Origin: Bacillota bacterium
GTDB taxonomy: Bacteria; Bacillota; Clostridia; Oscillospirales; Oscillospiraceae
Assembly: GCA_021768085.1 (NCBI GenBank)
Contig: JAETOJ010000015.1
Location: 1 to 64,000, forward strand
Length of the DNA stretch: 64,000 nucleotides
Reading direction: 5' to 3'
The position numbers were made by a program, and so were the translations under genes. The notes beneath the pieces are model-generated. The model saw only the letters and a program-made list of their open reading frames with translations, was not told where the DNA came from and ran no database searches. Positions within the stretch are counted from its first letter, which is position 1. Each line of letters starts with the position of its first letter. Below, one piece after another: positions 1-64,000 of the stretch.

Positions 1-56
1 CAAATCGTGAACACTCTTTTTGAGCAAGGCAGTACCTGATTTTTGTTACCCCCCGC

Positions 57-92
57 CGCCGAAAAATGACAAAATTTCTTCGGCGTTTTCTT
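57..92 (+). terminator. Terminator of a gene left of the window
   Basis: A stem with arms CGCCGAA (57-63) and TTCGGCG (79-85) is followed by a T-rich run. It would end a plus-strand gene outside the window. Positions 1-174 otherwise hold nothing I recognise as coding. Confidence 0.45.
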
Positions 93-174
93 ACAATTTC
101 ATATCGGCGTTGACACAATCGATGGACTATTTGCGGAGCAGGAAGCTCTGGCCTGGATCTGCCCAGAAAAGGAC

Positions 175-203
175 TTGACGGGTCGCCCTTCTTTTTATAA
201 AAT
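175..203 (+). promoter_or_regulatory. Promoter of the DUF362 gene
   Basis: TTGACG at 175-180, a 17 bp spacer and TAAAAT at 198-203 form a housekeeping-type promoter about 30 bp before the Shine-Dalgarno sequence AGGAGG of the next gene. Confidence 0.7.
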
Positions 204-239
204 GTGGGGGAACTCTAATAAACGCAGGAGGTATTTGCT

Positions 240-1103
240 ATGAAGGCCAAGGTATATTTCACCCATGAACTCACCCCTGCCGCCATGCTCCGGCTGTACG
301 ACGCCCTGGGTGTCCAGCTTCCGGGCAAGGTGGCGGTCAAGCTCCACTCCGGCGAGCCAGGGAACCAGAACTTCCTCCGTCCAGACTTCATGAAGCCCAT
401 GATCGACAAGGTGGGCGGCACCATCGTGGAGTGCAACACGGCTTACGACGGTGGCCGGAACACCACCGCCGCCCACTGGGAGACGATGAAGAAGCACGGC
501 TGGTCGGACGCCGCCGCGGTGGACATCCTGGACGAGAAGGAGGATATGGAGCTGGCCGTCCCCGGCGGCAAGGTCATCCAGAAGAATTTCGTGGGGGCGA
601 ACCTGAAGAACTACGACTCCCTGCTGGTGCTCACCCACTTCAAGGGCCACCCCATGGGAGGCTTTGGCGGGGCGCTGAAGAACATCTCCATCGGACTGGC
701 CTCCTCCCGGGGCAAGCAGTATATCCACGGCGCCGGCGACATGGACAAGTTCTGGGACTCCGATCACGACTCCTTCCTGGAGTCCATGGCGGATGCCGCC
801 TGGTCCATCCACGATCACTTCAAGGGCAAGGTGGCCTATCTCAGCGCGATGAAGAATATGTCGGTGGACTGCGACTGTTGCGCTGTGGCTGCCGACCCCA
901 AGATCGGGGATATCGGCATCCTGGCGTCCCTGGATCCGGTGGCGCTGGATCAGGCGTGCCTGGATCTGGTGTATCAGTCCGACGACCCGGGCAAGGCCGA
1001 CCTCATTGAGCGCATCGAGTCCCTCCACGGCGTCCACACCGTGGAGGCCGCCGCCGACCTGGGCATCGGCACCCGTGAGTATGAGCTGGTGACCCTGGAC
1101 TAA
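240..1103 (+). CDS. DUF362 domain protein
   Basis: The 287-residue protein matches the DUF362 family, cytoplasmic proteins often fused to ferredoxin domains. The fold-defining parts are visible: a PGKVAVKLHSGEPGN segment near residue 30, NFLRPDF, FKGHPMGGFGGALKN in the middle, and LDPVALDQACLD near the C-terminus. The two [4Fe-4S] ferredoxin motifs seen in longer relatives are absent; only a VDCDCC cluster near residue 211 remains, which could bind a metal (inference). Start chosen at ATG 240 behind AGGAGG with a 7-base gap. It appears monocistronic, with a good promoter just upstream and a convergent mnmA downstream. The biochemical function of the family is unsettled, so none is assigned. 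Confidence 0.85.
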   Translation: MKAKVYFTHELTPAAMLRLYDALGVQLPGKVAVKLHSGEPGNQNFLRPDFMKPMIDKVGGTIVECNTAYDGGRNTTAAHWETMKKHGWSDAAAVDILDEKEDMELAVPGGKVIQKNFVGANLKNYDSLLVLTHFKGHPMGGFGGALKNISIGLASSRGKQYIHGAGDMDKFWDSDHDSFLESMADAAWSIHDHFKGKVAYLSAMKNMSVDCDCCAVAADPKIGDIGILASLDPVALDQACLDLVYQSDDPGKADLIERIESLHGVHTVEAAADLGIGTREYELVTLD

Positions 1104-1120
1104 AGCCCGCAACAAACAGC

Positions 1121-1145
1121 GGCCCCCGGCATTGCGCCGGGGGCC
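1121..1145 (+). terminator. GC-rich hairpin after the DUF362 gene
   Basis: Perfect 10-bp arms GGCCCCCGGC (1121-1130) and GCCGGGGGCC (1136-1145) follow the stop codon by 17 bases. No T-run follows, so termination efficiency is uncertain. Confidence 0.4.
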
Positions 1146-1152
1146 GTCCGCG

Positions 1153-1304
1153 TGTCGAAACAGTCTTTTCGCCACGCGGAGGGCGAATTTTTGGAACAAA
1201 GAACGTTCCAAAAATTCGTTGATTAAACGTGAAAGACACCCCGCCTGGGTTTCTTTCACACTATCTTCCTTCCCGTCATTGGAACAGAAGCGGCTTGTTC
1301 GACA
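1153..1304. repeat. Multi-hairpin palindromic element
   Basis: This element fills the space between the convergent DUF362 and mnmA genes. An outer inverted repeat TGTCGAA (1153-1159) / TTCGACA (1298-1304) encloses a perfect 14-bp stem (1184-1197 with 1205-1218, core AATTTTTGGAAC) and a second stem GTGAAAGA (1229-1236) / TCTTTCAC (1252-1259). The branched layout resembles the elements at 9709-9871 and 60821-60904, although the sequences differ. Confidence 0.5.
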
Positions 1305-1314
1305 GTCTCAGCTG

Positions 1315-2367
1315 TCATTGGAAAACCTCCGAAATGGTGCCGCCGCCCAGCACTGCGCCGATGTCATCATACACCACCGCCGCCTGGCCCGGCGTCACTG
1401 CCCGCTGGGGCTGCTCGAACTCCAGCCGAACCCGATCTCCTTCCAGAATGACCCGGGCGGGCTGCTCCCGCTGGCGGTAGCGGGTTTTCACCAGGGCGGT
1501 AAAGGGGGCCACTGGCGGCTCTATCAGCCAGTTCCAGTCCGCCGCCGCACAGCCAGTGGAGTACAGCGCCTCCTCTGGCCCCACGGTGACGGTGTTGTCC
1601 GCCATGCACTTAGAGCATACGTAGATCCGCCGGTCTGATGACACCCCCACCCCCCGGCGCTGACCCAAGGTGAGTCCCGCTGCTCCCCGGTGGCGACCCA
1701 CCACCTTTCCCTCCAGATCTACGATGTCCCCGGGGGAGAAGGGATGGCCGGTGTACCGCTCCAGAAAGGACAGGTAGTCCCCATCGGGGATGAAGCAGAT
1801 GTCCTGGCTGTCTCGCTTGCCGGCGTTGGCAAAGCCTGCCCGGGCAGCGACGGCCCGGACCTCCGGCTTGGTGAGCCCACCCAGGGGAAACAGGGTGCGG
1901 CCCAGCAGTGAGCGGGGAATGGGGTAGAGCACATAGCTCTGATCCCGGGACAGGTCAGCGGCTTTAGTCAGCCGGAAGCCCCCGGCCCTGTCGTCCACAA
2001 TCCGGGCGTAGTGCCCGGTGGCCAGATAATCGCAGCCCAGCTCCCGGGCCTTGGCGTGGAGCAGGCCGAATTTCAGATAGCGGTTGCAGTCCACGCAGGG
2101 GTTGGGGGTCTCCCCCCGCTGGTAGCCCTCCACGAACCGGCGGATCACCTGTTCCTCAAACTCCCGGCACAGGGGGAGAACGTGGTGGGGGATGCCCATC
2201 CGCTCCGCCGCCGCCCGGGCGTCGTCCAGCGCCTCGGGCGGGGTGCCGTACAGCTCCATGGTGGCCCCCACGCAGGCATAGCCCTGCTCCTTCAGCAGAC
2301 ACACCGCCGCGCTGGAGTCCACCCCGCCGCTCATGGCGACCAGAACCCGCTTTTTTGTCTGCCCCAT
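1315..2367 (-). CDS. mnmA: tRNA-specific 2-thiouridylase MnmA
   Basis: MnmA makes the 2-thio group of wobble U34 in tRNA-Lys, -Glu and -Gln, taking sulfur from a cysteine-desulfurase relay. The 350-residue length is usual for the family. The N-type ATP pyrophosphatase loop SGGVDSS lies at residues 13-19. The two catalytic cysteines sit in NPCVDCNRYLKFG and in RDSQDICFIPDGDY. An extra CSKC motif occurs in the C-terminal domain near residue 250, which is less usual. Start at ATG 2367 follows GGGGAGG. It has its own promoter (2397-2426) and is convergent with the DUF362 gene. Confidence 0.95.
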   Translation of the reverse strand: MGQTKKRVLVAMSGGVDSSAAVCLLKEQGYACVGATMELYGTPPEALDDARAAAERMGIPHHVLPLCREFEEQVIRRFVEGYQRGETPNPCVDCNRYLKFGLLHAKARELGCDYLATGHYARIVDDRAGGFRLTKAADLSRDQSYVLYPIPRSLLGRTLFPLGGLTKPEVRAVAARAGFANAGKRDSQDICFIPDGDYLSFLERYTGHPFSPGDIVDLEGKVVGRHRGAAGLTLGQRRGVGVSSDRRIYVCSKCMADNTVTVGPEEALYSTGCAAADWNWLIEPPVAPFTALVKTRYRQREQPARVILEGDRVRLEFEQPQRAVTPGQAAVVYDDIGAVLGGGTISEVFQ

Positions 2368-2396
2368 AGCTCCGCACCTCCCCGCTAATTCCTTGT

Positions 2397-2426
2397 ATTA
2401 TAGCCGCCGCATCGCCGGTCTGTCAA
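2397..2426 (-). promoter_or_regulatory. Promoter of mnmA
   Basis: On the minus strand TTGACA (2426-2421), an 18 bp spacer and TATAAT (2402-2397) precede mnmA by about 30 bp. Confidence 0.7.
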
Positions 2427-2527
2427 GAAGAAGCGCCGTGCCCTATTGTTTGCCCAATTCCTCAAAAAAGGCACGATAGTCCACCTGAAAGATCTCTTTT
2501 AGCCCGACTAATTCGCTCTACAGCGTG

Positions 2528-2558
2528 AGGCCCCGGCGCTCTGGAAGCGCCGGGGCCT
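2528..2558 (-). terminator. Hairpin terminator of the ABC exporter operon
   Basis: Perfect 13-bp arms (2528-2540 and 2546-2558) with core GGCCCCGGCGC lie 7 bp after the permease stop codon. The T-run is better on the plus strand than on the minus strand, so direction is uncertain. Confidence 0.5.
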
Positions 2559-2565
2559 TTGCATC

Positions 2566-4158
2566 TCACAGCGCCCGCAGCATGGCGGGGCCCTTTTTTG
2601 CCAGGATCAGGGCGCATGCCACTGCAAATACCGCCAGCAGCACCAGCGGCAGGGCCAGCGCCGCCGCCGGGGCGATGAACCCACCCAGCCAGTACAGCAG
2701 GGCGCACACCCCCAGCGCTGCCATGGGCACGAACATCCCCAGGGTGACGGCCAGGGACTGCTTCACCACCACCGTCTCGTTCACCGCGTCCAGCTTGGGG
2801 AAGGTTAGGCCCATGAGCACCCCGAAGGCGGCGTGGATCACGCAGAACAGGAGAGCGGCCAACAGCAGCACCGCCGCCTCCCCAATGGGCAGTCGCAGGG
2901 CGATGGTGAGGCACACCCCGGCAAGGATGGTGCAGGGCACGGTGAGCAGCAGCTCAAATCCGGTCTTGATCCACAGCAGGGGCTGCTCCCCCACCGGGGC
3001 CTCCCGAAGGATCCACAGGTACTTGCCCTCCAGGCTGATGGACGGCGCGGCGATGACGCAGGTGCACAGGCAGAAGCCCATCACCGCCGCCGCGATGGGC
3101 ATCACGGGCAGCGCGCCCCCCATCATGGCGAGAAACTCGTTCAGCTTCCCCTGCATCACGATGGCCGCCACCCCCATGCCCACCAACATGATGAGGCCGA
3201 TGCCGGCGTTCCACAGGTACATGGGGGTGCCAAAAAACCGGCGGGCTTCCTTCACCAGCAGGGCCTTTTTCTGGCCGGAGGCGGCCTGGGCGGACAGCTT
3301 GTAGTCGTTCCGGGCGGAGCGGGCGGCGAAGGCGGTGACCGCCTGCCGGTACACCTTGCCCAGGCCGAACACCACCAGGGCAAAGGGAACGATACAGCAG
3401 GCCGTAAAGGCCAGCAGCTTGCCCCAGTCGCCTAAAATGCCGTCCGCCATCCACAGCATGGGGGCGGCCCAGGACAGGGACTCCTTCACCCCGGCGGCGT
3501 TTTCGGCCAGCCCCTCGATCATGCCGTTGAGGTTGAAGGCGAACCAGAACACCGCCGCCATGTAGATGCCCATGACAATGTTCTGCCCCAGCGCCCCGCG
3601 GGTGACCCGGGCGGACAAAAAGGCCACCAGTGCCCCCAGCAGCACGGACAGCGCCGTGTCCAGCAGGGGCAGGGCCACCACCGCGACGAGCAGCCGCACC
3701 CAGAACAGGAGGCTGTGACCTACGCCGCTCTGGGTCATAAAGGCGCACACCGCCCCAGCGGGGGCCAGCACAAACAGGGAGAACAGCAGGTTCTCCAGAT
3801 AGATGGCCGCCACCCGGCTGGCCATCAGCGCGGTGGTAGACACAGGCATACTCAGCAGCAGATCGTTGTCCCGCCCGCCGAACACCACGCCCTTCACGGC
3901 AAAGGCGGTGAACAGCAGCCCGCCCACCAGCGCCCCCATGCCCATGAAGATAAACACCAGCACTTCCATATGGATGGGGGAGAGCACCTGCATCAGCATG
4001 GAGCTGTAGAGTCCGGACATATAAAGCCCTAAAAAGGCGATGAGCAGGATGGCCCCCGCGCCGGTGGCCGCCTTCTTACGGCTGCGGCCCCGGCTATTGG
4101 TGGAGGACAACAGCATGGACTTGACGCTTACCTTTAGCAGGGCGAAGAACTTTTTCAT
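2566..4158 (-). CDS. ABC-2 type transporter permease (two-half, about 12 TM)
   Basis: The 530-residue protein is strongly hydrophobic, with about 12 predicted membrane segments in two halves separated by a loop near residues 270-300 (QKKALLVKEARRFFGTP). This layout is typical of large ABC-2 exporter permeases in Firmicutes; the substrate cannot be read from sequence. The motif GGRDNDLLLSMPVS near residue 93 is characteristic of this permease group. Start is ATG 4158, whose ATGA overlaps the stop of the upstream ATPase, indicating translational coupling; longer in-frame starts run back into the ATPase gene and are rejected. Function: membrane part of an exporter with the ATPase encoded just upstream. 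Confidence 0.85.
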   Translation of the reverse strand: MKKFFALLKVSVKSMLLSSTNSRGRSRKKAATGAGAILLIAFLGLYMSGLYSSMLMQVLSPIHMEVLVFIFMGMGALVGGLLFTAFAVKGVVFGGRDNDLLLSMPVSTTALMASRVAAIYLENLLFSLFVLAPAGAVCAFMTQSGVGHSLLFWVRLLVAVVALPLLDTALSVLLGALVAFLSARVTRGALGQNIVMGIYMAAVFWFAFNLNGMIEGLAENAAGVKESLSWAAPMLWMADGILGDWGKLLAFTACCIVPFALVVFGLGKVYRQAVTAFAARSARNDYKLSAQAASGQKKALLVKEARRFFGTPMYLWNAGIGLIMLVGMGVAAIVMQGKLNEFLAMMGGALPVMPIAAAVMGFCLCTCVIAAPSISLEGKYLWILREAPVGEQPLLWIKTGFELLLTVPCTILAGVCLTIALRLPIGEAAVLLLAALLFCVIHAAFGVLMGLTFPKLDAVNETVVVKQSLAVTLGMFVPMAALGVCALLYWLGGFIAPAAALALPLVLLAVFAVACALILAKKGPAMLRAL

Positions 4159-4868
4159 TTCTCTCCCTCCAGCTCCAGGAACACGTCCTCCAGAGAGGAG
4201 TCGCCCACCAGCTCGGCAGTGGGGCCGGATCGGATCAGCCGCCCGTCCTTGATGATGGCGATCTGGTGGCACAGCTTCTCCGCCACCTCCAGCACGTGGG
4301 TAGAGAAGAACACCGCCGAGCCGTTCTGGCACAGTTCCGCTAAGTACCCCTTCATCAGGTGGGAGGCGGAGGGATCCAGGCCCACGAAGGGCTCGTCCAA
4401 AATCAGCAGTTTGGGACGGCGAATGAAGGCGGAGATCAGCGCCAACTTCTGCCGCATCCCGTGAGAGTAGCTGCCAATGGGGGAGCCCAGGTTCCCCGTC
4501 AGCTCAAAGGCGTCCCCGTACTTGCCGATGTCCTTCGTCCGCTGCTCCGCGGGGACGTCGTACAGGTCGGCGATGAAGTTCAGGTAGTCGATGCCCTTCA
4601 TGAACTCATAGAGATCTGGGTTGTCGGGTAGGAAGGCGGTGACCCGCTTGGCCCCCACCGGATCTTTCTTGATATCGTGGCCGTCGATGGTGATGACGCC
4701 TTCGGTGAAGTCCATCACCCCGGCCACCGCCCGCAGGGTGGTGGTTTTGCCCGCCCCGTTGTGGCCGATGAAGCCGTAGATCTCGCCGGGGCGCACGTGG
4801 AGGGACAGGTCGTCCACCGCCTTTTTGCCGCCGGGGTAGGTCTTGGAATAGTGTTCGATACGAAGCAT
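4155..4868 (-). CDS. ABC transporter ATP-binding protein
   Basis: The 237-residue ATPase has the full set of nucleotide-binding motifs: Walker A GHNGAGKTTT near residue 36, a signature-like SHGMRQKLAL, Walker B LLILDEPFVGLDP and the H-loop FFSTHVLE. It belongs to the single-domain ATPases paired with ABC-2 permeases. Start is ATG 4868 behind AAGGAGAG; an upstream extension to 4937 would run through the operator and is rejected. It forms a two-gene operon with the permease, with a 4-base overlap. A promoter with a palindromic operator lies just upstream; no GntR/YtrA regulator gene is linked, which is unusual for this transporter type. Confidence 0.92.
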   Translation of the reverse strand: MLRIEHYSKTYPGGKKAVDDLSLHVRPGEIYGFIGHNGAGKTTTLRAVAGVMDFTEGVITIDGHDIKKDPVGAKRVTAFLPDNPDLYEFMKGIDYLNFIADLYDVPAEQRTKDIGKYGDAFELTGNLGSPIGSYSHGMRQKLALISAFIRRPKLLILDEPFVGLDPSASHLMKGYLAELCQNGSAVFFSTHVLEVAEKLCHQIAIIKDGRLIRSGPTAELVGDSSLEDVFLELEGEK

Positions 4869-4893
4869 AGCAAGTCTCTCCTTGACGAAACGT

Positions 4894-4947
4894 GATGTAA
4901 GGTTTACTTTACATCGGAAGTATAGCATGCTTAACATTTTGTGTCAA
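4894..4947 (-). promoter_or_regulatory. Promoter and palindromic operator of the ABC exporter
   Basis: Minus strand: TTGACA (4947-4942), exactly 17 bp, TATACT (4924-4919). The inverted repeat GATGTAA / TTACATC (4894-4900 and 4909-4915) covers the expected transcription start, so a repressor bound there would block initiation. A second TGTA-TTT-TACA palindrome lies at 4949-4959, just upstream of the -35 box. Confidence 0.75.
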
Positions 4948-5006
4948 GTGTATTTTACATTTTTGACAGAATAAATTGATTGTAAAAGGTTGCAGCGGGT
5001 CAAAGG

Positions 5007-5318
5007 TTATTTGTACCGCACCGCCGTGCCGTACACCGTGATCTCCGCCGCCCCTTGCATGATGGAAGCGGAGGCATAGCGGATGTTGAGTACTGCGTCC
5101 GCGCTCAGGGCCTCCGCCTCGTCCACCATCCGCTTGGTGGCCAGCTGCCGGGCCTCGGTGAGCATGGCGGTGTACGCCTCGATCTCGCCACCCACAAAGG
5201 TTTTCATCCCCGCCATAAAGTCCTTGCCGAAGCTCTTGCACTGCACCACTGAGCCCTTCACGATGCCCAGCGGCTCGATCTCCCGTCCGGGAATGTGATC
5301 AATATTGAGAAGCAGCAT
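5007..5318 (-). CDS. YbjQ/UPF0145 family protein
   Basis: The 103-residue protein is a YbjQ (DUF74) family member, recognised from the N-terminal PGREIEPLGIVKGSVV, the central EARQLATKRMVDEAEALSADAV and the C-terminal YGTAVRYK. Family members form compact pentamers; a metal-binding role has been suggested but not proven. The start at 5318 overlaps the end of the MerR gene by 20 bases, so both are probably made from the MerR-controlled transcript. Length is normal for the family. Whether it acts in the stress sensed by the MerR protein is inference from gene order. Confidence 0.88.
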   Translation of the reverse strand: MLLLNIDHIPGREIEPLGIVKGSVVQCKSFGKDFMAGMKTFVGGEIEAYTAMLTEARQLATKRMVDEAEALSADAVLNIRYASASIMQGAAEITVYGTAVRYK

Positions 5319-5949
5319 CTTCTTCCCCTCCCTTGATCTGCTTGATGCGCTGGTACAGCGCCGCCAGCACGCCGATGATGATCACCACCGGCACCGCCGC
5401 GATGGCGATGACCACCCCGATGGGGGGCGCGTCCGCCGGATCCACGGTAAAGCCCCATATGATCAGGGCGATCACCGCCGCCATCATGGCCAGCACCACC
5501 ACCGCCGCCCCCACGGGGCTGACATATCGGGTGAGCTTATCCTGTTTTCCAACGTTCATAAACTTTGTCCCCTCCTGTTCCTGCCGCTCCATGCTCTCCA
5601 ATACCTCGTCGGCGTCCAGGCTGTCCAGCTGACGACCGCTGTCCCGGATCTGGGCGCATACGCCCTGGGCTGCCGCCAGGTTGGCCTGCCTGCGCTGGAG
5701 CTGGATGATGTGCCGCCCCATGGCGTCCTCCAGGGTCAGCGTCCCGGCCTTGAGGAGGCGGATCTCCTCGATGGGTACGTCCAGCATCCGCAGCAGTTTG
5801 ATTTTTTTCAGCCACGCCACGTCGGCGTCGCTATAGTCCCGGTAGCCGTTCTCATGATTGCGACCGGGGGTGAGCAGCCCTTCCTTTTCGTAGAAGCGGA
5901 TGTTGCCCTTGGTGATGCCCACCAGCTGCTCCACCTGATTGATCTTCAT
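5299..5949 (-). CDS. MerR family regulator with C-terminal membrane segments
   Basis: The 216-residue protein begins with a MerR DNA-binding domain (residues 1-70: KINQVEQLVGITKGNIRFYE, then NGYRDYSDADVAWLKKIKLL), followed by a helical linker (75-125) and two hydrophobic segments near residues 147-165 and 173-197. The membrane tail replaces the usual effector domain, so the signal may be sensed at the membrane (inference). Start is ATG 5949 behind GGGAGGAA rather than 5967. The gene is preceded by a textbook MerR promoter with a 19 bp spacer and two matching operators, so it is very likely autoregulated. It overlaps the ybjQ-like gene downstream. Confidence 0.88.
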   Translation of the reverse strand: MKINQVEQLVGITKGNIRFYEKEGLLTPGRNHENGYRDYSDADVAWLKKIKLLRMLDVPIEEIRLLKAGTLTLEDAMGRHIIQLQRRQANLAAAQGVCAQIRDSGRQLDSLDADEVLESMERQEQEGTKFMNVGKQDKLTRYVSPVGAAVVVLAMMAAVIALIIWGFTVDPADAPPIGVVIAIAAVPVVIIIGVLAALYQRIKQIKGGEEDAASQY

Positions 5950-5973
5950 CTGCGTTCCTCCCTCCACGGACGT

Positions 5974-6048
5974 ATCCTACACCTTCCACAAGGTGAAAGG
6001 TCAAGAGGCTTCTCAAAATTTTTTTCACCTTCCACTGGGTGGAAGGTG
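5974..6048 (-). promoter_or_regulatory. MerR-type promoter with two operators
   Basis: Minus strand: TTGACC (6004-5999), a 19 bp spacer and TAGGAT (5979-5974). The spacer holds CACCTTCCAC-N3-GTGAAAGGTC (5980-6002). A second, perfect copy, CACCTTCCAC-TGG-GTGGAAGGTG (6026-6048), lies 46 bp further upstream, centre to centre. Long spacers covered by an inverted repeat are the hallmark of MerR-activated promoters. Confidence 0.85.
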
Positions 6049-6116
6049 GGGAGCAAACTCCCAATAGGCCCTACAAAGCGGTTCTTTGGCATTGTGTGGC
6101 CTTGTGGAGCGGAACT

Positions 6117-7001
6117 TTACCCCGACGACAAGGGCCCGCTTAAATCCAGCCCGCCGTAGGCCGTCAGTGCGCTGCCTTCCACCAGCAGCCGCACCTGCTC
6201 TACCTTGTCAAGGCTGCACAGCGTCTCCACAATGGACGAGATCACCAGCTCCTGTTCTTCAGCGCTTTCCGGCGGGGCGGCCAGCAGGGCGGCGGACAGG
6301 TCGGCATAGCACACCCCGTCGTCCACCCAGGCCGCCCGCACCGTCAGATCTGAGGGCAGCAGGGCGGACAGCCCCTCGTCCTCCGGCCCGGCGATCAGCG
6401 CCTCCAGCACCGCCTTGGCCGGAGCCTCCTCCTCGGTAAGCCGGAACACCCGCAGCTCATAGCCCAGGGTGCGCCCGTCCGCCCGGCGGAAGTAGAGGGC
6501 GGCGGTCACGTCCACCGGCTCCTCCTCCGCGCCGGAGAAGATGGCGTCCCCCGTCCGGAGCAGGCGGCCGCCGTCTCCCTCCCCGGCGGACAGACGCACC
6601 CCGTCCACCCCGGGCAGCTGGCACAGAGTCAGAGCCACGCAGTAGTCCGCCAGCGTCCGGTCGATGCCCGCCAGGGCGCTGTACTCCTCCGACAGCTCAA
6701 CCTGGGCCGTTCGATTCTCCACTGCCCACCGAACCGCCCGGGTGCCCTCCGGTATGACCCGGATCAGCCCACTGTCCTGGGGTGGCCCCGCCAGCAGCGC
6801 CGCCAGCAGGGCGGACACGCTCTCCTCCCCGCCGTAGGGGCAGGAGGACAGCGCCGCCGACACCTCCCGGCTTTGCTCCGCCGCCGGGACGGCAAACCAC
6901 AGGTGCAGGCCGTCCTCCTCCTGCTGGCCCTGGGCGAGGCAGGCCGTGGCCAGCGTCAGCAGGAGCACCGCCGCCAGCAGCGCCCCCATCCGTTTTTTCA
7001 T
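6117..7001 (-). CDS. Exported protein with two GerMN domains
   Basis: The 294-residue product starts with a signal peptide (MKKRMGALLAAVLLLTLATA) ending at a cysteine that could be lipidated, although the lipobox is weak. Two repeats follow, residues about 55-155 and 170-285, each with the GerMN pattern of a LLAGP segment and a VRLxVEG-like end. GerMN domains occur in sporulation and germination proteins and in lipoproteins of two-component operons. The ATG at 7001 overlaps the histidine kinase stop in ATGA, so it is the last gene of the HhH-regulator-kinase operon. A role in envelope sensing with the kinase is inference. Confidence 0.85.
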   Translation of the reverse strand: MKKRMGALLAAVLLLTLATACLAQGQQEEDGLHLWFAVPAAEQSREVSAALSSCPYGGEESVSALLAALLAGPPQDSGLIRVIPEGTRAVRWAVENRTAQVELSEEYSALAGIDRTLADYCVALTLCQLPGVDGVRLSAGEGDGGRLLRTGDAIFSGAEEEPVDVTAALYFRRADGRTLGYELRVFRLTEEEAPAKAVLEALIAGPEDEGLSALLPSDLTVRAAWVDDGVCYADLSAALLAAPPESAEEQELVISSIVETLCSLDKVEQVRLLVEGSALTAYGGLDLSGPLSSG

Positions 7002-8452
7002 GGCCTGTCTCCCTCCTTCAGGGCGGGGAATTCCGCCTCGAACCGGGCGCCCTTCCCCGCCGGGTTGGGCCCCACCTTGATGTCCCCGCCGTGGAGGCGG
7101 GCGGTGTCCCGGGCGATGGACAGCCCCAGGCCCGTGCCCCCGGCGGCCCGGGAGCGGGCCTTGTCCACCCGATAGAACCGGTCGAAGATCTTGGGCATAT
7201 CCTCCGAGGGGATGCCCACGCCGGTGTCGCACACCACCAGGGAGGCCTTGCCCCCCAGGTGCCGCACCGTCACGTCTACCCGGCCCCCGGGTTGGTTGTA
7301 CTTGATGGCATTTTCCATGAGGTTGAATGCCACCTGATAGACATCGTCCTCCGTGGCCAGCAGGGCGCAGGCGGGTTCGATGCGGCACTTCAGCTCCACC
7401 CCTGTGGCCTGGGCCAGAGGGGTGAGCATATGGGCCACCTTTTCTGCCACCGCCCCCAGCTCCACCGGCTCCCGCTGCCGTTCCGGGCCGCCGTCCAGCC
7501 GGGTGAGGGCCAGCAGGTGCTCACTGATGCGGGTGAGGCGGTCGGCCTCCTCGCCGATGTCGGACACAAACTCCCGCACGGTGCCCATGTCCACGCTGTC
7601 GTTTTGCAAAATGGAGTCGGTGAGCAGGCGGATGGAGGCCAGGGGGGTTTTCAACTCGTGGGAGGCGTCGGACACAAACCGCCGCCGGGCCTCCTCCGTG
7701 GTCTGCAACCGGTCGGTGAGCTGATTGAACTCATCGGCCAGCTGGGCCATCTCGTCCTTTCCCCGGGCGTCCACCCGGTGGCTGTACTCGCCCTCCCGCA
7801 CTCGGCGGATGGCGGACAGCAGCCGCCCGGTGCTCCGGGTGAGGGCCTTGGACAGCAGCAGCACCAGCGCCGCCGCCGCCACGCCGATCACCAGCGAAAT
7901 ATACCGCAGGTTGGACTGGATGGACAGCAGCACCTGGGCCTGCTCTGCGTCGTATTCATAGAGGTACACCGCCCCCAGGGTGGCTCCGTGGTACAGCACG
8001 GGCACCGCCGCCCGGCAGCGGATGGCCCCCTCCCTGTACTCGCTGCGGGCCACGTCCTTGCCTCGCAGGGCGGCCACCACCTCTCCCATGAGGGCATAGT
8101 GGCCCAGCCGGTTGTCCAGGGTGGAGCTGTCGTACAGGATGAGGCCGGAGGCGTCTGCCACCAGCACCCGGGTGCCCTGGGCCTTCTCCAGCACAGCCAT
8201 GGTCTGCTCCACCCCTTCCCGGGTGAGGGTCTCAGACACCGCCAGGGCGGAGCCGATGACAAGGGCCTGCCGCTTTAGGTTGCTCTCCTTGGAGGAAAAC
8301 ACCATGTTCTCCACCATCAGCAGAGGGTAGGTGTTCATCACGATCAGGATGGCCGCCACCACCAGCAGGTAGGTCAGGGCGTATTTGGCCTGGATGCTGC
8401 GAAAAAAGGGCACCCGTGGTTCCCGGCCCTGCTGCGTTGCCGCTGTAGTCAT
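6998..8452 (-). CDS. Sensor histidine kinase (OmpR-partner class)
   Basis: The 484-residue membrane kinase has a first TM near residues 25-46, an extracytoplasmic sensor region (47-183), a second TM (184-203), a HAMP linker (204-255), a phosphoacceptor helix with His265 in SDASHELKTP, and a catalytic domain with N box NLMENAIKYN, G1 DTGVGI and G2 GGTGLGLSI. It should phosphorylate the response regulator encoded just upstream. No PAS domain is seen between HAMP and HisKA, unlike typical PhoR or WalK. Start ATG 8452 follows GGAGGAACCGCC. It overlaps the GerMN gene by four bases. Confidence 0.93.
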   Translation of the reverse strand: MTTAATQQGREPRVPFFRSIQAKYALTYLLVVAAILIVMNTYPLLMVENMVFSSKESNLKRQALVIGSALAVSETLTREGVEQTMAVLEKAQGTRVLVADASGLILYDSSTLDNRLGHYALMGEVVAALRGKDVARSEYREGAIRCRAAVPVLYHGATLGAVYLYEYDAEQAQVLLSIQSNLRYISLVIGVAAAALVLLLSKALTRSTGRLLSAIRRVREGEYSHRVDARGKDEMAQLADEFNQLTDRLQTTEEARRRFVSDASHELKTPLASIRLLTDSILQNDSVDMGTVREFVSDIGEEADRLTRISEHLLALTRLDGGPERQREPVELGAVAEKVAHMLTPLAQATGVELKCRIEPACALLATEDDVYQVAFNLMENAIKYNQPGGRVDVTVRHLGGKASLVVCDTGVGIPSEDMPKIFDRFYRVDKARSRAAGGTGLGLSIARDTARLHGGDIKVGPNPAGKGARFEAEFPALKEGDRP

Positions 8453-8473
8453 GGCGGTTCCTCCTTTCCCGGC

Positions 8474-8501
8474 GCAGGCGGCTTCCCTCAGAAGCGCCTG
8501 C
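8474..8501 (-). promoter_or_regulatory. Hairpin between response regulator and kinase genes
   Basis: Arms GCAGGC-g-GCTTC (8474-8485) and GAAGC-GCCTGC (8491-8501) form a stable stem in the 90 bp gap. It may set the kinase:regulator expression ratio by partial termination or mRNA processing (inference); no T-run follows. Confidence 0.4.
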
Positions 8502-8542
8502 CCGCACCGTCTCTCCGCGAGGCAATTGGACGGCTTCGCGGC

Positions 8543-9244
8543 TTACGAATTATTTGCCAGATAGTATCCCACGCCCCACTTGGTGAGGATGTGCTCCGGG
8601 TTGGCAGGATCCGGCTCCAGTTTCTCCCGCAGGCGTCGGATGTGCACGTCCACGGTGCGGAATTCCCCGATATACTCGTACCCCCACACCAGGTTTAGCA
8701 GGTTCTCCCGGCTGTAAACCCGGCCCGGGTTCTGCATCAACAGCACCATCAGGTCGAACTCCTTGGCGGTGAGATCCACCGGGCTACCGTCCCGCCAGGC
8801 CGCCCGCTCCGCCAGATCCAGGGTGATGCTGCCCTGGGTGAGGCGGTCGGCCTTCTGCTGCTGCTGGGCGGAGGAGGCCGCGCGGCGCAGCAGAGCCCGG
8901 ATGCGGGCTTTCAGCTCCAGGATGTTGAAGGGCTTGGTGATGTAGTCGTCCGCCCCGCACTCGAAGCCCATGATCTTGTCCGCGTCCTCTCCCTTGGCCG
9001 TCAGCATGATCACCGGCACGTTGGAGAACTCCCGGATCTTCATGCACGCCTGGAGCCCGTCAATCTTGGGCATCATGAGATCCAGGATGATGAGATCGAA
9101 CTGGCCCGTGCGGGCCTTGTCCACCGCCTCCTCTCCGTCGGAGCCGGTCTCCACCTGATAGCCCTCATTTTCCAGATTGAATTTGATGCCCTTTACCATG
9201 ACGCGCTCGTCGTCAACCACCAGAATCCTTGGCACCGCCTTCAC
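8543..9244 (-). CDS. OmpR/PhoB family response regulator
   Basis: The 233-residue regulator has a receiver domain (acidic pair VVDDE at 9-13, phosphoacceptor Asp55 in LIILDLMMP, switch MLTAK, KPF near 106) and a winged-helix DNA-binding domain (about 130-230) with LTAKEFDLMVLLMQNPG and the recognition segment TVDVHIRRLREKL. The last is the pattern of PhoP/WalR-type regulators. It pairs with the kinase downstream. The start overlaps the end of the ComEA-like gene by 32 bases, tying expression of the two. Targets are unknown; an orphan PhoP-like box lies 2.1 kb away at 11344, but a link is speculative. Confidence 0.93.
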   Translation of the reverse strand: MKAVPRILVVDDERVMVKGIKFNLENEGYQVETGSDGEEAVDKARTGQFDLIILDLMMPKIDGLQACMKIREFSNVPVIMLTAKGEDADKIMGFECGADDYITKPFNILELKARIRALLRRAASSAQQQQKADRLTQGSITLDLAERAAWRDGSPVDLTAKEFDLMVLLMQNPGRVYSRENLLNLVWGYEYIGEFRTVDVHIRRLREKLEPDPANPEHILTKWGVGYYLANNS

Positions 9245-9587
9245 CTCCTGTTGTAATCTGCTCTAAAATTCCGGATAGGATTCCCTCTCCGATGCCCTTC
9301 ACCCGGATCAGCTCCTCCGGATAGCGGAAGGGGCCGTGTTCTGCCCGGTAGTCCAGAATGGCCTGGGCCCGCACCTCCCCGATGCCGGGCAGGTCCATAA
9401 GCTCCTCCAGCCCCGCGGTATTGACATCCACCGCGCCCGCCGGAGCGGACAATGCCGCCGGCGGCGTCCAGGGAAGGGGAATCAGAGGCGCTGTCGTTGT
9501 GCTTCGCAGAGCGAAGCACAGGATCATGGCGGCCCCAGCCGCCATGATAACGGCTAACACCCGGCGCGCCGCGCCTGTCTGCTTCAT
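9213..9587 (-). CDS. ComEA-like helix-hairpin-helix protein
   Basis: The 124-residue protein has an N-terminal membrane anchor (residues about 8-27) and a tandem helix-hairpin-helix domain at 50-115: VDVNTAGLEELMDLPGIGEV then PEELIRVKGIGEGILSGIL. This is the DNA-binding domain of the competence protein ComEA. The SLBB domain of full-length ComEA is absent and ComEB/ComEC are not in the window, so DNA uptake is not assured. Start ATG 9587 follows AAGGAGGGG. It overlaps the response regulator gene by 32 bases, an unusual operon partner. Confidence 0.82.
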   Translation of the reverse strand: MKQTGAARRVLAVIMAAGAAMILCFALRSTTTAPLIPLPWTPPAALSAPAGAVDVNTAGLEELMDLPGIGEVRAQAILDYRAEHGPFRYPEELIRVKGIGEGILSGILEQITTGGEGGAKDSGG

Positions 9588-9708
9588 CCGCTGCCCCTCC
9601 TTTGCAGAAACCTGTATCCCCCAGTTGCACCGGGGCACACTTTCTGATATAATAACATTAATACGGTCCGCGGACGGGCCGCGCAGCCACACGCCACTCT
9701 ATTATAGC

Positions 9709-9784
9709 ATAGCTGCAAGCCGTTTTTACGGCTTGCGCGCCGCATCAGCGGCGTGAAAACCGGCATAGCCGGTTTTTCAGCTAT
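9709..9784. repeat. Cloverleaf palindromic element 1
   Basis: Outer arms ATAGCT (9709-9714) and AGCTAT (9779-9784) enclose three consecutive hairpins: GCAAGCCGT-N4-ACGGCTTGC (9715-9736), CGCCGC-N4-GCGGCG (9738-9753) and AAAACCGGC-N3-GCCGGTTTT (9756-9776). All internal stems are perfect and together leave almost no unpaired base. Together with element 2 it fills the divergent space before the carboxypeptidase gene. Confidence 0.7.
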
Positions 9785-9788
9785 ACTG

Positions 9789-9871
9789 TAATAACAGCAA
9801 TAGGCATTTTGCGGGCAAAATGCCTCCCGCTATGCGGGTTGCCGCGCCTTGCGCGACGATTGCTGTTATTA
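9789..9871. repeat. Cloverleaf palindromic element 2
   Basis: Perfect 13-bp outer arms TAATAACAGCAAT (9789-9801) and ATTGCTGTTATTA (9859-9871) enclose three hairpins: AGGCATTTTGC-N2-GCAAAATGCCT (9802-9825), CCCGC-N3-GCGGG (9826-9838) and CGCGC-N3-GCGCG (9843-9855). The architecture is the same as element 1, but the sequence is unrelated. The right arm contains TATTAT, possibly part of the promoter of the next gene. Confidence 0.75.
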
Positions 9872-9895
9872 TATCACAGATGACGGGAGATTCCT

Positions 9896-11275
9896 ATGAA
9901 AAAATATCGTTTTCTTTCTCTGCTGCTGGCAGGGCTGATGGCCCTGGCCCTCACCGTTCCCGCCGCTGCCCTGGAGGACCCACAGCCCCACGCCCGGGCT
10001 GTGGCTATTGTGGACGGCGACACCGGCGAGGTGCTGTACGATTTCAACGCCCACCAGCGGATGTATCCTGCCTCCATCACCAAAATCATGACCTCCCTGG
10101 TGGTGTTGGAGGCGGTGGACAAGGGGGAGCTCTCCCTGGACACCCCTGTCACCGCCTCCAGCCAGGCGGTGAACCTGCCCCTGGGGAGCTCCACTGCCGA
10201 CATCAAGGCGGGGGAGACCCTTACCATCGAGCAGCTGCTGTATTGTGACCTGCTGCCTTCCGGCAACGATGCCTGTAACATTCTGGCCGAGGCCCTGGGG
10301 GGTACCACGGCGGACTTCGCCGCCCGGATGAACGCCAAGGCTCAGGAGCTGGGCATGAAGGATAGCCACTTCACCAACCCCCACGGTCTCCACGACCCGG
10401 AGCACTACACCACCGCCTATGACGTCTACCTCATGGCCCGGGCCGCCATGGATAACGAGACCTTCCGCACCATTGTGCGCTCTCCGTCCTACACCATTCC
10501 TGCCACCAATATGCAGCCCGAGCGCACCATCTACACCACCAACGGCCTACTGGGAAGCTGGTATTTCACGGGCTACCTCTATTCCAAAGCCATCGGCATC
10601 AAGACGGGCAATACCGAGGAGGCGGGCCGCTGTCTGGCTTCCGCCGCCGTGGACGAGCTGGGCCGCACCTTCTACTGCGTGGTGCTGGGCTCGGAGGTAG
10701 TCACCGACGAGAACGGGAACCGGGATTACAAGCACCTGTCCGAGTCCAAGCGGCTGCTGGAGTGGGCCTTCCAGAACTTCCACCGGATCACCTTGTTGAA
10801 CCAGGACACGGAGGACGTGCTCCGGGAGGTGGCCGTCTCCCTGTCCGACGAGGGGGACTACGTGCTGGCCCAGCCGGTGGGGGAGATCTCCGCCACCATG
10901 CCGTCGGACTACGACCCCAAAAAGGCAGAGCTGATCTTCGACCTGCCCACCGAGCCCATCGAGGCCCCCATCACTGCCGGGGACAAGCTGGGTACCGTCA
11001 CCCTGAAGTACGAGGGGGTGGAGTACGGCACCCTGGACATGGTGGCGGCGGACAGCGTGGCCCGGTCGGACTTCCTGTATACCGTCCAGCAGATTGAGAT
11101 CTACTGGGGCAAGTGGTGGGTGAAGGCGGCGGTGATCGGCGGCGTGATCCTGATCCTGCTGCTGATCCTTTACATAGCCGTCCTGCGCCCCAAGCGCCGC
11201 CGCGCCAAGCGGTACAGCTACTCCGGCGGTGGGCGGCGGGGGAGTGGGCGCTCCAACTACCGAGGCCGTCGGTGA
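9896..11275 (+). CDS. D-alanyl-D-alanine carboxypeptidase (DacF type)
   Basis: This S11-family penicillin-binding protein trims D-Ala from peptidoglycan stem peptides outside the membrane. The 459 residues include a signal peptide (1-25), the acyl-enzyme motif SITK (Ser60-Lys63), SGN at 122-124, KTG at 236-238, a C-terminal beta domain (about 290-400), and a membrane anchor (410-430) with a basic, Arg/Gly/Tyr-rich cytoplasmic tail. A full C-terminal TM helix in place of the usual amphipathic anchor is notable. Start ATG 9896 follows GGGAG. It stands alone on the plus strand behind the two cloverleaf elements. Confidence 0.93.
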   Translation: MKKYRFLSLLLAGLMALALTVPAAALEDPQPHARAVAIVDGDTGEVLYDFNAHQRMYPASITKIMTSLVVLEAVDKGELSLDTPVTASSQAVNLPLGSSTADIKAGETLTIEQLLYCDLLPSGNDACNILAEALGGTTADFAARMNAKAQELGMKDSHFTNPHGLHDPEHYTTAYDVYLMARAAMDNETFRTIVRSPSYTIPATNMQPERTIYTTNGLLGSWYFTGYLYSKAIGIKTGNTEEAGRCLASAAVDELGRTFYCVVLGSEVVTDENGNRDYKHLSESKRLLEWAFQNFHRITLLNQDTEDVLREVAVSLSDEGDYVLAQPVGEISATMPSDYDPKKAELIFDLPTEPIEAPITAGDKLGTVTLKYEGVEYGTLDMVAADSVARSDFLYTVQQIEIYWGKWWVKAAVIGGVILILLLILYIAVLRPKRRRAKRYSYSGGGRRGSGRSNYRGRR

Positions 11276-11343
11276 GGGGGCTTTGGCAGGTTTTGCCGGA
11301 ATTGTCGCCATAAGGTCGAAGGGGGACGGTCGGTTCTGGGGAA

Positions 11344-11408
11344 TTCACAAATCCTTCACAGAAGGTTCTCAAATTGTCCAACATTCCCCCCTTGCGGTCT
11401 GGTATTAT
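11344..11408 (+). promoter_or_regulatory. PhoP-type box and promoter with no gene behind it
   Basis: Four hexamers repeat with an exact 11 bp period: TTCACA (11344), TTCACA (11355), TTCTCA (11366) and TCCAAC (11377). This matches the direct-repeat PhoP box known from Bacillus (TT-A/C-ACA spaced by 5). A -10-like TATTAT follows at 11403-11408. No plus-strand gene follows; a terminator ends the transcript after about 90 bases. Confidence 0.55.
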
Positions 11409-11413
11409 CATCA

Positions 11414-11507
11414 TGTCAGGAAGAAAGCCAGACAATCTCTATCCTCCCTCTCTCTTTTCTCAAAAAATGAAAGCCCTCCGGCGTGAGCCGGGGGGCCTTT
11501 CATTTTT
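11414..11507 (+). ncRNA. Candidate small RNA from the PhoP-box promoter
   Basis: If transcription starts about 6 bases after TATTAT and ends at the strong terminator at 11467-11507, a transcript of roughly 90 bases results. It contains CT-rich and A-rich single-stranded stretches and no convincing reading frame with a ribosome site. It may be a phosphate-responsive small RNA, or the remnant of a lost pst-like operon. Purely sequence inference. Confidence 0.3.
11467..11507. terminator. Bidirectional terminator
   Basis: A long stem (ATGAAAG...CTTTCAT outer arms, GC-rich core, loop GTGA) at 11467-11503 has T-runs on the right and A-runs on the left, serving both the plus-strand transcript and the minus-strand ECF gene. 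Confidence 0.85.
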
Positions 11508-11527
11508 ACGGGGGACAGCCTTCCGCT

Positions 11528-12124
11528 TTAAGCGGGCTTTGAGGGGAGGGGCAGCTTTTCCTCCAGATGGGCCGCCTTCAGCGCTTTGTGGAGTGCCACG
11601 CCCAGGATGGGGGCGAAGATCACCGCCACAATGCCGTTAAAGACCGAGTTGGGAATCCGCCCCAGCACGGCCAGCCACGCCGCGTCGGCGGTGAGGCCCT
11701 TGATGAGCAGGCCGTTGTAGAAAAAGCTCTTGGACAGATAGAGGACGATGTAGCTCACCGCCGCCAGGGCGCTGGCCACCGCCTCGTTGACGTAGTTGCT
11801 CCTGCCCTTGAACACCTTAAAGAACACGGCCCCAGCCACCAGGCCATATACCCCTTTGGTGATAAAAGTAATGGGCGCTTCGGTGATGCGGATGGGGTCA
11901 AACAGGTCAAAAATGGCGGAGCCCAGCCCCGAGGCCAGCGCCCCCCACCAGGGCCCCAGCAATAGCCCCGACAAGGCACACATCACGTTGCCCAGGTGAA
12001 AGCGGTCAGTGCCCAAGATCGAGGGGATTTGAATTTCCGCTTTGGAACCTACGGCCACCAGCGCCGCCATCATGGCCGTGATGCAGAGCATCAGCACGGC
12101 CTGTTTGCCTTTGGATTGGTTCAT
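11528..12124 (-). CDS. ECF transporter S component (possible vitamin B6 type)
   Basis: The 198-residue integral membrane protein has about six TM segments and the S-component signature region DRFHLGNVMCALSGLLLG followed by GALASGLGSAIFDLFDP. It would bind a vitamin and work with the shared EcfA/A'/T module, which is not in this window. The adjacent divergent gene encodes a PdxR-like MocR regulator, so a vitamin B6 substrate (PdxU-like) is the best guess; this is inference from context. A TATAAT lies upstream in the divergent spacer. Start ATG 12124 follows GGAGCTGGTAAG. Confidence 0.8.
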   Translation of the reverse strand: MNQSKGKQAVLMLCITAMMAALVAVGSKAEIQIPSILGTDRFHLGNVMCALSGLLLGPWWGALASGLGSAIFDLFDPIRITEAPITFITKGVYGLVAGAVFFKVFKGRSNYVNEAVASALAAVSYIVLYLSKSFFYNGLLIKGLTADAAWLAVLGRIPNSVFNGIVAVIFAPILGVALHKALKAAHLEEKLPLPSKPA

Positions 12125-12203
12125 CTTACCAGCTCCTTCCGGGACCTTGACGAGCCCCTAATTGTAGTGCTATTATAAACCCATCTGACATGGTTTCCAG
12201 ACC

Positions 12204-12236
12204 CAGTTTTCATCTTTTTTATGTGGTCAGTTTTTA
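12204..12236. promoter_or_regulatory. Direct repeats in the ECF/PdxR divergent spacer
   Basis: CAGTTTTCA (12204-12212) and CAGTTTTTA (12228-12236) are direct repeats 24 bp apart. MocR/PdxR proteins are known to bind spaced direct repeats, so these are candidate operators controlling both genes. The minus-strand TATAAT for the ECF gene lies at about 12171-12176. Confidence 0.45.
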
Positions 12237-12259
12237 CGACCTGTTCTGGAGGTGCTCCC

Positions 12260-13639
12260 ATGGCTCAATCGTTTCCCCTCCCGGTGTTCCACAGCGGCGC
12301 GCCATTGTACGATCAGCTCTACCGCCACATCGCCGGGGCCATCCAGTCCGGCGCCCTGTCTCCCGGGGCCAGGCTGCCCTCCAAGCGGCGGATGTGTGCC
12401 CTGGCGGGGGTGAGCATGAGCACGGTGGAGACGGCCTACTCCCTGCTGGCGGCGGAGGGCTACGTGCTGGCAAAGCCCCGCAGCGGCTATGTATGCGCCG
12501 ACCTGCTGCCCCCCGCCCCCGGCCTGGCCGTCCCGCCGGCCAGGGCCGCCGACCCGCAACCCTCCCGGTGGGCCTTCGACTGCTCCACCTCGGCGGTGGA
12601 CGTGTCCGCCTTCCCCTTCTCCTCTTGGGCGCAGATCACCAAGGAGGCGGTGTATGAGAACCCCGGCCTGCTCCAGCGGGGCCACCCCCAGGGGGACGAG
12701 CCCCTCCGGGCGGCCCTGGCCTCCCTGTTGGCCCAGTACCGGGGGGTGCGGTGCGATCCGGAGCAGATCGTGGTGGGGGCGGGGGCGGACTACCTGCTGT
12801 CCCTGCTGCTCCAGCTCCTGCCCGAGCAGCGGGCGGTGGCGTTGGAGGATCCGGGCTATCCCGCCGCCTACGCCGCCGCCACCCTCCACGGGCGGCAGGC
12901 CGTCCCCATCCCCGTGGACGGGGAGGGGATGTGCCCCGAGGCCCTGGCGGACAGCGGCGCGCTGATGGCCTACGTCACCCCCTCCCACCAGTTCCCCCTG
13001 GGGGTCACCATGCCCGTGGGGCGGCGCAGCCGGCTGCTCCACTGGGCGGCCTCCGCCCCGGATCGGTGGATCATCGAGGACGATTACGATAGCGAGTTCC
13101 GCTGGTCGTCCCGGCCTATCCCGGCCATGCAGGGGCTGGATCGGGCGGAGCGGGTGGTGTATCTGGGCACCTTCTCCCGCTCCATCGCCCCGGCCATCCG
13201 GGCGGCCTACCTGATCCTGCCCCGCTCCCTGCTGGAGCGGTACCGGAGCACCTTCTCCCACGGGGCGTGCACCGTGTCCCGGTTCGAGCAGGAGAGCCTG
13301 CGCCGCTTCCTCGTCCAGGGGCTGTACGGGCGGCACCTGCGGCGGACGGGGAACCTGTACCGGAAAAAATGCGCCCTGTTCACCGGGGCGCTGTCCGCCA
13401 TCCCCGGCGCGTCCATCTCCGGGGCGGAGGGGGGGCTGCATTTCTTGCTCACCCTGCCCCGGTTCAGCGAGGAGGAGCTGGTGGCCCGGGCGGCGGAGAA
13501 ATCCGTCCGCGTCCATCCGCTGAGTCGGTACTGCCACGCCGCCCCCCCGCGGCCGTCCACCGTGGTGCTGGGCTTCGCGGGGCTGGGTATGGAGGAGATC
13601 GGCAGGGCGGCGGAGCTGCTGCGGGAGGCGTGGGCATAA
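12260..13639 (+). CDS. MocR/PdxR-family regulator with altered PLP-lysine site
   Basis: The 459-residue protein has an N-terminal GntR winged helix (residues 15-80, LYDQLYRHIAGAIQSGALSPG and RRMCALAGVSMSTVETAY) and a C-terminal aminotransferase-like domain (about 115-459). The cofactor-phosphate region EDDYDSEFRW is intact, but the segment expected to carry the Schiff-base lysine reads GTFSRSIAPAIRAAYLI, with Arg where family members have Lys (codon CGC). It may bind PLP non-covalently or use another effector. Start ATG 12260 follows GGAGG; the longer frame from 12221 lacks a ribosome site. Divergent from the ECF S-component it probably controls. Confidence 0.85.
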   Translation: MAQSFPLPVFHSGAPLYDQLYRHIAGAIQSGALSPGARLPSKRRMCALAGVSMSTVETAYSLLAAEGYVLAKPRSGYVCADLLPPAPGLAVPPARAADPQPSRWAFDCSTSAVDVSAFPFSSWAQITKEAVYENPGLLQRGHPQGDEPLRAALASLLAQYRGVRCDPEQIVVGAGADYLLSLLLQLLPEQRAVALEDPGYPAAYAAATLHGRQAVPIPVDGEGMCPEALADSGALMAYVTPSHQFPLGVTMPVGRRSRLLHWAASAPDRWIIEDDYDSEFRWSSRPIPAMQGLDRAERVVYLGTFSRSIAPAIRAAYLILPRSLLERYRSTFSHGACTVSRFEQESLRRFLVQGLYGRHLRRTGNLYRKKCALFTGALSAIPGASISGAEGGLHFLLTLPRFSEEELVARAAEKSVRVHPLSRYCHAAPPRPSTVVLGFAGLGMEEIGRAAELLREAWA

Positions 13640-13656
13640 AAATTTTTGAAACCCCC

Positions 13657-13687
13657 TTGACTCTCCCGTTACGTCATGGGGTAGAGT
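13657..13687 (+). promoter_or_regulatory. MerR-type promoter of the TipAS regulator
   Basis: TTGACT (13657-13662), a 19 bp spacer and TAGAGT (13682-13687). Inverted half-sites ACTCTCCC and GGGGTAGAGT flank the spacer centre. The long spacer is diagnostic of MerR-activated promoters and implies autoregulation. Confidence 0.8.
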
Positions 13688-13707
13688 GTCCCTTGGAGGT
13701 GAGAAGA

Positions 13708-14442
13708 ATGCGTTATTCCGTGAGCCAGGCGGCGCGGTTGGCGGGCGTCAGCGTCCGGACGCTGCGCTGGTACGACGAGATCGGGCTGCTGAAGCCCACC
13801 GAGGTCACCCCCGCCGGATACCGGTTTTACGGCGGGGAGGCCATGGCCCAATTACAACAGATCCTGTTCTACCGGGAGCTGGGCGTGCCCCTGGAGCAGA
13901 TCGGGCGCATTCTGACTGCCCCGGACAACGACCGGGCCGAGGTGTTGCGAAAGCACAGGAACCTGCTGCTGATGAAGCGGCAGCGGCTGGACGATATGCT
14001 TCGGCTGGTGGACGAGACGATTGGAGGGACTATCATGTACGACGAGAGGCCCAAGCCCACCCAGATGGACTGGGAGAAGGTGCGGGATCAGTACGCCCAG
14101 GAGGCGGCGGAGCGCTGGGGCAACACCGAGGCGTTCCTGGAGAGCCGGGAGAAACACAAGGACTATACGCCCCAGCAGGAGGAGGCCATCCGGGCGGAGA
14201 TGGAGGAGATCTTCACCGCCTTCGGCCAATGCGCCGATCCCACGGGGGAGGAGGCCCGGGCGCTGGTGCGCCGGTGGCAGGAGCACATCACCAAGTATCA
14301 CTATAACTGCACCGACAGTATCCTGGCCTGTCTGGGGGAGATGTATGCCAACGACCCCCGGTTCCGGGAGAATCTGGACAAGTACGGCCCCGGCACGGCG
14401 GAGAAGATGAGCGCAGCCATCAAGCGGTACTGCAAGAAGTAA
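13708..14442 (+). CDS. MerR family regulator with TipAS domain
   Basis: The 244-residue protein joins a MerR DNA-binding domain (1-70: YSVSQAARLAGVSVRTLRWYDE, AGYRFY) and a coiled-coil dimer helix (75-110) to a TipAS domain (about 120-244). In TipA of Streptomyces this domain captures thiopeptide antibiotics, and related proteins (Mta, AlbA) sense drugs. YHYNCTDSILACLGEMYANDPRF is the typical C-terminal block. Start ATG 13708 follows GGAGGTGAGAAG. The MerR-type promoter directly upstream suggests self-activation. No drug pump is encoded next to it. Ligand unknown. Confidence 0.9.
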   Translation: MRYSVSQAARLAGVSVRTLRWYDEIGLLKPTEVTPAGYRFYGGEAMAQLQQILFYRELGVPLEQIGRILTAPDNDRAEVLRKHRNLLLMKRQRLDDMLRLVDETIGGTIMYDERPKPTQMDWEKVRDQYAQEAAERWGNTEAFLESREKHKDYTPQQEEAIRAEMEEIFTAFGQCADPTGEEARALVRRWQEHITKYHYNCTDSILACLGEMYANDPRFRENLDKYGPGTAEKMSAAIKRYCKK

Positions 14443-14447
14443 AACGC

Positions 14448-14484
14448 GAAAATCCCCCGGACGCTCCACCGTCCGGGGGTTTTC
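14448..14484. terminator. Bidirectional terminator
   Basis: Arms AAAATCCCCCGGACG and CGTCCGGGGGTTTTC with a 6-base loop lie between the convergent TipAS-regulator and queT genes, with T-runs on both strands. Confidence 0.85.
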
Positions 14485-14512
14485 TGTCACGGAACATCTT
14501 GCAGGGGATTTT

Positions 14513-15130
14513 TTACCGCCGGGGGCCCCGCAAAGACGCCCTTTCGTCTTTGTGGGGAGAGGAGGCGCAGCGGAACGAAGAAGCTTTCCCCGCAGGGGGA
14601 AGCGCCTGAGTGGAGCTTGTGCCGACGAGGGCGGGCTTGAGCACGCTGATTTTGGGCAACAGTTTCAGCAGCGGCGTGCCCAGCACGTAGCACACCAGCG
14701 CCTCGGCGGGAGCAAAGGTAAGGGCGTTCCAGCCGCAGGCCGTCCAGAACGCCCCGTTCAACGCGCCTACCTCCGTCCAGGCCCACATGGGGGACAGGAT
14801 CAGGGCGTTGATCAGGATGGGGGGCAGGGCCGCCAGATACCACTTGGGCATCTTCATGGTGAGCCAGGCGGCGATGGCGGTGGCCAGGGTGCCGAACAGC
14901 CAGTCCAGCGGGCCGAAGGGGGACAGCAGATTGGTGAGGAAGCACCCCACCACCAGCCCCGGGGCGGCGGCGGGGAACAGGAAGGGCAGCACGGTGAGGG
15001 CCTCGGCAAACCGGCACTGGAACACCAGAAAGTTCAGACCGAAGATGTTGGCGAAATAGCCCATCACGGTGTAGAGCGCCGCCACCATGGCGGCAATGGT
15101 CAGATCACGGACGGAAAACCTGTGCATCAA
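14513..15130 (-). CDS. queT: QueT-like transporter with a repeat-derived C-terminus
   Basis: The 205-residue membrane protein matches QueT (DUF988), the substrate-binding subunit thought to import queuosine precursors through an ECF module. The signature is RFAEALTVLPFLFPAAAPGL near residue 40, then NLLSPFGPLDWLFGTLAT. About five TM segments end near residue 160 (LLKLLPKI). Residues from about 167 to the stop are encoded by the dispersed repeat at 14522-14629, giving a Ser/Arg-rich tail unlike the family, whose members are normally about 160-175 residues. Start ATG 15130 follows AAAGGAGG. A structured leader lies upstream. Confidence 0.85.
   Translation of the reverse strand: MMHRFSVRDLTIAAMVAALYTVMGYFANIFGLNFLVFQCRFAEALTVLPFLFPAAAPGLVVGCFLTNLLSPFGPLDWLFGTLATAIAAWLTMKMPKWYLAALPPILINALILSPMWAWTEVGALNGAFWTACGWNALTFAPAEALVCYVLGTPLLKLLPKISVLKPALVGTSSTQALPPAGKASSFRCASSPHKDERASLRGPRR
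14522..14629 (+). repeat. Structured repeat, copy A
   Basis: Shares GGGGCCCC, GTGGGGAGAGGAGGC, CAGCGGAA and the end block GCTTGTGCCGACGAG with copies B and C. Hairpin 1 has arms CAAAGACG/CGTCTTTG; hairpin 2 has GCTTTCCCC/GGGGGAAGC. It overlaps the 3' end of queT and is read antisense by that gene. Confidence 0.85.
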
Positions 15131-15149
15131 AAAAGCCTCCTTTATCTTT

Positions 15150-15221
15150 AGAGCGCCATCGCGTTGGCGCAGCGGCGGGCGTTCCTTCCGGACGGGAACG
15201 CGCTTTCCCGCCCGCGGCTCT
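15150..15221 (-). promoter_or_regulatory. Structured 5' leader of queT
   Basis: Outer arms AGAGC (15150-15154) and GCTCT (15217-15221) enclose hairpins GCGCCA/TGGCGC (15153-15170) and GCGTTCC/GGAACGC (15179-15201). It sits immediately before the ribosome site. QueT genes often carry preQ1 riboswitches, but I could not find the preQ1-I core, so this is an unidentified leader structure. Confidence 0.45.
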
Positions 15222-15369
15222 CTGCCCGCCGGTTGGACCGAAGTGGAGGTCGGTCGCGCTTATCCTATCACAGGTTTTGTCATTTGTACAGGCTTTTTTG
15301 TAAAGTGCCTCGGTTGACACCGGGTGGGGCGGTATATTATAGTGGGTGGAGGGTAGGCGTCAAAGCCTT

Positions 15370-15397
15370 TTGACAGGCCAGGGCAAGGCCATGTCAA
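15370..15397 (+). promoter_or_regulatory. Inverted repeat before the Xre membrane protein
   Basis: TTGACAGGCC (15370-15379) and GGCCaTGTCAA (15387-15397) form an inverted repeat 60 bp before the start codon. It may be an operator for the Xre protein; the left arm doubles as a possible -35 box. Confidence 0.4.
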
Positions 15398-15459
15398 CCC
15401 CTTTTGATAGACAAAGGCGGAGGTATTTGAGAGAATGCTTCCGAAAGGAGGACAACCCA

Positions 15460-15867
15460 ATGGAAATAGGGAAGAAGCTGAAGGCGGCTCGGCAGGGCTC
15501 CGGCCTCACCCAGGAGCAAGTGGCGGAGCGCCTCTATGTGTCCCGCCAGACCATCTCCAACTGGGAGAATGAGAAATCGTACCCCGACATCGTCAGCGTC
15601 GTCCGGCTGTCCGACCTGTATTCCATCAGCCTGGACGACTTATTGAAAGGGGATGCCAAAATGCTGGAGCACCTTGAGGAGAGTACGGATATCGTGAAAA
15701 GCAACCAGAAGCTGATCCTGGCGATCCTGGCAAACATCGCGGTGTTTTTGGCCTGCCTGCTGACGGCCGCCCTTCTGCCAGACAGCGTGCTGGTGATCGC
15801 CTGCATTTTCTGTCTGGCGGTGGTGAGCGTGGCCTGTCTGCTGTACCAGATTGTCAAACGGATTTGA
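15460..15867 (+). CDS. Xre family regulator with membrane tail
   Basis: The 135-residue protein has a Cro/C1-type helix-turn-helix at residues 4-60 (LKAARQGSGLTQEQVAERLYVSRQTISNWENEKSYP is the core) and two hydrophobic segments near 88-107 and 109-128. This layout is common among Clostridia as a membrane-tethered regulator. ATG 15460 is preceded by AAAGGAGG; longer in-frame starts lack a ribosome site. It is followed after 12 bp by a small membrane protein gene on the same strand, so the two are likely co-transcribed. Target genes unknown. Confidence 0.88.
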   Translation: MEIGKKLKAARQGSGLTQEQVAERLYVSRQTISNWENEKSYPDIVSVVRLSDLYSISLDDLLKGDAKMLEHLEESTDIVKSNQKLILAILANIAVFLACLLTAALLPDSVLVIACIFCLAVVSVACLLYQIVKRI

Positions 15868-15879
15868 GGAGGATGGAAC

Positions 15880-16224
15880 ATGGGTCATCTTTACATCGTG
15901 TCCGCCGCCCTGGGCGGGGCGGCGGTGCTTGTGGGCAGCTTCTTCTGCGTGTACCAGCTCTACAGGCTGGTGCAGGTGGACGCGGAATGCCGGGGGCTGA
16001 AGCACCCCAGGCTGTGGGGGCTGCTGGCTGCCTCGGGCAACGGCCAGTCGGGGCTGCTGCTGTACCTCGTCGGCCGCAGAAAACACCCCGTCCTGTCCAT
16101 GTCGAAGGAGCAAAAGGACTGCATGGGGCGGCGCAAAAAGCGGTTTGGCGTGGGGCTGCTGTTCCTGACCCTGGGGGCCGTGATCTGCGTGCTCAGTATG
16201 CTTTTAGGGGGACAAATGGGATAA
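15880..16224 (+). CDS. Small membrane protein, function unknown
   Basis: The 114-residue product has a first hydrophobic segment at residues 3-27, a moderately hydrophobic stretch near 45-65, a basic loop (GRRKHPV... to MGRRKKRF), and a last TM at about 90-108. I do not recognise a family. It lies 12 bp after the Xre gene with GAGGATGG before the ATG, so it is probably the second gene of that operon and may be its regulated partner. A bidirectional terminator follows. Confidence 0.7.
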   Translation: MGHLYIVSAALGGAAVLVGSFFCVYQLYRLVQVDAECRGLKHPRLWGLLAASGNGQSGLLLYLVGRRKHPVLSMSKEQKDCMGRRKKRFGVGLLFLTLGAVICVLSMLLGGQMG

Positions 16225-16227
16225 AAA

Positions 16228-16253
16228 GGGCCGCCGGCATCTGCCGGCGGCCC
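16228..16253. terminator. Bidirectional terminator
   Basis: Perfect 12-bp arms GGGCCGCCGGCA (16228-16239) and TGCCGGCGGCCC (16242-16253) lie between the small membrane protein gene and the convergent rplA. Confidence 0.85.
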
Positions 16254-16268
16254 TTCATTATGTTAGGA

Positions 16269-16964
16269 TTACGCGAACTTGCCGGTGTTCAGCTTCACGC
16301 CGGGGCCCATGGTGGACGCAGCGACGCAGCTCTTGACGTACTGGCCCTTGGCGGCGGCAGGCTTGGCCTTGACAATGGCGCCCATGAGGGCGTTCAGGTT
16401 GTCGCTGAGCTTCTCGGGGCCGAAGGACACCTTGCCGATGGGGCAGTGGATGATGTTGGTCTTGTCCAAGCGGTACTCCACCTTACCGGCCTTGATCTCG
16501 TTGACGGCCTGGGTCACGTTGGGAGTGACGGTGCCGGCCTTGGGGGAGGGCATCAGGCCCTTGGGGCCCAGCACCTTACCCAGGCGGCCCACCACGCCCA
16601 TCATGTCGGGGGTGGCAACGACGACATCGAAGTCGAACCAGTTTTCCTTCTGGATTTTCTCCACCATATCCATATCGCCCACGTAGTCGGCGCCGGCGGC
16701 CTTGGCCTCCTCGGCCTTGTCGCCCTTGGCGAACACCAGCACCCGGGCGGTCTTGCCGGTGCCGTGGGGGAGGACGATGGCGCCGCGAACCTGCTGGTCG
16801 GCGTGGCGGGAGTCCACGCCCAGCTTTACGTGCAGCTCCACGGTCTCGTCGAACTTGGCAGTGGCGGTCTTGATCACCAGCTCCATGGCCTCGTTCACGT
16901 CATACTGGGCGGCGCGGTCGATGAGCTTGGCGCTGTCTACATACTTTTTGCCTTTTTTAGCCAT
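16269..16964 (-). CDS. rplA: 50S ribosomal protein L1
   Basis: L1 forms the mobile L1 stalk that handles E-site tRNA and in many bacteria represses its own mRNA. The 231-residue length is normal. Characteristic segments include [20 protein letters not shown] near residue 70, [18 protein letters not shown] and [14 protein letters not shown] near the end. Start ATG 16964 follows AAAGGAGGAAG. It is the last gene of rpmG-secE-nusG-rplK-rplA; rplJ and rplL do not follow, since a terminator comes next. A likely L1-binding leader precedes rplK. Confidence 0.97.
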
Positions 16965-16983
16965 TTCTGCTTCCTCCTTTCCC

Positions 16984-17409
16984 TTATTCCTCCACCAGCA
17001 CGCCCATGGAGCGGGCGGTGCCGGCGATCATGCTCATGGCGGCCTCCAGGCTGGCGGCGTTCAGGTCGGGCATCTTGGTCTCGGCGATCTTCTGGCAGTC
17101 CGCCTTGGACAGGGTGGCCACCTTGGTCTTGTTGGGCACGCCGGAGCCGGACTCAATGCCGCAGGCCTTCTTGATGAGCACGGGGGCGGGAGGGGTCTTG
17201 GTGATGAAGGAGAAGGAGCGGTCGGCGTATACGGTGATCACCACGGGGATGATCAGGCCCATGTCCTTCTTGGTGCGCTCGTTGAACTCCTTGGTGAAGG
17301 CGGCGATGTTCACGCCGTGCTGGCCCAGGGCGGGGCCCACAGGGGGGGCCGGAGTTGCCTGGCCGGCGGGGATTTGCAGCTTGACATATCCAGTAATTTT
17401 CTGTGCCAT
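16984..17409 (-). CDS. rplK: 50S ribosomal protein L11
   Basis: L11 forms the GTPase-associated centre with 23S rRNA. The protein is exactly 141 residues when started at ATG 17409, the family norm; the upstream GTG at 17421 overlaps the Shine-Dalgarno sequence and is rejected. Diagnostic segments are [20 protein letters not shown] (the proline pair binds factors) and TARSMGV at the C-terminus. It lies 19 bp before rplA and 128 bp after nusG; that gap holds a leader structure likely to bind L1. Confidence 0.97.
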
Positions 17410-17435
17410 TTGAAACAGCACCTCCTACATAAAAT

Positions 17436-17492
17436 GTGGTGGTGACGAAATCCACGTCAGGATTTCTCCCACGGGCGGGTCTTACCCGCCTC
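17436..17492 (-). promoter_or_regulatory. Probable L1-binding leader of rplK-rplA
   Basis: On the minus strand GTGGGAG (17472-17466) is followed by a small stem AAATCC/GGATTT and then GTCACCACCAC (17446-17436). The GTGGGAG strand with a closing CCAC strand resembles the L1 site on 23S rRNA and known rplK leaders. A GGCGGGT-N3-ACCCGCC hairpin (17475-17491) lies just before it. Autoregulation is inferred. Confidence 0.5.
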
Positions 17493-17537
17493 TTGTTTGT
17501 GTTATCACGCCTCGCCTGTTCGCGACGGCTCGGACGC

Positions 17538-18119
17538 TCAGATTGTCTCGACCTGATCCAGATCCAGCTCCGCGGGGATCTCCCGGCCGAACATGGACAC
17601 CACGACCCGGACCTTGCCCCGCTCGGCGTCCAGATCCTCCACCGTGCCGAACTGGCCGGACAGGGCGCCGTCGGTGATGCGCACGCTGTCGCCCACGGCG
17701 TAGTCCACCTCCACCAGGGGGCGCTTCTCCGGGCGCAGGGCAGCCATCTCGTCCTCCCCCAGGGCGGTGATCTCCTCCTCGTGGGACTCGATGCCCATGG
17801 CGGCGATTTCCTCGTCGGTGAGGGGGATGGCCTTGTTGGCGGCGCCTACGAAGCCGGTGACGCCCCGGATGTTGCGCACCAGGTGCCAGGTCTCGTCGGT
17901 CATGATCATCTTCACCAGCACGTAGCCGGGGAACACCTTGCGCTCCACGGTTTTGGGGCCGTTGTCGGTGATCTCGGTGACCGTCTCCAGGGGGATGGAC
18001 ACCTCGGCGATCAGATCGTGCATATTGCGGTTCTCCACAGCCTGCTGGATGGACACGGCCACCGTATTCTCATAGCCGGAGTAGGTGTGGGCCACGTACC
18101 ACTTCAGTTCGTCCGCCAT
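17538..18119 (-). CDS. nusG: Transcription termination/antitermination protein NusG
   Basis: The 193-residue protein has the NGN domain (residues 5-115) with the start KWYVAHTYSGYENTVA and the core FPGYVLVKMIMTDETWHLVRN, and a C-terminal KOW domain (about 140-190, VGDSVRITDGALSGQFGTVE). NusG binds RNA polymerase and couples it to the ribosome or Rho. Start is ATG 18119, six bases after the secE stop. The pairing secE-nusG is conserved across bacteria. Length is slightly above the Bacillus protein because of an acidic linker (residues 100-130). Confidence 0.97.
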   Translation of the reverse strand: MADELKWYVAHTYSGYENTVAVSIQQAVENRNMHDLIAEVSIPLETVTEITDNGPKTVERKVFPGYVLVKMIMTDETWHLVRNIRGVTGFVGAANKAIPLTDEEIAAMGIESHEEEITALGEDEMAALRPEKRPLVEVDYAVGDSVRITDGALSGQFGTVEDLDAERGKVRVVVSMFGREIPAELDLDQVETI

Positions 18120-18125
18120 GGCCCG

Positions 18126-18416
18126 TTACGCTCCAAAGAGCTTGAGCAGGGCGCCCACCACCGCGTGAGCCAGGTAGTCAAACACCCAGATGCACACGCC
18201 TACGATCAGGACGCACACGATGACGATGCCCACGCTCTTGATCACGTCTTTGGCGGAGGGCCAGGTGACCTTCTTGAGCTCGCCCTTCAGATCCTTGAGC
18301 CAGCGCAGGACGCGGTTGGGCTTCTTGGCGTCCTTCTTCTTGGGCGCCTTGGCCTTCTTGTCGGAGCTTACGGTCTCCTTCTGAGCGGCGTTGTCCCGCT
18401 TCTCCTGTTCAGACAT
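18126..18416 (-). CDS. secE: Preprotein translocase subunit SecE
   Basis: SecE stabilises SecY in the membrane. The 96-residue product has a charged, Lys-rich N-terminal half, the conserved amphipathic segment LKDLKGELKKVTWPSAKDVI at about 40-59, and one TM helix (60-82), the minimal Gram-positive form. It lies between rpmG and nusG, its usual place. Start ATG 18416 follows GAAAGAAGGGTTGAACTGA. The partner secY is in the large ribosomal cluster at 54.1 kb. Confidence 0.95.
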   Translation of the reverse strand: MSEQEKRDNAAQKETVSSDKKAKAPKKKDAKKPNRVLRWLKDLKGELKKVTWPSAKDVIKSVGIVIVCVLIVGVCIWVFDYLAHAVVGALLKLFGA

Positions 18417-18452
18417 TCAGTTCAACCCTTCTTTCGTTGTGAGCGGCGCTCA

Positions 18453-18617
18453 TTACTTGGTTTCGGTGTGCAGAGTGTGCTTTCTGCAGAAGGGGCAGTA
18501 CTTGTTGAGCTCCAAACGCTCGGTGGTGTTGCGCTTGTTCTTCTTGGTGTTGTAGTTGCGCTGCTTGCACTCGGAGCAGCGCAGCACGACCTTTACACGG
18601 TTCCCGGCTTTCGCCAT
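18453..18617 (-). CDS. rpmG: 50S ribosomal protein L33, zinc-binding form
   Basis: The 54-residue protein begins [14 protein letters not shown] at ATG 18617, behind GGAGGTGCC. The pairs CSEC and CPFC supply four cysteines for a zinc ribbon, marking the zinc-dependent paralogue. Its C-terminal KHTLHTETK is typical. It leads the rpmG-secE-nusG-rplK-rplA operon and is preceded by a leader of about 215 bases and a strong promoter. The longer reading frame from 18701 would consist of leader sequence and is rejected. Confidence 0.95.
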
Positions 18618-18626
18618 TCTCGGCAC

Positions 18627-18831
18627 CTCCTTTTGAATTTGGCCTGACCGGCAAAAAAGCGCCGGACGGCCTATGCCGATCCGACGCCTTACACTGGGCA
18701 TAGCATGCCCAGCATATCGCTACGGGGGATCGGCGCATTGCCTCCCTGCGGCCTCCCGGGGAGGATCAGGGTTTTTGTCCGCGTCCCGTAAAAACGCGCG
18801 CAAAAAGAAAGCCCTGCACACAGGTGCTGAT
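18627..18831 (-). promoter_or_regulatory. Structured leader of the rpmG operon
   Basis: Between the promoter and rpmG the transcript can fold into several hairpins: CTGGGCAT-N3-ATGCCCAG, enclosed by CCGATCC/GGATCGG; CCTCCC/GGGAGG; and GTTTTT/AAAAAC. No tRNA is found here, although tRNA-Trp is common before secE in other bacteria. A regulatory role is inferred from the structure and length. Confidence 0.45.
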
Positions 18832-18860
18832 AGCATATCACACCTGCGGGGGCTTGTCAA
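18832..18860 (-). promoter_or_regulatory. Promoter of the rpmG-secE-nusG-rplK-rplA operon
   Basis: Minus strand: TTGACA (18860-18855), exactly 17 bp, TATGCT (18837-18832). Its -35 box overlaps that of the divergent ruvX promoter. Confidence 0.8.
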
Positions 18861-18882
18861 GGGTTCTTTTTTTTATTATAAT
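18854..18882 (+). promoter_or_regulatory. Promoter of ruvX
   Basis: Plus strand: TTGTCA (18854-18859), exactly 17 bp, TATAAT (18877-18882). The heptamer TTGTCAA serves both strands as -35 box, so polymerase can occupy only one promoter at a time. Confidence 0.8.
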
Positions 18883-18950
18883 GTGTTAACTGCGTTTCCC
18901 GCGCCTGCGGCGCGGAAAACAGGGAACACTTCCTGATTGGAGGGGATGAG

Positions 18951-19370
18951 ATGCGCGTGATGGCCATCGACTACGGCGACGCCCGGACGGGGGTGGCGGT
19001 GTCCGACGCCGCCGGGATGCTCACGGGGTACACCACGGTGATCCCCAGCCGCGCGCCGGAGCGGGCGGCGGAGGAGCTGGCCCGGATCGCCCGGGAGCGG
19101 CAGGCGGAGGAGCTGGTGATGGGCTTCCCCCGGAACATGGACGGCACGGAGGGGCCGAGAGCAGAGCTGTACCGCGCCTTCGCCGCGCTGGTGGAGGAAA
19201 AGGCGGGTATGCCCGTGCGGCTGTGGGACGAGCGGCGCACCACCATCGAGGCCCACCAGATCCTCCACGCCTCGGGGAAGAAGATGAAGGCCCACAAAAA
19301 GAATGTGGACGCGGTGGCGGCGTCGCTCATTCTGGAGGGGTATCTGGCCTTCCGGGCGCGGAACCCATAA
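18951..19370 (+). CDS. ruvX: Putative pre-16S rRNA nuclease RuvX/YqgF
   Basis: The 139-residue RNase H-fold nuclease matures the 5' end of 16S rRNA and was once called a Holliday junction resolvase. The fold motifs are present: MAIDYGDARTGVAVSD at the N-terminus with its catalytic Asp, GFPRNMDGTEGP in the middle, LWDERRTT, and KKNVDAVAASLILEGYL at the C-terminus. Start ATG 18951 follows GGAGGGGATGAG. It has its own promoter, divergent from the rpmG operon, and is convergent with a small Xre gene. Confidence 0.92.
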   Translation: MRVMAIDYGDARTGVAVSDAAGMLTGYTTVIPSRAPERAAEELARIARERQAEELVMGFPRNMDGTEGPRAELYRAFAALVEEKAGMPVRLWDERRTTIEAHQILHASGKKMKAHKKNVDAVAASLILEGYLAFRARNP

Positions 19371-19373
19371 ACG

Positions 19374-19604
19374 CTACTCTTTTGCCTGAGTTTTTCTGGG
19401 GTAGGGGTTCGGATCATCGGTCAGCTCGGCCAGGTAGTCCATGCTGGTTCGCAGGGCCAGTGCGATCCGTTTGCATTGTTCAAAAGACATATTTCGGTAT
19501 CCACGTTCAATTTTTGAGTAATCACTTTGATCTATCCCAGTCAGCATTTGCATTTTTACCTGGGTAAATTTCCGCTTTTTTCTCAAATCTCTCAAACGCG
19601 ACAT
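19374..19604 (-). CDS. Small Xre family DNA-binding protein
   Basis: The 76-residue protein is almost entirely a Cro/C1-type helix-turn-helix: LRDLRKKRKFTQVKMQMLTG, then SDYSKIERGYRNMS. No effector domain is present, as in phage repressors and antitoxin-like regulators. I take ATG 19604 as start, with GGGTG upstream; the in-frame ATG at 19616 and TTG at 19619 have no ribosome site. It is divergent from a 57-residue ORF; direct repeats GACCTAT (19634 and 19659) in the spacer are candidate binding sites. Confidence 0.85.
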   Translation of the reverse strand: MSRLRDLRKKRKFTQVKMQMLTGIDQSDYSKIERGYRNMSFEQCKRIALALRTSMDYLAELTDDPNPYPRKTQAKE

Positions 19605-19633
19605 ATCATCACCCATCAAAATTATGGCAAATT

Positions 19634-19668
19634 GACCTATTGAATTTAAGGAGGTGTAGACCTATAAT
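19634..19668 (+). promoter_or_regulatory. Promoter and repeats between Xre gene and 57-aa ORF
   Basis: TTGAAT (19640-19645), a 17 bp spacer and TATAAT (19663-19668) face right. The repeats GACCTAT at 19634 and 19659 touch both boxes, so a bound regulator would block the promoter. A strong AAGGAGGTG (19649-19657) before an ATG at 19667 is coincident with the spacer and may be fortuitous. Confidence 0.55.
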
Positions 19669-19679
19669 GGCCTTGGGTG

Positions 19680-19853
19680 ATGAGGATGATAGATTATAAA
19701 GAGCTCTATATTAAATTGTTCCAGGCAACGGACAGAGCGGCCAACATCCTGATAGCGGCTCAGCGGGAGTGTGAGGAGATGTATGTATCCGCTGAGGACA
19801 CCCCCATCACGGTACTGCCGGACAGACCGCAGGACAACCCGGGGGATAATTAA
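19680..19853 (+). CDS. Small hypothetical protein (57 aa)
   Basis: ATG at 19680 (or 19686) opens a 57-codon frame ending TAA at 19851-19853. The protein starts MRMIDYKELYIKLFQATDRA, has a helical middle (AANILIAAQRECEEMY) and an acidic, Pro-rich end. If the promoter at 19640-19668 is used, the leader is only a few bases and GGTGATGAGG acts as the ribosome site. Short proteins of this style accompany Xre genes in Clostridia prophage-like regions, from memory of the pattern; no function is assigned. A hairpin terminator follows directly. Confidence 0.6.
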   Translation: MRMIDYKELYIKLFQATDRAANILIAAQRECEEMYVSAEDTPITVLPDRPQDNPGDN

Positions 19854-19881
19854 CAGCGGCGGGGCATTTGCCCCGCCGCTG
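19854..19881. terminator. Terminator between two convergent small genes
   Basis: Perfect 12-bp arms CAGCGGCGGGGC and GCCCCGCCGCTG with loop ATTT follow the 57-aa ORF stop immediately. Confidence 0.75.
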
Positions 19882-19886
19882 TCACG

Positions 19887-20033
19887 TTAATCCTCTAATG
19901 TGGTTTGAAGGTCGTTCAAAAGCGCTGCCAGCTTATTCTGCTTCTTTTCAGGGTCGGTTTCCTCAATCGCTTCCTTCAGATCCCGAATGATCACCCGCAA
20001 AAAGCCATTGAACTGCTTATCCGTTTGGCTCAT
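19887..20033 (-). CDS. Small hypothetical protein (48 aa)
   Basis: ATG at 20033, behind AAAGAGGTCAGAAC, opens a 48-codon frame ending TAA at 19887. The predicted product is a charged helical protein, with FLRVIIRDLKEAIEETDPEK in the middle and NKLAALLNDLQTTLED at the end. Such proteins may act as small dimers. It lies between ackA and a terminator on the minus strand. No family is recognised. Confidence 0.55.
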   Translation of the reverse strand: MSQTDKQFNGFLRVIIRDLKEAIEETDPEKKQNKLAALLNDLQTTLED

Positions 20034-20083
20034 GTTCTGACCTCTTTTCCCTCTGCTGCGGTTGTTGTTGCGTTATGCTTTCC

Positions 20084-21277
20084 TTACGCCAGCGCCGCGG
20101 TGTCCAGCGCGATCATCAGCTCCTCGTTGGTGGGGATGAGCAGCACCTTCACCTTGGAGTCGATGGCGGAGATGATGGCCTCCTTGCCCCGGACGTTGTT
20201 GGCGTCCGCGTCCATCTTGATGCCCATGAACTCCAGGCCGGAGGCGATGGCCATGCGCTGCTGGCCGTCGTTCTCGCCCACGCCGGCGGTGAAGATGACG
20301 GCGTCCACCCCGCCCATGGCGGCGGCGTAGGCCCCGATGTACTTCTTCACGCCGTAGCTGAACATATCCAGGGCCAGGGCCGCCCGGGTGTTGCCCTGCT
20401 CGGCGGCGGAGCCCAGATCCCGGAAATCCGACGACACGCCGGACACGCCCTGCACGCCCGACTTCTTGTTCAGCACGTTGAGCATCTCCTTGATGTCCAT
20501 GCCGTACTTGTTCATCAGGAACTCCAGGATGCCCGCGTCCAGATCGCCGGAGCGGGTGCCCATGGGCAGGCCGGCCAGGGGGGTGAAGCCCATGGAGGTG
20601 TCCACGCTCTTGCCGTGGCACACGGCGGCGATGGACGAGCCGTTGCCCAGGTGGCAGGAGATGAGCTTCAAAGACTCGATGGGCTTGCCCAGCATATCCG
20701 CCGCCCGCTGGGTGACGTACTTGTGGCTGGTGCCGTGGAAGCCGTAGCGGCGCACCTTGTCCTGCTCGTAGTACTCATAGGGCAGGGCGTAGGTGTAGGC
20801 CACGGGGGGCATGGTCTGGTGGAAGGCGGTGTCGAACACGGCCACCTGGGGCACGTCGGGGCCCATGACCTTGGTGCACGCCTTGATGCCGGTGATGTTG
20901 GCGGGGTTGTGCAGGGGGGCCAGGGGGATGCACTCCTCCAGGGCGGCCATCACCTTGTCGTCGATCTTCACGGAGGAGGCGAAGGTTTCGCCGCCGTGGA
21001 CGACCCGGTGGCCCACCGCCTCGATCTCCTGCATGGAGCCCACCACGCCGTTGGCTGGATCCACCAGGGCGTCCAGCACGGCCTGGATGGCCTCGGAATG
21101 GGTGGGCATGGCCACGTCCTTGGCGTCGATGGTCTCCTTGCCGGGGGCCTTGTAGGTGAACTTGCCGTCGATGCCGATGCGCTCGCACAGGCCCTTGGCC
21201 AGCACTTCCTGCGTGTTGGTGTCCAGCAGCTGGTACTTCAGGGACGAGCTGCCGGCGTTGATTACCAGAACTTTCAT
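20084..21277 (-). CDS. ackA: Acetate kinase
   Basis: AckA makes ATP and acetate from acetyl phosphate, the main substrate-level ATP step in many anaerobes. The 397-residue protein has the actin-like fold with [15 protein letters not shown] at the N-terminus, the catalytic region [25 protein letters not shown], and [10 protein letters not shown] for nucleotide binding. Start ATG 21277 behind AAAGGAG is preferred to the ATG nine bases upstream. The usual partner pta is not adjacent, so phosphotransacetylase must be encoded elsewhere or replaced by another enzyme. Confidence 0.97.
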
Positions 21278-21515
21278 GTTCCGCACTCCTTTGAATCATG
21301 ATGCTTTGCAGAGACGATCCGCACAACCCTCTCTCCACGGAATTATGCGGTTTTACTTTACTTCGACCAGCCTTTTGGATTATAATACCTGCAGGCGCCC
21401 GAAGGGGACGAATTGAATTCGCCCCATACCGGACATATTATACTACGGGAGACAGAATATCGCAAGTATTTTTCTCAATTTTGCCAAAAAGAGTCTGTGG
21501 AAAGGGGGATGTGCC

Positions 21516-22637
21516 ATGGATGCGGTGGGAATTGTGGCGGAATATAACCCCTTCCACGGCGGGCACGCCTACCAGATCGCCCAGACCCGGAAGCTGCTGG
21601 GGGAGTGCGCGGTGGTGTGTGTGATGAGCGGACACTTCGTCCAGCGGGGGGAGTGCGCCGTGCTGGACAAGTGGGCCAGGGCCCGTGCAGCCCTGGAGGG
21701 GGGCGCAGATCTGGTGCTGGAGCTGCCCACGGTGTGGGCGGTTTCCTCGGCGGAGTCCTTCGCCCGGGGGGCGGTGGACGTGCTGGAGGCCACCGGCATC
21801 GTCACCCACCTGTCTTTTGGCAGCGAGTGCGGCGATGTAGACGCACTCCAGCAGGTGGCGGCCTGTCTGGACAGCCCCCGGTATCCCGACGCGTTGCACC
21901 GGTTTTTGGATCGGGGGCTGCCCTTTGCCGCCTGCCGTCAGGCGGCGGTGTCTGAGCTGCTGCGGCCCGGGCTGGCCCAATTGCTGGCCCAGCCAAACAA
22001 CAATCTTGGAATTGAGTATATACGGGCGCTAAACGCCGCGAAAAGCGGAGTCCGGCCCATCACCATCCCCCGGGCGGGAGCGGAACATGACGGGGGAGAG
22101 CACCCGGATTACCCCTCCGCCTCCTTTGTGCGGGAGGAGATGCTGTCCGGGCGGCTCCCGGCAGACAACCCCGCCAGTCTGAGGTGGGGGGAGCGGTGGG
22201 CGCTGGGCCGCCTGCGCGCCCTGGACGAGGGGGACTTTGCCACCCTGCCCGACTGCGGGGAGGGGCTGTCCCACCGTTTGTACCGGGCGGTGCGGCAGGG
22301 GCGGACGCTGGAGGAGGTCTACGAGCTGGCCAAGACCAAGCGGTACGCCCACGCCCGCATCCGCCGGGCGATGCTGTGGGCCGCCCTGGGCCTGAAGGCG
22401 GGGGATAGGCCAGACAAGCCCCCCTATCTCCGGGTGCTGGGGGCCACGGAGCGGGGGCGGGCGCTCCTGCGGGAGATGAAGGGGAAGGCCACCTTGCCCG
22501 TGATCACCAAGCCCGCCCACGGACGGGGCATCCCCCTGCTGGAGCTGGAGGGGCGGTGCACCGACCTGTACCAGCTGTGCCGCCGGGAGCCGGGTCAGTG
22601 CGGCCTGGAGTGGACGACGAACCCGGTGATGCTTTAA
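21516..22637 (+). CDS. tmcAL: tRNA(Met) cytidine acetate ligase TmcAL
   Basis: TmcAL makes N4-acetylcytidine at the wobble position of elongator tRNA-Met using acetate and ATP. The 373-residue protein starts GIVAEYNPFHGGHAYQI, containing the HxGH nucleotidyltransferase motif, followed by MSGHFVQRGE, both diagnostic. NNNLGIEYIRAL and the central PSASFVREEM block also fit. Its neighbour ackA is enzymatically linked only through acetate, which may be coincidence, but the pairing is common in Clostridia. Start ATG 21516 follows GGAAAGGGGGATGTGCC. It converges on, and overlaps by four bases, a small ORF. Confidence 0.93.
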   Translation: MDAVGIVAEYNPFHGGHAYQIAQTRKLLGECAVVCVMSGHFVQRGECAVLDKWARARAALEGGADLVLELPTVWAVSSAESFARGAVDVLEATGIVTHLSFGSECGDVDALQQVAACLDSPRYPDALHRFLDRGLPFAACRQAAVSELLRPGLAQLLAQPNNNLGIEYIRALNAAKSGVRPITIPRAGAEHDGGEHPDYPSASFVREEMLSGRLPADNPASLRWGERWALGRLRALDEGDFATLPDCGEGLSHRLYRAVRQGRTLEEVYELAKTKRYAHARIRRAMLWAALGLKAGDRPDKPPYLRVLGATERGRALLREMKGKATLPVITKPAHGRGIPLLELEGRCTDLYQLCRREPGQCGLEWTTNPVML

Positions 22638-22822
22638 GCCCCCAGGCTCCCCAGTTCCATTCCCAGCTTCAAGGCTGCCATATCTTTTTCAGTTTGTTGC
22701 TCCAGTTCAGTTAAGATTGCCATTTTAGCGATTGCCAACGCACGGAGTTTTTCCTGGTGGGCCGATGAAATCGTAATTTGCTCGTTGATTTGTGTATAAA
22801 GCTCGGTCATTATTTTAGTCAT
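22634..22822 (-). CDS. Small helical protein divergent from an Xre gene
   Basis: The 62-residue product is predicted fully helical with two heptad-like stretches (MTELYTQINEQITISSAHQEK and AILTELEQQTEKDMAALKLG are within it). ATG 22822 follows GGAGGATTCCGAA. It is divergent from a 71-residue Xre protein, and two matching AGGA-N8-TCCT sites fill the spacer. The arrangement is that of a regulator and its target or partner. No toxin fold is recognised. Confidence 0.65.
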   Translation of the reverse strand: MTKIMTELYTQINEQITISSAHQEKLRALAIAKMAILTELEQQTEKDMAALKLGMELGSLGA

Positions 22823-22844
22823 TTCGGAATCCTCCAATCAGAAT

Positions 22845-22889
22845 AGGAAATCTAAATCCTGTTTTGATTATATAGGAAATATAAGTCCT
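22845..22889. promoter_or_regulatory. Paired operators between small gene and Xre gene
   Basis: AGGAAATCTAAATCCT (22845-22860) and AGGAAATATAAGTCCT (22874-22889) are two copies, 29 bp apart, of a 16 bp site with AGGA/TCCT inverted ends. They are the likely binding sites of the Xre protein encoded from 22906. Confidence 0.65.
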
Positions 22890-22905
22890 TATCAAGAGGG
22901 TTATT

Positions 22906-23121
22906 ATGCGAGGTTTTAGCGAAGTGCTCCGCCAGCTGCGGGCGGAGAAAAAGGTGTCCCAAAAGGCGCTGGGAGAAATCCTGGGCGTCAGCGACCGCAA
23001 CATCCGTTTTTACGAAACCGGCGAACACCGTCCCGATTTTGAGGGCCTGCTGATTTTGGCCGATTATTTTCAGGTCTCGCTGGACTATCTGGTGGGCCGA
23101 AGTGAGGAAAGGAAGTCTTGA
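22906..23121 (+). CDS. Small Xre family regulator
   Basis: The 71-residue protein consists of a Cro/C1-type helix-turn-helix (residues 5-60: VLRQLRAEKKVSQKALGEIL, then VSDRNIRFYETGEHRPDFE) and the common tail LADYFQVSLDYLVGRSEERKS. ATG 22906 follows GAGGG. The stop is only three bases before pepT, so both may share a transcript. It is divergent from a 62-residue helical protein with paired operators between them. Confidence 0.85.
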   Translation: MRGFSEVLRQLRAEKKVSQKALGEILGVSDRNIRFYETGEHRPDFEGLLILADYFQVSLDYLVGRSEERKS

Positions 23122-23124
23122 CAA

Positions 23125-24342
23125 ATGAGAGCCTGTGAACGCCTGCTGAAGTATGTGAAAGTCAACACCCAGTCCTCGGAGGGGACGGGGGTTACCCCGT
23201 CCACCCCCGGCCAGTGGGAGCTGGCCCGGCTGCTGGTGGACGAGCTGACCGAGCTGGGGCTGGAAAACCCCTCCGTCAACGAGTTCTGTACCGTCACCGC
23301 CTGGCTGCCCGCCACCCCGGGGCTGGAGCACGCCCCCGCCCTGGGTCTACTGGCCCACCTGGACACCGCCCCCGCCTTTTCCGGAAAGGACGTGAACCCC
23401 ATCGTCCATGAGCACTACGAGGGCGGTGACATCGTTCTGCCCAAAGAGGGCCGGGTGATCCGGGTGGCCGACTTCCCCTGGCTGTCCCGCTTCCAGGGCA
23501 AGACCGTCATCACTGCTGACGGCTCCACCCTTTTAGGCGCGGACGATAAGGCGGGTGTGGCCGAGATCATCACACTGTGTGAGCAGCTCCTTGCGGAGGG
23601 CGTCCCCCACGGGCGGCTGTGCGTGGCCTTTACCCCTGACGAGGAGATCGGCGAGGGCCCCGACCACTTCGACGTGACTGCCTTCGGGGCCAAGTACGCC
23701 TACACCGTGGACGGCTCCACCCCCGGCGTCATCGCCTATGAGAACTTCAACGCCGCCGCCGCGGTGGTGGACATCACCGGCGTGTCCGTCCACCCCGGTG
23801 CGGCCAAGGGGATCATGGAGAACGCCCTGCTCATCGCCCAGGAGTTCAACGCCCTGCTGCCGGCGGACGCCATCCCCGGCAAGACCGAGGGCTATGAGGG
23901 CTTCTTCCACCTGGAGGCCCTGGAGGGCACTGCCGCCGCCTGCCGAATGGAATATATCGTCCGGGATCACGATAAGGGGGAGTTTGCCGCCAAGAAGACC
24001 CTGCTGGAGCAGGCTGCCGCCCAGGTACAGGCTGCCCACCCCACCGCTAAGATTGAGCTGACCCTGACGGACAGCTACTACAATATGAAGGAGAAGCTGG
24101 CGGACTGTATGCACCTGGTGGACAATGCCAACAAGGCGGCGGAGCTGGCGGGCCTCACCCCCGACGCCGAGGCCATCCGGGGGGGCACCGACGGGGCGCG
24201 GCTCAGCTTTATGGGCCTGCCCTGCCCCAACCTGGGCACCGGTGGCTACAACTTCCACGGGCCGCTGGAGCTGTGCTGTGCGGAGGAGATGGACACGGTG
24301 GTGGAGATTCTGCGGAACATCGTCCGGCTGTATGCGGAATGA
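23125..24342 (+). CDS. pepT: Peptidase T (tripeptidase)
   Basis: PepT is a cytoplasmic M20-family aminopeptidase that removes N-terminal residues from tripeptides. The 405-residue length fits. The two zinc ions are bound through LLAHLDTAPAF (His and Asp), LLGADDKAGVAEI, FTPDEEIGEGPDHFD with the catalytic Glu, and the C-terminal NFHGPLELC. IRGGTDGARLSFMGLPCPNLGTGG is the typical dimerisation and substrate block. ATG 23125 follows AGGAAAGGAAG and lies three bases after the Xre stop, suggesting read-through expression. A gene for a rhomboid-like protein follows. Confidence 0.95.
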   Translation: MRACERLLKYVKVNTQSSEGTGVTPSTPGQWELARLLVDELTELGLENPSVNEFCTVTAWLPATPGLEHAPALGLLAHLDTAPAFSGKDVNPIVHEHYEGGDIVLPKEGRVIRVADFPWLSRFQGKTVITADGSTLLGADDKAGVAEIITLCEQLLAEGVPHGRLCVAFTPDEEIGEGPDHFDVTAFGAKYAYTVDGSTPGVIAYENFNAAAAVVDITGVSVHPGAAKGIMENALLIAQEFNALLPADAIPGKTEGYEGFFHLEALEGTAAACRMEYIVRDHDKGEFAAKKTLLEQAAAQVQAAHPTAKIELTLTDSYYNMKEKLADCMHLVDNANKAAELAGLTPDAEAIRGGTDGARLSFMGLPCPNLGTGGYNFHGPLELCCAEEMDTVVEILRNIVRLYAE

Positions 24343-24425
24343 TTCACAGTTTATTGATTATTTTCCCAGCGGGAAGGGCTATAATTACCCAATAACCCAG
24401 TCCTCATAAGGAGGGAGTTCCCTTG

Positions 24426-25325
24426 ATGTACCGAAATGACCACTACGGCCCCATCGACAAATTCTGCTCCCGGCACCCCAGGTTCGGCGTGCCCAACCTG
24501 ATGATGTACATCGCCTTGGCCCAGGTCGCCGTGTTCTTTGTGGATCTGCTTTTTCGGGGCTGGGGCAGCGGCGTTCTGTGCTTCTGGGGCCCGGATATCC
24601 TCCGGGGGCAGGTGTGGCGGCTGTTCACCTTTGTGCTGGTGCCCAACAGCGGCAACCCCTTCTATCTGCTGCTGGGCTGCTATTTCTACTACTGGATCGG
24701 CTCCATGCTGGAGCGGGAGTGGGGCACCGCCAAGTTCAGCCTGTTCTACCTCAGCGGCATTGTGCTGTCCGCCATCCTGGCCATCATCCTCACATTGATC
24801 AACCCGAGAATGGCCGCGGCCCTGGAGCAGATCGGCCTGTCCTACGTAAACCTGGGCTATTACCTGAACCTGTCCATCTTCCTGGTCATCGCCACGCTGT
24901 ACGGCGAGATGCAGGTGCTGCTGTTCTTCATCATCCCGATCAAGATGAAGTGGATGGCCATCATCGACGTGGCGCTGATCCTGGTGGAGGTGGTGCAGTA
25001 CGCCCAGGGCGGGTTCTGGCTCTTTGCCCTGGCGCCCCTGGCCAGCTTTATCAACTACTTCATCTTCACCTGGCCCTTCTGGTCGATGAAGCTGGGCTTC
25101 GTCCGCCGACGTGCGGATCCCCAGGTGATCAACTTCAAGAAGGCCCAGAAGCAGGCCCGGAAAAAGGCCCAGGAGACGGGGGGTTACCTCCACAAGTGCG
25201 CGGTGTGCGGGATTACGGATCAGGACGACCCCAGCATGGAGTTCCGCTACTGCTCCAAGTGCGACGGGTACTACTGCTACTGCGCCAACCACATCAACAA
25301 CCATATCCACATCCGCCAGGATTGA
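24426..25325 (+). CDS. Rhomboid-like membrane protein with C-terminal zinc ribbon
   Basis: The 299-residue protein has about six hydrophobic segments between residues 25 and 220, including the rhomboid-like stretch NPFYLLLGCYFYYWIGSMLE and LFYLSGIVLSAILA. The catalytic GxSG motif and membrane His of active rhomboid proteases are not seen, so it is probably an inactive relative. The C-terminal 60 residues are cytoplasmic and carry CAVC...CSKC plus a CYC and a His-rich end (NHINNHIHIRQD), a likely zinc-binding module. Start ATG 24426 is chosen; the TTG at 24423 is an alternative. A terminator follows. Confidence 0.78.
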   Translation: MYRNDHYGPIDKFCSRHPRFGVPNLMMYIALAQVAVFFVDLLFRGWGSGVLCFWGPDILRGQVWRLFTFVLVPNSGNPFYLLLGCYFYYWIGSMLEREWGTAKFSLFYLSGIVLSAILAIILTLINPRMAAALEQIGLSYVNLGYYLNLSIFLVIATLYGEMQVLLFFIIPIKMKWMAIIDVALILVEVVQYAQGGFWLFALAPLASFINYFIFTWPFWSMKLGFVRRRADPQVINFKKAQKQARKKAQETGGYLHKCAVCGITDQDDPSMEFRYCSKCDGYYCYCANHINNHIHIRQD

Positions 25326-25330
25326 CGTGA

Positions 25331-25364
25331 AGGGCCCCGCGGTCTATGACCGCGGGGGCCCTTT
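25331..25364 (+). terminator. Terminator after the rhomboid-like gene
   Basis: Arms AGGGCCCCGCGGTC (25331-25344) and GACCGCGGGGGCCCT (25348-25362), with a 3-base loop, are followed by TTTCT. Confidence 0.85.
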
Positions 25365-25389
25365 CTGCCTCCCCCACGGGGGAGGCTTT

Positions 25390-26955
25390 TCATTCCCAAT
25401 ACGCTACGGCATAGCAGCCGTACCTGTCCACGGCAAACCCTGCCTGTGCCAGCCCGTCCGCCCAGTCCCCGTCCTCCACCAGGTAGACGCAGGCCGGGTC
25501 AGGCTCCCCCAGCCCGGTGAGGAACCGGAAGCGCCCAAAACCCTCCACATCCAAAAAGGCGCTGGGGTAGTTTTTGTAGGCCACTGTCTCCCGGTACTCC
25601 TCCGGATCCTGGCCGCAGTCAAACAGCACCCGGGCGTAGTTGGCCCCCCGGGCCACCCGGATCTCCCCCTCCCGGGCCAGGGCCGCCTCCACTGCCTGCT
25701 CCAGCCCGGCGCCGAAGTGGGTCCGGGACTGCTGGGCGTAGTCAGTAAAGTAATAGCCCGTGAACCGGACGAACAGCGCTCCGAAGATCAGCAGGGGCAC
25801 CAGCAGTGCCCGCACGTCGAAGCTGCACAGCCACCGCGCCCCCAGCGCCGCCAGCAGTACCACCGGGATCCACAGGGTGTTCACCCGGTTCACGTTGGCG
25901 TCCAGAGTCAGCCCCTGCAAAGCCCCCGCCAGCAGCTGGATCAGCAGGAAGGCGGCCGGGCGGGGCTCCCGGCGGGACAGGCCCTGGGCCGTCTCCTGGA
26001 CGGCCCACACCAGCCCCGCCAGAGCCAGGGGCAGGGCGCCGAAGTAGAACAGCCCGAACCGATCCGTCCCGTTCCACAGCAGGCCGTCCCCCTGGCGCAG
26101 CACCAGGGACAGCAGGTTGGCGGCGTGCTCCGGGATGCGGGACAGGGAGAATTCGCTGTCCCGCATCACCACTAATTTGGGGACGGTGAAGGGGCCCAGA
26201 TGCAGCTCGGGCAGCAGGCCCCAGTTCACCAGCAGGAACAGCACCAGCGGCAGGGCCAGCGCCAGCAGCAGCGCCGCCGCCCCCAGCAGCCACGCCCCCT
26301 CCCGGCCCGATCGGCGCAGCTTGCCGCACCAGAACCCGTACCCTGCCTGAAGCAGCAGGATCAGGGGCACGAAGGGCCAGATGGCGGCGTAGCAGTACAG
26401 GGATAGCCCGTACATCAGGGCGGACAGGGGGAGCCAGCGGCAGTCCTCCAGCCCCCGCAGGAAGAAGTACAGCCCGAACAGCAGAAAGCCCGGGGCCAGG
26501 TTGGACTCCAGCCCCCACCGGGACAGCATCACGTGCCACGGGCACACCGCCAGCAGGAACAAGCCGCACAGCCCCGCCCACTTGTCCGCCATCCGCTTGC
26601 CCACGCCGTAGGCGGCGGGCAGGGACAGCAGGGACACGATAAGCTGGGGCAGCCGCACCGCCAGGGGTGTCCGGCCCAGCAGGGCCAGGCAGGGGATCAT
26701 GAGGTAGCTCTCCAGGGCGTTCATGCCGCTGCCCCAGGCGGTGAGGTACACCGGCAGGGAGTGGCCGAAGGAGTCCCGCCCCGTCTTGAGCAGGCACCAC
26801 GCCTCGTAGGCGGCGAAGGCCTCGTCCTGGTTCAGCCCCTCCGGTACCGCCCCGAACCGCCAGAGACGGAGGGCGGCTCCCACAAGCAAAAACAGCACCA
26901 GCAGCACACGGATCAGCCAGTCCTCCCCCTCCCGGGGGCGCGTGCGGCCTGTCAT
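25390..26955 (-). CDS. GT39/ArnT-like membrane glycosyltransferase
   Basis: The 521-residue protein has 11-12 predicted membrane helices and a C-terminal extracytoplasmic domain of about 110 residues. The first loop carries PEGLNQDEAFAAYEAW, with the acidic residues that define the lipid-phosphosugar glycosyltransferases (PMT/ArnT family). Such enzymes move a sugar from a polyprenyl phosphate to an acceptor outside the membrane. The acceptor is unknown; surface polymer or S-layer protein glycosylation is a guess. ATG 26955 follows GGGAGGATC; a longer frame from 27096 lacks conservation. It is divergent from feoA. Confidence 0.82.
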   Translation of the reverse strand: MTGRTRPREGEDWLIRVLLVLFLLVGAALRLWRFGAVPEGLNQDEAFAAYEAWCLLKTGRDSFGHSLPVYLTAWGSGMNALESYLMIPCLALLGRTPLAVRLPQLIVSLLSLPAAYGVGKRMADKWAGLCGLFLLAVCPWHVMLSRWGLESNLAPGFLLFGLYFFLRGLEDCRWLPLSALMYGLSLYCYAAIWPFVPLILLLQAGYGFWCGKLRRSGREGAWLLGAAALLLALALPLVLFLLVNWGLLPELHLGPFTVPKLVVMRDSEFSLSRIPEHAANLLSLVLRQGDGLLWNGTDRFGLFYFGALPLALAGLVWAVQETAQGLSRREPRPAAFLLIQLLAGALQGLTLDANVNRVNTLWIPVVLLAALGARWLCSFDVRALLVPLLIFGALFVRFTGYYFTDYAQQSRTHFGAGLEQAVEAALAREGEIRVARGANYARVLFDCGQDPEEYRETVAYKNYPSAFLDVEGFGRFRFLTGLGEPDPACVYLVEDGDWADGLAQAGFAVDRYGCYAVAYWE

Positions 26956-27171
26956 GGGCGATCCTCCCTTCCACTGGGGGGACGGATGCGAAATCCGACC
27001 CGCCGCCCCATGTTTTTCCTTATTATAAGGGGAATTCCGGCGGAATGTCAAGCCAACCGCCCTGGACCGGGCGGCTTTCCCGTCAAAAGCGGGCACCCCG
27101 CTGCGGAGCCCGCCATAGGATAACTTGCAGGCCGTCCGCGGGGCGGCCCGCGCGGGAAAGGAGCATCCATT

Positions 27172-27441
27172 ATGTATGAGACATTGTGCCTGTCCGCCCT
27201 CCCCGAAGGGGAGAGCGCTTATGTGACCGAGGTAAACGCCGCACCCGCCATGGATCGGCGGCTCACCGACCTGGGGCTGGTGCGGGGCACCCGGGTGACC
27301 TGTGTACTGAGAAGTCCAGCGGGGGATCCCTGCGCCTACCTGATCCGGGGGGCGCTCATCGCCCTGCGCCGCTCCGACGCGGAGGGGATTACCCTGGAGC
27401 GCCGTGCCCAGGAGCAGCCCGCCCGGGCGGTGGCCACATGA
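27172..27441 (+). CDS. feoA: Ferrous iron transport protein A
   Basis: FeoA is a small cytoplasmic SH3-like protein needed for FeoB activity. The 89-residue product shows the fold pattern: LSALPEGESAYVTEV, then RRLTDLGLVRGTRVTCV, then DPCAYLIRGALIALRRSDAEGI. The stop overlaps the feoB start in ATGA. ATG 27172 follows AAAGGAGC. The upstream spacer has two GC-rich hairpins but no clear Fur box that I can see. Confidence 0.9.
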   Translation: MYETLCLSALPEGESAYVTEVNAAPAMDRRLTDLGLVRGTRVTCVLRSPAGDPCAYLIRGALIALRRSDAEGITLERRAQEQPARAVAT

Positions 27442-29255
27442 ACCGGGTGGCGCTGGCGGGCAACCCCAACGTGGGCAAGTCCACCCTGTTCAACGCGCTG
27501 ACCGGGCTGCGGCAGCACACGGGGAACTGGGCCGGCAAGACGGTGGCCACCGCCCGGGGAAGCTATACCTATGAGGGGCAGGAGTACCAGCTCATTGACC
27601 TGCCCGGAACCTATTCCCTGGCCGCCCACTCCCAGGAGGAGGCGGTGGCCCGGGACTTCATCGAGAGTGGCCAGGCGGACGGGGTGGTGGTGGTGTGCGA
27701 CGCCACCTGCCTGGAGCGGAACCTGATCCTGGTGCTCCAGGTGCTGGAGCTGACGGGGAAGGTGCTGGTGTGCATCAACCTGATGGATGAGGCGGAGCGG
27801 CTGGGCGTCCAGGTGGATCTGCCCGCCCTGTCCCAGCGCTTAGGCGTGCCGGTGGTAGGCACCGCGGGAGGCCGCCAGGACGGCCTGGAGGAGCTGAAGG
27901 GGGCCGTGGCCACCCTGGTGCGGTCGGACGTCCCCGCCGTGCCGGAACGGGCCCCGGCCGAGCGGGTCACCCTGGCGGAGCGGTACGCCGACCAGGTGGT
28001 GCGAAGCCGGTCGGCCCAGCGCCTGCGCCGCCAGCGCCGGATCGACCGCTTACTTACCTCCAAGGCCACCGGCATCCCGCTGATGCTGCTGCTGTTCGGG
28101 CTGGTGGTGTGGCTGACGGTGGCGGGGGCCAATTTCCCCTCCGCCCTGCTCACCGAGCTGTTCGCCCGCGTGGGCGCGGTGCTGGAGGGCTGGCTGGCGA
28201 ATATCCCGGCGTGGCTGCGGGGGCTGCTGCTGGACGGGGTGTACCGGGTCACCGCCTGGGTGGTGGCGGTGATGCTGCCCCCCATGGCCATCTTCTTCCC
28301 CCTGTTCACCCTGCTGGAGGATCTGGGCTACCTGCCCCGGGCGGCCTTCGTCATGGATCACGCCTTCCAGAGGGCCAAAACCTGCGGCAAACAGTGCCTG
28401 ACTATGTGCATGTCTTTAGGCTGCAACGCCTGCGGCGTCACCGGCTGCCGGATCATTGACAGCCCCCGGGAGCGGCTCATTGCTATTCTCACCTCCTCCC
28501 TGGTGCCCTGTAACGGGAAGTTCCCCACGCTGATTGCCCTGATCACCATCTTCTTTGTGGGCGGGCGCACGGGGCTGCTGGCCTCGTTGGAGGGGGCGGT
28601 GCTGCTCTTGGGCACGCTGGTGCTGGGGGTGGCGGGGACGCTGGGGTGCTCCCGGCTACTGTCCGCCACGGTGCTCAAGGGGGTGCCCTCCTCCTTCGCC
28701 CTGGAACTGCCCCCCTTCCGGAAGCCTCGGGTGGGGCAGGTCATCGTCCGCTCCATGCTGGATCGCACCCTGTTCGTGCTGGGGCGGGCGGTGTCGGTGG
28801 CCGCACCGGCGGGGGCGTTTATCTGGCTGATGGCCAACCTTACTGTGGGGGATGCCTCCCTGCTGGCCCACTGCACTGGGTTTCTGGATCCCTTTGCCCG
28901 GCTGTTTGGGCTGGACGGGGTGATCCTGATGGCCTTCCTGCTGGGCTGGCCCGCCAACGAGATCGTGCTGCCGGTGATGCTCATGGCCTATCTGGCCACC
29001 GGCAGCCTGGTGGAGTTCGACGATCTGGCGGCGCTGGGCGCGCTGCTGAGCGAGCACGGCTGGACGTGGCTGACGGCGGTGTGCACCATGCTGTTCTCCC
29101 TGTTCCATTGGCCCTGCTCCACCACCTGCCTGACCATTTATAAGGAGACGGGCAGCGTGAAGTGGACGGCGCTGTCCGTGGTGATCCCCACCGCCCTGGG
29201 GCTGGGGTTGTGCTTATTGGTGAGCACGGCGGCCCGGTTGCTGGGACTGGCGTGA
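27438..29255 (+). CDS. feoB: Ferrous iron transport protein B
   Basis: FeoB is the Fe(II) uptake channel of anaerobes. The 605-residue protein has an N-terminal GTPase domain (G1 GNPNVGKST at 8-16, G3 DLPGTYS, G4 NLMD near 113) and a membrane core with two Gate regions: PMAIFFPLFTLLEDLGYLPR with the downstream CGKQCLTMCMSLGCNACG, and the second gate near GRAVSVAAPAGAFIW. It is shorter than the roughly 650-770 of many FeoBs because the C-terminal loop region is compact. ATG 27438 overlaps the feoA stop. A strong terminator follows. Confidence 0.93.
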   Translation: MNRVALAGNPNVGKSTLFNALTGLRQHTGNWAGKTVATARGSYTYEGQEYQLIDLPGTYSLAAHSQEEAVARDFIESGQADGVVVVCDATCLERNLILVLQVLELTGKVLVCINLMDEAERLGVQVDLPALSQRLGVPVVGTAGGRQDGLEELKGAVATLVRSDVPAVPERAPAERVTLAERYADQVVRSRSAQRLRRQRRIDRLLTSKATGIPLMLLLFGLVVWLTVAGANFPSALLTELFARVGAVLEGWLANIPAWLRGLLLDGVYRVTAWVVAVMLPPMAIFFPLFTLLEDLGYLPRAAFVMDHAFQRAKTCGKQCLTMCMSLGCNACGVTGCRIIDSPRERLIAILTSSLVPCNGKFPTLIALITIFFVGGRTGLLASLEGAVLLLGTLVLGVAGTLGCSRLLSATVLKGVPSSFALELPPFRKPRVGQVIVRSMLDRTLFVLGRAVSVAAPAGAFIWLMANLTVGDASLLAHCTGFLDPFARLFGLDGVILMAFLLGWPANEIVLPVMLMAYLATGSLVEFDDLAALGALLSEHGWTWLTAVCTMLFSLFHWPCSTTCLTIYKETGSVKWTALSVVIPTALGLGLCLLVSTAARLLGLA

Positions 29256-29256
29256 A

Positions 29257-29299
29257 AAAGCTCCGCCGCCGGTGGTTCGACCGGCGGCGGAGCTTTGTT
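29257..29299 (+). terminator. Terminator of feoAB
   Basis: Perfect 17-bp arms with core GCTCCGCCGCCGGT, a 6-base loop, and TTTGTT after the stem. Confidence 0.85.
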
Positions 29300-29326
29300 G
29301 AAACGTCTTTGCGGGGGGCCTCGATA

Positions 29327-30508
29327 TTACAGGGCAGCCTTGAGCTGCTCCGCCATATCCAGCTTCTCCCAGGGCAGATCCAGATCCGGGCGGCCGAAGT
29401 GGCCGTAGGCGGCGGTCTGCCGGTAGATGGGACGGCGCAGGTTCAGCTGGTTGATGATGGCGGTGGGACGCAGGTCAAATACCTTGTCAACCGCTGCCTC
29501 CAGCGCCTCGTCGGGGGCCTTGCCGGTGCCGAAGGTGTCCACCCGGACGGACACGGGCCGGGCCACCCCAATAGCGTAGGCCAGCTGCACCTGGCACTTG
29601 TCCGCCAGCCCCGCGGCTACCACGTTCTTGGCCACCCAGCGGGCGGCGTAGGTGGCGGATCTGTCCACCTTGGTGGGATCCTTGCCGGAGAAAGCGCCGC
29701 CGCCGTGGGGGGCGCTGCCGCCGTATGTATCCACGATGATCTTCCGCCCGGTGAGGCCGGAGTCCCCCTGGGGGCCGCCCACCACGAAGCGGCCGGTGGG
29801 GTTCACCAGGATACGGGTATGCTCGTCCAGCAGGGCGGCGGGGATGGTGGGCTTCACCACCAGCTCGATCATATCCGCCCGGATCTGCTCCAGGGACGCC
29901 TCGGCGGCATGCTGGGTGGACAGCACCACCGTGTCCACCCGGACGGGCTTGCCGTCCGCGCCGTACTCCACGGTGACCTGGCTCTTGCCGTCGGGCCGCA
30001 GGTAGTCCACCAGCCCCTCCTTGCGTACCTGGGCCAGCCGCAGGGCCAGCTTGTGGGACAGGGAGATGGCCAGGGGCATCAGCTCCTCCGTCTCGGTGCA
30101 GGCGTAGCCGAACATCATGCCCTGATCCCCGGCGCCGTTGTCCAGCCCGTCGCTGAGCTGGCCCTCCTTGGCCTCCAGGGCCTTGTCCACGCCTAAAGCG
30201 ATGTCGGGGGACTGCTCGTCGATGTTGGTGATGACGGCGCAGGAGTCGCCGTCAAAGCCGCCCTGGCCGTCCACGTAGCCGATGTCCTTGACCACCTGGC
30301 GAGCGATCTTGGGTATGTCCACATAGCAGGAGGTGGTGATCTCGCCCATGATGTGCACCAGACCGGTGGACACGGCGGTCTCACAGGCCACCCGGGCGGT
30401 GGGATCCTTTTCCAGGATGGCGTCCAGGATGGCGTCGGAGATCTGATCGCACACCTTGTCGGGGTGGCCCTCGGTGACGGACTCAGAGGTGAATAGACGT
30501 TTTGCCAT
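29327..30508 (-). CDS. metK: S-adenosylmethionine synthase
   Basis: MetK makes SAM from methionine and ATP. The 393-residue protein has all signature blocks: [21 protein letters not shown] at the N-terminus, [19 protein letters not shown] in the middle, and [20 protein letters not shown]. The start is ATG 30508 behind GGAGAACGTATT; the longer frame is riboswitch sequence. A complete SAM-I riboswitch with terminator precedes it, so high SAM shuts down expression. No other methionine gene is adjacent. Confidence 0.97.
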
Positions 30509-30545
30509 AATACGTTCTCCTTTCTTTGTGAGGGAAACAGGGGTT

Positions 30546-30575
30546 GAAAAAACCCCCGCCGGGAAACGGCGGGGG
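30546..30575 (-). terminator. Regulatory terminator of the metK riboswitch
   Basis: On the minus strand 9-bp arms CCCCCGCCG/CGGCGGGGG (30575-30553) are followed by TTTTTT (30552-30547), 40 bp before metK. It is the expression platform of the SAM-I riboswitch. Confidence 0.85.
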
Positions 30576-30594
30576 CTGGAAGCTCCAGTGCTTT

Positions 30595-30684
30595 CCTCAT
30601 CTCGCGTTTCCGCCGGACTTGGCACCTTGCAAAGCAGGTTGCCGTGGCTTCATCGGGCCGGTCCCTCCGCCACTCTTGATAAGG
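30595..30684 (-). ncRNA. SAM-I (S-box) riboswitch
   Basis: Reading the minus strand from 30684, the aptamer shows the S-box landmarks in order: CTTATCAAGAG, GGCGGAGGGA, CGGCCCGATGAAGCC, CGGCAACC, the P3/P4 helices around GGTGCCAA, and a closing GATGAGG that pairs with CCTTATC. It senses SAM and controls metK through the terminator at 30546-30575. Confidence 0.95.
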
Positions 30685-30705
30685 GATTATTCAGTTGATA
30701 CCTTT

Positions 30706-30734
30706 ATTATAGCGTTAGGACGCCGCCCTGTCAA
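30706..30734 (-). promoter_or_regulatory. Promoter of metK
   Basis: Minus strand: TTGACA (30734-30729), exactly 17 bp, TATAAT (30711-30706), about 22 bp before the riboswitch. Confidence 0.85.
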
Positions 30735-30836
30735 TGACACAGCCATAAAAACTTTAAAAATTTTATCGCCGTTTCGTCGCCGTCGCAGTAGGTTACGGTT
30801 TGTGCCTACGTCTGTCAGCGAGCTTCAAGCGCTTCC

Positions 30837-30866
30837 AGGTACTTTTTCTCTCGAGAAAAAGTACCT
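30837..30866. repeat. Perfect palindrome at the end of spoVAE
   Basis: Arms AGGTACTTTTTCTC (30837-30850) and its exact complement (30853-30866) are separated by two bases and include the spoVAE stop codon. A close relative of the core (CCTTTTCTTGAGAGAAAAAGG) lies after rplQ at 60812-60832. It may act as a terminator for spoVAE, with T-richness inside the stem. Confidence 0.6.
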
Positions 30867-31221
30867 ACCCTTTGGGCTTGGGCTTGAAGATCAGGGCCAC
30901 CAGCACGCCCAGGAAGATGGCGGCGGTGATGCCGCCGGCGGCGGAGGTCACGCCCCCGGTGAGGGCCCCCAGCAGGCCCTTTTCCGCCACCGCCTCCTTG
31001 ACCCCCTTGGCCAGCAGATAGCCGAAACCGGTGAGGGGCACCGTGGCCCCTGCCCCGGCCCACTCCGCCAGGGGCTTGTAGACCCCGATGGCCCCCAAAA
31101 TTACCCCGGACACCACGTAGGCCACCAGGATCCGGGCGGGGGTGAGTTTGGTCTTGTCGATGAGGATCTGGCCGATGATGCAGAACAGGCCGCCCACCAG
31201 AAATGCCTTCAGATACTCCAT
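30865..31221 (-). CDS. spoVAE: Stage V sporulation protein AE
   Basis: SpoVAE is a small inner-membrane protein of the SpoVA channel that moves dipicolinic acid into the forespore and out at germination. The 118-residue protein has about four hydrophobic segments, with the family-typical FLVGGLFCIIGQILIDKTKL start and VPLTGFGYLLAKGVKEAV. The start codon follows the spoVAD stop directly (TAAATG), so translation is coupled. spoVAC, usually upstream of spoVAD, is absent here. Confidence 0.93.
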   Translation of the reverse strand: MEYLKAFLVGGLFCIIGQILIDKTKLTPARILVAYVVSGVILGAIGVYKPLAEWAGAGATVPLTGFGYLLAKGVKEAVAEKGLLGALTGGVTSAAGGITAAIFLGVLVALIFKPKPKG

Positions 31222-32238
31222 TTATTTCCCCCCTTCCAGTGCCAGGGCGTGGCACACGCCCGGGATGGACTCCCCTTGCATGGTGGCGGTGGGGGAGTGG
31301 AGCGCCCCGGTGGGGCAGAACAGGATCCGCCGCCACCGCCCCGCCAGCAGCCCCGGCAGGATATAGCCGCACAGCACCGACGCCGAGCAGCCGCATCCCG
31401 ACGCCCCGGCGTGGACGTCCTGCTCCTCCCGGTCAAAGAGGATCAGGCCGCAGTCGTTGTAGTTGGCCAGCTTTACCCCGTCCCGGTCAAAGAGGTCGGT
31501 GACAATCTCATGGCCCAGCTTGCCCAGATCCCCGGTGAGGATCAGGTCGTAGTAGTCCGGGGTGAGGCCGGTGTCCTCAAAGTGGGCCTTCAGCGTCTCG
31601 TAGGCGGCGGGCGCCATGGCCGCCCCCATGTTGTTGGCGTCCTTGATGCCCTTGTCCTTCACCCGGCCGATGGTCACCCGGGGGATCCGGGGACCGGGCC
31701 GCAGCTCCCCGGTCACCACCACCGCCCCGGCGGCGGTGGCCGTCCACTGGGCGGTGGGGGTGCGTTGGGAGCCGTACTCCAGCGGGGTGCGGTACTGCCG
31801 CTCCGCAGAGCAGAAGTGGGAGGAGGTGACGGCGGCGGCGTAGGTTCCGTACCCGCCGCTGAGCAGCAGGGTGGCCAGGGCCAGGCTCTCCCCCATGGTG
31901 GAACAGGCCCCGTACAGCCCGAAGAAGGGCACGTCGGCGGCCCGGGCGGCGTAGCCCGATCCGATGCACTGGTTGAGCAGATCCCCCGCCAGCAGGAGAT
32001 CCAGATCGGTTGTGTGCAGGCCCGCCCGCTTCAGCGCCGCGTCCATCGCCAGCCCCTGCATGGCGGACTCCGCCTGCTCCCAGGTCTTGCAGCCAAACGT
32101 GTCGTCCTTGCAGGTGTGATCGAAGTGCCGGCCCAGGGGGCCCTGGCTCTCCTTATTGCCGGCGGCAGAGCCGAAGCCAATGATCACGGGGGGCGAACCG
32201 GGCTGGAAGGTCTGCCGCCCCAGCTTTTGATTTTCCAT
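31222..32238 (-). CDS. spoVAD: Stage V sporulation protein AD
   Basis: SpoVAD is a soluble, thiolase-fold protein that binds dipicolinic acid on the spore inner membrane. The 338 residues include LGRQTFQPGSPPVIIGFGSAAG at the N-terminus and the family-typical CSTMGESLALATLLLSGGY and ASGCGCSASVLCGYILPG. Start ATG 32238 follows AAAGGAGTC. A forespore-type promoter lies 30-60 bp upstream. It forms a two-gene operon with spoVAE; no spoVAC is present in the window. Confidence 0.95.
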   Translation of the reverse strand: MENQKLGRQTFQPGSPPVIIGFGSAAGNKESQGPLGRHFDHTCKDDTFGCKTWEQAESAMQGLAMDAALKRAGLHTTDLDLLLAGDLLNQCIGSGYAARAADVPFFGLYGACSTMGESLALATLLLSGGYGTYAAAVTSSHFCSAERQYRTPLEYGSQRTPTAQWTATAAGAVVVTGELRPGPRIPRVTIGRVKDKGIKDANNMGAAMAPAAYETLKAHFEDTGLTPDYYDLILTGDLGKLGHEIVTDLFDRDGVKLANYNDCGLILFDREEQDVHAGASGCGCSASVLCGYILPGLLAGRWRRILFCPTGALHSPTATMQGESIPGVCHALALEGGK

Positions 32239-32267
32239 GGATGTGACTCCTTTGGCGTGGTTTGCCC

Positions 32268-32298
32268 TTAGTGTGCCCAGGAAGTGAGGGTTCATGCA
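32268..32298 (-). promoter_or_regulatory. Candidate sigma-G promoter of spoVAD-spoVAE
   Basis: Minus strand: TGCATG (32298-32293), 17 bp, CACACTAA (32275-32268). This resembles the sigma-G consensus TGmATA-17/18-CATnnTA. SpoVA operons are sigma-G controlled in Bacillus, so the fit supports forespore expression. Confidence 0.55.
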
Positions 32299-32391
32299 TG
32301 GGAAAACTATGACACTCTGGGAACTTTGTCTCTGGAAAATCGAGTAAAATGGTGGTATAATCTCCTTCGGAATTTGTGAGGAGGGATCCCC

Positions 32392-33006
32392 ATGCCTGAA
32401 GAAACCCGCTCCATCGGATACATCTGCCCCGTGTGCGGACAGGCGGTGATCGCCTCCCGCACCGCCTTTCAGCTATGCGCCGGGGACAGCGCGTTGCCCT
32501 GCCCCTGCGGCAAGTCGGAGCTGCGCTTCACCCAGATGGGGGATCGGTGTGAGATTACCGTGCCTTGTCTGCTGTGCGCCCGGGATCACACCGCCGTGTG
32601 CTCCAACGACGCAATGCTGACCCAGAAGCTGCTGGCCCTGTCCTGCCCCAAATCCGGGCTGGGTTGCTGCTACATCGGGGAGGAGGGGCCGGTGTTCCGG
32701 GCCATGGAACAGCTGGAGCAGGCGGTGGACAAGCTCCGGGCGGACGATCAGGGGGAGCGCCGGGGCGCGTTCCTCAACGACGGGGTGATGGCCGAGGTGC
32801 TGGCCGAGCTGCGGGACGTGGCCCAGCGGGGCGGCGTGACCTGTGGGTGCGGTTCCACGGAGTACGGTGTCAAAGTGGGCTACGCCGCGGTGGATCTGGT
32901 GTGCGCCATCTGCGGAGCGGCCCTGCGGCTGCCCGCCGCCACCGCCGACGATCTGGATGCGCTGTGCGCCCGGTATACCATCACTATCCCCGGAAGGAAG
33001 GAATAG
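32392..33006 (+). CDS. Cys-rich multi-zinc-ribbon protein, function unknown
   Basis: The 204-residue protein contains at least five Cys pairs: CPVCGQ near residue 12, CPCGKSE, CLLC, SCPKSGLGCC, and later CGCG with CAIC. These look like two or three zinc ribbons around a helical middle (FRAMEQLEQAVDKLR). No named family is recognised. ATG 32392 follows GAGGAGG, with an extended -10 (TGGTATAAT, 32353-32361) close by. It is followed after four bases by an acyl-ACP thioesterase gene, so the two are an operon. Function cannot be inferred beyond metal binding. Confidence 0.8.
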   Translation: MPEETRSIGYICPVCGQAVIASRTAFQLCAGDSALPCPCGKSELRFTQMGDRCEITVPCLLCARDHTAVCSNDAMLTQKLLALSCPKSGLGCCYIGEEGPVFRAMEQLEQAVDKLRADDQGERRGAFLNDGVMAEVLAELRDVAQRGGVTCGCGSTEYGVKVGYAAVDLVCAICGAALRLPAATADDLDALCARYTITIPGRKE

Positions 33007-33010
33007 AGCA

Positions 33011-33748
33011 ATGGGCACCTTTTACGAAGGACAGTTCCGGGTGGACTCCCGGGACGTGGATCTGTTCAACCAGTGCCGCCCATCGGCGGTGCTGGGCATT
33101 TTGCAGGAGGCCGCCACCCAGGCCGCGCTGGCCCTGGGGGCCTCCGGCCCCCAGGTTTTGGCCAAGTACAACTGCCTTTGGATGGTCACCCGGAGCTGGG
33201 TGGAGCTGGACGCGCCCCTGCGGTGGAACGACCTGGTGGACGTGAAAACCTGGCACCGGGGGGCCTCCGGCGCGTCCTCCTACCGGGACTTCGACCTGTT
33301 CCGGGACGGGAAGGCCGTGGGCCAGGGCTCCACGCTGTGGGTGATGGTGGACGCGGACAGCCGGAAGCTGTTCCGCATGAAGGAGCTGGCCGAATTCCAG
33401 GGCACCGACGGCGGCGAGCTGTGCAAGAGCGTGAAGCTGCACCGCATCCCCATGCCGGAGGAGTTTGACAACCGGGTGCGCCGGGATCTGCGCTACTCCG
33501 ACACCGATATCAACGGCCATGTGAACAACATCCATTACGCCGACTTCGCCTGCGACAGCCTCCACCTGGAGGAGCTGGGCCGGGGGAAGTTTGTCCACTC
33601 CCTGCAAATCGGGTACGTGAACGAGTGCCGGGCGGGGGAGACCATCTGGGTGGACACCGCCGCCCGGGGGGACGAGCTGCTGGCCCGGGGGTCGGGGGAG
33701 GACGGGGTGGAACGGTTTGAGTTTTCCCTCACCCTGGCGGATCTATAA
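33011..33748 (+). CDS. Acyl-ACP thioesterase
   Basis: The 245-residue protein has the double hotdog fold of FatA/FatB-type thioesterases, which release fatty acids from acyl carrier protein. The first hotdog starts RVDSRDVDLFNQCRPSAVLG; the second holds the catalytic region RYSDTDINGHVNNIHYADFA with Asp/Asn/His residues. Bacterial members tune membrane fatty acids or release free fatty acids. ATG 33011 follows AGGAAGGAATAGAGCA, four bases after the Cys-rich protein stop. A terminator follows. Confidence 0.9.
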   Translation: MGTFYEGQFRVDSRDVDLFNQCRPSAVLGILQEAATQAALALGASGPQVLAKYNCLWMVTRSWVELDAPLRWNDLVDVKTWHRGASGASSYRDFDLFRDGKAVGQGSTLWVMVDADSRKLFRMKELAEFQGTDGGELCKSVKLHRIPMPEEFDNRVRRDLRYSDTDINGHVNNIHYADFACDSLHLEELGRGKFVHSLQIGYVNECRAGETIWVDTAARGDELLARGSGEDGVERFEFSLTLADL

Positions 33749-33755
33749 AAAATCT

Positions 33756-33792
33756 GAAAGCCCTCCGCGGTTATGGATCGCGGGGGGCTTTC
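33756..33792 (+). terminator. Terminator after the thioesterase gene
   Basis: Arms GAAAGCCCTCCGCG and CGCGGGGGGCTTTC with a 9-base loop, followed by TTC. Confidence 0.8.
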
Positions 33793-33902
33793 TTCAAACT
33801 ATCTTAAGCTGCGCTTTACGAAGCCTTGACCCCTGGGCGGTACAATGCGGACGAACGGATGGGAAGCCCATCCCAACAATACCGCGACTGGAGGTCATAT
33901 TG

Positions 33903-34310
33903 ATGAAAAAAACGTGGTTTATCTGGCTCGGGGCCGCCGCCGTGATCCTTGCGGGGGCCATTCTCTGCTACACCGTATTCTTCACCGGCATGAGGGATAC
34001 CGCCTATTATACCCAGGTGGACAACACCAGGATCTCCCGGGCGGGGGGCCAGGGGGTGATCGACCTGTCCGGCAGCGGGGGGATGGACTTCTCCTATACC
34101 CTGCCTTCTTACCGCGAGGACGGCGGGCAGGAGGATATCACCTTCGGCGTGCCCCGGGAGCTGCGGGAGGGCGCGTTCCTGTGCCTGACCGTGCGGCCTG
34201 GGCGGGGCGTGATGACCTGGGCCGAGGTGCAGTATGACGAGCTGCCCCCGGCGGTGCGGGCACATTATGCCGCCCCGGAGGATGGACAGGAAGCCCTCCG
34301 CGATCCCTGA
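33903..34310 (+). CDS. YxeA-like exported protein
   Basis: The 135-residue product has a signal anchor (MKKTWFIWLGAAAVILAGAI) and a small beta-rich domain: AYYTQVDNTRI, FSYTLPSYREDGGQEDITFG, and a C-terminal GAFLCLTVRPGRGVMTWAEV. This fits the YxeA (DUF1093) family, a small OB-fold protein of unknown role at the cell surface. ATG 33903 follows GGAGGTCATATTG. The last residues (EALRDP) and the stop codon lie inside the terminator stem that follows. Confidence 0.75.
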   Translation: MKKTWFIWLGAAAVILAGAILCYTVFFTGMRDTAYYTQVDNTRISRAGGQGVIDLSGSGGMDFSYTLPSYREDGGQEDITFGVPRELREGAFLCLTVRPGRGVMTWAEVQYDELPPAVRAHYAAPEDGQEALRDP

Positions 34311-34326
34311 TCGCGGAGGGCTTCCT
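34288..34326. terminator. Terminator overlapping the YxeA-like gene end
   Basis: 18-bp arms with core AAGCCCTCCGCGATC, a very small loop and the complementary strand GATCGCGGAGGGCTT. It serves the plus-strand gene and possibly gdhA on the other strand. Confidence 0.8.
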
Positions 34327-34359
34327 CCTGTTTCGATACGAACCTGTATGGGGCCTGTC

Positions 34360-35724
<1,365 letters not shown>

Positions 35725-35840
35725 TCATTGAAAGTGTCGCTTTGACGCGATACTGTATTCTACACCAGGTTCGGCAATTTTGCAAGTCCGAGCGTGAGAA
35801 ATTGCAAAAACGAAGTTCACAAATTTTTTTGGCGAAGGGG

Positions 35841-35868
35841 GGAACCTTTTTGACACTCCCCGCGTCTA
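35841..35868 (+). promoter_or_regulatory. ECF-type autoregulatory promoter
   Basis: GGAACC (35841-35846), exactly 16 bp, CGTCTA (35863-35868). This is the classic ECF sigma -35/-10 pattern, placed 35 bp before the ECF sigma gene, so the sigma factor most likely drives its own operon. Confidence 0.8.
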
Positions 35869-35903
35869 TAGGATGTCCGGACAACAGACCCACCCACGAG
35901 GAG

Positions 35904-36410
35904 ATGAGACAAGGCATGGATTGGACGCGGGAGGAATTCGCCGCCGCCGTCACCCAGCACAGCCGCCGGATGTTCCGGGCGGCCCGGTCGGTGCTGGACA
36001 GCGACGCCGACGCGGAGGACGCGGTGGGGCAGGCGATTTTGCAGGCGTGGCAGTCGCTGGACCGGCTGCGGGACAAGGAGGCCGCGGGGCCCTGGCTGGT
36101 GAAGATCGCGGTGAACTGCGCCTGTTCCCAGCGGCGGAAGCGGGGGAGGGTGGTCTACCTGGACGACCTGCCCCAGGAGCCCGCCGCCCCTCAGCCCCGG
36201 CGGTACGACGGCCTGTGGGAGGCGGTGTCCGCCCTGCCCCCGGAACGGCGGGCGGTGGTGACGCTGTTCTACTACGAGGACATGACGGTGGGTCAGATCG
36301 CCAAGTGCCTGGGCGTCCCGGCGGGGACGGTGAAATCCAGGCTTGCAAGAGCCCGTACGCAGTTGAAGGAAATGCTGCAAAGTCAGGAGGGCGAATATGG
36401 AACAGTTTGA
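35904..36410 (+). CDS. ECF-family RNA polymerase sigma factor
   Basis: The 168-residue protein has sigma region 2 (DSDADAEDAVGQAILQAWQS, followed by the -10 binding helix PWLVKIAVNCACSQRRKR) and region 4 (LPPERRAVVTLFYYEDMTVG, then VPAGTVKSRLARARTQLKEML). Start may be ATG 35904 (behind GAGGAG) or 35916. The end overlaps the next gene by 14 bases. The ECF-type promoter just upstream implies autoregulation. The downstream gene has a TM segment and resembles an anti-sigma factor, so this is likely a signal-responsive pair. The signal is unknown. Confidence 0.9.
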   Translation: MRQGMDWTREEFAAAVTQHSRRMFRAARSVLDSDADAEDAVGQAILQAWQSLDRLRDKEAAGPWLVKIAVNCACSQRRKRGRVVYLDDLPQEPAAPQPRRYDGLWEAVSALPPERRAVVTLFYYEDMTVGQIAKCLGVPAGTVKSRLARARTQLKEMLQSQEGEYGTV

Positions 36411-37464
36411 CGAGCTGCTGAGAAGCATGGCAAAAAAGGAGGAAATCATTGTGCCGAATGGATTTGAGGAACGGACGCAGGACGTGCTGGACAGCCTGCC
36501 GGCCAGGGCAAAGAAGGTGGGGCTGGGCGCGGTAAAGACGGCGCTCCTCGCGGCGGCGGCCTGCGCGGTGCTGCTGGGGACGGCCTTTGCCGCCTCTCCC
36601 ACCCTGCGGGAGCTGATGGGGAGCTTTGCCCCCTACGCCCAGGAACAGGAGGACAAAACCTATACCATGGACGGCTTTGAGGTGAAGGTGCTGTCCGCCC
36701 TGTCGGACGGCTCCACCATCCGGGCCTGGGTGCAGGTGAAGGATCTGGAGGGCCACCGGCTCAGCGCGGACATGGTGCCCTACGGCGAGGTCAACGTGAT
36801 GACGGACGAGGAGCTGGATGGGCTGGCCGCCGACGGGGTCTACTGGTCGTTCAGTTTTGATTCTGGGTACGCGGTCTACAACGAGGAGGACGAGACGGCC
36901 CTGCTGGTGTTCACCGGCTGGGGGCAGAACTTCGGGGATCTGTCCAACGCCACGCTGCGGATCCGGCATATCTATGACTATCTGGATCCTTCCCAGCGGG
37001 AATATGTGCCGGATGAAAGCCATCCCGGCCACCCCGGGCAGGGAAGCGGTGATATTGAGATTGTTACTGTAAAAGATATTTCCGGGTTTACGCTGAACGA
37101 CGTGCAGCTCACCATCCCGCTGACGGTGGAGTCCACGGACAAGCTCACGATGGAGAAGGATTCGGCGCTGGCCAAGGCCCTCAACGCGGAATGGGTGGAG
37201 CTGTCCCCCCTGGGGCTCACCGCCGCCTTCGAGCACGGCGTGCCGGACGCGCTGACCTTCAACCCCATCCGGGTGCGGATGAAGGACGGCGCGGAGCTGG
37301 ACTGGGAGAAGCAGGGGGAGTGGAACCCCTCTGGTGGGGCCACCTATTACGACCGGGAGCAGCAGATCTACGGGCAGATCGAGATCTGGAACTTCGCCGA
37401 CGCCATCGACCTGGAGCAGGTGGAGAGCGTCTACGTTTGCGGGAAGTATTTCCCCATCCGGTAA
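36397..37464 (+). CDS. Putative anti-sigma factor with DUF4179-like exported domain
   Basis: The 355-residue product has a cytoplasmic N-terminus of about 50 residues (EEIIVPNGFEERTQDVLDSL), one TM at 47-67 (VKTALLAAAACAVLLGTAFA), and a large extracytoplasmic beta-rich domain. This is the layout of ECF anti-sigma factors carrying a DUF4179 domain. The cytoplasmic part would hold the sigma factor inactive. It overlaps the sigma gene by 14 bases, so the two are made together. No ZAS zinc motif (HxxxCxxC) is seen. Confidence 0.82.
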   Translation: MEQFDELLRSMAKKEEIIVPNGFEERTQDVLDSLPARAKKVGLGAVKTALLAAAACAVLLGTAFAASPTLRELMGSFAPYAQEQEDKTYTMDGFEVKVLSALSDGSTIRAWVQVKDLEGHRLSADMVPYGEVNVMTDEELDGLAADGVYWSFSFDSGYAVYNEEDETALLVFTGWGQNFGDLSNATLRIRHIYDYLDPSQREYVPDESHPGHPGQGSGDIEIVTVKDISGFTLNDVQLTIPLTVESTDKLTMEKDSALAKALNAEWVELSPLGLTAAFEHGVPDALTFNPIRVRMKDGAELDWEKQGEWNPSGGATYYDREQQIYGQIEIWNFADAIDLEQVESVYVCGKYFPIR

Positions 37465-37561
37465 TCCCGCCCCGGCAAACCATATAGCGCCCGGCGGTCT
37501 GAAACAGGCCGCCGGGCGCTTTCGCGTCGGCGTGTTGCCGTCCTGCCCGGGGACGGCGGGG

Positions 37562-37864
37562 CTACGCCACCCCCAGCGCGGCCAGCGCGTCCCGGAGGGC
37601 CCGCCACTGCTTCAGCAGCCCGCCGTACCGGCCCATGCCGTCGTCGGTGAGGCGGTAGTACTTCCGGGCGGGGCCCGCCGAGGTGTCCCCCTGGTACTGC
37701 TCCAGGCAGCCGTCCCGGCACAGACCCCGGAGCAGGGCGTAGATGGCGCTCTCCTGGGTGTCGGGAAAGACGGCGTGGAGGCGGCGCAGCAGGTCGTAGC
37801 CGTACTGATCCTCCTGGGACAGCAGGTGGAGGAGGGCCAGCTCCACCAAGTCTTTTTTCAGCAT
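37562..37864 (-). CDS. PadR family transcriptional regulator
   Basis: The 100-residue protein is a short PadR-type winged helix: ELALLHLLSQEDQYGYDLLR, then ESAIYALLRGLCRDGCLEQY and KYYRLTDDGMGRYGGLLKQW. PadR proteins are repressors released by small molecules. Start ATG 37864 overlaps the stop of the upstream membrane protein gene by seven bases. The order here is membrane protein then PadR, the reverse of the common arrangement. A TACTATAT palindrome at the operon promoter is its likely operator. Confidence 0.88.
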   Translation of the reverse strand: MLKKDLVELALLHLLSQEDQYGYDLLRRLHAVFPDTQESAIYALLRGLCRDGCLEQYQGDTSAGPARKYYRLTDDGMGRYGGLLKQWRALRDALAALGVA

Positions 37865-38703
37865 AGGGCCACCCCCGCGCCCACAAAGCCGACGGCGGCC
37901 TGGATCGTCCAGATCCGGAAGTGGGACAGCCCCCAGCCCGGGCCTGCGCCGTCCAGCGACATATCGGTCATAAAGGTCAGGGCCTGCCAGGACACCAGTA
38001 CGGCGGTGAGGGCCAGAACGTAAACCGCGGCCCACCGGCGATCCCCCGTCCGGGCCTTCACCAAAGCGTACACCGCCAGCAGGGCCATGGCGAGGCAGCC
38101 GCCCCACGTCAGGGCGTCGCCGAGGAGGAGGACTGTGAGCGGCCTTGTCCAGCCCAGGCTGACCCACAACACGCGCACAGGCACTTCTCCCAACAGGGCC
38201 GAAAAACCCATGGGGTCGTTCAGCCAGAGCCAGTCGGTAAACAGCACGCCCGCGATCCAAACGACCGCCACTGCCAGCAGGATGGGAACCGCCCTGGGGA
38301 GCTTCCCCGGCTTCCGGCCCTTCCAGCGGAACCAGACCAGCGCCACCACCATGCCCAAAGGGGGAAAGACATTGCCCAAGGTAAAGAGAGCTCTGTCATT
38401 CCAGATAACAGAGTTGCTGAGAAGCCGCCAGAGCCGGTTCCCGCCGGGCAGGGGGCTCAGGCCGAGGAGGAGGGCGCAGGCCGCCATCACCGCGAACACC
38501 GCCAGCCATGCGCGGTACGGCTTTTCCTGCGCCAGGGGGCGGATGGCGTCCCGGGGTTTGCCCAGGTCGCGGAGCAGCTCCTCGTAGCTCCGGGGCGGGT
38601 TGCCCACAATGTCCCGGTAGTCGGCGATCACGTCCTCCGCCTCGGCCTGGGGCAGCATCCAGCGTGCCCAGCGCTCCAGGCGGGCCATGTAATTCTTTTT
38701 CAC
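37858..38703 (-). CDS. DUF1700-like membrane protein
   Basis: The 281-residue protein has a cytoplasmic N-terminal helical domain (AEAEDVIADYRDIVGNPPRS is typical of DUF1700/HAAS domains that partner PadR regulators) and six or seven TM segments from about residue 65 on. It belongs to the PadR-linked membrane protein group of unknown role. Start ATG 38703 follows GGAAGGAGTGACGTTCTGTG. It heads the two-gene operon with padR and has a strong promoter. Confidence 0.85.
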   Translation of the reverse strand: MKKNYMARLERWARWMLPQAEAEDVIADYRDIVGNPPRSYEELLRDLGKPRDAIRPLAQEKPYRAWLAVFAVMAACALLLGLSPLPGGNRLWRLLSNSVIWNDRALFTLGNVFPPLGMVVALVWFRWKGRKPGKLPRAVPILLAVAVVWIAGVLFTDWLWLNDPMGFSALLGEVPVRVLWVSLGWTRPLTVLLLGDALTWGGCLAMALLAVYALVKARTGDRRWAAVYVLALTAVLVSWQALTFMTDMSLDGAGPGWGLSHFRIWTIQAAVGFVGAGVALC

Positions 38704-38721
38704 AGAACGTCACTCCTTCCA

Positions 38722-38779
38722 CTACTATATAATTTACTACTGCTAAAAATATAGTAGCACAGCCGAAGGGGGCTGTCAA
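38722..38779 (-). promoter_or_regulatory. Promoter and inverted repeat of the DUF1700-padR operon
   Basis: Minus strand: TTGACA (38779-38774), 17 bp, TACTAT (38756-38751). CTACTATAT (38722-38730) and ATATAGTAG (38749-38757) form an inverted repeat that covers the -10 box and the start region, a likely PadR operator. Confidence 0.75.
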
Positions 38780-38791
38780 GGGGGCGGGGGC

Positions 38792-38826
38792 AAAAAAAGC
38801 CCGCCGGGGGGTTCCCGGCGGGCTTT
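38792..38826 (-). terminator. Terminator of the rubrerythrin gene
   Basis: 13-bp arms AAAGCCCGCCGGG/CCCGGCGGGCTTT with a T-run on the minus strand (A-run at 38792-38798). Confidence 0.9.
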
Positions 38827-38847
38827 GATGTATGGAAGCCGTTCCGA

Positions 38848-39384
38848 TCAGTAATTCTCGGCGTTGACCTCGAAATAGGACTGGGGATGGTTGCAGGTGG
38901 GGCAGATGTCCGGCGCGGCGGTGCCCACCACGATGTGGCCGCAGTTGCGGCACTCCCACACCTTGACCTCGCTCTTTTGGAAAACCTCCATGGTCTCCAC
39001 GTTCTTCAGCAGGGCGCGGTAGCGCTCCTCGTGGTGCTTCTCGATGGCGGCCACCAGACGGAACTTGGCGGCCAGCTCGGGGAAGCCCTCCTTCTCGGCG
39101 GTGTCGGCGAAGCCGGCGTACATATCCGTCCACTCGTAGTTCTCGCCCGCGGCGGCCTCCCGCAGGTTGTCGGCGGTGCCGCCGATGCCGTCCAGCTCCT
39201 TGAACCACAGCTTGGCGTGCTCCTTCTCGTTGTCCGCCGTCTTGAGGAACAGCGCGGCGATCTGCTCGAAGCCCTCCTTCTTGGCCTTGGAGGCGAAATA
39301 GGTGTACTTGTTCCGGGCCTCGGACTCCCCGGCGAAGGCGGCCATCAAATTCTTTTCGGTCTGTGTACCGGTATAGCGGGACAT
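38848..39384 (-). CDS. Rubrerythrin
   Basis: Rubrerythrin reduces hydrogen peroxide in anaerobes. The 178-residue protein has a four-helix diiron domain with the expected Glu/His pattern ([45 protein letters not shown]) and a C-terminal rubredoxin-like domain with WECRNCGH and [12 protein letters not shown] binding one iron through four Cys. Start ATG 39384 follows GGAGGACTTGCTT. It has its own promoter (39439-39467) and a strong terminator, so it is a single-gene unit. Expression under oxidative stress is likely from family knowledge. Confidence 0.95.
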
Positions 39385-39438
39385 AAGCAAGTCCTCCATA
39401 TCTGTATATTCCCCCGGGAGGAACCCGGCGGTCAATCC

Positions 39439-39467
39439 ATTATAACAGGGATATCCTGGAAAAGCAA
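39439..39467 (-). promoter_or_regulatory. Promoter of the rubrerythrin gene
   Basis: Minus strand: TTGCTT (39467-39462), 17 bp, TATAAT (39444-39439). Confidence 0.7.
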
Positions 39468-39538
39468 GACGAAAAGGTTATGCCCTCAGCAGCGGCGTAT
39501 TTGAGGTAATACTTGTTGATGTGGCGGCCAAAGATCAT
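39440..39538 (-). pseudogene. 5' remnant of an ABC-transporter gene
   Basis: ATG 39538 overlaps the hotdog gene stop (ATGA) and opens a frame MIFGRHINKYYLKYAAAEG. This beginning matches, from memory of the family style, the N-terminus of Clostridial ABC exporter half-transporters (MIFGxxINxYYLKY followed by a first TM helix). After about 16 codons the similarity stops, no TM segment follows, and the frame ends at 39440. The body of the gene appears deleted, with the rubrerythrin promoter now directly behind it. Only a short stretch supports this call. Confidence 0.5.
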
Positions 39539-40035
39539 GACAGGGGCTCCGCCCCCCAAGGAGCGCGGCCCCCGGACAGATTGTTGGGCTTGGTGCAGTA
39601 GGCGCCGCTGGCGGTCACCAGCAGCTTGTCCGGCTGCCCGGCGGGGTACACCTCCGCGCTGAGCTGTCCCGAGGTGGCCCCGCAGCGCACGGTGCGGGTG
39701 CGCACCACGATGGAGGCGTTCAACGGCACCGGGCGGGCGTAGTTCACCGTCATGGAGACGGTGGGGGTGATGAACCCGCACTGGACGCCGCAGGTGATGC
39801 CCATGCAGGAATCCACCAGGGCGGCCACCACCCCGCCGTGCACCACCCCCCAGATGTTGGCCATCCAGGGCTTGGTGTCATAGCTCAGCGCCAGGGAGCC
39901 GGAGGGGCCGTCGCAGTCGATCAGGGTGAGGTCGGCGGAGGGATCGGGCATACCCCCGGGGGTTTCCTCTGCGCGCCGCTTCAAAAAGGCCAGCGCCCTG
40001 CGGCGCAGATCCTCCGTGGTCAGTTGTGTCGCCAT
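39535..40035 (-). CDS. PaaI-type hotdog thioesterase
   Basis: The 166-residue protein has a single hotdog domain with the core WGVVHGGVVAALVDSCMGIT, in which the HGG motif and following acidic residue fit PaaI/HGG-type acyl-CoA thioesterases. SMTVNYARPVPLN and the C-terminal AYCTKP segment also fit. Substrate is probably an acyl- or aryl-CoA. Start ATG 40035 follows GAGGAGAATTGCT, 11 bases after rqcH. The stop overlaps the start of a broken ABC-transporter gene, suggesting a former operon partner. Confidence 0.88.
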   Translation of the reverse strand: MATQLTTEDLRRRALAFLKRRAEETPGGMPDPSADLTLIDCDGPSGSLALSYDTKPWMANIWGVVHGGVVAALVDSCMGITCGVQCGFITPTVSMTVNYARPVPLNASIVVRTRTVRCGATSGQLSAEVYPAGQPDKLLVTASGAYCTKPNNLSGGRAPWGAEPLS

Positions 40036-40046
40036 AGCAATTCTCC

Positions 40047-41795
40047 TCACTTCTGTTTCCGCTCCCGCAGCGTCCGCACCAGCTCCTCGCTGGGGGTGAC
40101 GTACAGGGTTTGGTAGGTGTTGTAGATCACGTAGCCGGGCTTGGCCCCGGCGGGCTTTTTTACGACCTTTACCGGGGTGTAGTCCACCGGCACCTGGCCC
40201 GACTCCCGGCCCTGGGAGAACCAGGCCGCCAGCATGGCCGCCTCGGTGAGGGACGCCTCGTCCGGCTGAGCTCCAGCCGTTTTCAGGATCACGTGGGAGC
40301 CGTGGAGCTTCTGGGCGTGGAGCCACAGATCCCGCTTGTCCGCGTCCTTCAGGGTGAGGCGGTCGTTCTGGCTATTGTTCTTGCCCACCAGGATGGTCAG
40401 CCCCCCGGAGGACGTGAACTCCATGGGCTTGGAGCGGACGAGCTTCTGGCGGCCCTTGGCGGTCATCTTCCGCTTGTGCTGCTTGAGGTAGCCGTTGTCC
40501 ATCAGCTCCTGGCGGATCTCCTGCAAGTCCCGATCCCCCTCGGACAGGGTGATCATCTGGAGCACGCTGTCCAGGTAGTCCAGCTCGGCCCGGTTCTTCT
40601 CCAATTGGATGGTGAGCATCTCCTCCGCTTTCTGGGCTTTCTTGTACTCCTTATAATACTTGGCCGCGTTCTGCTGGGGGGTGAGGAGGGGATCCAACGG
40701 TATGTCCACCTCCGGGCAGTCCGGGTCGTAGTAGTCCTGGGCCCGGAGGACGGACTGGCCCTTGGACATCTGATAGAAGTTGGTGGTGAGGATGTCCCCG
40801 TACCGGCGCAGCTTGTCCCGATCGGCGGTGCGGGCCAGATCCCCCTCCTGGTTGGCGATCTTCTTCGCCGTGCGGTTCCGGGCCTGGGTGACGGAGCGGA
40901 TGAAGTCCTGACCCCGCTGCTTCACCCGCTCCTGGGCCTCCTTCTGCTCGTAGAAGTCGTCCAGCAGGGCGGAGAAGGTGGGGTAGCGTTTCAGCTCCAC
41001 CGAGGGGCCGTATTGCAACACGGCTTGGAAGGTGAAGTCTATAGGCTTGCCGTCCCGTACCAGCACTGTAGGTGTAAAGTCCCCCGCCCGTACCCGATCC
41101 ATGAGCTGCGCAAGACGATCCGCCAGCCCGTCCTTCGTCCCCTCCCCCTGGAAGGCCAGCTCCCGGGCGGTGAGGGGGGACAGGCCGTTGAAGGTATCCA
41201 GCAGCCATTTGTCCTGACCGTCCCCCTCGGGGGCGTTGGCGAGGACGAAGGAGCGCAGTTCCTCGGCGGGCATGGCGGAGGGATCCAGCCGCCCGGTGGG
41301 CTCCGGGGGGGCGTAGAACAGCCCGGGCATCACGGGACGCTTGACAGACAGATCCCCGTCCGCCCGGCGCATACAGTCGGTGATCCGGCCCGCGCCGTCC
41401 AGCATGATCAGGTTGGACTTGCGGCCGATGCACTCCAGCACCAGCCGGCGCTCCACCCGATCCCCCAGCTCGTCCAGGGCCTCGAACCGGAAGTCCAGCA
41501 GCCGCTCCATAGAGGGCTGGGACAGCTCCAGCAGGCGGGCCCCGGTGAAGTGCTTGCGCAGCAGCATACAGAACATGGGGGGCGTCTCCGGGTTCTCCCG
41601 GGGCACCTTTGTCAGCTGGGCCCGAGGGTGGGCGGGGCTGGCGGACAGCAGCAGCCGTACGTTATCCCGGCCCGCCCGCATATGGAGCACCGCCTCGTCC
41701 CGGGCGGGCTGGTAGAGCTTGTCCACCTTGCCGCCTACCAGGGTCTCCCGCAGCTCCCCCGCTAAGGCTGTCATAAAGATTGCGTCAAAAGGCAT
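40047..41795 (-). CDS. rqcH: Ribosome quality control protein RqcH (NFACT family)
   Basis: RqcH binds stalled 50S subunits and adds C-terminal alanine tails that mark nascent chains for degradation. The 582-residue protein has the NFACT-N domain at the start (DAIFMTALAGELRETLVGGK), a long coiled-coil middle (about 270-430), and a C-terminal NFACT-R domain with DLWLHAQKLHGSHVILKTAG and PGYVIYNTYQTLYVTP. It was formerly annotated as a fibronectin-binding protein. Start ATG 41795 follows GGAGGGAAACG. Its upstream neighbour is mrnC, with a copy of the dispersed repeat between. Confidence 0.95.
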   Translation of the reverse strand: MPFDAIFMTALAGELRETLVGGKVDKLYQPARDEAVLHMRAGRDNVRLLLSASPAHPRAQLTKVPRENPETPPMFCMLLRKHFTGARLLELSQPSMERLLDFRFEALDELGDRVERRLVLECIGRKSNLIMLDGAGRITDCMRRADGDLSVKRPVMPGLFYAPPEPTGRLDPSAMPAEELRSFVLANAPEGDGQDKWLLDTFNGLSPLTARELAFQGEGTKDGLADRLAQLMDRVRAGDFTPTVLVRDGKPIDFTFQAVLQYGPSVELKRYPTFSALLDDFYEQKEAQERVKQRGQDFIRSVTQARNRTAKKIANQEGDLARTADRDKLRRYGDILTTNFYQMSKGQSVLRAQDYYDPDCPEVDIPLDPLLTPQQNAAKYYKEYKKAQKAEEMLTIQLEKNRAELDYLDSVLQMITLSEGDRDLQEIRQELMDNGYLKQHKRKMTAKGRQKLVRSKPMEFTSSGGLTILVGKNNSQNDRLTLKDADKRDLWLHAQKLHGSHVILKTAGAQPDEASLTEAAMLAAWFSQGRESGQVPVDYTPVKVVKKPAGAKPGYVIYNTYQTLYVTPSEELVRTLRERKQK

Positions 41796-41823
41796 AATTT
41801 ACGTTTCCCTCCAAGCAGATTTC

Positions 41824-41932
41824 GGGGCCCCCGCGAAAGCGCCCTTCCGCTTTCGTGGGGAGAGGAGGCACAGCGGAACGGAGTCGCTTTCCCCGAAGGG
41901 GGAAGCGACTGAGTGCAGCTTGTGCCGACGAG
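41824..41932 (+). repeat. Structured repeat, copy B
   Basis: The best-formed copy: GGGGCCCC, hairpin 1 CGAAAGCG/CGCTTTCG, GTGGGGAGAGGAGGCACAGC, hairpin 2 AGTCGCTTTCCCC/GGGGGAAGCGACT, and the end block GCTTGTGCCGACGAG. GGCACA and TGTGCC can close a three-way junction. It ends at the base next to the mrnC stop codon and begins 29 bp after the rqcH start, in the mrnC-rqcH spacer. Confidence 0.88.
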
Positions 41933-42346
41933 TCAAACGGCATTGCTTGCCTCCTCCATCATGGCGTCGAATAACTCGTTGAGCCGGTCGGTTCTGCCCT
42001 GCAAATACAGCCAGCCGAACAGGGACTCCAGCGCTGTGGCGGCGTGGTACTCCCCCACGCTGGCCCCCTTGGGGACGGCGGCGGTGCGGCTGTTGCGGCC
42101 CCGGCGGTAGACGGCCTGCTCCTCCTCGGTCAGCAGGGGAAGGATGGCGTGAATTAGCTTGGCCTGGGCGGGGGCGGCCACGTATTTCACCGCCGCCTTG
42201 TGCAGCCCCGCGTTGGTGGCCTTGCCGTGAAGGCACAGCCAGGAGCGCACCATCAGTTCGTATACTCCGTCCCCCAGATGGGCCAGGCCCAGGGCGCTGA
42301 TTTTTTCGATGGCGTCCGGTTGGGCGGACAGGTGAAAGTAGTCCAT
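41933..42346 (-). CDS. mrnC: Mini-ribonuclease III
   Basis: MrnC matures 23S rRNA ends in Gram-positive bacteria. The 137-residue protein has the RNase III catalytic domain without the double-stranded RNA-binding domain; LGLAHLGDGVYELMVRSWL is the signature helix and EYHAATALESLFGWLYL the second conserved block. Start ATG 42346 follows GGAGAGCTTCCC. The stop codon directly abuts structured repeat copy B. It precedes rqcH on the same strand. Confidence 0.93.
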   Translation of the reverse strand: MDYFHLSAQPDAIEKISALGLAHLGDGVYELMVRSWLCLHGKATNAGLHKAAVKYVAAPAQAKLIHAILPLLTEEEQAVYRRGRNSRTAAVPKGASVGEYHAATALESLFGWLYLQGRTDRLNELFDAMMEEASNAV

Positions 42347-42578
42347 GGGAAGCTCTCCAATCCTGGGGGGTGTCAATATGAAGTCGGGAGCGGGGCCGCA
42401 TTCCGGTGCGGCCCATCGCGGGCCGATACGAGCCCATATTATATCACAAAGGTCAGAAAACGCAAGGGGAAAGGGGAGGGGGGCTTCCCTCTTGACTTTT
42501 TCCCGGTTTGGCAATACAATATGGAAACCAGTTGCTGCTTTATATCATTGTATTACCATATAGAAGGATGGAGAGGAC

Positions 42579-44021
42579 ATGGCACAGGACAAGAACAAGC
42601 AGGTGAGCCAGATCACCGATATGGACGTGGACTTCGCCCAGTGGTATACCGATGTGTGCACCAAGGCGGAGCTCATCGGTTATGCCAAAACCAAGGGAAT
42701 GTTTATCCTCCGCCCCTACGGTTACGCCATCTGGGAGAATATCCAGGCGTATCTGGACCGGCGCTTTAAGGAGACGGGCCATCAGAACGTCTCCATGCCC
42801 ATGCTCATCCCCGAGTCCCTGCTCCAGAAGGAGAAGGATCACGTGGAGGGCTTCGCCCCCGAGTGCGCCTGGGTGACCTACGGTGGCAGCGAGAAGCTGG
42901 ACGAGCGGCTGTGCATCCGGCCCACGTCGGAGACCCTGTTCTGCGACCACTGGGCGGATATTGTCCACTCCTGGCGAGATCTGCCCATGCTCTATAACCA
43001 GTGGTGCTCCGTGCTGCGCTGGGAAAAGACCACCCGGCCCTTCCTGCGTCACCGGGAGTTTCTGTGGCAGGAGGGCCACACCCTCCACGCCACCGCCCAG
43101 GAGGCCATCGAGGAGACGGAGCGGATGCACCGCATCTATGCCGAGCTGTGCGAGGACGTGCTGGCCATGCCGGTGGTGATGGGCATGAAGACCGACAAGG
43201 AGAAGTTCGCCGGGGCGGAGCGCACCTATACCATCGAGTGCATGATGCACGACAAGAAGGCCCTCCAGAACGGCACCAGCCACTACTTCGGGGACGGGTT
43301 CGCCCGGGCCTTCGGCATCTCCTTCGCGGACAAGAACAACCAGCAGGCCACCCCCTTTGAGACCTCCTGGGGCATCACCACCCGCACCATCGGCGGCGTC
43401 ATCATGACCCACGGCGACAACCGGGGGCTGGTGCTGCCCCCCAAGGTGGCCCCCGTCCAAGTTATCATTATCCCGGTGGCCCAGCACAAGGAGGGCGTCC
43501 TTTCGGCCAACGAGGCCGTCATGGAGAAGCTGAAGAAGGCGGGCTTCCGGGTGAAGATGGACGCCTCCGACAACTCCCCCGGCTGGAAGTTCGCCGAGTA
43601 CGAGATGAAGGGCGTACCCCTGCGGCTGGAGCTGGGGCCCAAGGATATGGAGAAGGGCCAGTGCGTGCTGGTGCGCCGGGACTCCGGGGAGAAGTCCTTT
43701 GTGCCGCTGGAGGGCATTGAGGACACCGTGGCCAAGATGCTGGACGACATCCACGCTGGGCTGTACGCCAAGGCCAAGAAGAACCTGGAGGAGAACACCT
43801 ATCCCTGCGCCACCCTGGCGGAGGTCAAGGAGAAGATGGAGAGCCGGGGCGGCTTCGCCAAGACCATGTGGTGCGGCGATGTGGCCTGCGAGGTGAAGAT
43901 GAAGGAGGAGGCGGGGGTGTCCTCCCGGTGCATCCCCTTCCAGCAGGAGAAGCTGGGCGACGTGTGCGCCTGCTGCGGCAAGCCTGCCAAAAAGATGGTT
44001 TACTGGGGCGTGGCGTATTGA
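42579..44021 (+). CDS. proS: Prolyl-tRNA synthetase, archaeal/eukaryotic type
   Basis: ProS charges tRNA-Pro. The 480-residue protein is the class II, type 3 form without the editing insertion: motif 2 [20 protein letters not shown], motif 3-like [21 protein letters not shown], an anticodon-binding domain (about 295-400) and the extra C-terminal domain with Cys pairs (CGDVACE, CACCGK) ending in the conserved Tyr. This type is scattered among Clostridia. ATG 42579 follows AAGGATGGAGAGGAC. No T-box is recognised upstream. A TIR-bounded element and terminator follow. Confidence 0.95.
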
Positions 44022-44028
44022 GCCGTGC

Positions 44029-44102
44029 GTAGGGGCGGATACCATCCACCCGCGCTTCCCAGAGGGATCTGCTGACCGAGGACGGATGATATCCGCCCTT
44101 AC
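44029..44102. repeat. Short element with 19-bp terminal inverted repeats
   Basis: Near-perfect terminal repeats, GTAGGGGCGGATaCCATCC (44029-44047) and GGATGaTATCCGCCCTTAC (44084-44102), enclose 36 bp without coding potential. It has the form of a miniature inverted-repeat element just after proS. No target duplication is obvious. Confidence 0.55.
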
Positions 44103-44103
44103 A

Positions 44104-44136
44104 GACGCCCCTGTCTCACGACGGGGGCGTCCTTTT
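44104..44136 (+). terminator. Terminator of proS
   Basis: Arms GACGCCCC (44104-44111) and GGGGCGTC (44124-44131) are followed by CTTTT. Confidence 0.8.
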
Positions 44137-44212
44137 GTGAAGTTGCACAGGGGTTCTCCCGGCAAAAGGCTGAAAACCGTGAAAAAACTTTGGGATAGGG
44201 GCAAAAAAGTGC

Positions 44213-44241
44213 TTGACTTCCAGAGACTCCTGTTGTAAAAT
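44213..44241 (+). promoter_or_regulatory. Main promoter of the S10 supercluster
   Basis: TTGACT (44213-44218), exactly 17 bp, TAAAAT (44236-44241). It gives a leader of about 265 bases before rpsJ. Confidence 0.85.
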
Positions 44242-44247
44242 AGTCAA

Positions 44248-44512
44248 GCGCCTGTCAAAGGGTGCACTGCGATGATGCGGGAGATTGCTCGCGATAAGCG
44301 AGGTAACTTCCGCGGAGTATGTCCGTATAATCGGGCGGCTGAGAGACTCATGCCATGGCGTATATCGCCCTGGGTGGGTAGAACCGGCTCGCTTTGCGCC
44401 GGTTTTATTCATGCCGGGGAGTGATACGCACGGAAACGTGGATGAAACGTCTCTCACCGTACGAAGCAAGGACAGCCTTACCGTCAACTTCGTATGTTAA
44501 GGAGGAAAACAC
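44248..44512 (+). promoter_or_regulatory. Leader of the S10 supercluster with attenuator-like hairpin
   Basis: The long untranslated leader holds several stems (for example CTCGC-N5-GCGAG near 44290) and, at 44382-44405, a terminator-like stem AACCGGC/GCCGGTT followed by TTATT. In Escherichia coli the S10 leader is regulated by L4; a similar attenuation here is inference. No coding frame with a ribosome site is seen in the leader. Confidence 0.5.
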
Positions 44513-44827
44513 ATGGCAGCTCAGAAAGAAATGATCCGCATCCGGCTGAAGGCCTATGACCATCAGCTCATCGACCAGGCCGCCGAGAAGATCGTGGACA
44601 CCGCCAAGCGCAGCGGCGCCGAGGTCTCCGGCCCCATCCCCCTGCCCACCAAGAAGGAGATCGTCACCATCCTGCGCTCCGTCCACGTGAACAAGGACTC
44701 CCGGGAGCAGTTCGAGCGCCGCACCCACAAGCGGCTCATCGACGTGGTGAAGCCCTCCCAGAAGACCGTGGAGGCTCTGATGTCCCTGGAGCTCCCCGCC
44801 GGCGTGGATATCGAGATTAAGCTGTAA
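44513..44827 (+). CDS. rpsJ: 30S ribosomal protein S10
   Basis: First gene of the S10 cluster. The 104-residue protein shows the invariant [20 protein letters not shown] start, [10 protein letters not shown] and the [11 protein letters not shown] end. S10 sits in the 30S head and also acts in antitermination as NusE. ATG 44513 follows AAGGAGG. It is preceded by a leader of about 265 bases and followed by a 124 bp gap before rplC. Confidence 0.98.
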
Positions 44828-44951
44828 GTCTCGCGCAACCAAGTTTGTACCGCAGTCCGCCGCGTTTTGAGGCGGACGGGTCACGTTGGAAAACCAATGG
44901 GAGCCCAATGCCCACGTTTTTCAACCAATAACCTAACAAGGAGGAATACAC
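44828..44951 (+). promoter_or_regulatory. Structured gap between rpsJ and rplC
   Basis: A stem GTCCGCC-N9-GGCGGAC (about 44852-44874) and a second weak stem GTTGG-AAAA/TTTT-CAAC precede the rplC ribosome site. The gap is far longer than others in the cluster, so it may regulate or process the message. No promoter is convincing. Confidence 0.35.
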
Positions 44952-45674
44952 ATGGAAAAGGCCATCATCGGCAAGAAGGTGGGTATGACCCAGATCTTCG
45001 ACGAAGCCGGTAAGGTCATCCCGGTCACCGTCATCCAGGCGGGTCCCTGCACCGTGGTGCAGAAGAAGACCGAGGAAAAAGACGGCTACACCGCCGTCCA
45101 GCTGGGATTTGAGGAAGTCCCGGAGAAGAAGCTGTCCAAGCCCGAGGCCGGGCACAGCAAGAAGGCCGGCAAGTACCTGCGGGTGCTCAAGGAGTTCAAG
45201 CTGGACAAGGCCGACGAGCTCAACGTGGGCGACCAGCTCACCGCCACCGTGTTCGCCCCCGGCGACCGGGTGGACATCACCGGCATTAGCAAGGGCCACG
45301 GCTACCAGGGCGCGGTGAAGCGCTGCGGCGGCCACGTCCAGAAGAAGTCCCACGGCGGCGGCCCTGTCCACCGCCACTCCGGCTCCATGGGCTCCAGCAC
45401 CGACCCCTCCCGGATCTTCAAGGGGCACAACGGCGCCGGCCAGATGGGCAACGAGCAGGTCACCGTCATCAACCTGGACGTGGTGCAGGTGGATGAGGAG
45501 CTGGGCGTCATCGCCGTGCGCGGCGCGGTGCCCGGGCCCCGGGGCGGCGTTGTCGCCCTGCGTACCAGTGTCAAGAAGGTCGCCGAGAAGCACGTCACCG
45601 AGGCCGGGCGCGTCAATCCCCAGAAGCAGTCCGCCCGCGTCAACCCGCAGAAGGCCTCTGCGCGTAACAAGTGA
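44952..45674 (+). CDS. rplC: 50S ribosomal protein L3
   Basis: L3 is an early assembly protein close to the peptidyl transferase centre. The 240-residue protein has the typical IIGKKVGMTQIFDEAGKVIP start and the HRHSGSMGSSTDPSRIFKGH core. It is about 30 residues longer than the Bacillus protein: the C-terminus carries two copies of the motif RVNPQK-SAR, which seems to have arisen by a short DNA duplication. Spacing to rplD is 18 bp. Confidence 0.97.
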   Translation: MEKAIIGKKVGMTQIFDEAGKVIPVTVIQAGPCTVVQKKTEEKDGYTAVQLGFEEVPEKKLSKPEAGHSKKAGKYLRVLKEFKLDKADELNVGDQLTATVFAPGDRVDITGISKGHGYQGAVKRCGGHVQKKSHGGGPVHRHSGSMGSSTDPSRIFKGHNGAGQMGNEQVTVINLDVVQVDEELGVIAVRGAVPGPRGGVVALRTSVKKVAEKHVTEAGRVNPQKQSARVNPQKASARNK

Positions 45675-45692
45675 GAAAGGAGAGAATGACAA

Positions 45693-46307
45693 ATGCCTAA
45701 AGCGAACCTTTATAATATGGCCGGTAAGCAGATCGGCGAGGTCGAGCTCTCCGAGGCCGTGTTCGGCATTGAGCCCAACCAGTCCGTGGTGCACGACGTG
45801 GTTAAGAACCACCTGGCCAACTGCCGCCAGGGCACTCAGAGCAGCCTGACCCGGGCCGAGGTGTCCGGTGGCGGCCGGAAGCCCTGGCGCCAGAAGGGCA
45901 CCGGCCACGCCCGTCAGGGCTCCACCCGGGCCCCCCAGTGGACCCACGGCGGCATCGTGTTCGCCCCCAAGCCCCGCTCCTACCGCTACACCCTCAACAA
46001 GAAGGTGCGCCGGCTGGCCCTGAAGTCCGTCCTGTCCGCCAAGGCCGCCGCCGGCAACGTGCTGGTGGTTGACAAGCTGGAGATGGGCGAGATCAAGACC
46101 AAGACCTTCCAGGGCTTCCTCAACGCGGTGGAGTCCAAGAAGGCCGTCGTTGTCACCAGCGACTCCAATGTGGTGCTGTCCGCCCGGAACATCCCCGGCG
46201 TGGTGACCAGCCCCGCCAACCTCATCAACGTCTACGACATCGTCAACGCCAACCAGGTCATCATCGACCAGGCCGCGCTGGCCGCCATCGAGGAGGTGTT
46301 CGCCTGA
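45693..46307 (+). CDS. rplD: 50S ribosomal protein L4
   Basis: L4 lines the exit tunnel with its extended loop; [20 protein letters not shown] and [17 protein letters not shown] (residues about 50-90) are the tunnel-loop signature. 204 residues, normal length. In Escherichia coli it represses the S10 operon. The stop codon shares one base with the rplW start, so the genes are translationally coupled. Confidence 0.98.
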
Positions 46308-46603
46308 TGAAGACCGCATACGACATCATCAAGCGCCCCATCATCACCGAGCAGTCCATGGCCGCCGCCGCTGAGAAGAAGTACACCTTCGAGGTGGCCA
46401 AGGACGCCAACAAGATCGAGATCGCCAAGGCATGCGAGGAGATCTTCGGCGTGAAGGTGGCCAAGGTCAATACCCTGAATATGCAGGGCAAGGCCAAGCG
46501 CATGGGCCGCTATCCCGAGGGGCGCCGCCCTCACTGGAAGAAGGCAATGGTTACCCTGACCGCCGATTCCAAGTCCATCGAGTTCTTCGAAGGCATGGTG
46601 TAA
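46307..46603 (+). CDS. rplW: 50S ribosomal protein L23
   Basis: L23 sits at the tunnel exit and docks trigger factor and SRP. The 98-residue protein starts [20 protein letters not shown] and holds the expected [18 protein letters not shown] block. The ATG overlaps the rplD stop by one base; no separate ribosome site is needed. Followed by rplB after 15 bp. Confidence 0.97.
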
Positions 46604-46618
46604 GGAGGAGATTGAAGA

Positions 46619-47452
46619 ATGGCTATCAAGACTTATAAGCCCACGACGCCCTCCCGCCGCCACATGACCGTGTCCGCCTTCGAGGGCATCGACAAGAAGG
46701 CCAAGCCGGAGCGTTCGCTGCTGGAGAGCCTGAAAAAGAACGCCGGCCGCAACAGCTACGGTCGGATCACCGTCCGCCACCGCGGCGGCGGCAACAAGAA
46801 GAAGTACCGCATCATCGACTTCAAGCGGGACAAGGCGGGCAAGGCCACCGTGCTGAACCTCCAGTACGACCCCAACCGCTCCGCCAACATCGCCCTGCTC
46901 CAGTATGAGGACGGCGAGAAGCGGTATATCCTGGCCCCTGTGGGCCTGAAGGCCGGCCACACCATCATGACCGGCTCCGGCGCGGACATACTGCCCGGCA
47001 ACGCCCTGCCCATCGCGGAGATCCCCGTGGGCGAGACCATCCACTGCATTGAGCTCTACCCCGGCAAGGGCGCCCAGCTGGTGCGCTCCGCCGGCACCGC
47101 TGCCCAGCTCATGGCCAAGGAGAACGGCATGGCTCAGGTGCGCCTGCCCTCCGGCGAGGTGCGGCTGATCCGGGAGAACTGCATGGCCACCATCGGCCAG
47201 GTGGGTAACACCGACTGGGCCAACATCCACATCGGCAAGGCCGGCCGGAAGCGTCACATGGGCTGGCGGCCCACCGTCCGCGGCTCCGTGATGAACCCCA
47301 ACGACCACCCCCACGGCGGCGGCGAGGGCAAGAGCCCCGTGGGCCGTCCCGGCCCCGTGACCCCCTGGGGCAAGCCGGCCCTGGGCTACAAGACCCGGAA
47401 GAAGAAGAACCGCACCGACAAGTTCATTGTCAAGCGCCGCAACGGTAAGTAA
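46619..47452 (+). CDS. rplB: 50S ribosomal protein L2
   Basis: L2 is needed for subunit joining and peptidyl transfer. 277 residues, family length. [20 protein letters not shown] near residue 45, and the near-invariant GVAMNP-like region, here [20 protein letters not shown], with the functionally essential His, are clear. ATG 46619 follows AAGGAGGAG. Confidence 0.98.
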
Positions 47453-47468
47453 GGAGGGAGAGTAAGAG

Positions 47469-47741
47469 ATGAGCAGAAGTATCAAAAAGGGCCCGTTTTG
47501 CGCTCCCGAGCTGCTGAAGCGCGTGGACGAGATGAACAAGAAGAACGAGAAGAAGGTGCTCAAGACCTGGAGCCGCGCCTCCACCATCTTCCCCTCCTTC
47601 GTGGGCCACACCATCGCCGTCCATGACGGCCGCAAGCACGTGCCCGTCTACGTCACCGAGGACATGGTGGGCCACAAGCTGGGCGAGTTCGCCCCCACCC
47701 GCACCTTCAAGGGCCACGCGGGCAGCAAGACCGGCAAGTAA
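47469..47741 (+). CDS. rpsS: 30S ribosomal protein S19
   Basis: S19 is in the 30S head near the decoding-site tRNAs. The 90-residue protein has the usual [20 protein letters not shown] start and the [20 protein letters not shown] and [14 protein letters not shown] blocks. ATG 47469 follows AAGGAGGGAG. Spacing to rplV 15 bp. Confidence 0.98.
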
Positions 47742-47756
47742 GGGAGGAGAGGGAAT

Positions 47757-48089
47757 ATGGAAGCGAAAGCAAGCGTGAAATTTGTGCGCATCTCCCCCCG
47801 CAAGGTGGGCATCGTGTGCGAGCAGATCCGCGGCAAGAGCGTCAAGGACGCCGAGGCCATTCTGGCCCTGATCCCCAAGGCCGCCTCCGACCCCCTGGCC
47901 AAGCTGGTGCACGCCGCCGCGGCCAACGCGGAGAACAACCACGGCATGGATCCCGAGAAGCTGTATGTGGCCGAGGCCCTTGTCAGCCCCGGGCCCATCA
48001 TCAAGCGGTTCCGCCCTGTGTCCAAGGGCCGCGCCCACCACATCATGAAGCGCACTTCCCATATGACCATCGTGGTCAAGGAACGCTGA
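47757..48089 (+). CDS. rplV: 50S ribosomal protein L22
   Basis: L22 spans the large subunit and its beta-hairpin narrows the exit tunnel, a site of macrolide resistance mutations. The 110-residue protein shows RISPRKVGIVCEQIRGKSV near the start and RFRPVSKGRAHHIMKRTSHM near the end. ATG 47757 follows GGGAGGAGAGGGAAT. 18 bp before rpsC. Confidence 0.98.
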   Translation: MEAKASVKFVRISPRKVGIVCEQIRGKSVKDAEAILALIPKAASDPLAKLVHAAAANAENNHGMDPEKLYVAEALVSPGPIIKRFRPVSKGRAHHIMKRTSHMTIVVKER

Positions 48090-48107
48090 GAAGGAGGTCG
48101 AGAGTAA

Positions 48108-48968
48108 ATGGGACAGAAAGTGAATCCCCACGGCCTGCGCGTGGGCGTCATCAAGGATTGGGACTCCCGCTGGTATGCCCGTGACGAAAAAGTGGGCGAC
48201 CTCCTGGTTGAGGACTACAACCTCCGCAAGGAGCTGAAGAAGAAGCTGTACGCCGCCGGCGTGCCCAAGATTGAGATCGAGCGCGACAACGCCAAGATCC
48301 GCATCTACGTGCACTGCGCCCGCCCGGGCATGGTGATCGGCAAGGGCGGCGAGGACATCGAGAAGCTCCGCGTGGAGCTGGAGAAGAAGCTGGGCAAGCC
48401 CGTGGCCCTGAACATCGTTGAGGTCAAGAACGTGGACACCAACGCCCAGCTGGTGGCGGAGAACATCGCCCAGCAGTTGGAGAAGCGCATCGCCTTCCGC
48501 CGGGCCATGAAGAACGCCATGGGCCGCGCCATGCGGATGGGCGCCCTGGGCATCAAGGTTCAGGTGTCCGGCCGCCTCAACGGCGCCGAGATCGCCCGCA
48601 CCGAGCACTATCACGACGGCACCATCCCCCTGCAGACCATCCGGGCCGACATCGAGTATGGCTTCGCCGAGGCGGCCACCACCTACGGCCGACTGGGCGT
48701 GAAGGTGTGGATCTACAAGGGCGAGGTGCTCACCCAGACCCTGCGCACCACCCCCCGCACCATCGACACCAAGAACTACAAGGAGCGCGAGCAGCGGCCC
48801 CGCCGCCGCGACGGCGACCGCCGGGGCGGCTTCAACCGCCAGGGCGGCGACCGGCGTCAGGGCGGCTTTAACCGCGACCGTCAGGGCGGTCCTCGCCCCG
48901 CCGGGAACGGCCCCCGTCCTAACAACGGCCCGCGTCCCTCTGCTCCCAAGGAAGGAGGCGCCCAGTAA
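48108..48968 (+). CDS. rpsC: 30S ribosomal protein S3 with long basic C-terminal tail
   Basis: S3 forms part of the mRNA entry tunnel and helicase. The first 220 residues are standard ([22 protein letters not shown] domain with [24 protein letters not shown]). Residues from about 225 to 286 are an extra tail of Arg/Gly/Asn/Pro repeats ([20 protein letters not shown] is part of it), not present in the Bacillus protein. Similar tails occur in some Clostridia. The stop codon shares one base with the rplP start. Confidence 0.97.
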
Positions 48969-49396
48969 TGCTGCTGCCTAAAAGAGTGAAGTACCGCCGC
49001 GTTCAGCGCGGCCGCATGACCGGCACCGCCACCCGCGGCAACAAGGTGTCCTACGGCGAGTGGGGCCTCCAGGCCTGCGAGCCCGCCTGGATCACCGGCA
49101 ACCAGATCGAGGCCGCCCGTGTGGCCATGACCCGTCACACCAAGCGTGGCGGCAAGGTCTGGATCAAGGTGTTCCCCGACAAGCCCATCACCAAGAAGGC
49201 GCTGGGTACCCGTATGGGCTCCGGTAAGGGCGCTCCCGAGGGGTGGGTGGCCGTGGTAAAGCCCGGCCGCGTCATGTTCGAGATCGCCGGCATCCCCGAG
49301 GAGACCGCCCGGGAGGCCCTGCGCCTGGCCAGCCACAAGCTGCCCATCAAGTGCAAGATCGTCAAGAAAGAGACTGAGGAGAAGGGTGGTGAATGA
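48968..49396 (+). CDS. rplP: 50S ribosomal protein L16
   Basis: L16 organises the A-site tRNA region. 142 residues, family length. [20 protein letters not shown] start, [20 protein letters not shown] and KLPIKCKIV blocks. Overlaps rpsC by one base and rpmC by four (ATGA), so the three are translationally coupled. Confidence 0.98.
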
Positions 49397-49590
49397 AGAT
49401 GAAGGCAGTCGAAGTGCGTAAGATGAGCGCCGCCGAGCTGGACGCCAAGCTGGTGGAGCTGAAGAAGGATCTGTTCAACCTCCGTCTTCAGCACGCCACC
49501 AACCAGCTGGACAACCCCATCCGCATCGCGGAGGTCAAGAAGGACATCGCCCGCGTCAAGACCATCCTGCGTGAGCAGCAGGGCCGATAA
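49393..49590 (+). CDS. rpmC: 50S ribosomal protein L29
   Basis: L29 is a small two-helix protein at the tunnel exit. The 65-residue product has the [19 protein letters not shown] signature and RVKTILRE near the end. ATG 49393 overlaps the rplP stop; the ATG two codons later is an alternative start. 13 bp before rpsQ. Confidence 0.97.
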
Positions 49591-49603
49591 GGAGGAGTAA
49601 ACG

Positions 49604-49867
49604 ATGAGTGAAGTGAGAACCTCTTCTCGTAAAACCAGAGTCGGCCTGGTGGTTTCGGATAAGATGGACAAGACCGTTGTTGTCGCCATCGCCGACCGCG
49701 TGGCCCACCCTCTGTATAAGAAGATTGTAAAGCGGACCTACAAGCTGAAGGCCCATGACGAGAACAACCAGTGCGGCGTGGGCGACCGCGTCCGCGTGAT
49801 GGAGACCCGCCCCCTGTCTAAGGACAAGCGCTGGCGCGTGGTTGAAATCCTCGAGAAGGCGAAGTAA
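49604..49867 (+). CDS. rpsQ: 30S ribosomal protein S17
   Basis: S17 is an early 16S-binding OB-fold protein. 87 residues, with [39 protein letters not shown] and [20 protein letters not shown], all standard. ATG 49604 follows AAGGAGG. 14 bp before rplN. Confidence 0.98.
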
Positions 49868-49881
49868 AAGGAGGTGCCAGT

Positions 49882-50250
49882 ATGATTCAGGAAGAAACCT
49901 ATCTGAAGGTGGCCGATAATACCGGCGCCAAAGAGATCAAAACCATCCGCGTGCTGGGCGGCTCCAAGCGCCGGTTCGGCAACATCGGCGACGTGGTGGT
50001 GGCCTCCGTCCGGAAGGCCGCGCCCGGCGGCCAGGTGAAGAAGGGCGAGGTTGTCAAGGCCGTCATCGTCCGCTCCGCCCGGGGCGTGCGCCGCGCCGAC
50101 GGCAGCTACGTCCGGTTCGACGATAACGCCGCCGTCCTCATCCGCGACGACAAGAACCCCCGTGGCACCCGTATCTTTGGCCCGGTGGCCCGCGAGCTGC
50201 GCGACAAGGATTACATGAAGATCCTGTCTCTGGCTCCCGAAGTGCTGTAA
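49882..50250 (+). CDS. rplN: 50S ribosomal protein L14
   Basis: L14 contacts 16S rRNA across the subunit interface. 122 residues, exact family length, starting [20 protein letters not shown] and carrying [17 protein letters not shown] and [22 protein letters not shown] 49882 follows AAAGGAGGTG. It converges with no other gene; rplX follows after 14 bp. Confidence 0.98.
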
Positions 50251-50264
50251 GGGGGGAGCGAGGT

Positions 50265-50576
50265 ATGAGTATGAACGTGAAGAAGAACGACACCGTGGTG
50301 GTGCTGTCCGGTAAGGACAAGGGCAAGCAGGGCAAGGTTCTGTCCGTAGACCCCAAGGGCGGCAAGGTCATCGTGGAGAAGGTCAACGTGGCCCAGAAGC
50401 ACCAGAAGCCCCGCCAGCAGGGCCAGGAGGGCGGCATCATCTCCAAGGAGACCCCGCTGTACGCCTGCAAGGTGATGACCGTGTGCCCCAAGTGCAATAA
50501 GCCCACCCGTCCCGCCTACAAGGTGGAGGGCGGCAAAAAGACCCGCGTGTGCAAGCACTGCGGCGCCGAGATGTAA
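50265..50576 (+). CDS. rplX: 50S ribosomal protein L24
   Basis: L24 initiates 50S assembly and has an N-terminal KOW motif, here [20 protein letters not shown]. The 103-residue product ends in a zinc-ribbon-like [12 protein letters not shown]...CKHCGAEM, seen in many Firmicutes L24 proteins. ATG 50265 follows GGGGGGAGCGAGGT. rplE follows after 17 bp. Confidence 0.97.
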
Positions 50577-50593
50577 GGGAGGAGGAGCGTAAC

Positions 50594-51154
50594 ATGGCAG
50601 AGAAAAAAGCGCCTAACCTGAAGGCGAAATATCAGGCCGACGTGGCTCCCGCCCTGATGCAGAAATTCGGCTACAAGTCCGTGATGCAGATCCCCCGGAT
50701 CGACAAGATCGTGGTGAACTGCGGTTGCGGCGAGGCCCGGGACAACGCCAAGGTGCTGGACAGCGTAGTGCGCGACCTGGCCGCCATCACCGGTCAGAAG
50801 CCCGTCATCACCAAGGCCAAGAAGTCCGTGGCCAACTTCAAGCTCCGCGAGGGGATGCCCATCGGCGCCAAGGTCACCCTGCGCCAGGACAAGATGTGGG
50901 AGTTCATGGACCGCCTGTTCAACGTGGCCCTGCCCCGCGTCCGCGACTTCCGGGGCATCAACCCCAACGCTTTCGACGGCCGGGGCAACTACGCCCTGGG
51001 CCTGAAGGAGCAGCTGATCTTCCCCGAGATCGAGTACGACAAGATCGACAAGATCCGCGGCATGGACGTGGTTATCTGCACCACCGCCAAGACCGACGAG
51101 GAGGCCAAGGAGTTGCTGACGCTCCTGGGCGCCCCGTTCCACACCAACGGCTGA
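50594..51154 (+). CDS. rplE: 50S ribosomal protein L5
   Basis: L5 binds 5S rRNA and touches the 30S head. The 186-residue protein includes [51 protein letters not shown] and the glycine-rich [23 protein letters not shown] 50594 follows GGGAGGAGGAGCGTAAC. 19 bp before rpsZ. Confidence 0.98.
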
Positions 51155-51173
51155 GAGAGGGAGGAAAACTGCT

Positions 51174-51359
51174 ATGGCCAAGAAGTCCATGATTCTCAAG
51201 CAGCAGGCTGAGCCCAAGTTCTCCAGCCGCCGCTACAACCGCTGCAAGATCTGCGGCCGCCCCCACGGCTACCTGCGCAACTACGGTATCTGCCGTATCT
51301 GCTTCCGGGAGCTGGCGTATAAGGGGGAGATCCCCGGGGTCAAAAAGGCCTCGTGGTAA
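51174..51359 (+). CDS. rpsZ: 30S ribosomal protein S14, zinc-binding type
   Basis: This 61-residue S14 form keeps four Cys ([20 protein letters not shown]) that bind zinc; Bacillus has it as the housekeeping S14 and a Cys-less form for zinc shortage. Ends VKKASW as usual. ATG 51174 follows GGGAGGAAAACTGCT. A 217 bp gap follows before rpsH. Confidence 0.98.
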
Positions 51360-51576
51360 ATTTATGGTAACTCGTCCAAAGGCGGGAGCTTGCTCCCGCC
51401 TATGGGCCTGTTATATGGCACTGTCAAAACGTGCCGAATTAAGAGACCCCCAGCGAGGGAAAAGGCGGACAACAGGTCGGGGGACGATGCCTAACCTCCG
51501 ATACCTTTCCGTCTGTACCGAGAGAAGCGCGCAGAAGCGTGACAACTCCGGTAATCTTAATAGGAGGTAACATCTC
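51360..51576 (+). promoter_or_regulatory. Structured gap between rpsZ and rpsH
   Basis: A perfect hairpin GGCGGGAGC-TT-GCTCCCGCC (51381-51400) is the main structure; the rest shows no coding frame with a ribosome site except the one for rpsH. Most gaps in the cluster are under 20 bp, so this one may hold a processing or attenuation site. Confidence 0.35.
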
Positions 51577-51978
51577 ATGCAAATCACTGACCCCATTGCG
51601 GATATGCTCACCCGCATCCGCAACGCGAACAAGGCCAAGCATGACACCGTGGATATCCCGGCGTCCAACATGAAGAAGGCCATCGCCCAGATCCTGCTGG
51701 ACGAGGGCTATATCAAGAACTTCCAGACCATCAACGATGGGACTCAGGGCGTGATCCGCATCACCCTGAAGTATATCCAGCCCGGCAAAGAGAAGGCCAT
51801 CACCGGCCTGAAGCGGGTGTCCAAGCCCGGCCTGCGCGTCTATGCCGGCGCCGACGAGCTGCCCCGGGTGCTGCGCGGCCTGGGCATCGCCATCGTGTCC
51901 ACGTCCAAGGGCGTCATGACCGACAAGAAGGCCCGGGAGGCCCATGTCGGCGGCGAAGTCCTGGCATTCGTCTGGTAA
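51577..51978 (+). CDS. rpsH: 30S ribosomal protein S8
   Basis: S8 organises the central domain of 16S rRNA and represses the spc genes in Escherichia coli. 133 residues with [20 protein letters not shown] start and [20 protein letters not shown] end. ATG 51577 follows AGGAGG. 14 bp before rplF. Confidence 0.98.
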
Positions 51979-51992
51979 GGAGGGTTATAGGA

Positions 51993-52538
51993 ATGTCGAG
52001 AATTGGCAGAGCTCCTATCGCCGTCCCCGCTGGCGTGGAGATCAAAATTGAGGACAACAATGTTGTCACCGTGAAGGGTCCCAAGGGCACCCTCACCCAG
52101 CAGTTCCATCCCAATATGACCATCAAGCAGGATGGGGCCGAGCTGCACGTCACCCGGCCCAACGACCTGAAGGAAAATCGATCCCTCCATGGGCTGACCC
52201 GCACCCTGCTGCACAACATGGTGGTGGGCGTCACCGACGGCTTCAAAAAGACCCTGGACGTGAACGGCGTGGGCTTCCGCGTCGCCATGGAGGGGGGCAA
52301 GCTGGTGATGAACCTGGGCTTCTCCCATCAGGTGATCATGGAGGTGCCCCAGGGCCTCACCGTGGAGACCCCCACCCCCAACCAGATCGTGGTTTCCGGC
52401 TTCGACAAGCAGCTGGTGGGCCAGTTCGCCGCCGAGATCCGCGAGAAGCGTCCCCCGGAGCCCTATAAGGGCAAGGGCATCAAGTATTCCGACGAGGTCA
52501 TCCGCCGCAAGGTCGGTAAGACCGGTGTCAAGAAATAA
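51993..52538 (+). CDS. rplF: 50S ribosomal protein L6
   Basis: L6 sits near the factor-binding site. 181 residues, two similar domains: [20 protein letters not shown] at the start and [20 protein letters not shown] near the end. ATG 51993 follows AAGGAGGG. rplR follows after 18 bp. Confidence 0.98.
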
Positions 52539-52556
52539 TAAGGAGGTGTGCCGATT

Positions 52557-52916
52557 ATGATTAACCGTCCCAATACCAAGGCTCAGCGCCTGCATCGTCA
52601 TAAGCGCGTTCGCGGCAAGGTGTCCGGCACCCCCGAGCGTCCCCGCCTGAACGTGTTCCGCAGCGGAACCAACATCTACGCCCAGCTCATCGACGACACC
52701 AAGGGCGTCACCCTGGTTTCCGCTTCTTCCCTGGAGAAGGGCTTCGAGGGCCCCGGCAGCAACTGCGAGGCCGCCAAGAAGGTGGGCGAGGCCATCGCCC
52801 AGCGCGCCAAGGACAAGGGCATTGAGGCCGTGGTGTTCGACCGCGGCGGCTACCTGTACCACGGCCGCGTGAAGGCTCTGGCGGAGGGCGCCCGCGAGGG
52901 CGGCCTGCAGTTCTAA
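52557..52916 (+). CDS. rplR: 50S ribosomal protein L18
   Basis: L18 binds 5S rRNA with L5. The protein, 119 residues from ATG 52557 (behind AAGGAGG), contains [20 protein letters not shown] and [20 protein letters not shown] and ends in the usual [12 protein letters not shown] nine bases earlier is an alternative start but overlaps the ribosome site. Confidence 0.98.
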
Positions 52917-52933
52917 AGGGAGGAGGAAAAAAT

Positions 52934-53434
52934 ATGGCTCGTTTTGAAAGAGAACCCAAGGAGTTCGTGGAGAAGCTGGTGTACCTGAACCGGGTCTCCA
53001 AGACCGTGAAGGGCGGCCGTGTGGCCAAGTTCTCCGCGCTGATGGTAGTCGGCGACGAGAAGGGCCGCGTGGGCTATGGCCTGGGCAAGGCCGCCGAGGT
53101 GGCCGAGGCCATCCGCAAGGGCATCGAGGACGCCAAGAAGAACATGGTGAACGTCACCCTGTCCGGCACCACCATTCCCCATGAGGTCATCGGCGAGTTC
53201 GGCGCCGGCCGCGTCCTCCTCAAGCCCGCCAGCAAGGGTACCGGCATCATCGCCGGCGGCCCGGTGCGTGCGGTGATGGAGGCCGCGGGCGTGTCCGATA
53301 TCCGCGCCAAGTGCCTGCGCACCAACAACCCCCAGAACGTGGTGGCCGCCACCATGGAGGGGCTCAAGTCCCTGCGCAGCCCCGCCGAGGTCGCCAAGAT
53401 CCGCGGCAAGAGCGTGGAAGAAATCTTAGGTTAA
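52934..53434 (+). CDS. rpsE: 30S ribosomal protein S5
   Basis: S5 guards decoding accuracy at the 30S entry. 166 residues with the double-stranded RNA-binding-like start ([40 protein letters not shown]) and [23 protein letters not shown] 52934 follows AGGGAGGAGG. 14 bp before rpmD. Confidence 0.98.
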
Positions 53435-53448
53435 GGAGGCTTGCGACA

Positions 53449-53634
53449 ATGGCTAAAACGATTGAGATCAAGCTGGTCAAGAGCCTGAACGGCCGCCTGG
53501 CCAAGCATAAGGCCACCGCCGAGGCCCTGGGCCTGCGCAAGATCGGCGACACCACCGTGCAGCCCGACAACGAGGCTACCCGGGGCAAGATCGCCCACAT
53601 CGGTTACCTGCTCCAGGTGACCGAGAACGCCTAA
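53449..53634 (+). CDS. rpmD: 50S ribosomal protein L30
   Basis: L30 is a 61-residue peripheral protein, here with IEIKLVKSLNGRLAKHKATA, LGLRKIGDTTVQPDNEATRG and a typical GYLLQVTENA end. ATG 53449 follows AAGGAGG. rplO follows after 15 bp. Confidence 0.97.
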   Translation: MAKTIEIKLVKSLNGRLAKHKATAEALGLRKIGDTTVQPDNEATRGKIAHIGYLLQVTENA

Positions 53635-53649
53635 ATGGAGGTGCTGACC

Positions 53650-54090
53650 ATGAATCTGCATGAACTGTCTCCCGCCCCCGGCTCCACTCAGGTGGCCAAG
53701 CGCAAGGGGCGCGGCCCCGGCTCCGGCAACGGCAAGACCGCCGGCCGCGGCCACAAGGGCCAGTGGGCCCGTTCCGGCGGCGGCGTCCGCATCGGGTTTG
53801 AGGGCGGCCAGATGCCTCTGGCCCGCCGGCTGCCCAAGCGGGGCTTCCACAACATTTTCGCCAAGCGCCTGGAGGCCATCAACGTCTCCGCTCTGAACAA
53901 GTTTGAGGATGGCGCCGTTGTCAATGTTTGCGATCTGCTGGAAAAGGGTATCATTTCCAAGTGTGAGTACGGCGTCAAGATCCTCGGCAACGGGGAGCTG
54001 ACCCGTAAGCTCACCGTCCGGGCGTCCGCTTTCTCCGCCTCGGCCAAAGAGAAGATCGAAAAGGCGGGCGGTACGGCGGAGGTGATCTGA
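53650..54090 (+). CDS. rplO: 50S ribosomal protein L15
   Basis: L15 reaches deep into 23S rRNA with a Gly/Arg/Lys-rich N-terminus: [20 protein letters not shown] (about residues 19-38), followed by [18 protein letters not shown]. 146 residues from ATG 53650, behind GGAGGTGCTGACC. secY starts two bases after the stop. Confidence 0.98.
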
Positions 54091-54092
54091 GC

Positions 54093-55439
54093 ATGATTCA
54101 GACCATCAAAAACGCCTGGAAGGTGCCGGAGCTGCGGGGTAAGATCCTGTTCACCGTGTTCGCCCTGCTCATCTTCCGGGTGGGCGCCGCTATCCCGGTG
54201 CCCTTCATCGACACCGAAATGCTGAAAACCTATATCGAGGCCCAGTCGGGCAGCATCTTCGGCCTGCTCAACGTGATGAGCGGCGACGCCTTCGCCCAGG
54301 CCACGGTGTTCGCCCTGTCCATCCAGCCCTATATCAACAGCTCCATCATCATTCAGCTGCTGACCATCGCCATCCCCGCCCTGGAGCGCCTCCAGAAGGA
54401 GGGCGGCGAGGAGGGCAAGAAGAAGCTGGAAGCCATCACCCGGTACGCCACCGTGGGCATCGCCATCATCCAGGCCTTCGGCTACTACACCTTCCTCCGG
54501 GTGGGCACCAACGGCACCAGCCTGCTCACGGTGCAGGGCGTGTGGCCCGCCATCGTGATCATCACCGCCTTCGTGGCTGGCTCCGCCTTCCTGATGTGGC
54601 TGGGCGAGCAGATCACCGAGTTCGGCATCGGCAACGGCATCTCCATCATCCTGTTTGCCGGCATTGTGGCCCGGGGCCCCGCCATGGTGAACACCATTTA
54701 CCACGGCGTGACCGCTTGGATCGGCAAGGCCGACCCCACCACCACTGTGGTGATGCACCCGGTATTTATCCCCTTCGTCATCGTCGGTATGCTGCTGCTG
54801 GTGGCGTTCATCGTGTTCATCACCGACGCCGAGCGGCGTATCCCCGTGCAGTACGCCAAGCGGGTGGTGGGCCGGAAGATGTACGGCGGTCAGTCCAGCC
54901 ATATTCCCATCAAGGTGAATATGTCCGGCGTGCTGCCCATCATCTTTGCCCAGGCCATCGCCTCCATCCCCGCTACCATCGGGATGTTCGTGCCCTCCGC
55001 CCAGACCAAGGGCAGCGGCTGGAACACCTTCCTGACCATCTTTGATACCTCGGGGTGGGTGTACAGCATTGTGTATTTCCTGCTGATCATCCTGTTCAGC
55101 TATTTCTACAACACCATCCAGTTCAACCCCGTTGAGGTGGCCAACAACCTGAAGAAGAACGGCGGGTTCATCCCCGGCTTCCGCCCGGGCAAGCCCACCA
55201 GCGACTTCCTGTCCAAGGTTATCTCCCGGCTGACCATCTTCGGCGCCATCTACCTGGGCATCGTGGCCCTGCTGCCCACCGTGGTGGGCAACATCATGGG
55301 CGCCTTCGGCAGCAGCGCTGGGCGCAGCCTGGGCATCGGCGGCACCTCCATCATCATCGTGGTGGGCGTGGCGCTGGAGACCGTAAAGGCCCTGGAGGCC
55401 CAGCTCATGATGCGTCACTACAAGGGCTTCCTTGAGTGA
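54093..55439 (+). CDS. secY: Preprotein translocase subunit SecY
   Basis: SecY is the protein-conducting channel. The 448-residue protein has ten predicted TM helices; conserved blocks include [13 protein letters not shown] after helix 1, the plug-region segment [28 protein letters not shown]..., the C5 region [20 protein letters not shown], and the C-terminal [15 protein letters not shown] 54093 follows the rplO stop by two bases. With SecE (18126-18416) it forms the core translocon; SecG is not in the window. Confidence 0.98.
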
Positions 55440-55456
55440 GAGCAGGGGTGACTGAG

Positions 55457-56089
55457 ATGAAGCTCATTATGCTCGGCGCCCCCGGCGCCGGTAAGGGGAC
55501 CCAGGCCGCCATCTTCAGTGAGCGGCTGGGCATCCCCACCATTTCCACAGGGAATATCCTGCGGGCTGCCGTGAAAAACGGCACGCCCGTGGGACTCCAG
55601 GCCAAGAGCTACATGGACGCGGGCAAGCTGGTGCCCGATGAGGTGATCATCGGCATCATCGCCGAGCGGCTGGGTGAGGCGGACTGCCAGAAGGGCTATA
55701 TCCTGGACGGTGTGCCCCGCACCATCGCCCAGGCCGAGGCCCTGGAGGCCGCCGGAATTCGGTTTGACTGCGTGCTGGATATCGAGGTGGACGACCAGGA
55801 GATCCAGCGGCGTATGTCCGGCCGGCGGGCCTGCACCGCCTGCGGCGCCACCTACCACGTGGAGGCCGCCCCCCCCAAGGTGGAGGGCGTGTGCGACGCC
55901 TGCGGCGGGACGCTGGTGCAGCGGGACGACGACAAGCCGGAGACCGTGCAGGATCGTCTGCGGGTGTACCACGCCCAGACCGAGCCCCTCAAGGACTTTT
56001 ACGCCCAGCGGGGCGTCCTCAAGGTGGTGGACAATCAGCCCACCATCGAGGACACCTCCAAGGCCATCGCGGCCGCTCTGGGTGTCTAA
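55457..56089 (+). CDS. adk: Adenylate kinase
   Basis: Adk converts ATP and AMP to two ADP. The 210-residue protein has the P-loop [12 protein letters not shown] at residues 6-17, the AMP-binding region [14 protein letters not shown] and a long LID with four cysteines (CTAC...CDAC) that bind zinc, the Gram-positive form. ATG 55457 follows AGGGGTGACTGAG; the longer frame overlaps secY. It sits between secY and map as in Bacillus. Confidence 0.97.
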
Positions 56090-56091
56090 CC

Positions 56092-56865
56092 ATGGAGCTG
56101 ATTACGCTGAAATCCCCCCGGGAGCAGGAGGCCATGCGCAGGGCCGGACGGATCACCGCCCAGGCCCGGGCGCTGGCCGGAAGCATGGTGTGCCCAGGGA
56201 TCTCCACCAAGGAGATTGACGACGCGGTGCGCAGGTTTATCCGGGGCAAGGGGGCGGAACCCTCCTTTTTGGGATACGGCGGCTTCCCTGCCTCCACCTG
56301 CATTTCAGTGAACGAGGTGGTTATCCACGGGATCCCGTCCAGAAAGACCGTTCTGCGGGAAGGGGACATCGTCAGCGTTGACGTGGGGGCTTTTATTGAC
56401 GGCTTCCACGGCGACTGCGCCGCCACCTACCCCTGCGGGGAGATCTCCTCTGAGGCCCAGCGGCTCATTGACGTGACCCGCCAGAGCTTCTGGGAGGGTT
56501 TCCAATTCGCAAGGGCGGGCCAGCGGGTGTCCGACATCTCTCACGCGGTTCAGCAGTACGTGGAGAAGCACGGCTATTCCGTGGTGCGGGATTTCGTGGG
56601 CCACGGCGTGGGGGCCAAGATGCACGAGGCCCCCGAGGTGCCCAACTTTGGCCCCGCCGGGCACGGCGCCCGGCTCCAGCCGGGTATGGCCATCGCCGTG
56701 GAGCCCATGGTGTGCGCCGGAGACTGGCCGGTGAAGGTGCTCAAGGACGGCTGGACTACCGTGTCAACGGACGGTTCACTGGCGGCCCACTATGAGAACA
56801 CCATCCTCATCACCGAGGACGGGCCCGAGATCACCACGGTCACCGAGGACGGGGCCTATGAGTGA
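56092..56865 (+). CDS. map: Type I methionine aminopeptidase
   Basis: Map removes N-terminal Met from nascent proteins. The 257-residue protein has the metal ligands in VDVGAFIDGFHGDCAATY (two Asp), FVGHGVGAKMHEAPEVP (His), and the C-terminal Glu residues in VEPMVCAG and HYENTILITEDGPEI. The substrate His lies in NEVVIHGIPS. ATG 56092 follows the adk stop by two bases without its own strong ribosome site, implying coupled translation. The next gene overlaps by eight bases. Confidence 0.96.
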   Translation: MELITLKSPREQEAMRRAGRITAQARALAGSMVCPGISTKEIDDAVRRFIRGKGAEPSFLGYGGFPASTCISVNEVVIHGIPSRKTVLREGDIVSVDVGAFIDGFHGDCAATYPCGEISSEAQRLIDVTRQSFWEGFQFARAGQRVSDISHAVQQYVEKHGYSVVRDFVGHGVGAKMHEAPEVPNFGPAGHGARLQPGMAIAVEPMVCAGDWPVKVLKDGWTTVSTDGSLAAHYENTILITEDGPEITTVTEDGAYE

Positions 56866-57148
56866 GTGCACAGGCTGGATCGTCCGCTCAAACGCCGGAC
56901 GGGACAGGGACGGGCTGTTCTGCGTCGTGGGCATGGATCAGGAGGGAAAGCGGCTGCTGCTGGCCGACGGCAAGCGGCGAAAGTGCGCGCGGCCCAAGGC
57001 CAAACAGCCGGGGCACGTCACCGTGCTGGCCGGATTCCCCCAGGGATATGATCACCCCGCCATTCAAAGGCTGAAGCAGGGCGAGGCCCTGAGCGACAAG
57101 GAATTGAGAAGGGCGCTGGCCGCGTTCCGAGATCAACTGGAGGTATGA
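56858..57148 (+). CDS. KOW domain RNA-binding protein (L14e/L27e-like)
   Basis: The 96-residue protein starts [20 protein letters not shown], a KOW-type start like that of eukaryotic L14e/L27e proteins, and has a basic RNA-binding stretch ([15 protein letters not shown]). Genes of this kind sit between map and infA in many Clostridia. Its ATG overlaps the end of map by eight bases, and infA starts four bases after its stop, so it belongs to the ribosomal cluster. The precise function is unknown. Confidence 0.9.
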
Positions 57149-57152
57149 CGCT

Positions 57153-57371
57153 TTGGCAAAAGACGACATGATCGAGTTAGAGGGCGTCGTCACCGAGGCC
57201 CTGCCTAACACCACGTTCAACGTGGATATTGGAAATGGACACATTATTCTGGCACACATTTCCGGGAAGCTGCGGATGAACTTCATCCGCATTCTCCCCG
57301 GCGACAAGGTCACGGTTCAGATGTCGCCCTACGACCTGACCCGGGGCCGGATTACCTGGCGTTCCAAGTAA
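57153..57371 (+). CDS. infA: Translation initiation factor IF-1
   Basis: IF-1 blocks the A-site during initiation. The 72-residue OB-fold protein has [40 protein letters not shown] and [13 protein letters not shown], exact family length. The start codon is TTG at 57153, supported by the spacing to GGAGGT and by the MAKDD start expected for the family. A 228 bp gap with structured repeat copy D follows. Confidence 0.97.
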
Positions 57372-57450
57372 ACTATCAACGACCGAGTTGAAACGGACTG
57401 TCACCCGTTGGGGCCTTGCCTCCACAGGTGCGCCGAAACTGGCGGCCGGA

Positions 57451-57566
57451 GGCCGCCCCAAACCGAAGCCCAGCGAAGCGGGTTCGGTTTGGAGAGGAGG
57501 AGCGGCGGAGTGAACGAGCCCTCGCGTTTGCGCGGGGGTGAGCGATACGCAGCCCGCGACGACGAG
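57451..57566 (+). repeat. Structured repeat, copy D (diverged)
   Basis: Between infA and rpmJ. It retains GGCCGCCCC, a long hairpin 1 (CAAACCGAA-g-CCC / GGG-TTCGGTTTG, loop AGCGAAGC shared with copy C), GGAGAGGAG, a second hairpin (CCCTCGCG/CGCGGGGG) and the end GACGACGAG. It is more diverged than A-C but keeps order, orientation and pairing. Confidence 0.65.
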
Positions 57567-57599
57567 GGGCCATCAGGCATTAACAGGAGGTTAAACGAT

Positions 57600-57713
57600 A
57601 TGAAAGTCAGACCGTCTGTCAAGCCCATGTGCGAGAAGTGCAAGATCATCAAGCGCAAGGGCAAAGTCATGGTCATTTGCGAGAACCCCAAGCACAAGCA
57701 GAGACAAGGTTAA
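57600..57713 (+). CDS. rpmJ: 50S ribosomal protein L36
   Basis: The 37-residue protein [20 protein letters not shown]... has three Cys and a His (KHKQ) for zinc, the standard Cys-containing L36. ATG 57600 follows AGGAGG. It lies between the repeat-bearing gap after infA and rpsM (16 bp). Confidence 0.97.
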
Positions 57714-57729
57714 AGGAGGGACATAGAGT

Positions 57730-58098
57730 ATGGCACGTATTGCCGGCATTGATCTGCCGAAGGAGAAGCGAGTCGAGATCGGACTCACCTATATTTATGG
57801 CATCGGCCGCACCAGCGCGAGCAAGATCCTGGAGAAGGCGGGCATCAACCCCGATACCCGCGTGAAGGATCTCACCGACGCCGAGGAGGCCAAGCTGCGT
57901 GAGATCATCGGCCACGAGTACACCGTGGAGGGCGACCTGCGCCGCAACGTGGCGATGGACATCAAGCGCCTGACCGAGATCGGCTGCTACCGGGGCATCC
58001 GCCATCGCAAGGGCCTTCCTGTGCGCGGTCAGCGCTCCAAAACCAACGCGCGTACCCGTAAGGGTCCCAAGCGCACCGTCGCCAACAAGAAGAAGTAA
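57730..58098 (+). CDS. rpsM: 30S ribosomal protein S13
   Basis: S13 bridges the 30S head to 50S. 122 residues with [40 protein letters not shown] and [14 protein letters not shown] 57730 follows AAGGAGGGAC. 14 bp before rpsK. Confidence 0.98.
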
Positions 58099-58112
58099 GG
58101 AGGGATCATCAC

Positions 58113-58508
58113 ATGGCTGCTAACAAGAAAACCATCAAGCGCCGCCGCGAGCGCAAAAATGTGGAGAAGGGTCAGGTGCATATCCGCTCCTCCTTCAACA
58201 ACACCATGATCACCGTCACCGATATGCAGGGCAACGCCCTGTCCTGGGCTTCCTCCGGTGAGATGGGCTTCCGGGGCTCCCGGAAATCCACCCCCTTCGC
58301 CGCCCAGACCGCCGCCGAGACCGCTGCCAATGCCGCCATCGAGCAGTGCGGCCTCAAGAGCGTCGAGGTGTATGTCAAGGGTCCCGGCCAAGGGCGCGAG
58401 GCTGCTATCCGGGCGCTCCAGGCCGTGGGCCTGGAGGTCACCCTCATCAAGGACGTGACACCCGTGCCCCACAACGGCTGCCGTCCCCCCAAGCGCCGCC
58501 GCGTCTGA
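58113..58508 (+). CDS. rpsK: 30S ribosomal protein S11
   Basis: S11 lines the mRNA exit channel. 131 residues with [40 protein letters not shown] and [18 protein letters not shown] end. ATG 58113 follows AAGGAGGGATCATCAC. 21 bp before rpsD. Confidence 0.98.
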
Positions 58509-58529
58509 TCTGGAAGGAGGAAAACCGAT

Positions 58530-59129
58530 ATGGCTAAGAATATGCAGCCCTACCTGAAGCGCTGCCGCACGCTGGGCATCTCCCCCGCCGTCATGGGCGT
58601 GAACAAGGAGTCCAACCGGAACCCCGGCCCCCAGCGCCGCCCCAAGAAGAGCGAGTACGCGCTCCAGCTCACCGAGAAGCAGAAGGTGAAGTTCGTCTAC
58701 GGCGTGCTGGAGAAGCAGTTCCGCGCCTACTACGAGAAGGCCGCCCGCATGAAGGGCAACACCGGCGACGAGCTGATGACCCTGCTGGAGCGCCGGCTGG
58801 ACAACGTGGTGTTCCGTCTGGGCCTGGCCGCCACCCGGCGGGAGGCCCGGCAGCTGGTCAACCATGGCCACTTTACCGTCAACGGCAAGCGGGTGAATAT
58901 CCCCTCCTACCTGGTCAAGACCGGCGATGTGGTGGCTGTGCGGGACAAGAGCCGCTCCTCCGCCAAGTTCAAGAAGATGGTGGAGGACGACCGGTTCGTG
59001 GCCGCCCCCAAGTGGCTGGAGAAGGCGAAGAACGCGCCGCTGGAGGGTAAAGTCATTGCCATGCCGCAGCGGGACGACATCGACTTCGATGTTGCTGTTA
59101 ACCTCATCGTGGAGTTGTACTCCAAGTAA
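58530..59129 (+). CDS. rpsD: 30S ribosomal protein S4
   Basis: S4 nucleates 30S assembly and in Escherichia coli represses the alpha operon. The 199-residue protein has the S4 RNA-binding domain (RLDNVVFRLGLAATRREARQ, VNHGHFTVNGKRVNIPSYLV). The N-terminus starts AKNMQPYLKRCRTLGISPAV; the zinc Cys of long S4 forms are not complete. ATG 58530 follows AAGGAGG. 129 bp before rpoA. Confidence 0.97.
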   Translation: MAKNMQPYLKRCRTLGISPAVMGVNKESNRNPGPQRRPKKSEYALQLTEKQKVKFVYGVLEKQFRAYYEKAARMKGNTGDELMTLLERRLDNVVFRLGLAATRREARQLVNHGHFTVNGKRVNIPSYLVKTGDVVAVRDKSRSSAKFKKMVEDDRFVAAPKWLEKAKNAPLEGKVIAMPQRDDIDFDVAVNLIVELYSK

Positions 59130-59258
59130 TGCCGGCCATCCGTCGGTATTACCGGGAGGCCCGCCGTCCGGCTGGGCGGCGGGTTGCCCGGCGTACAACG
59201 ACCCTACCGAGCGATTCCCGGCAACAAACGCCACTGTAAAAGGAGGGTAACACACGAT
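59130..59258 (+). promoter_or_regulatory. Gap between rpsD and rpoA
   Basis: A stem CCCGCCG / CGGCGGG lies near 59159-59184, and AGGAGGG precedes rpoA. No promoter is convincing. The hairpin may adjust rpoA relative to ribosomal protein expression (inference). Confidence 0.3.
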
Positions 59259-60209
59259 ATGGTAGAAATCCAGAAGCCGCGTATCGAATGTATCGAGAAT
59301 GTGGGCGACGATTCCTACGGGAAATACGTGGTCGAGCCGCTGGAGCGGGGCTACGGCACCACCATCGGCAACTCCCTGCGTCGCATCCTGCTGTCCTCGC
59401 TGCCCGGCACGGCGGTCACCACCGTCAAAATCGCCGGCGTGCAACACGAGTTCTCCGTCATCCCTGGCGTCAAGGAGGACGTGACGGAGATTGTCCTCAA
59501 CATCAAGGGCATCATCGCCAAACTGTACAGCGAGGGCGTCAAAACGGTCTACATTGAGGCCGCCGGCGAGGGCGCCGTCACCGCGGGGGATATCAAAACC
59601 GACAGCGACGTGGAGATCTTGAACCCGGAGCACCACATTGCTACCCTGGGGCCCGAGGCCACCCTCAACATGGAGCTCACCCTGTCCCAGGGCCGGGGCT
59701 ATGTCACCGCGGATCGAAACAAGCCTTCCCAGACGATCATCGGGGTCATCCCCGTGGACTCGGTATACACCCCTGTGCGGAAGGTGAATTACTTCGTGGA
59801 GAACACCCGCGTGGGCGACGCCACAGACTACGATAAGCTGACGCTGGAGGTCTGGACCAACGGCACGATTTCCGCCCGGGATGCCGTCTCCCTGGGCGCC
59901 CGGATTCTGGTGGATCACTTTACCCTGTTCACCGATTTGTCCGAAACCATGGGCTCCAAGGCCACTGTGGTAGAGAAGGCCGAGGCCCAGCGCGACAAGG
60001 TGCTGGAGCTTACCATCGAGGAGCTGGATCTGTCCGTGCGTTCCTTCAACTGCCTGAAGCGGGCCAATATTAACACCGTGGAGGATCTCATCTCCAAGAC
60101 TGAGGACGAGATGATGAAGGTGCGCAACCTGGGCCGCAAGTCCCTGGAGGAGGTCATCAACAAGCTGGCGATGATGGGACTGTCCCTGGCCAGCGACGAG
60201 AATCTTTAA
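59259..60209 (+). CDS. rpoA: RNA polymerase alpha subunit
   Basis: The 316-residue protein has the N-terminal dimer domain ([38 protein letters not shown]) and the C-terminal DNA- and activator-binding domain ([25 protein letters not shown]-like [30 protein letters not shown]). ATG 59259 follows AGGAGGG. A 257 bp gap with a hairpin and repeat copy C separates it from rplQ. Confidence 0.98.
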
Positions 60210-60230
60210 AACGGCGCAAAGCGCTGTTTT
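60208..60230 (+). terminator. Attenuator-like hairpin after rpoA
   Basis: AAAACgGCGC-AAA-GCGCtGTTTT directly overlaps the rpoA stop codon and ends in TTTT. It may partly terminate transcription before rplQ. Confidence 0.5.
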
Positions 60231-60342
60231 GGGGCCCCACGAAAGCCCAGCGAAGCGGGTTTCGTGGGGAGAGGAGGCACAGCGAAATGAGTGAGCTTTC
60301 AGCGAAGCTGGAAGCGAAGGATATGGAGCTTGTGCCGACGAG
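60231..60342 (+). repeat. Structured repeat, copy C
   Basis: Lies between rpoA and rplQ. GGGGCCCC, hairpin 1 CGAAA-g-CCC / GGG-TTTCG, GTGGGGAGAGGAGGCACAGCG, hairpin 2 GCTTTCAGC/GCTGGAAGC and the end block GCTTGTGCCGACGAG. Relative to copies A and B both hairpins have compensatory base changes. Confidence 0.88.
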
Positions 60343-60466
60343 GCGGCGCGGAAGTATGTAACGTTCCTGTCCGCGCACACAACCGTGTTCCAACAGGTCC
60401 AACCTGTTCGGGCGTCAGAACGAATTTCAAACACCCCGCCAAGCGGGGCCAAAGGAGTGCTTTACA

Positions 60467-60808
60467 ATGGCTAAGAACCGTAAGCTGGGCCGCACCAGCG
60501 ACCAGCGCCGCGCCATGCTGCGCGCCATGACCACCTATCTGCTGGAGAATGGGCAGATCAAGACCACCTACTCCCGGGCCAAAGAGGTCGCCCCCATCGC
60601 GGAGAAGATGATCACCCTGGCCAAGAAGAACAACCTGGCCGCTTACCGGCAGGTGCTGGCCTACGTCACCAAAGAGGACGTGGCTAAGAAGCTGTTCGAC
60701 CAGATCGGCCCCAAGTATGCCGACCGCAACGGCGGCTATACCCGGGTGCTGAAGCTGGGCCCCCGCCGCGGCGACGCGGCCGAGATGGCCATCATTCAGC
60801 TGGTGTAA
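60467..60808 (+). CDS. rplQ: 50S ribosomal protein L17
   Basis: L17 contacts the tunnel exit. 113 residues with [20 protein letters not shown], then [20 protein letters not shown], and [23 protein letters not shown] 60467 follows AAAGGAG. It closes the ribosomal cluster; a multi-hairpin element and a strong terminator follow. Confidence 0.98.
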
Positions 60809-60820
60809 GCTCCTTTTCTT

Positions 60821-60904
60821 GAGAGAAAAAGGAACCGAAAAGGGTCTTAGACCCGTGAGCTTTATGCCGCTACCGCCCCGGGCGGTTATCCGGCATTTTC
60901 TCTC
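60821..60904. repeat. Multi-hairpin element after rplQ
   Basis: Perfect outer arms GAGAGAAAA (60821-60829) and TTTTCTCTC (60896-60904) enclose GGGTC-TTA-GACCC (60842-60854) and a compound stem ATGCCG...CGGCAT with inner CCGCC-N3-GGCGG (60864-60896). The architecture is like the elements at 1153-1304 and 9709-9871. Confidence 0.6.
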
Positions 60905-60912
60905 GGTAACCA

Positions 60913-60955
60913 GACAAAAGCCCTCTGCCAGACGGCAGGGGGCTTTTGTCATGCG
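60913..60955 (+). terminator. Terminator of the ribosomal supercluster
   Basis: 17-bp arms GACAAAAGCCCTCTGCC and GGCAGGGGGCTTTTGTC with a 4-base loop. It is a strong stem with A and T runs inside, about 105 bp after rplQ. Confidence 0.85.
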
Positions 60956-61475
60956 GCGATGCGTACTTTTATTACTATAACTGCCCGATGGGCTAATGGC
61001 CACCCGACAGAGGAAACAGCCTTGAAAACATAGACAGGATGGAGGAAAAAACAGAGCGCTTTGAAGCGGTTTGCGGGCATGAATGATAGGAAGTTCCCCC
61101 CCATGGACGGGGAAAAAGAGGAGATTTTGCCCTCTTGCGGCGATTTTTCGATTTGACAAGACCATTGCGCTGCCCTATACTATAAGCTGTAATCCGCAGG
61201 CGGGGGAGGGGGTGCTGGGAAAAGCGTTTTGAGCTTAAAGGTTCGCGATTTGGTTATTTTTAAGCATTTTGCACTTTTTTGTGCCGCTTCGGTCTTTGTT
61301 ACAGTTATGTTACACTTGGGCTTGACCCATTGACTTTGACGGTGGGTGGAGCTATAATGCGATTAGCCTAAGGGAGGAAGCTCCGCGAGGGTGAGAGGAT
61401 GACCCATCCTATCACCTAAAAACAGCGGATTTTGCCTCCTATACGGCCAAAAAATAGTAAGGAGGAAACATTCCA
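60956..61475 (+). promoter_or_regulatory. Regulatory region before the SLH protein gene, two promoters
   Basis: This 520 bp stretch holds no gene. P1: TTGACA (61153-61158), 17 bp, TATACT (61176-61181). P2: TTGACT (61330-61335), 17 bp, TATAAT (61353-61358). Two TTACAG/TTACAC hexamers spaced 11 bp apart (61299 and 61310) sit just before P2 and resemble half a PhoP box. The leader has a hairpin GGTGA-g-AGGAT / ATCCT-a-TCACC (61390-61416). Two consensus promoters suit a very abundant surface protein. Confidence 0.75.
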
Positions 61476-64000
61476 ATGAGAAACTTGAAAAAGTTCCTCG
61501 CGCTGGTGGCCCCAAGAAGGACATCACCCGTGCCGAGGCGGCGACTATCGTCTACCGTCTGGCTACCGGCGATGTGGCGGGCGACAAGGCCCACCTGTAT
61601 AAGGACTATGCCACGTTTACCGACGTGACGTCCGACCACTGGGCCGCCGGCTACATCAACTACTGCGCCAACGCCGAGTGGATTGCCGGCTACGGCAACG
61701 GCAAGTTCGGCCCCAACGACAAGGTGACCGGCTACCAGGCCGCCGCCATGATCCTGCGGGCTGTGGGCTACGGCAAGAACAACGAGTTCAAGGGCTCCGG
61801 CTGGCAGGTGCAGGCCGCTAACTTCAGCCGCACCCTGGGTCTGCTGGACAACGTGAACAAGACCAACTACACCAGCACCCTGAACCAGCCCGCTACCCGT
61901 GAGCTGGTGGCCGAGATCCTGTTCCAGGCCGGCCTGATCCCCACCGTGACCTGGACCCCGATGAACGGCTACCAGCCCGGCGACAACTCCATCCAGGGCC
62001 AGGGCAATAGCCTCGGCCTGGCTTGGCAGAACTTCAAGCTGAACGTTGGCAACTGGACCAACATCGACAAGTGGGGCCGTCCCGGCTACTACTGGTACAA
62101 GAACAACAGCAACACCGCCGCCAACCGGGTGGCCACCATTGAGCTCGAGGCCGACCTGGATCTCAATGGCAAGGCTTGGAAAGAGTGCGACGTGTCCCAC
62201 GAGCTGGACATTGATGAGCATGACGATTTCACTCTGTTCGTCAACAACAATGTGGCCAGCACCAGCACCTATCGGATTGAGTCCACCGATACCGTGACCA
62301 ACGTGGGCGGCCAGGGCCGTATCACCGAGTTCTACGCCGTCGGCGACATGACTCACCCCTGGGCGGGCCTGTATGGCAGCACGAACAAGGGCACTCTGAC
62401 TCAGCGCGTGGTTATGATCGACACCTACCTGGCCAAGGTCACCCGCGTGACCGAGCGCGTGCTGGATCGTCAGGGCCACGTCATCACCCCCGCTTACCTG
62501 TACCTGGACGTGTATGACGGCCATGGCGTTGGCGCCTCCGCCAAGACCGGCGTGTTCCACGCCGCCGGCAGCGCCGCCAAGGTGAACACCAGCGAGCACC
62601 GGCTGTCCGACAAGGACGCCAACTGGGCCTATGTCGCGGGCGACATGATTCTGGTTCGCGGTTACAGCGATAAGTATCAGTATGCGTACGACACCAATAA
62701 CGACCAGATCACTGACGCCGCCGGGAATGACAATAGTGGCATCGGCACTTTCGCCAACCTCTCCGGTCTGAACCACACCGGCTCTCAGGCCGCCATTGAG
62801 AAGTCTGCTTTCCAGCCCAACTGCCTGCTGCCCGCGCACAAGAACGCTGGTGATTACTGGTGGGATGAGCAGGGCTACACCACCGCGGGCTCCACCGCTC
62901 TGGAGGTCGTGGGCAAGGCCACCGCTCAGAAGGCCGAGTCGAAGCTCGGCAAGCAGACCGTGACCTACTGGAGCGAGGACAAGCACACTGTGGACGGCAC
63001 CGACTATAACGATGCCATGACCCTGTACCTGGATGTGGCCGGCACCAAGACCGGCACCACCTTCGCCTGGTACTTCGATACCTTCAACAACATCATCGGC
63101 ATTGACAACGTGCCCGACACCGTCAACTATGGTGTGATTGAGAGCATCTACAGCGCCTTCGTGCAGGGCGAGAACAACACCACCGGCGCCGCTAAGGCTA
63201 TTGCCAACGTGAAGTACGCCGACGGTTCCACCGGCACCATCACCATCGACAAGTTCTATGTGAGCAGCACCTCTAATGGCACTTGGGGTACTGGTGCGGC
63301 TCACGCTCAGAACACCGCCATGACCGGCGCTGCTGCCAACACCCTGGATCTTGTCCCTGTGTACGACAACTCCACCGGCAACGTCATGACCACTTCTGGC
63401 CCCCGGGCCGGCGCCACCGCCACCAACCAGGGCTGGCTGCACGTGGCCCCCGTGACCGCCGTGAACGCCATTGAGAACGGTAAGCAGCAGGGCGTGAATG
63501 GCGAGGCTGCCAACGGCTACTTTGGTGTGCTGCGCGGCAACCTGTACAAGTTCGTGGCTTCCACCGACGGCAGCATGACCGCCATTGAGGTGGCCGGCCA
63601 GTGGGCCAACAACACCGGCGCTTTTGCTGGGCATGAGAACAAGGCCGTCACTTCCGGCAAGCTGCTCAAGAACCTTGGTTACATCGACGTGACCACCGGC
63701 AACGGCAATACTGTCGATGTGCGTCTGGACAGCGATGCCATCATCATGATTCGCTCCAGCGCTACCTCCACTGCCGTGGCCTGCTACAACATCGACACCC
63801 TGCCCGGCGATGTGACCCTGGCCGCCAACAGCGAGGTTGACTGGGCTGATACCAACGGCAACGGCCGCGCCAACTACGTGTACGTCACTGGCACCACCGT
63901 GGGCACCCAGACCTATGGCCTGTTCTACTACAACGGCGGCGCTGCTGTGTGGAACGGCGTGGACAAGACCGGCACCCTCACCGGCTGGCTGAACGGCGAT
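61476..64000 (+). pseudogene. S-layer homology (SLH) surface protein gene with broken 5' end, truncated by window
   Basis: ATG 61476, behind AAGGAGGAAAC, begins the typical S-layer signal peptide MRNLKKFLALV. After 12 codons the sequence jumps into the middle of a first SLH domain (PKKDITRAEAATIVYRLATG), but in another frame: the SLH frame is open from before 61514 to the window end, while the ATG frame stops at about 61628. The SLH frame has no start codon upstream. A second SLH domain follows (FTDVTSDHWAAGYINYCANA, GNGKFGPNDKVTGYQAAAMI), then a long Thr/Asn/Gly-rich extracellular region. The rest of the signal peptide and about half of SLH1 are missing. True deletion, phase-variable locus and assembly artefact are all possible. 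Confidence 0.75.

Follow-up and report, generated by a model that had tools for sequence, protein, structure and literature searches.

Sequence features of a double-hairpin repeat of gut Oscillospiraceae point to a small mobile element with target choice through base pairing

Copies of the Element in the Window

The window, the whole stretch of 64,000 nucleotides analysed here, carries four copies (A to D) of a structured repeat, all of them lying where the original prediction had placed them and each on the plus strand (Table 1). They are members of a family of double-hairpin DNA elements of about 110 bases (hereafter E) from Oscillospiraceae gut bacteria. It had been stated that D is the diverged copy, a description that belongs to C (57451-57566), which scores 64.2 bits against 95.7 bits for D; the arms CAAACCGAA/TTCGGTTTG are also those of copy C.

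Table 1. Positions of the copies of E and of adjoining features in the window.
Feature	Position	Strand	Remarks
Copy A	14521..14628	+	Between convergent ORFs
Left copy of 12-bp duplication at copy B (GTCAAAAGGCAT)	41784..41795	+	
28-bp spacer 5' of copy B	41796..41823	+	Not in the empty sites
Copy B	41824..41931	+	
Copy B, hairpin 1	41829-41860	+	
Copy B, GAGGAG strand	41862-41867	+	Followed by hairpin 2
Copy B, CGACGA 3' end	41926-41931	+	
Right copy of 12-bp duplication at copy B (GTCAAACGGCAT)	41932..41943	+	Immediately 3' of GACGA
Copy C	57453..57565	+	Ribosomal cluster; most diverged; copy also in G088
Small hairpin (AAAACGGCGC / GCGCTGTTTT)	60208..60230	+	Abuts the 5' side of copy D; present in the G092 ortholog
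Copy D	60231..60341	+	Between rpoA and rplQ

Copy A is missing in the relative G088, where the sequence picks up again at about the GACGA end; to the left of the copy, a stretch of about 38 bp differs between the two genomes. Regarding copy B, the 12-bp stretch occurs once, with small differences, in the empty sites of G088 and G077, and the P1 and P2 types are found in four combinations at this locus among the relatives. By eye, the 28-bp spacer holds the RBS of a minus-strand ORF starting at 41795. Copy D is also present at the same spot in G097 and G092, having an altered hairpin 1 that still pairs, and the rpoA-rplQ spacer of G090 carries a shorter relative of it, the remaining spacers compared possessing other repeats or nothing.

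Distribution and Genomic Setting

A covariance-model search of the genome of the window returned 41 matches (E<=0.001), contrary to the possibility, raised with the original prediction, that no further copies would be found; the search of other Oscillospiraceae that it proposed gave matches in 36 of the 61 sampled genera of the family. Most copies are intergenic, and some stand at housekeeping gene ends. Between tandem genes, 94 are sense and 49 antisense (p = 0.0002), and between opposed genes, 37 copies lie in convergent and 18 in divergent spacers (p = 0.04).

The common orientation of copies A to D had been taken to favour a replication-oriented role. This is not borne out, as the strand of the element matches the sign of the local GC skew in 27 of 54 cases from one genome with large contigs, a comparison of low power because the skew there is weak, and as the copies of the genome of the window occur on both strands of their contigs. 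Small numbers and the sense bias of tandem spacers can produce the shared direction.

At gathering thresholds, an Rfam scan of the window gave only SAM and S10-Clostridia, neither at any copy, and copy D alone at a relaxed threshold gave seven matches, all far under the gathering scores (lowest E 0.07). Among the matches listed from the open-licence literature, a scope that leaves most subscription journals outside, nothing resembled the element.

Fold and Covariation

All four copies fold better than their dinucleotide shuffles, with z of -3.17 (A), -5.72 (B), -2.54 (C) and -5.29 (D), although for copy C the minimum-energy fold departs from that of the family. A longer stem ends in hairpin 2, its base consisting of the conserved strands GAGGAG and CGACGA; GAGGAG is without variation in 15 seed copies.

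Covariation was analysed in 91 copies (87 distinct) from other records. In this alignment, which favours structure because it was fitted to the model, 94.2% of the pair cells are paired and double changes are seen at 33 of 34 pairs, with 561 double-change cells observed against 157 after shuffling and 46-96 with the partners slid. Thus, the claim that pairing is kept while the sequence varies, and with it selection for structure, is supported. Two of the pairs are mostly G-T wobbles (147/257 and 193/255 copies).

The loops of P2 were compared with those of other hairpins. The types gCNNGc, cGNAg or GNYA make up 118 of 228 P2 loops. Of 52 terminator-like hairpins one has such a loop, and of 1,191 other hairpins in the same DNA, 58 do; the p value of the comparison with terminator-like hairpins (3e-13) is too small, because the copies are related. 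These types lean to a DNA over an RNA form but do not decide the matter, because G(CUUG)C, whose G(CTTG)C counterpart occurs in 36 P2 loops, is also a stable RNA loop, GNYA outnumbers GNRA by only 22 to 12 (p = 0.12), and UNCG, found in 0 of 228 P2 loops, is also rare elsewhere (9 of 1,191), so its absence says little.

Duplications and Junctions at Insertion Sites

In 22 of 257 copies, the sequence following the conserved 3' end GACGA repeats bases from the 5' side, and about nine in ten copies are without any duplication. An initial scan, restricted to offsets 0-5, had found 13 duplications in 208 copies, against 0.7 expected. When 500-bp flanks were aligned by free local alignment, 37 of 284 copies scored at least 50, compared to 1.0 with the flanks re-paired; in 21 of these 37, the right copy begins 0 or 1 nt past the element end. 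In a stricter set, a score of at least 36 was reached by 46 of 257, and in 22 of these the right copy begins 0-4 nt after GACGN (in 19 at nt 0). A scan of where the right copy begins, over offsets -15 to +40 and with windows of 90 bases, covered 35 rows and placed the start at 0 in 11, at +1 in 2, before 0 in 12 and later in 10. Several of the 12 earlier starts overlap the element's own end in arrays. The duplications measure 12-134 bp in simple cases and are not of fixed length; together with the unlike element ends, GGGGCCCC and CGACGA, this argues against a MITE of a DDE transposon.

Among the duplicated rows, the junction falls within a predicted gene in 18 of 22, the element being sense in 17 of these 18. 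The nadE end is empty in G074, G076, G094, G077, G075 and G098; the sigA end is empty in G402, G399 and G398 and filled in An10, F. plautii and G019, at the same point within about 3 nt. Across 11 loci, the codon differences between left and right gene-end copies comprise 32 synonymous and 10 nonsynonymous changes, an excess (p = 1e-7 against our estimate of 36% synonymous under right-copy decay) that disfavours simple decay of a target duplication. In nadE, the right copy resembles the native sequence (20.1 of 21 nt) and its left counterpart is recoded (16.0). Considering the bases on either side of the junction, t1 and t2, in 10 hand-picked cases, t2 begins with G in all 10 and t1 ends with T in 9, often as CT. 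The smc junction (C^A) and that of copy B (C^G) depart from T^G.

Complementarity Between Guide and Target

In 10 of the 22 duplicated rows, representing seven distinct sites, the stretch immediately 5' of hairpin 1 matches the reverse complement of the target over the junction; such a junction-spanning guide is absent in the other 12. At a score of at least 8, the 10 rows compare with 0.8-1.2 expected; at a score of at least 12, 8 rows compare with 0.35-0.5. A scan for inverted repeats scoring at least 12 gave 13 of 243 against 1 of 240; an N-run artefact accounts for one of the 13, and the junction lies within only 6 of the remaining 12. By eye, the small hairpin abutting copy D is possibly a guide-target stem shrunk to a local hairpin.

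In a minority of copies, then, there are a junction after GACGA, a duplication, empty sites, synonymous differences and guide complementarity.

A Guide-Directed Insertion Unit as the Proposed Mechanism

These features point to a small mobile element that would find its target by base pairing. E would form the structured right-hand portion of a non-autonomous mobile unit, small in size (about 140-250 bp in simple cases), with the order X_L (target gene end), short spacer S, guide g and E (hairpin 1, GAGGAG, hairpin 2, CGACGA). The unit would enter at t1^t2, near the gene end, where X_L would substitute for the lost end, so that the gene would remain intact. The active form would be single-stranded DNA: g would pick the target and GAGGAG would place CGACGA for cleavage, as the guides of IS200/IS605 do, and an HUH enzyme acting in trans (Y1 or RAYT-like) would cut after t1 and after GACGA. 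Taken as a whole, this model has about an even chance of being right. Counting against it, 12 of the 22 duplicated rows lack a guide, about nine in ten copies lack a duplication, Y1 genes do not track copy number, strand and GC-skew sign show no association in the low-power comparison above (a lagging-strand bias being a trait of IS200/IS605-type ends), two junctions depart from T^G, and the left arm is far longer than that of the IS608 model. More tentatively, the units may perform natural homing, in which elements of ~200 bp choose their site by 8-18 nt of pairing and bring with their insertion a recoded, working gene end, separate lineages serving conserved genes such as sigA, pgk, tpiA, rplQ and nadE. 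If the reading is true, a common repeat of gut Oscillospiraceae that is absent from Rfam would be explained.

Regarding the enzyme, a Y1 transposase is rejected as the obvious partner, since its presence does not track copy number and E was found at E<=0.01 in the flanks of 0 of 53 fetched PF01797 loci. PF01797 is present in 16 of 41 genomes of the genus and in 7 of 12 further genomes; it is absent from G083, G062 and G100, where a BLAST query that includes copy D gave 25, 17 and 18 matches, and none was found at E<=0.001 in G043, G046, G401, G398 and G403, some of the carriers lacking it being incomplete drafts. In F. plautii, a RAYT-like ORF (19.9 bits in Pfam, cut-off 23) begins about 70 bp 3' of one E, at a locus that was found via E; this protein has no relative among the viral contigs searched. 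In the genome of the window, a short copy and a Y1 remnant are separated by about 1 kb.

Alternative Explanations

The guide-directed unit has to be weighed against RNA-templated homing, in which E and the guide are part of an mRNA 3' UTR and the guide pairs with the homologous gene. A nick in that gene at t1^t2 would let a reverse transcriptase begin from the E 3' end and copy back into the gene, with homology sealing the left end. This would account for the sharp right end and unsharp left end, the sense bias and the gene-derived X_L, and the strong covariation, the two wobble pairs and the G(CTTG)C loops suit RNA. It is considered unlikely, as antisense units occur (the lepA copy L326 and copy B of the window), the P2 loops taken together have the slight DNA leaning described above, and no reverse transcriptase was seen among the genes named beside E.

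A passive origin is rather improbable. Here, E would be an old structured repeat, the duplications would come from homologous recombination with E-bearing foreign alleles and an illegitimate join at the hairpin edge, and the inverted repeats from template switching. The synonymous differences and nadE recoding make X_L resemble a foreign allele, the four P1/P2 combinations at the copy B locus agree with recombination, and unequal crossing-over can yield tandem arrays; however, neither right junctions at GACGA in many unrelated genes nor an inverted repeat over the same junction is predicted.

A cis-acting RNA of mRNA 3' ends (stability or termination), duplicated around the genome, fits the sense bias, the 3' location, the scarcity in divergent spacers and the strong folding, but it is very unlikely, given that one third of tandem copies are antisense, that close relatives lack copies or have them halved, and that the guide and the duplication would be left without explanation. 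The mobile repeat of the original prediction is supported, and its preference over a simple cis-acting RNA is reasonable, if not proven.

Comparison with Known Systems

BOX, ERIC, RUP and MITE-type repeats are short, non-coding and structured. E shares these properties and differs in lacking both terminal inverted repeats and a target duplication of constant length. By eye, E shows no core site of the integron attC kind. Integrative elements such as SGI1 and e14 use the same kind of target, a gene 3' end, and e14 in icd exchanges the gene end for a recoded copy; they measure kilobases and carry an integrase, whereas the E unit has about 200 bp. PMC8409611 describes the integration of SGI1 in trmE, at the gene 3' end.

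The guide-directed unit differs from REP/RAYT systems in its two hairpins with stems of free sequence, the length of about 110 nt, its gene-end copies and its long guide, and no RAYT was found in most E carriers. At the place of the tetranucleotide 5' of the hairpin, E has GAGGAG and REP has GTAG, with GGAG as a REP variant. A likeness lies in the cleavage of TnpAREP at CT (PMC8266576), as t1 often ends in CT.

With IS200/IS605, the unit shares two hairpins, a guide 5' of the foot and a target chosen by pairing, a guide complementary to the target at the presumed cleavage point being seen in 10 of the 22 duplicated rows. In IS608, the left cleavage point is much nearer the hairpin than in the proposed unit. 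The natural guide of IS200/IS605 ends is a tetranucleotide, compared to 8-18 nt in E units, and E has no transposase gene inside and would restore the target gene end. As described in PMC6006769, IS608 and ISDra2 have two subterminal hairpins, a right-end cut after the sequence facing the guide and a target selected by pairing; guides 5' of hairpin feet appear there and in PMC8266576. PMC5934647 reports IS608 engineered toward targets of 12-17 nt. If true, the guide-directed unit would be a natural counterpart of that targeting, with a base-pair address and a target gene left intact, and would suggest where else a compact enzyme of site-specific insertion might be sought.

Structure and distribution of the repeat family

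The four window copies lie where they were originally placed (see the table), and their likeness was confirmed by end-to-end alignment, each folding better than its shuffles in a folding test; the diverged copy, taken to be D, is in fact C. They belong to a family of elements of about 110 bases, here named E, with a GGGG(CCCC) start, hairpin 1 (P1), GAGGAG and a long stem-loop, whose apex is hairpin 2 (P2), and a CGACGA end. By eye, GAGGAG stands opposite CGACGA, with G-C pairs and tandem G-A mismatches.

Regarding the predicted selection for structure, it is borne out by covariation: among 87 distinct copies, 94.2% of the cells are paired in the model structure, double changes occur in 33 of 34 pairs, and 561 cells carry them, a number that falls to 157 on shuffling and to 46-96 on sliding. 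Among 266 distinct copies, two pairs are mostly G-T (147/257 and 193/255), and in the remaining pairs G-T exceeds A-C (217 versus 128, 43 of the latter from one pair), indicating that the written strand is the folding strand.

Copy B used as a BLAST query matched 23 places in the source genome, some of which belong to a single copy, while a covariance model built on 15 full copies found 41 matches there at an E-value <=0.001 (33 below 1e-9), so that the further copies anticipated do exist. Model matches are present in 36 of 61 genomes of the Oscillospiraceae (one per genus; maximum 41 per genome) and, with 13 candidates scored per genome, in at least 5 of 299 genomes drawn from the phylum, including the source genome and another member of its genus. 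Scanning named genomes for a 19-mer gave 50 stretches, chiefly with the labels Oscillospiraceae, Flavonifractor, Oscillibacter or uncultured bacterium; 49 have a model match, in L030 elsewhere than the 19-mer, and the cyanobacterial stretch L067 has none.

In the three carriers from the phylum draw that lie outside the family, E sits at least in part amid prophage-like genes (five loci, by eye), hence phages may move it between hosts. At the loci L181, L183, L186 and L187 from such genomes, the neighbors are tightly packed and resemble prophage structural genes by eye. A mobilizable Subdoligranulum plasmid has a partial match, by BLAST only and covering 73% of the query, with a predicted aadE gene about 1.8 kb away. 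In genome G043 (L253-L268), E occurs within longer composite repeats with extra palindromes, e.g., GACTTTCTGT..ACAGAAAGTC, several of them at contig ends.

Coordinates of the repeat copies and other features
Feature	Sequence	Positions	Strand
Copy A	window	14522-14629	
Copy B	window	41824-41932	
Copy C	window	57451-57566	
Copy D	window	60231-60342	
SAM riboswitch	window	30594-30685	-
S10-Clostridia leader	window	44264-44338	+
rpoA-rplQ spacer (also at loci L150-L179)	window	60210-60466	
Partial match to E	L404 (OY725877.1)	3001-3083	
IS200-type Y1 transposase remnant	L180 (G000:C76:83918-84190)	1501-1773	
Short E copy	C76	82805-82885	

Genomic position and strand

According to a gene finder trained on the DNA studied, which reproduced the ribosomal operon, predicted genes do not contain 234 of 254 copies. 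Copies in tandem-gene spacers split into 94 sense and 49 antisense (p = 0.0002); convergent gene pairs enclose 37 and divergent pairs 18 (p = 0.04), the other 56 being inside a gene or without a gene call on one side. The p-values that assume independent copies, here and below, are too small, as many copies are related. In Flavonifractor sp. An10 alone, the tandem-spacer copies are 23 sense and 5 antisense, and strand agrees with GC skew in 27 of 54. Thus, the direction shared by the window copies does not require the replication-oriented role put forward for it.

Junctions and flank duplications

Comparison with the relative G088, 91-96% identical to the window across matching blocks left of copy D, showed copies A and B absent, C present and another repeat at the D position; the source genome and most relatives are draft assemblies. 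At the copy B site, a 12-bp word present once in G088 and G077 occurs twice in the window, where GTCAAAAGGCAT ends 28 bp 5' of E and GTCAAACGGCAT immediately follows GACGA. This locus is filled in four relatives, among them G097, which lacks half of hairpin 1, and the hairpin-1 and hairpin-2 types appear there in four combinations, therefore the locus recombines. At copy A only the right junction is informative, because the left sides of the window and G088 differ. In the rpoA-rplQ spacer, structured repeats vary among genus members, one ending GCGTGACAA and another having GTAGGGGCGC..GTCCGCCCCTACA arms.

When the 5' and 3' flanks of E copies were compared, a first scan, with right copies starting 0-5 nt after GACGA, gave scores >=10 in 13 of 208 (0.7 expected). 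Free local alignment of 500-bp flanks reached score 50 in 37 of 284 copies, against 1.0 with re-paired flanks; 21 right copies start 0 or 1 nt past the element end and the remaining 16 begin at distances of 37-413 nt, several of them in nested repeats of G043 or in arrays. At score 36 (46 of 257 copies), 22 start 0-4 nt past GACGN, 19 of these at nt 0; among these rows are three tpiA units from one array and two lepA units from another, sigA appears twice, and one gene is represented from two species. The junction falls within a predicted gene in 18 of the 22, in sense in 17, and the ten gene products from the vicinity of such junctions that were checked by Pfam are sigma-70, PGK, TIM, enolase, ribosomal protein L17, enoyl-CoA hydratase, flagellin, NAD synthase, SMC and a TPP enzyme (names such as lepA, ftsY and mrnC were assigned from translations). 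Whole units are tandemly repeated with identical boundaries at several places. In one 20-kb stretch of An10 (L287), pgk, tpiA and enolase each bear E and a flanking duplication at the 3' end.

A duplication is not visible in roughly nine of ten copies, so the junction rule is drawn from a small share of them, perhaps the younger ones. In the right flanks, position +2 is a purine in about 90% of 259 copies, compared with a background of 50%, so copies without visible duplication share a junction preference.

Duplicated gene ends and a proposed guide

The proposed inserted unit comprises a left gene-end copy, which is the working end, a spacer, a guide and E, the right copy after GACGA being a remnant; we infer the left boundary of the unit. 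At the nadE end, the junction is uninterrupted in six relatives, and other sequences are found there in G088, G062 and G092. In the source genome, G097 and G100, the right copy agrees with seven native ends (19.7-20.1 of 21 nt), and recoding has lowered the agreement of the left copy to 16.0 of 21, a pattern broken by G083 (left 18.4, right 17.6). At the sigA end, three genomes are filled at one point, give or take some 3 nt, and another three are empty; a fourth, G403, escaped the search pattern used. Across 11 loci, the two copies differ by 32 synonymous and 10 nonsynonymous codons, whereas decay of the right copy after insertion would give an estimated synonymous share of about 36% (p = 1e-7; 1e-6 without one nadE and one repeated-gene row). 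Consequently, the unit probably brought the left end along from a different allele.

The reverse complement of the junction-spanning target (t1^t2) is found 0-11 nt 5' of hairpin 1, as in pgk (AAGGAGCT^GCCCGGC), flagellin (GCCATGCT^GGCCCAGGC, one mismatch), enoyl-CoA hydratase (AGGGCAT^GGGCGCG) and tpiA (GCCCGACGT^GGACGGC). Guide scores >=8 occur in 10 of the 22 rows, at 7 distinct sites (0.8-1.2 expected); no guide is seen in the other 12, including lepA and smc, or by eye at copy B. The An10 sigA copy, left out of this count for its offset junction, has a 10-nt match in an inverted-repeat scan, and the G083 nadE copy an 11-nt match by eye. Between An10 and G019, the sigA target changes from AAACTG to AAATTG and the guide from CAGTTT to CAATTT in step, although this is one change only. 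Without the junction condition, the inverted-repeat scan gave 12 real matches reaching score 12 versus 1, with the junction within 6 of the 12.

Possible mechanism and related systems

The apical loops of P2 (n = 228) include gCNNGc (57), cGNAg (39) and GNYA (22), unlike those of 52 terminator-like hairpins in the same DNA. These types lean towards single-stranded DNA as the active nucleic acid, not decisively, and an RNA route for insertion is the main rival. The weak point of the DNA reading is its enzyme: in F. plautii, one E copy has a RAYT-like ORF beginning about 70 bp away, but this copy is at the smc end with RAYT as the next gene, and E is absent from all 53 loci fetched for PF01797. 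The Y1 transposase remnant in the source genome has an internal stop and lies about 1 kb from the short E copy.

In published work, IS200/IS605 elements have foot-guide hairpins, a right end cut after the guide-facing sequence and a target chosen by pairing (PMC6006769), the REP enzyme cleaves at CT (PMC8266576), REPs perhaps following the same guide logic, and IS608 has been engineered to recognize 12-17 nt (PMC5934647). By analogy, the unit resembles a naturally occurring form of the IS200/IS605 logic with a long guide, in which the target gene would be repaired as well.
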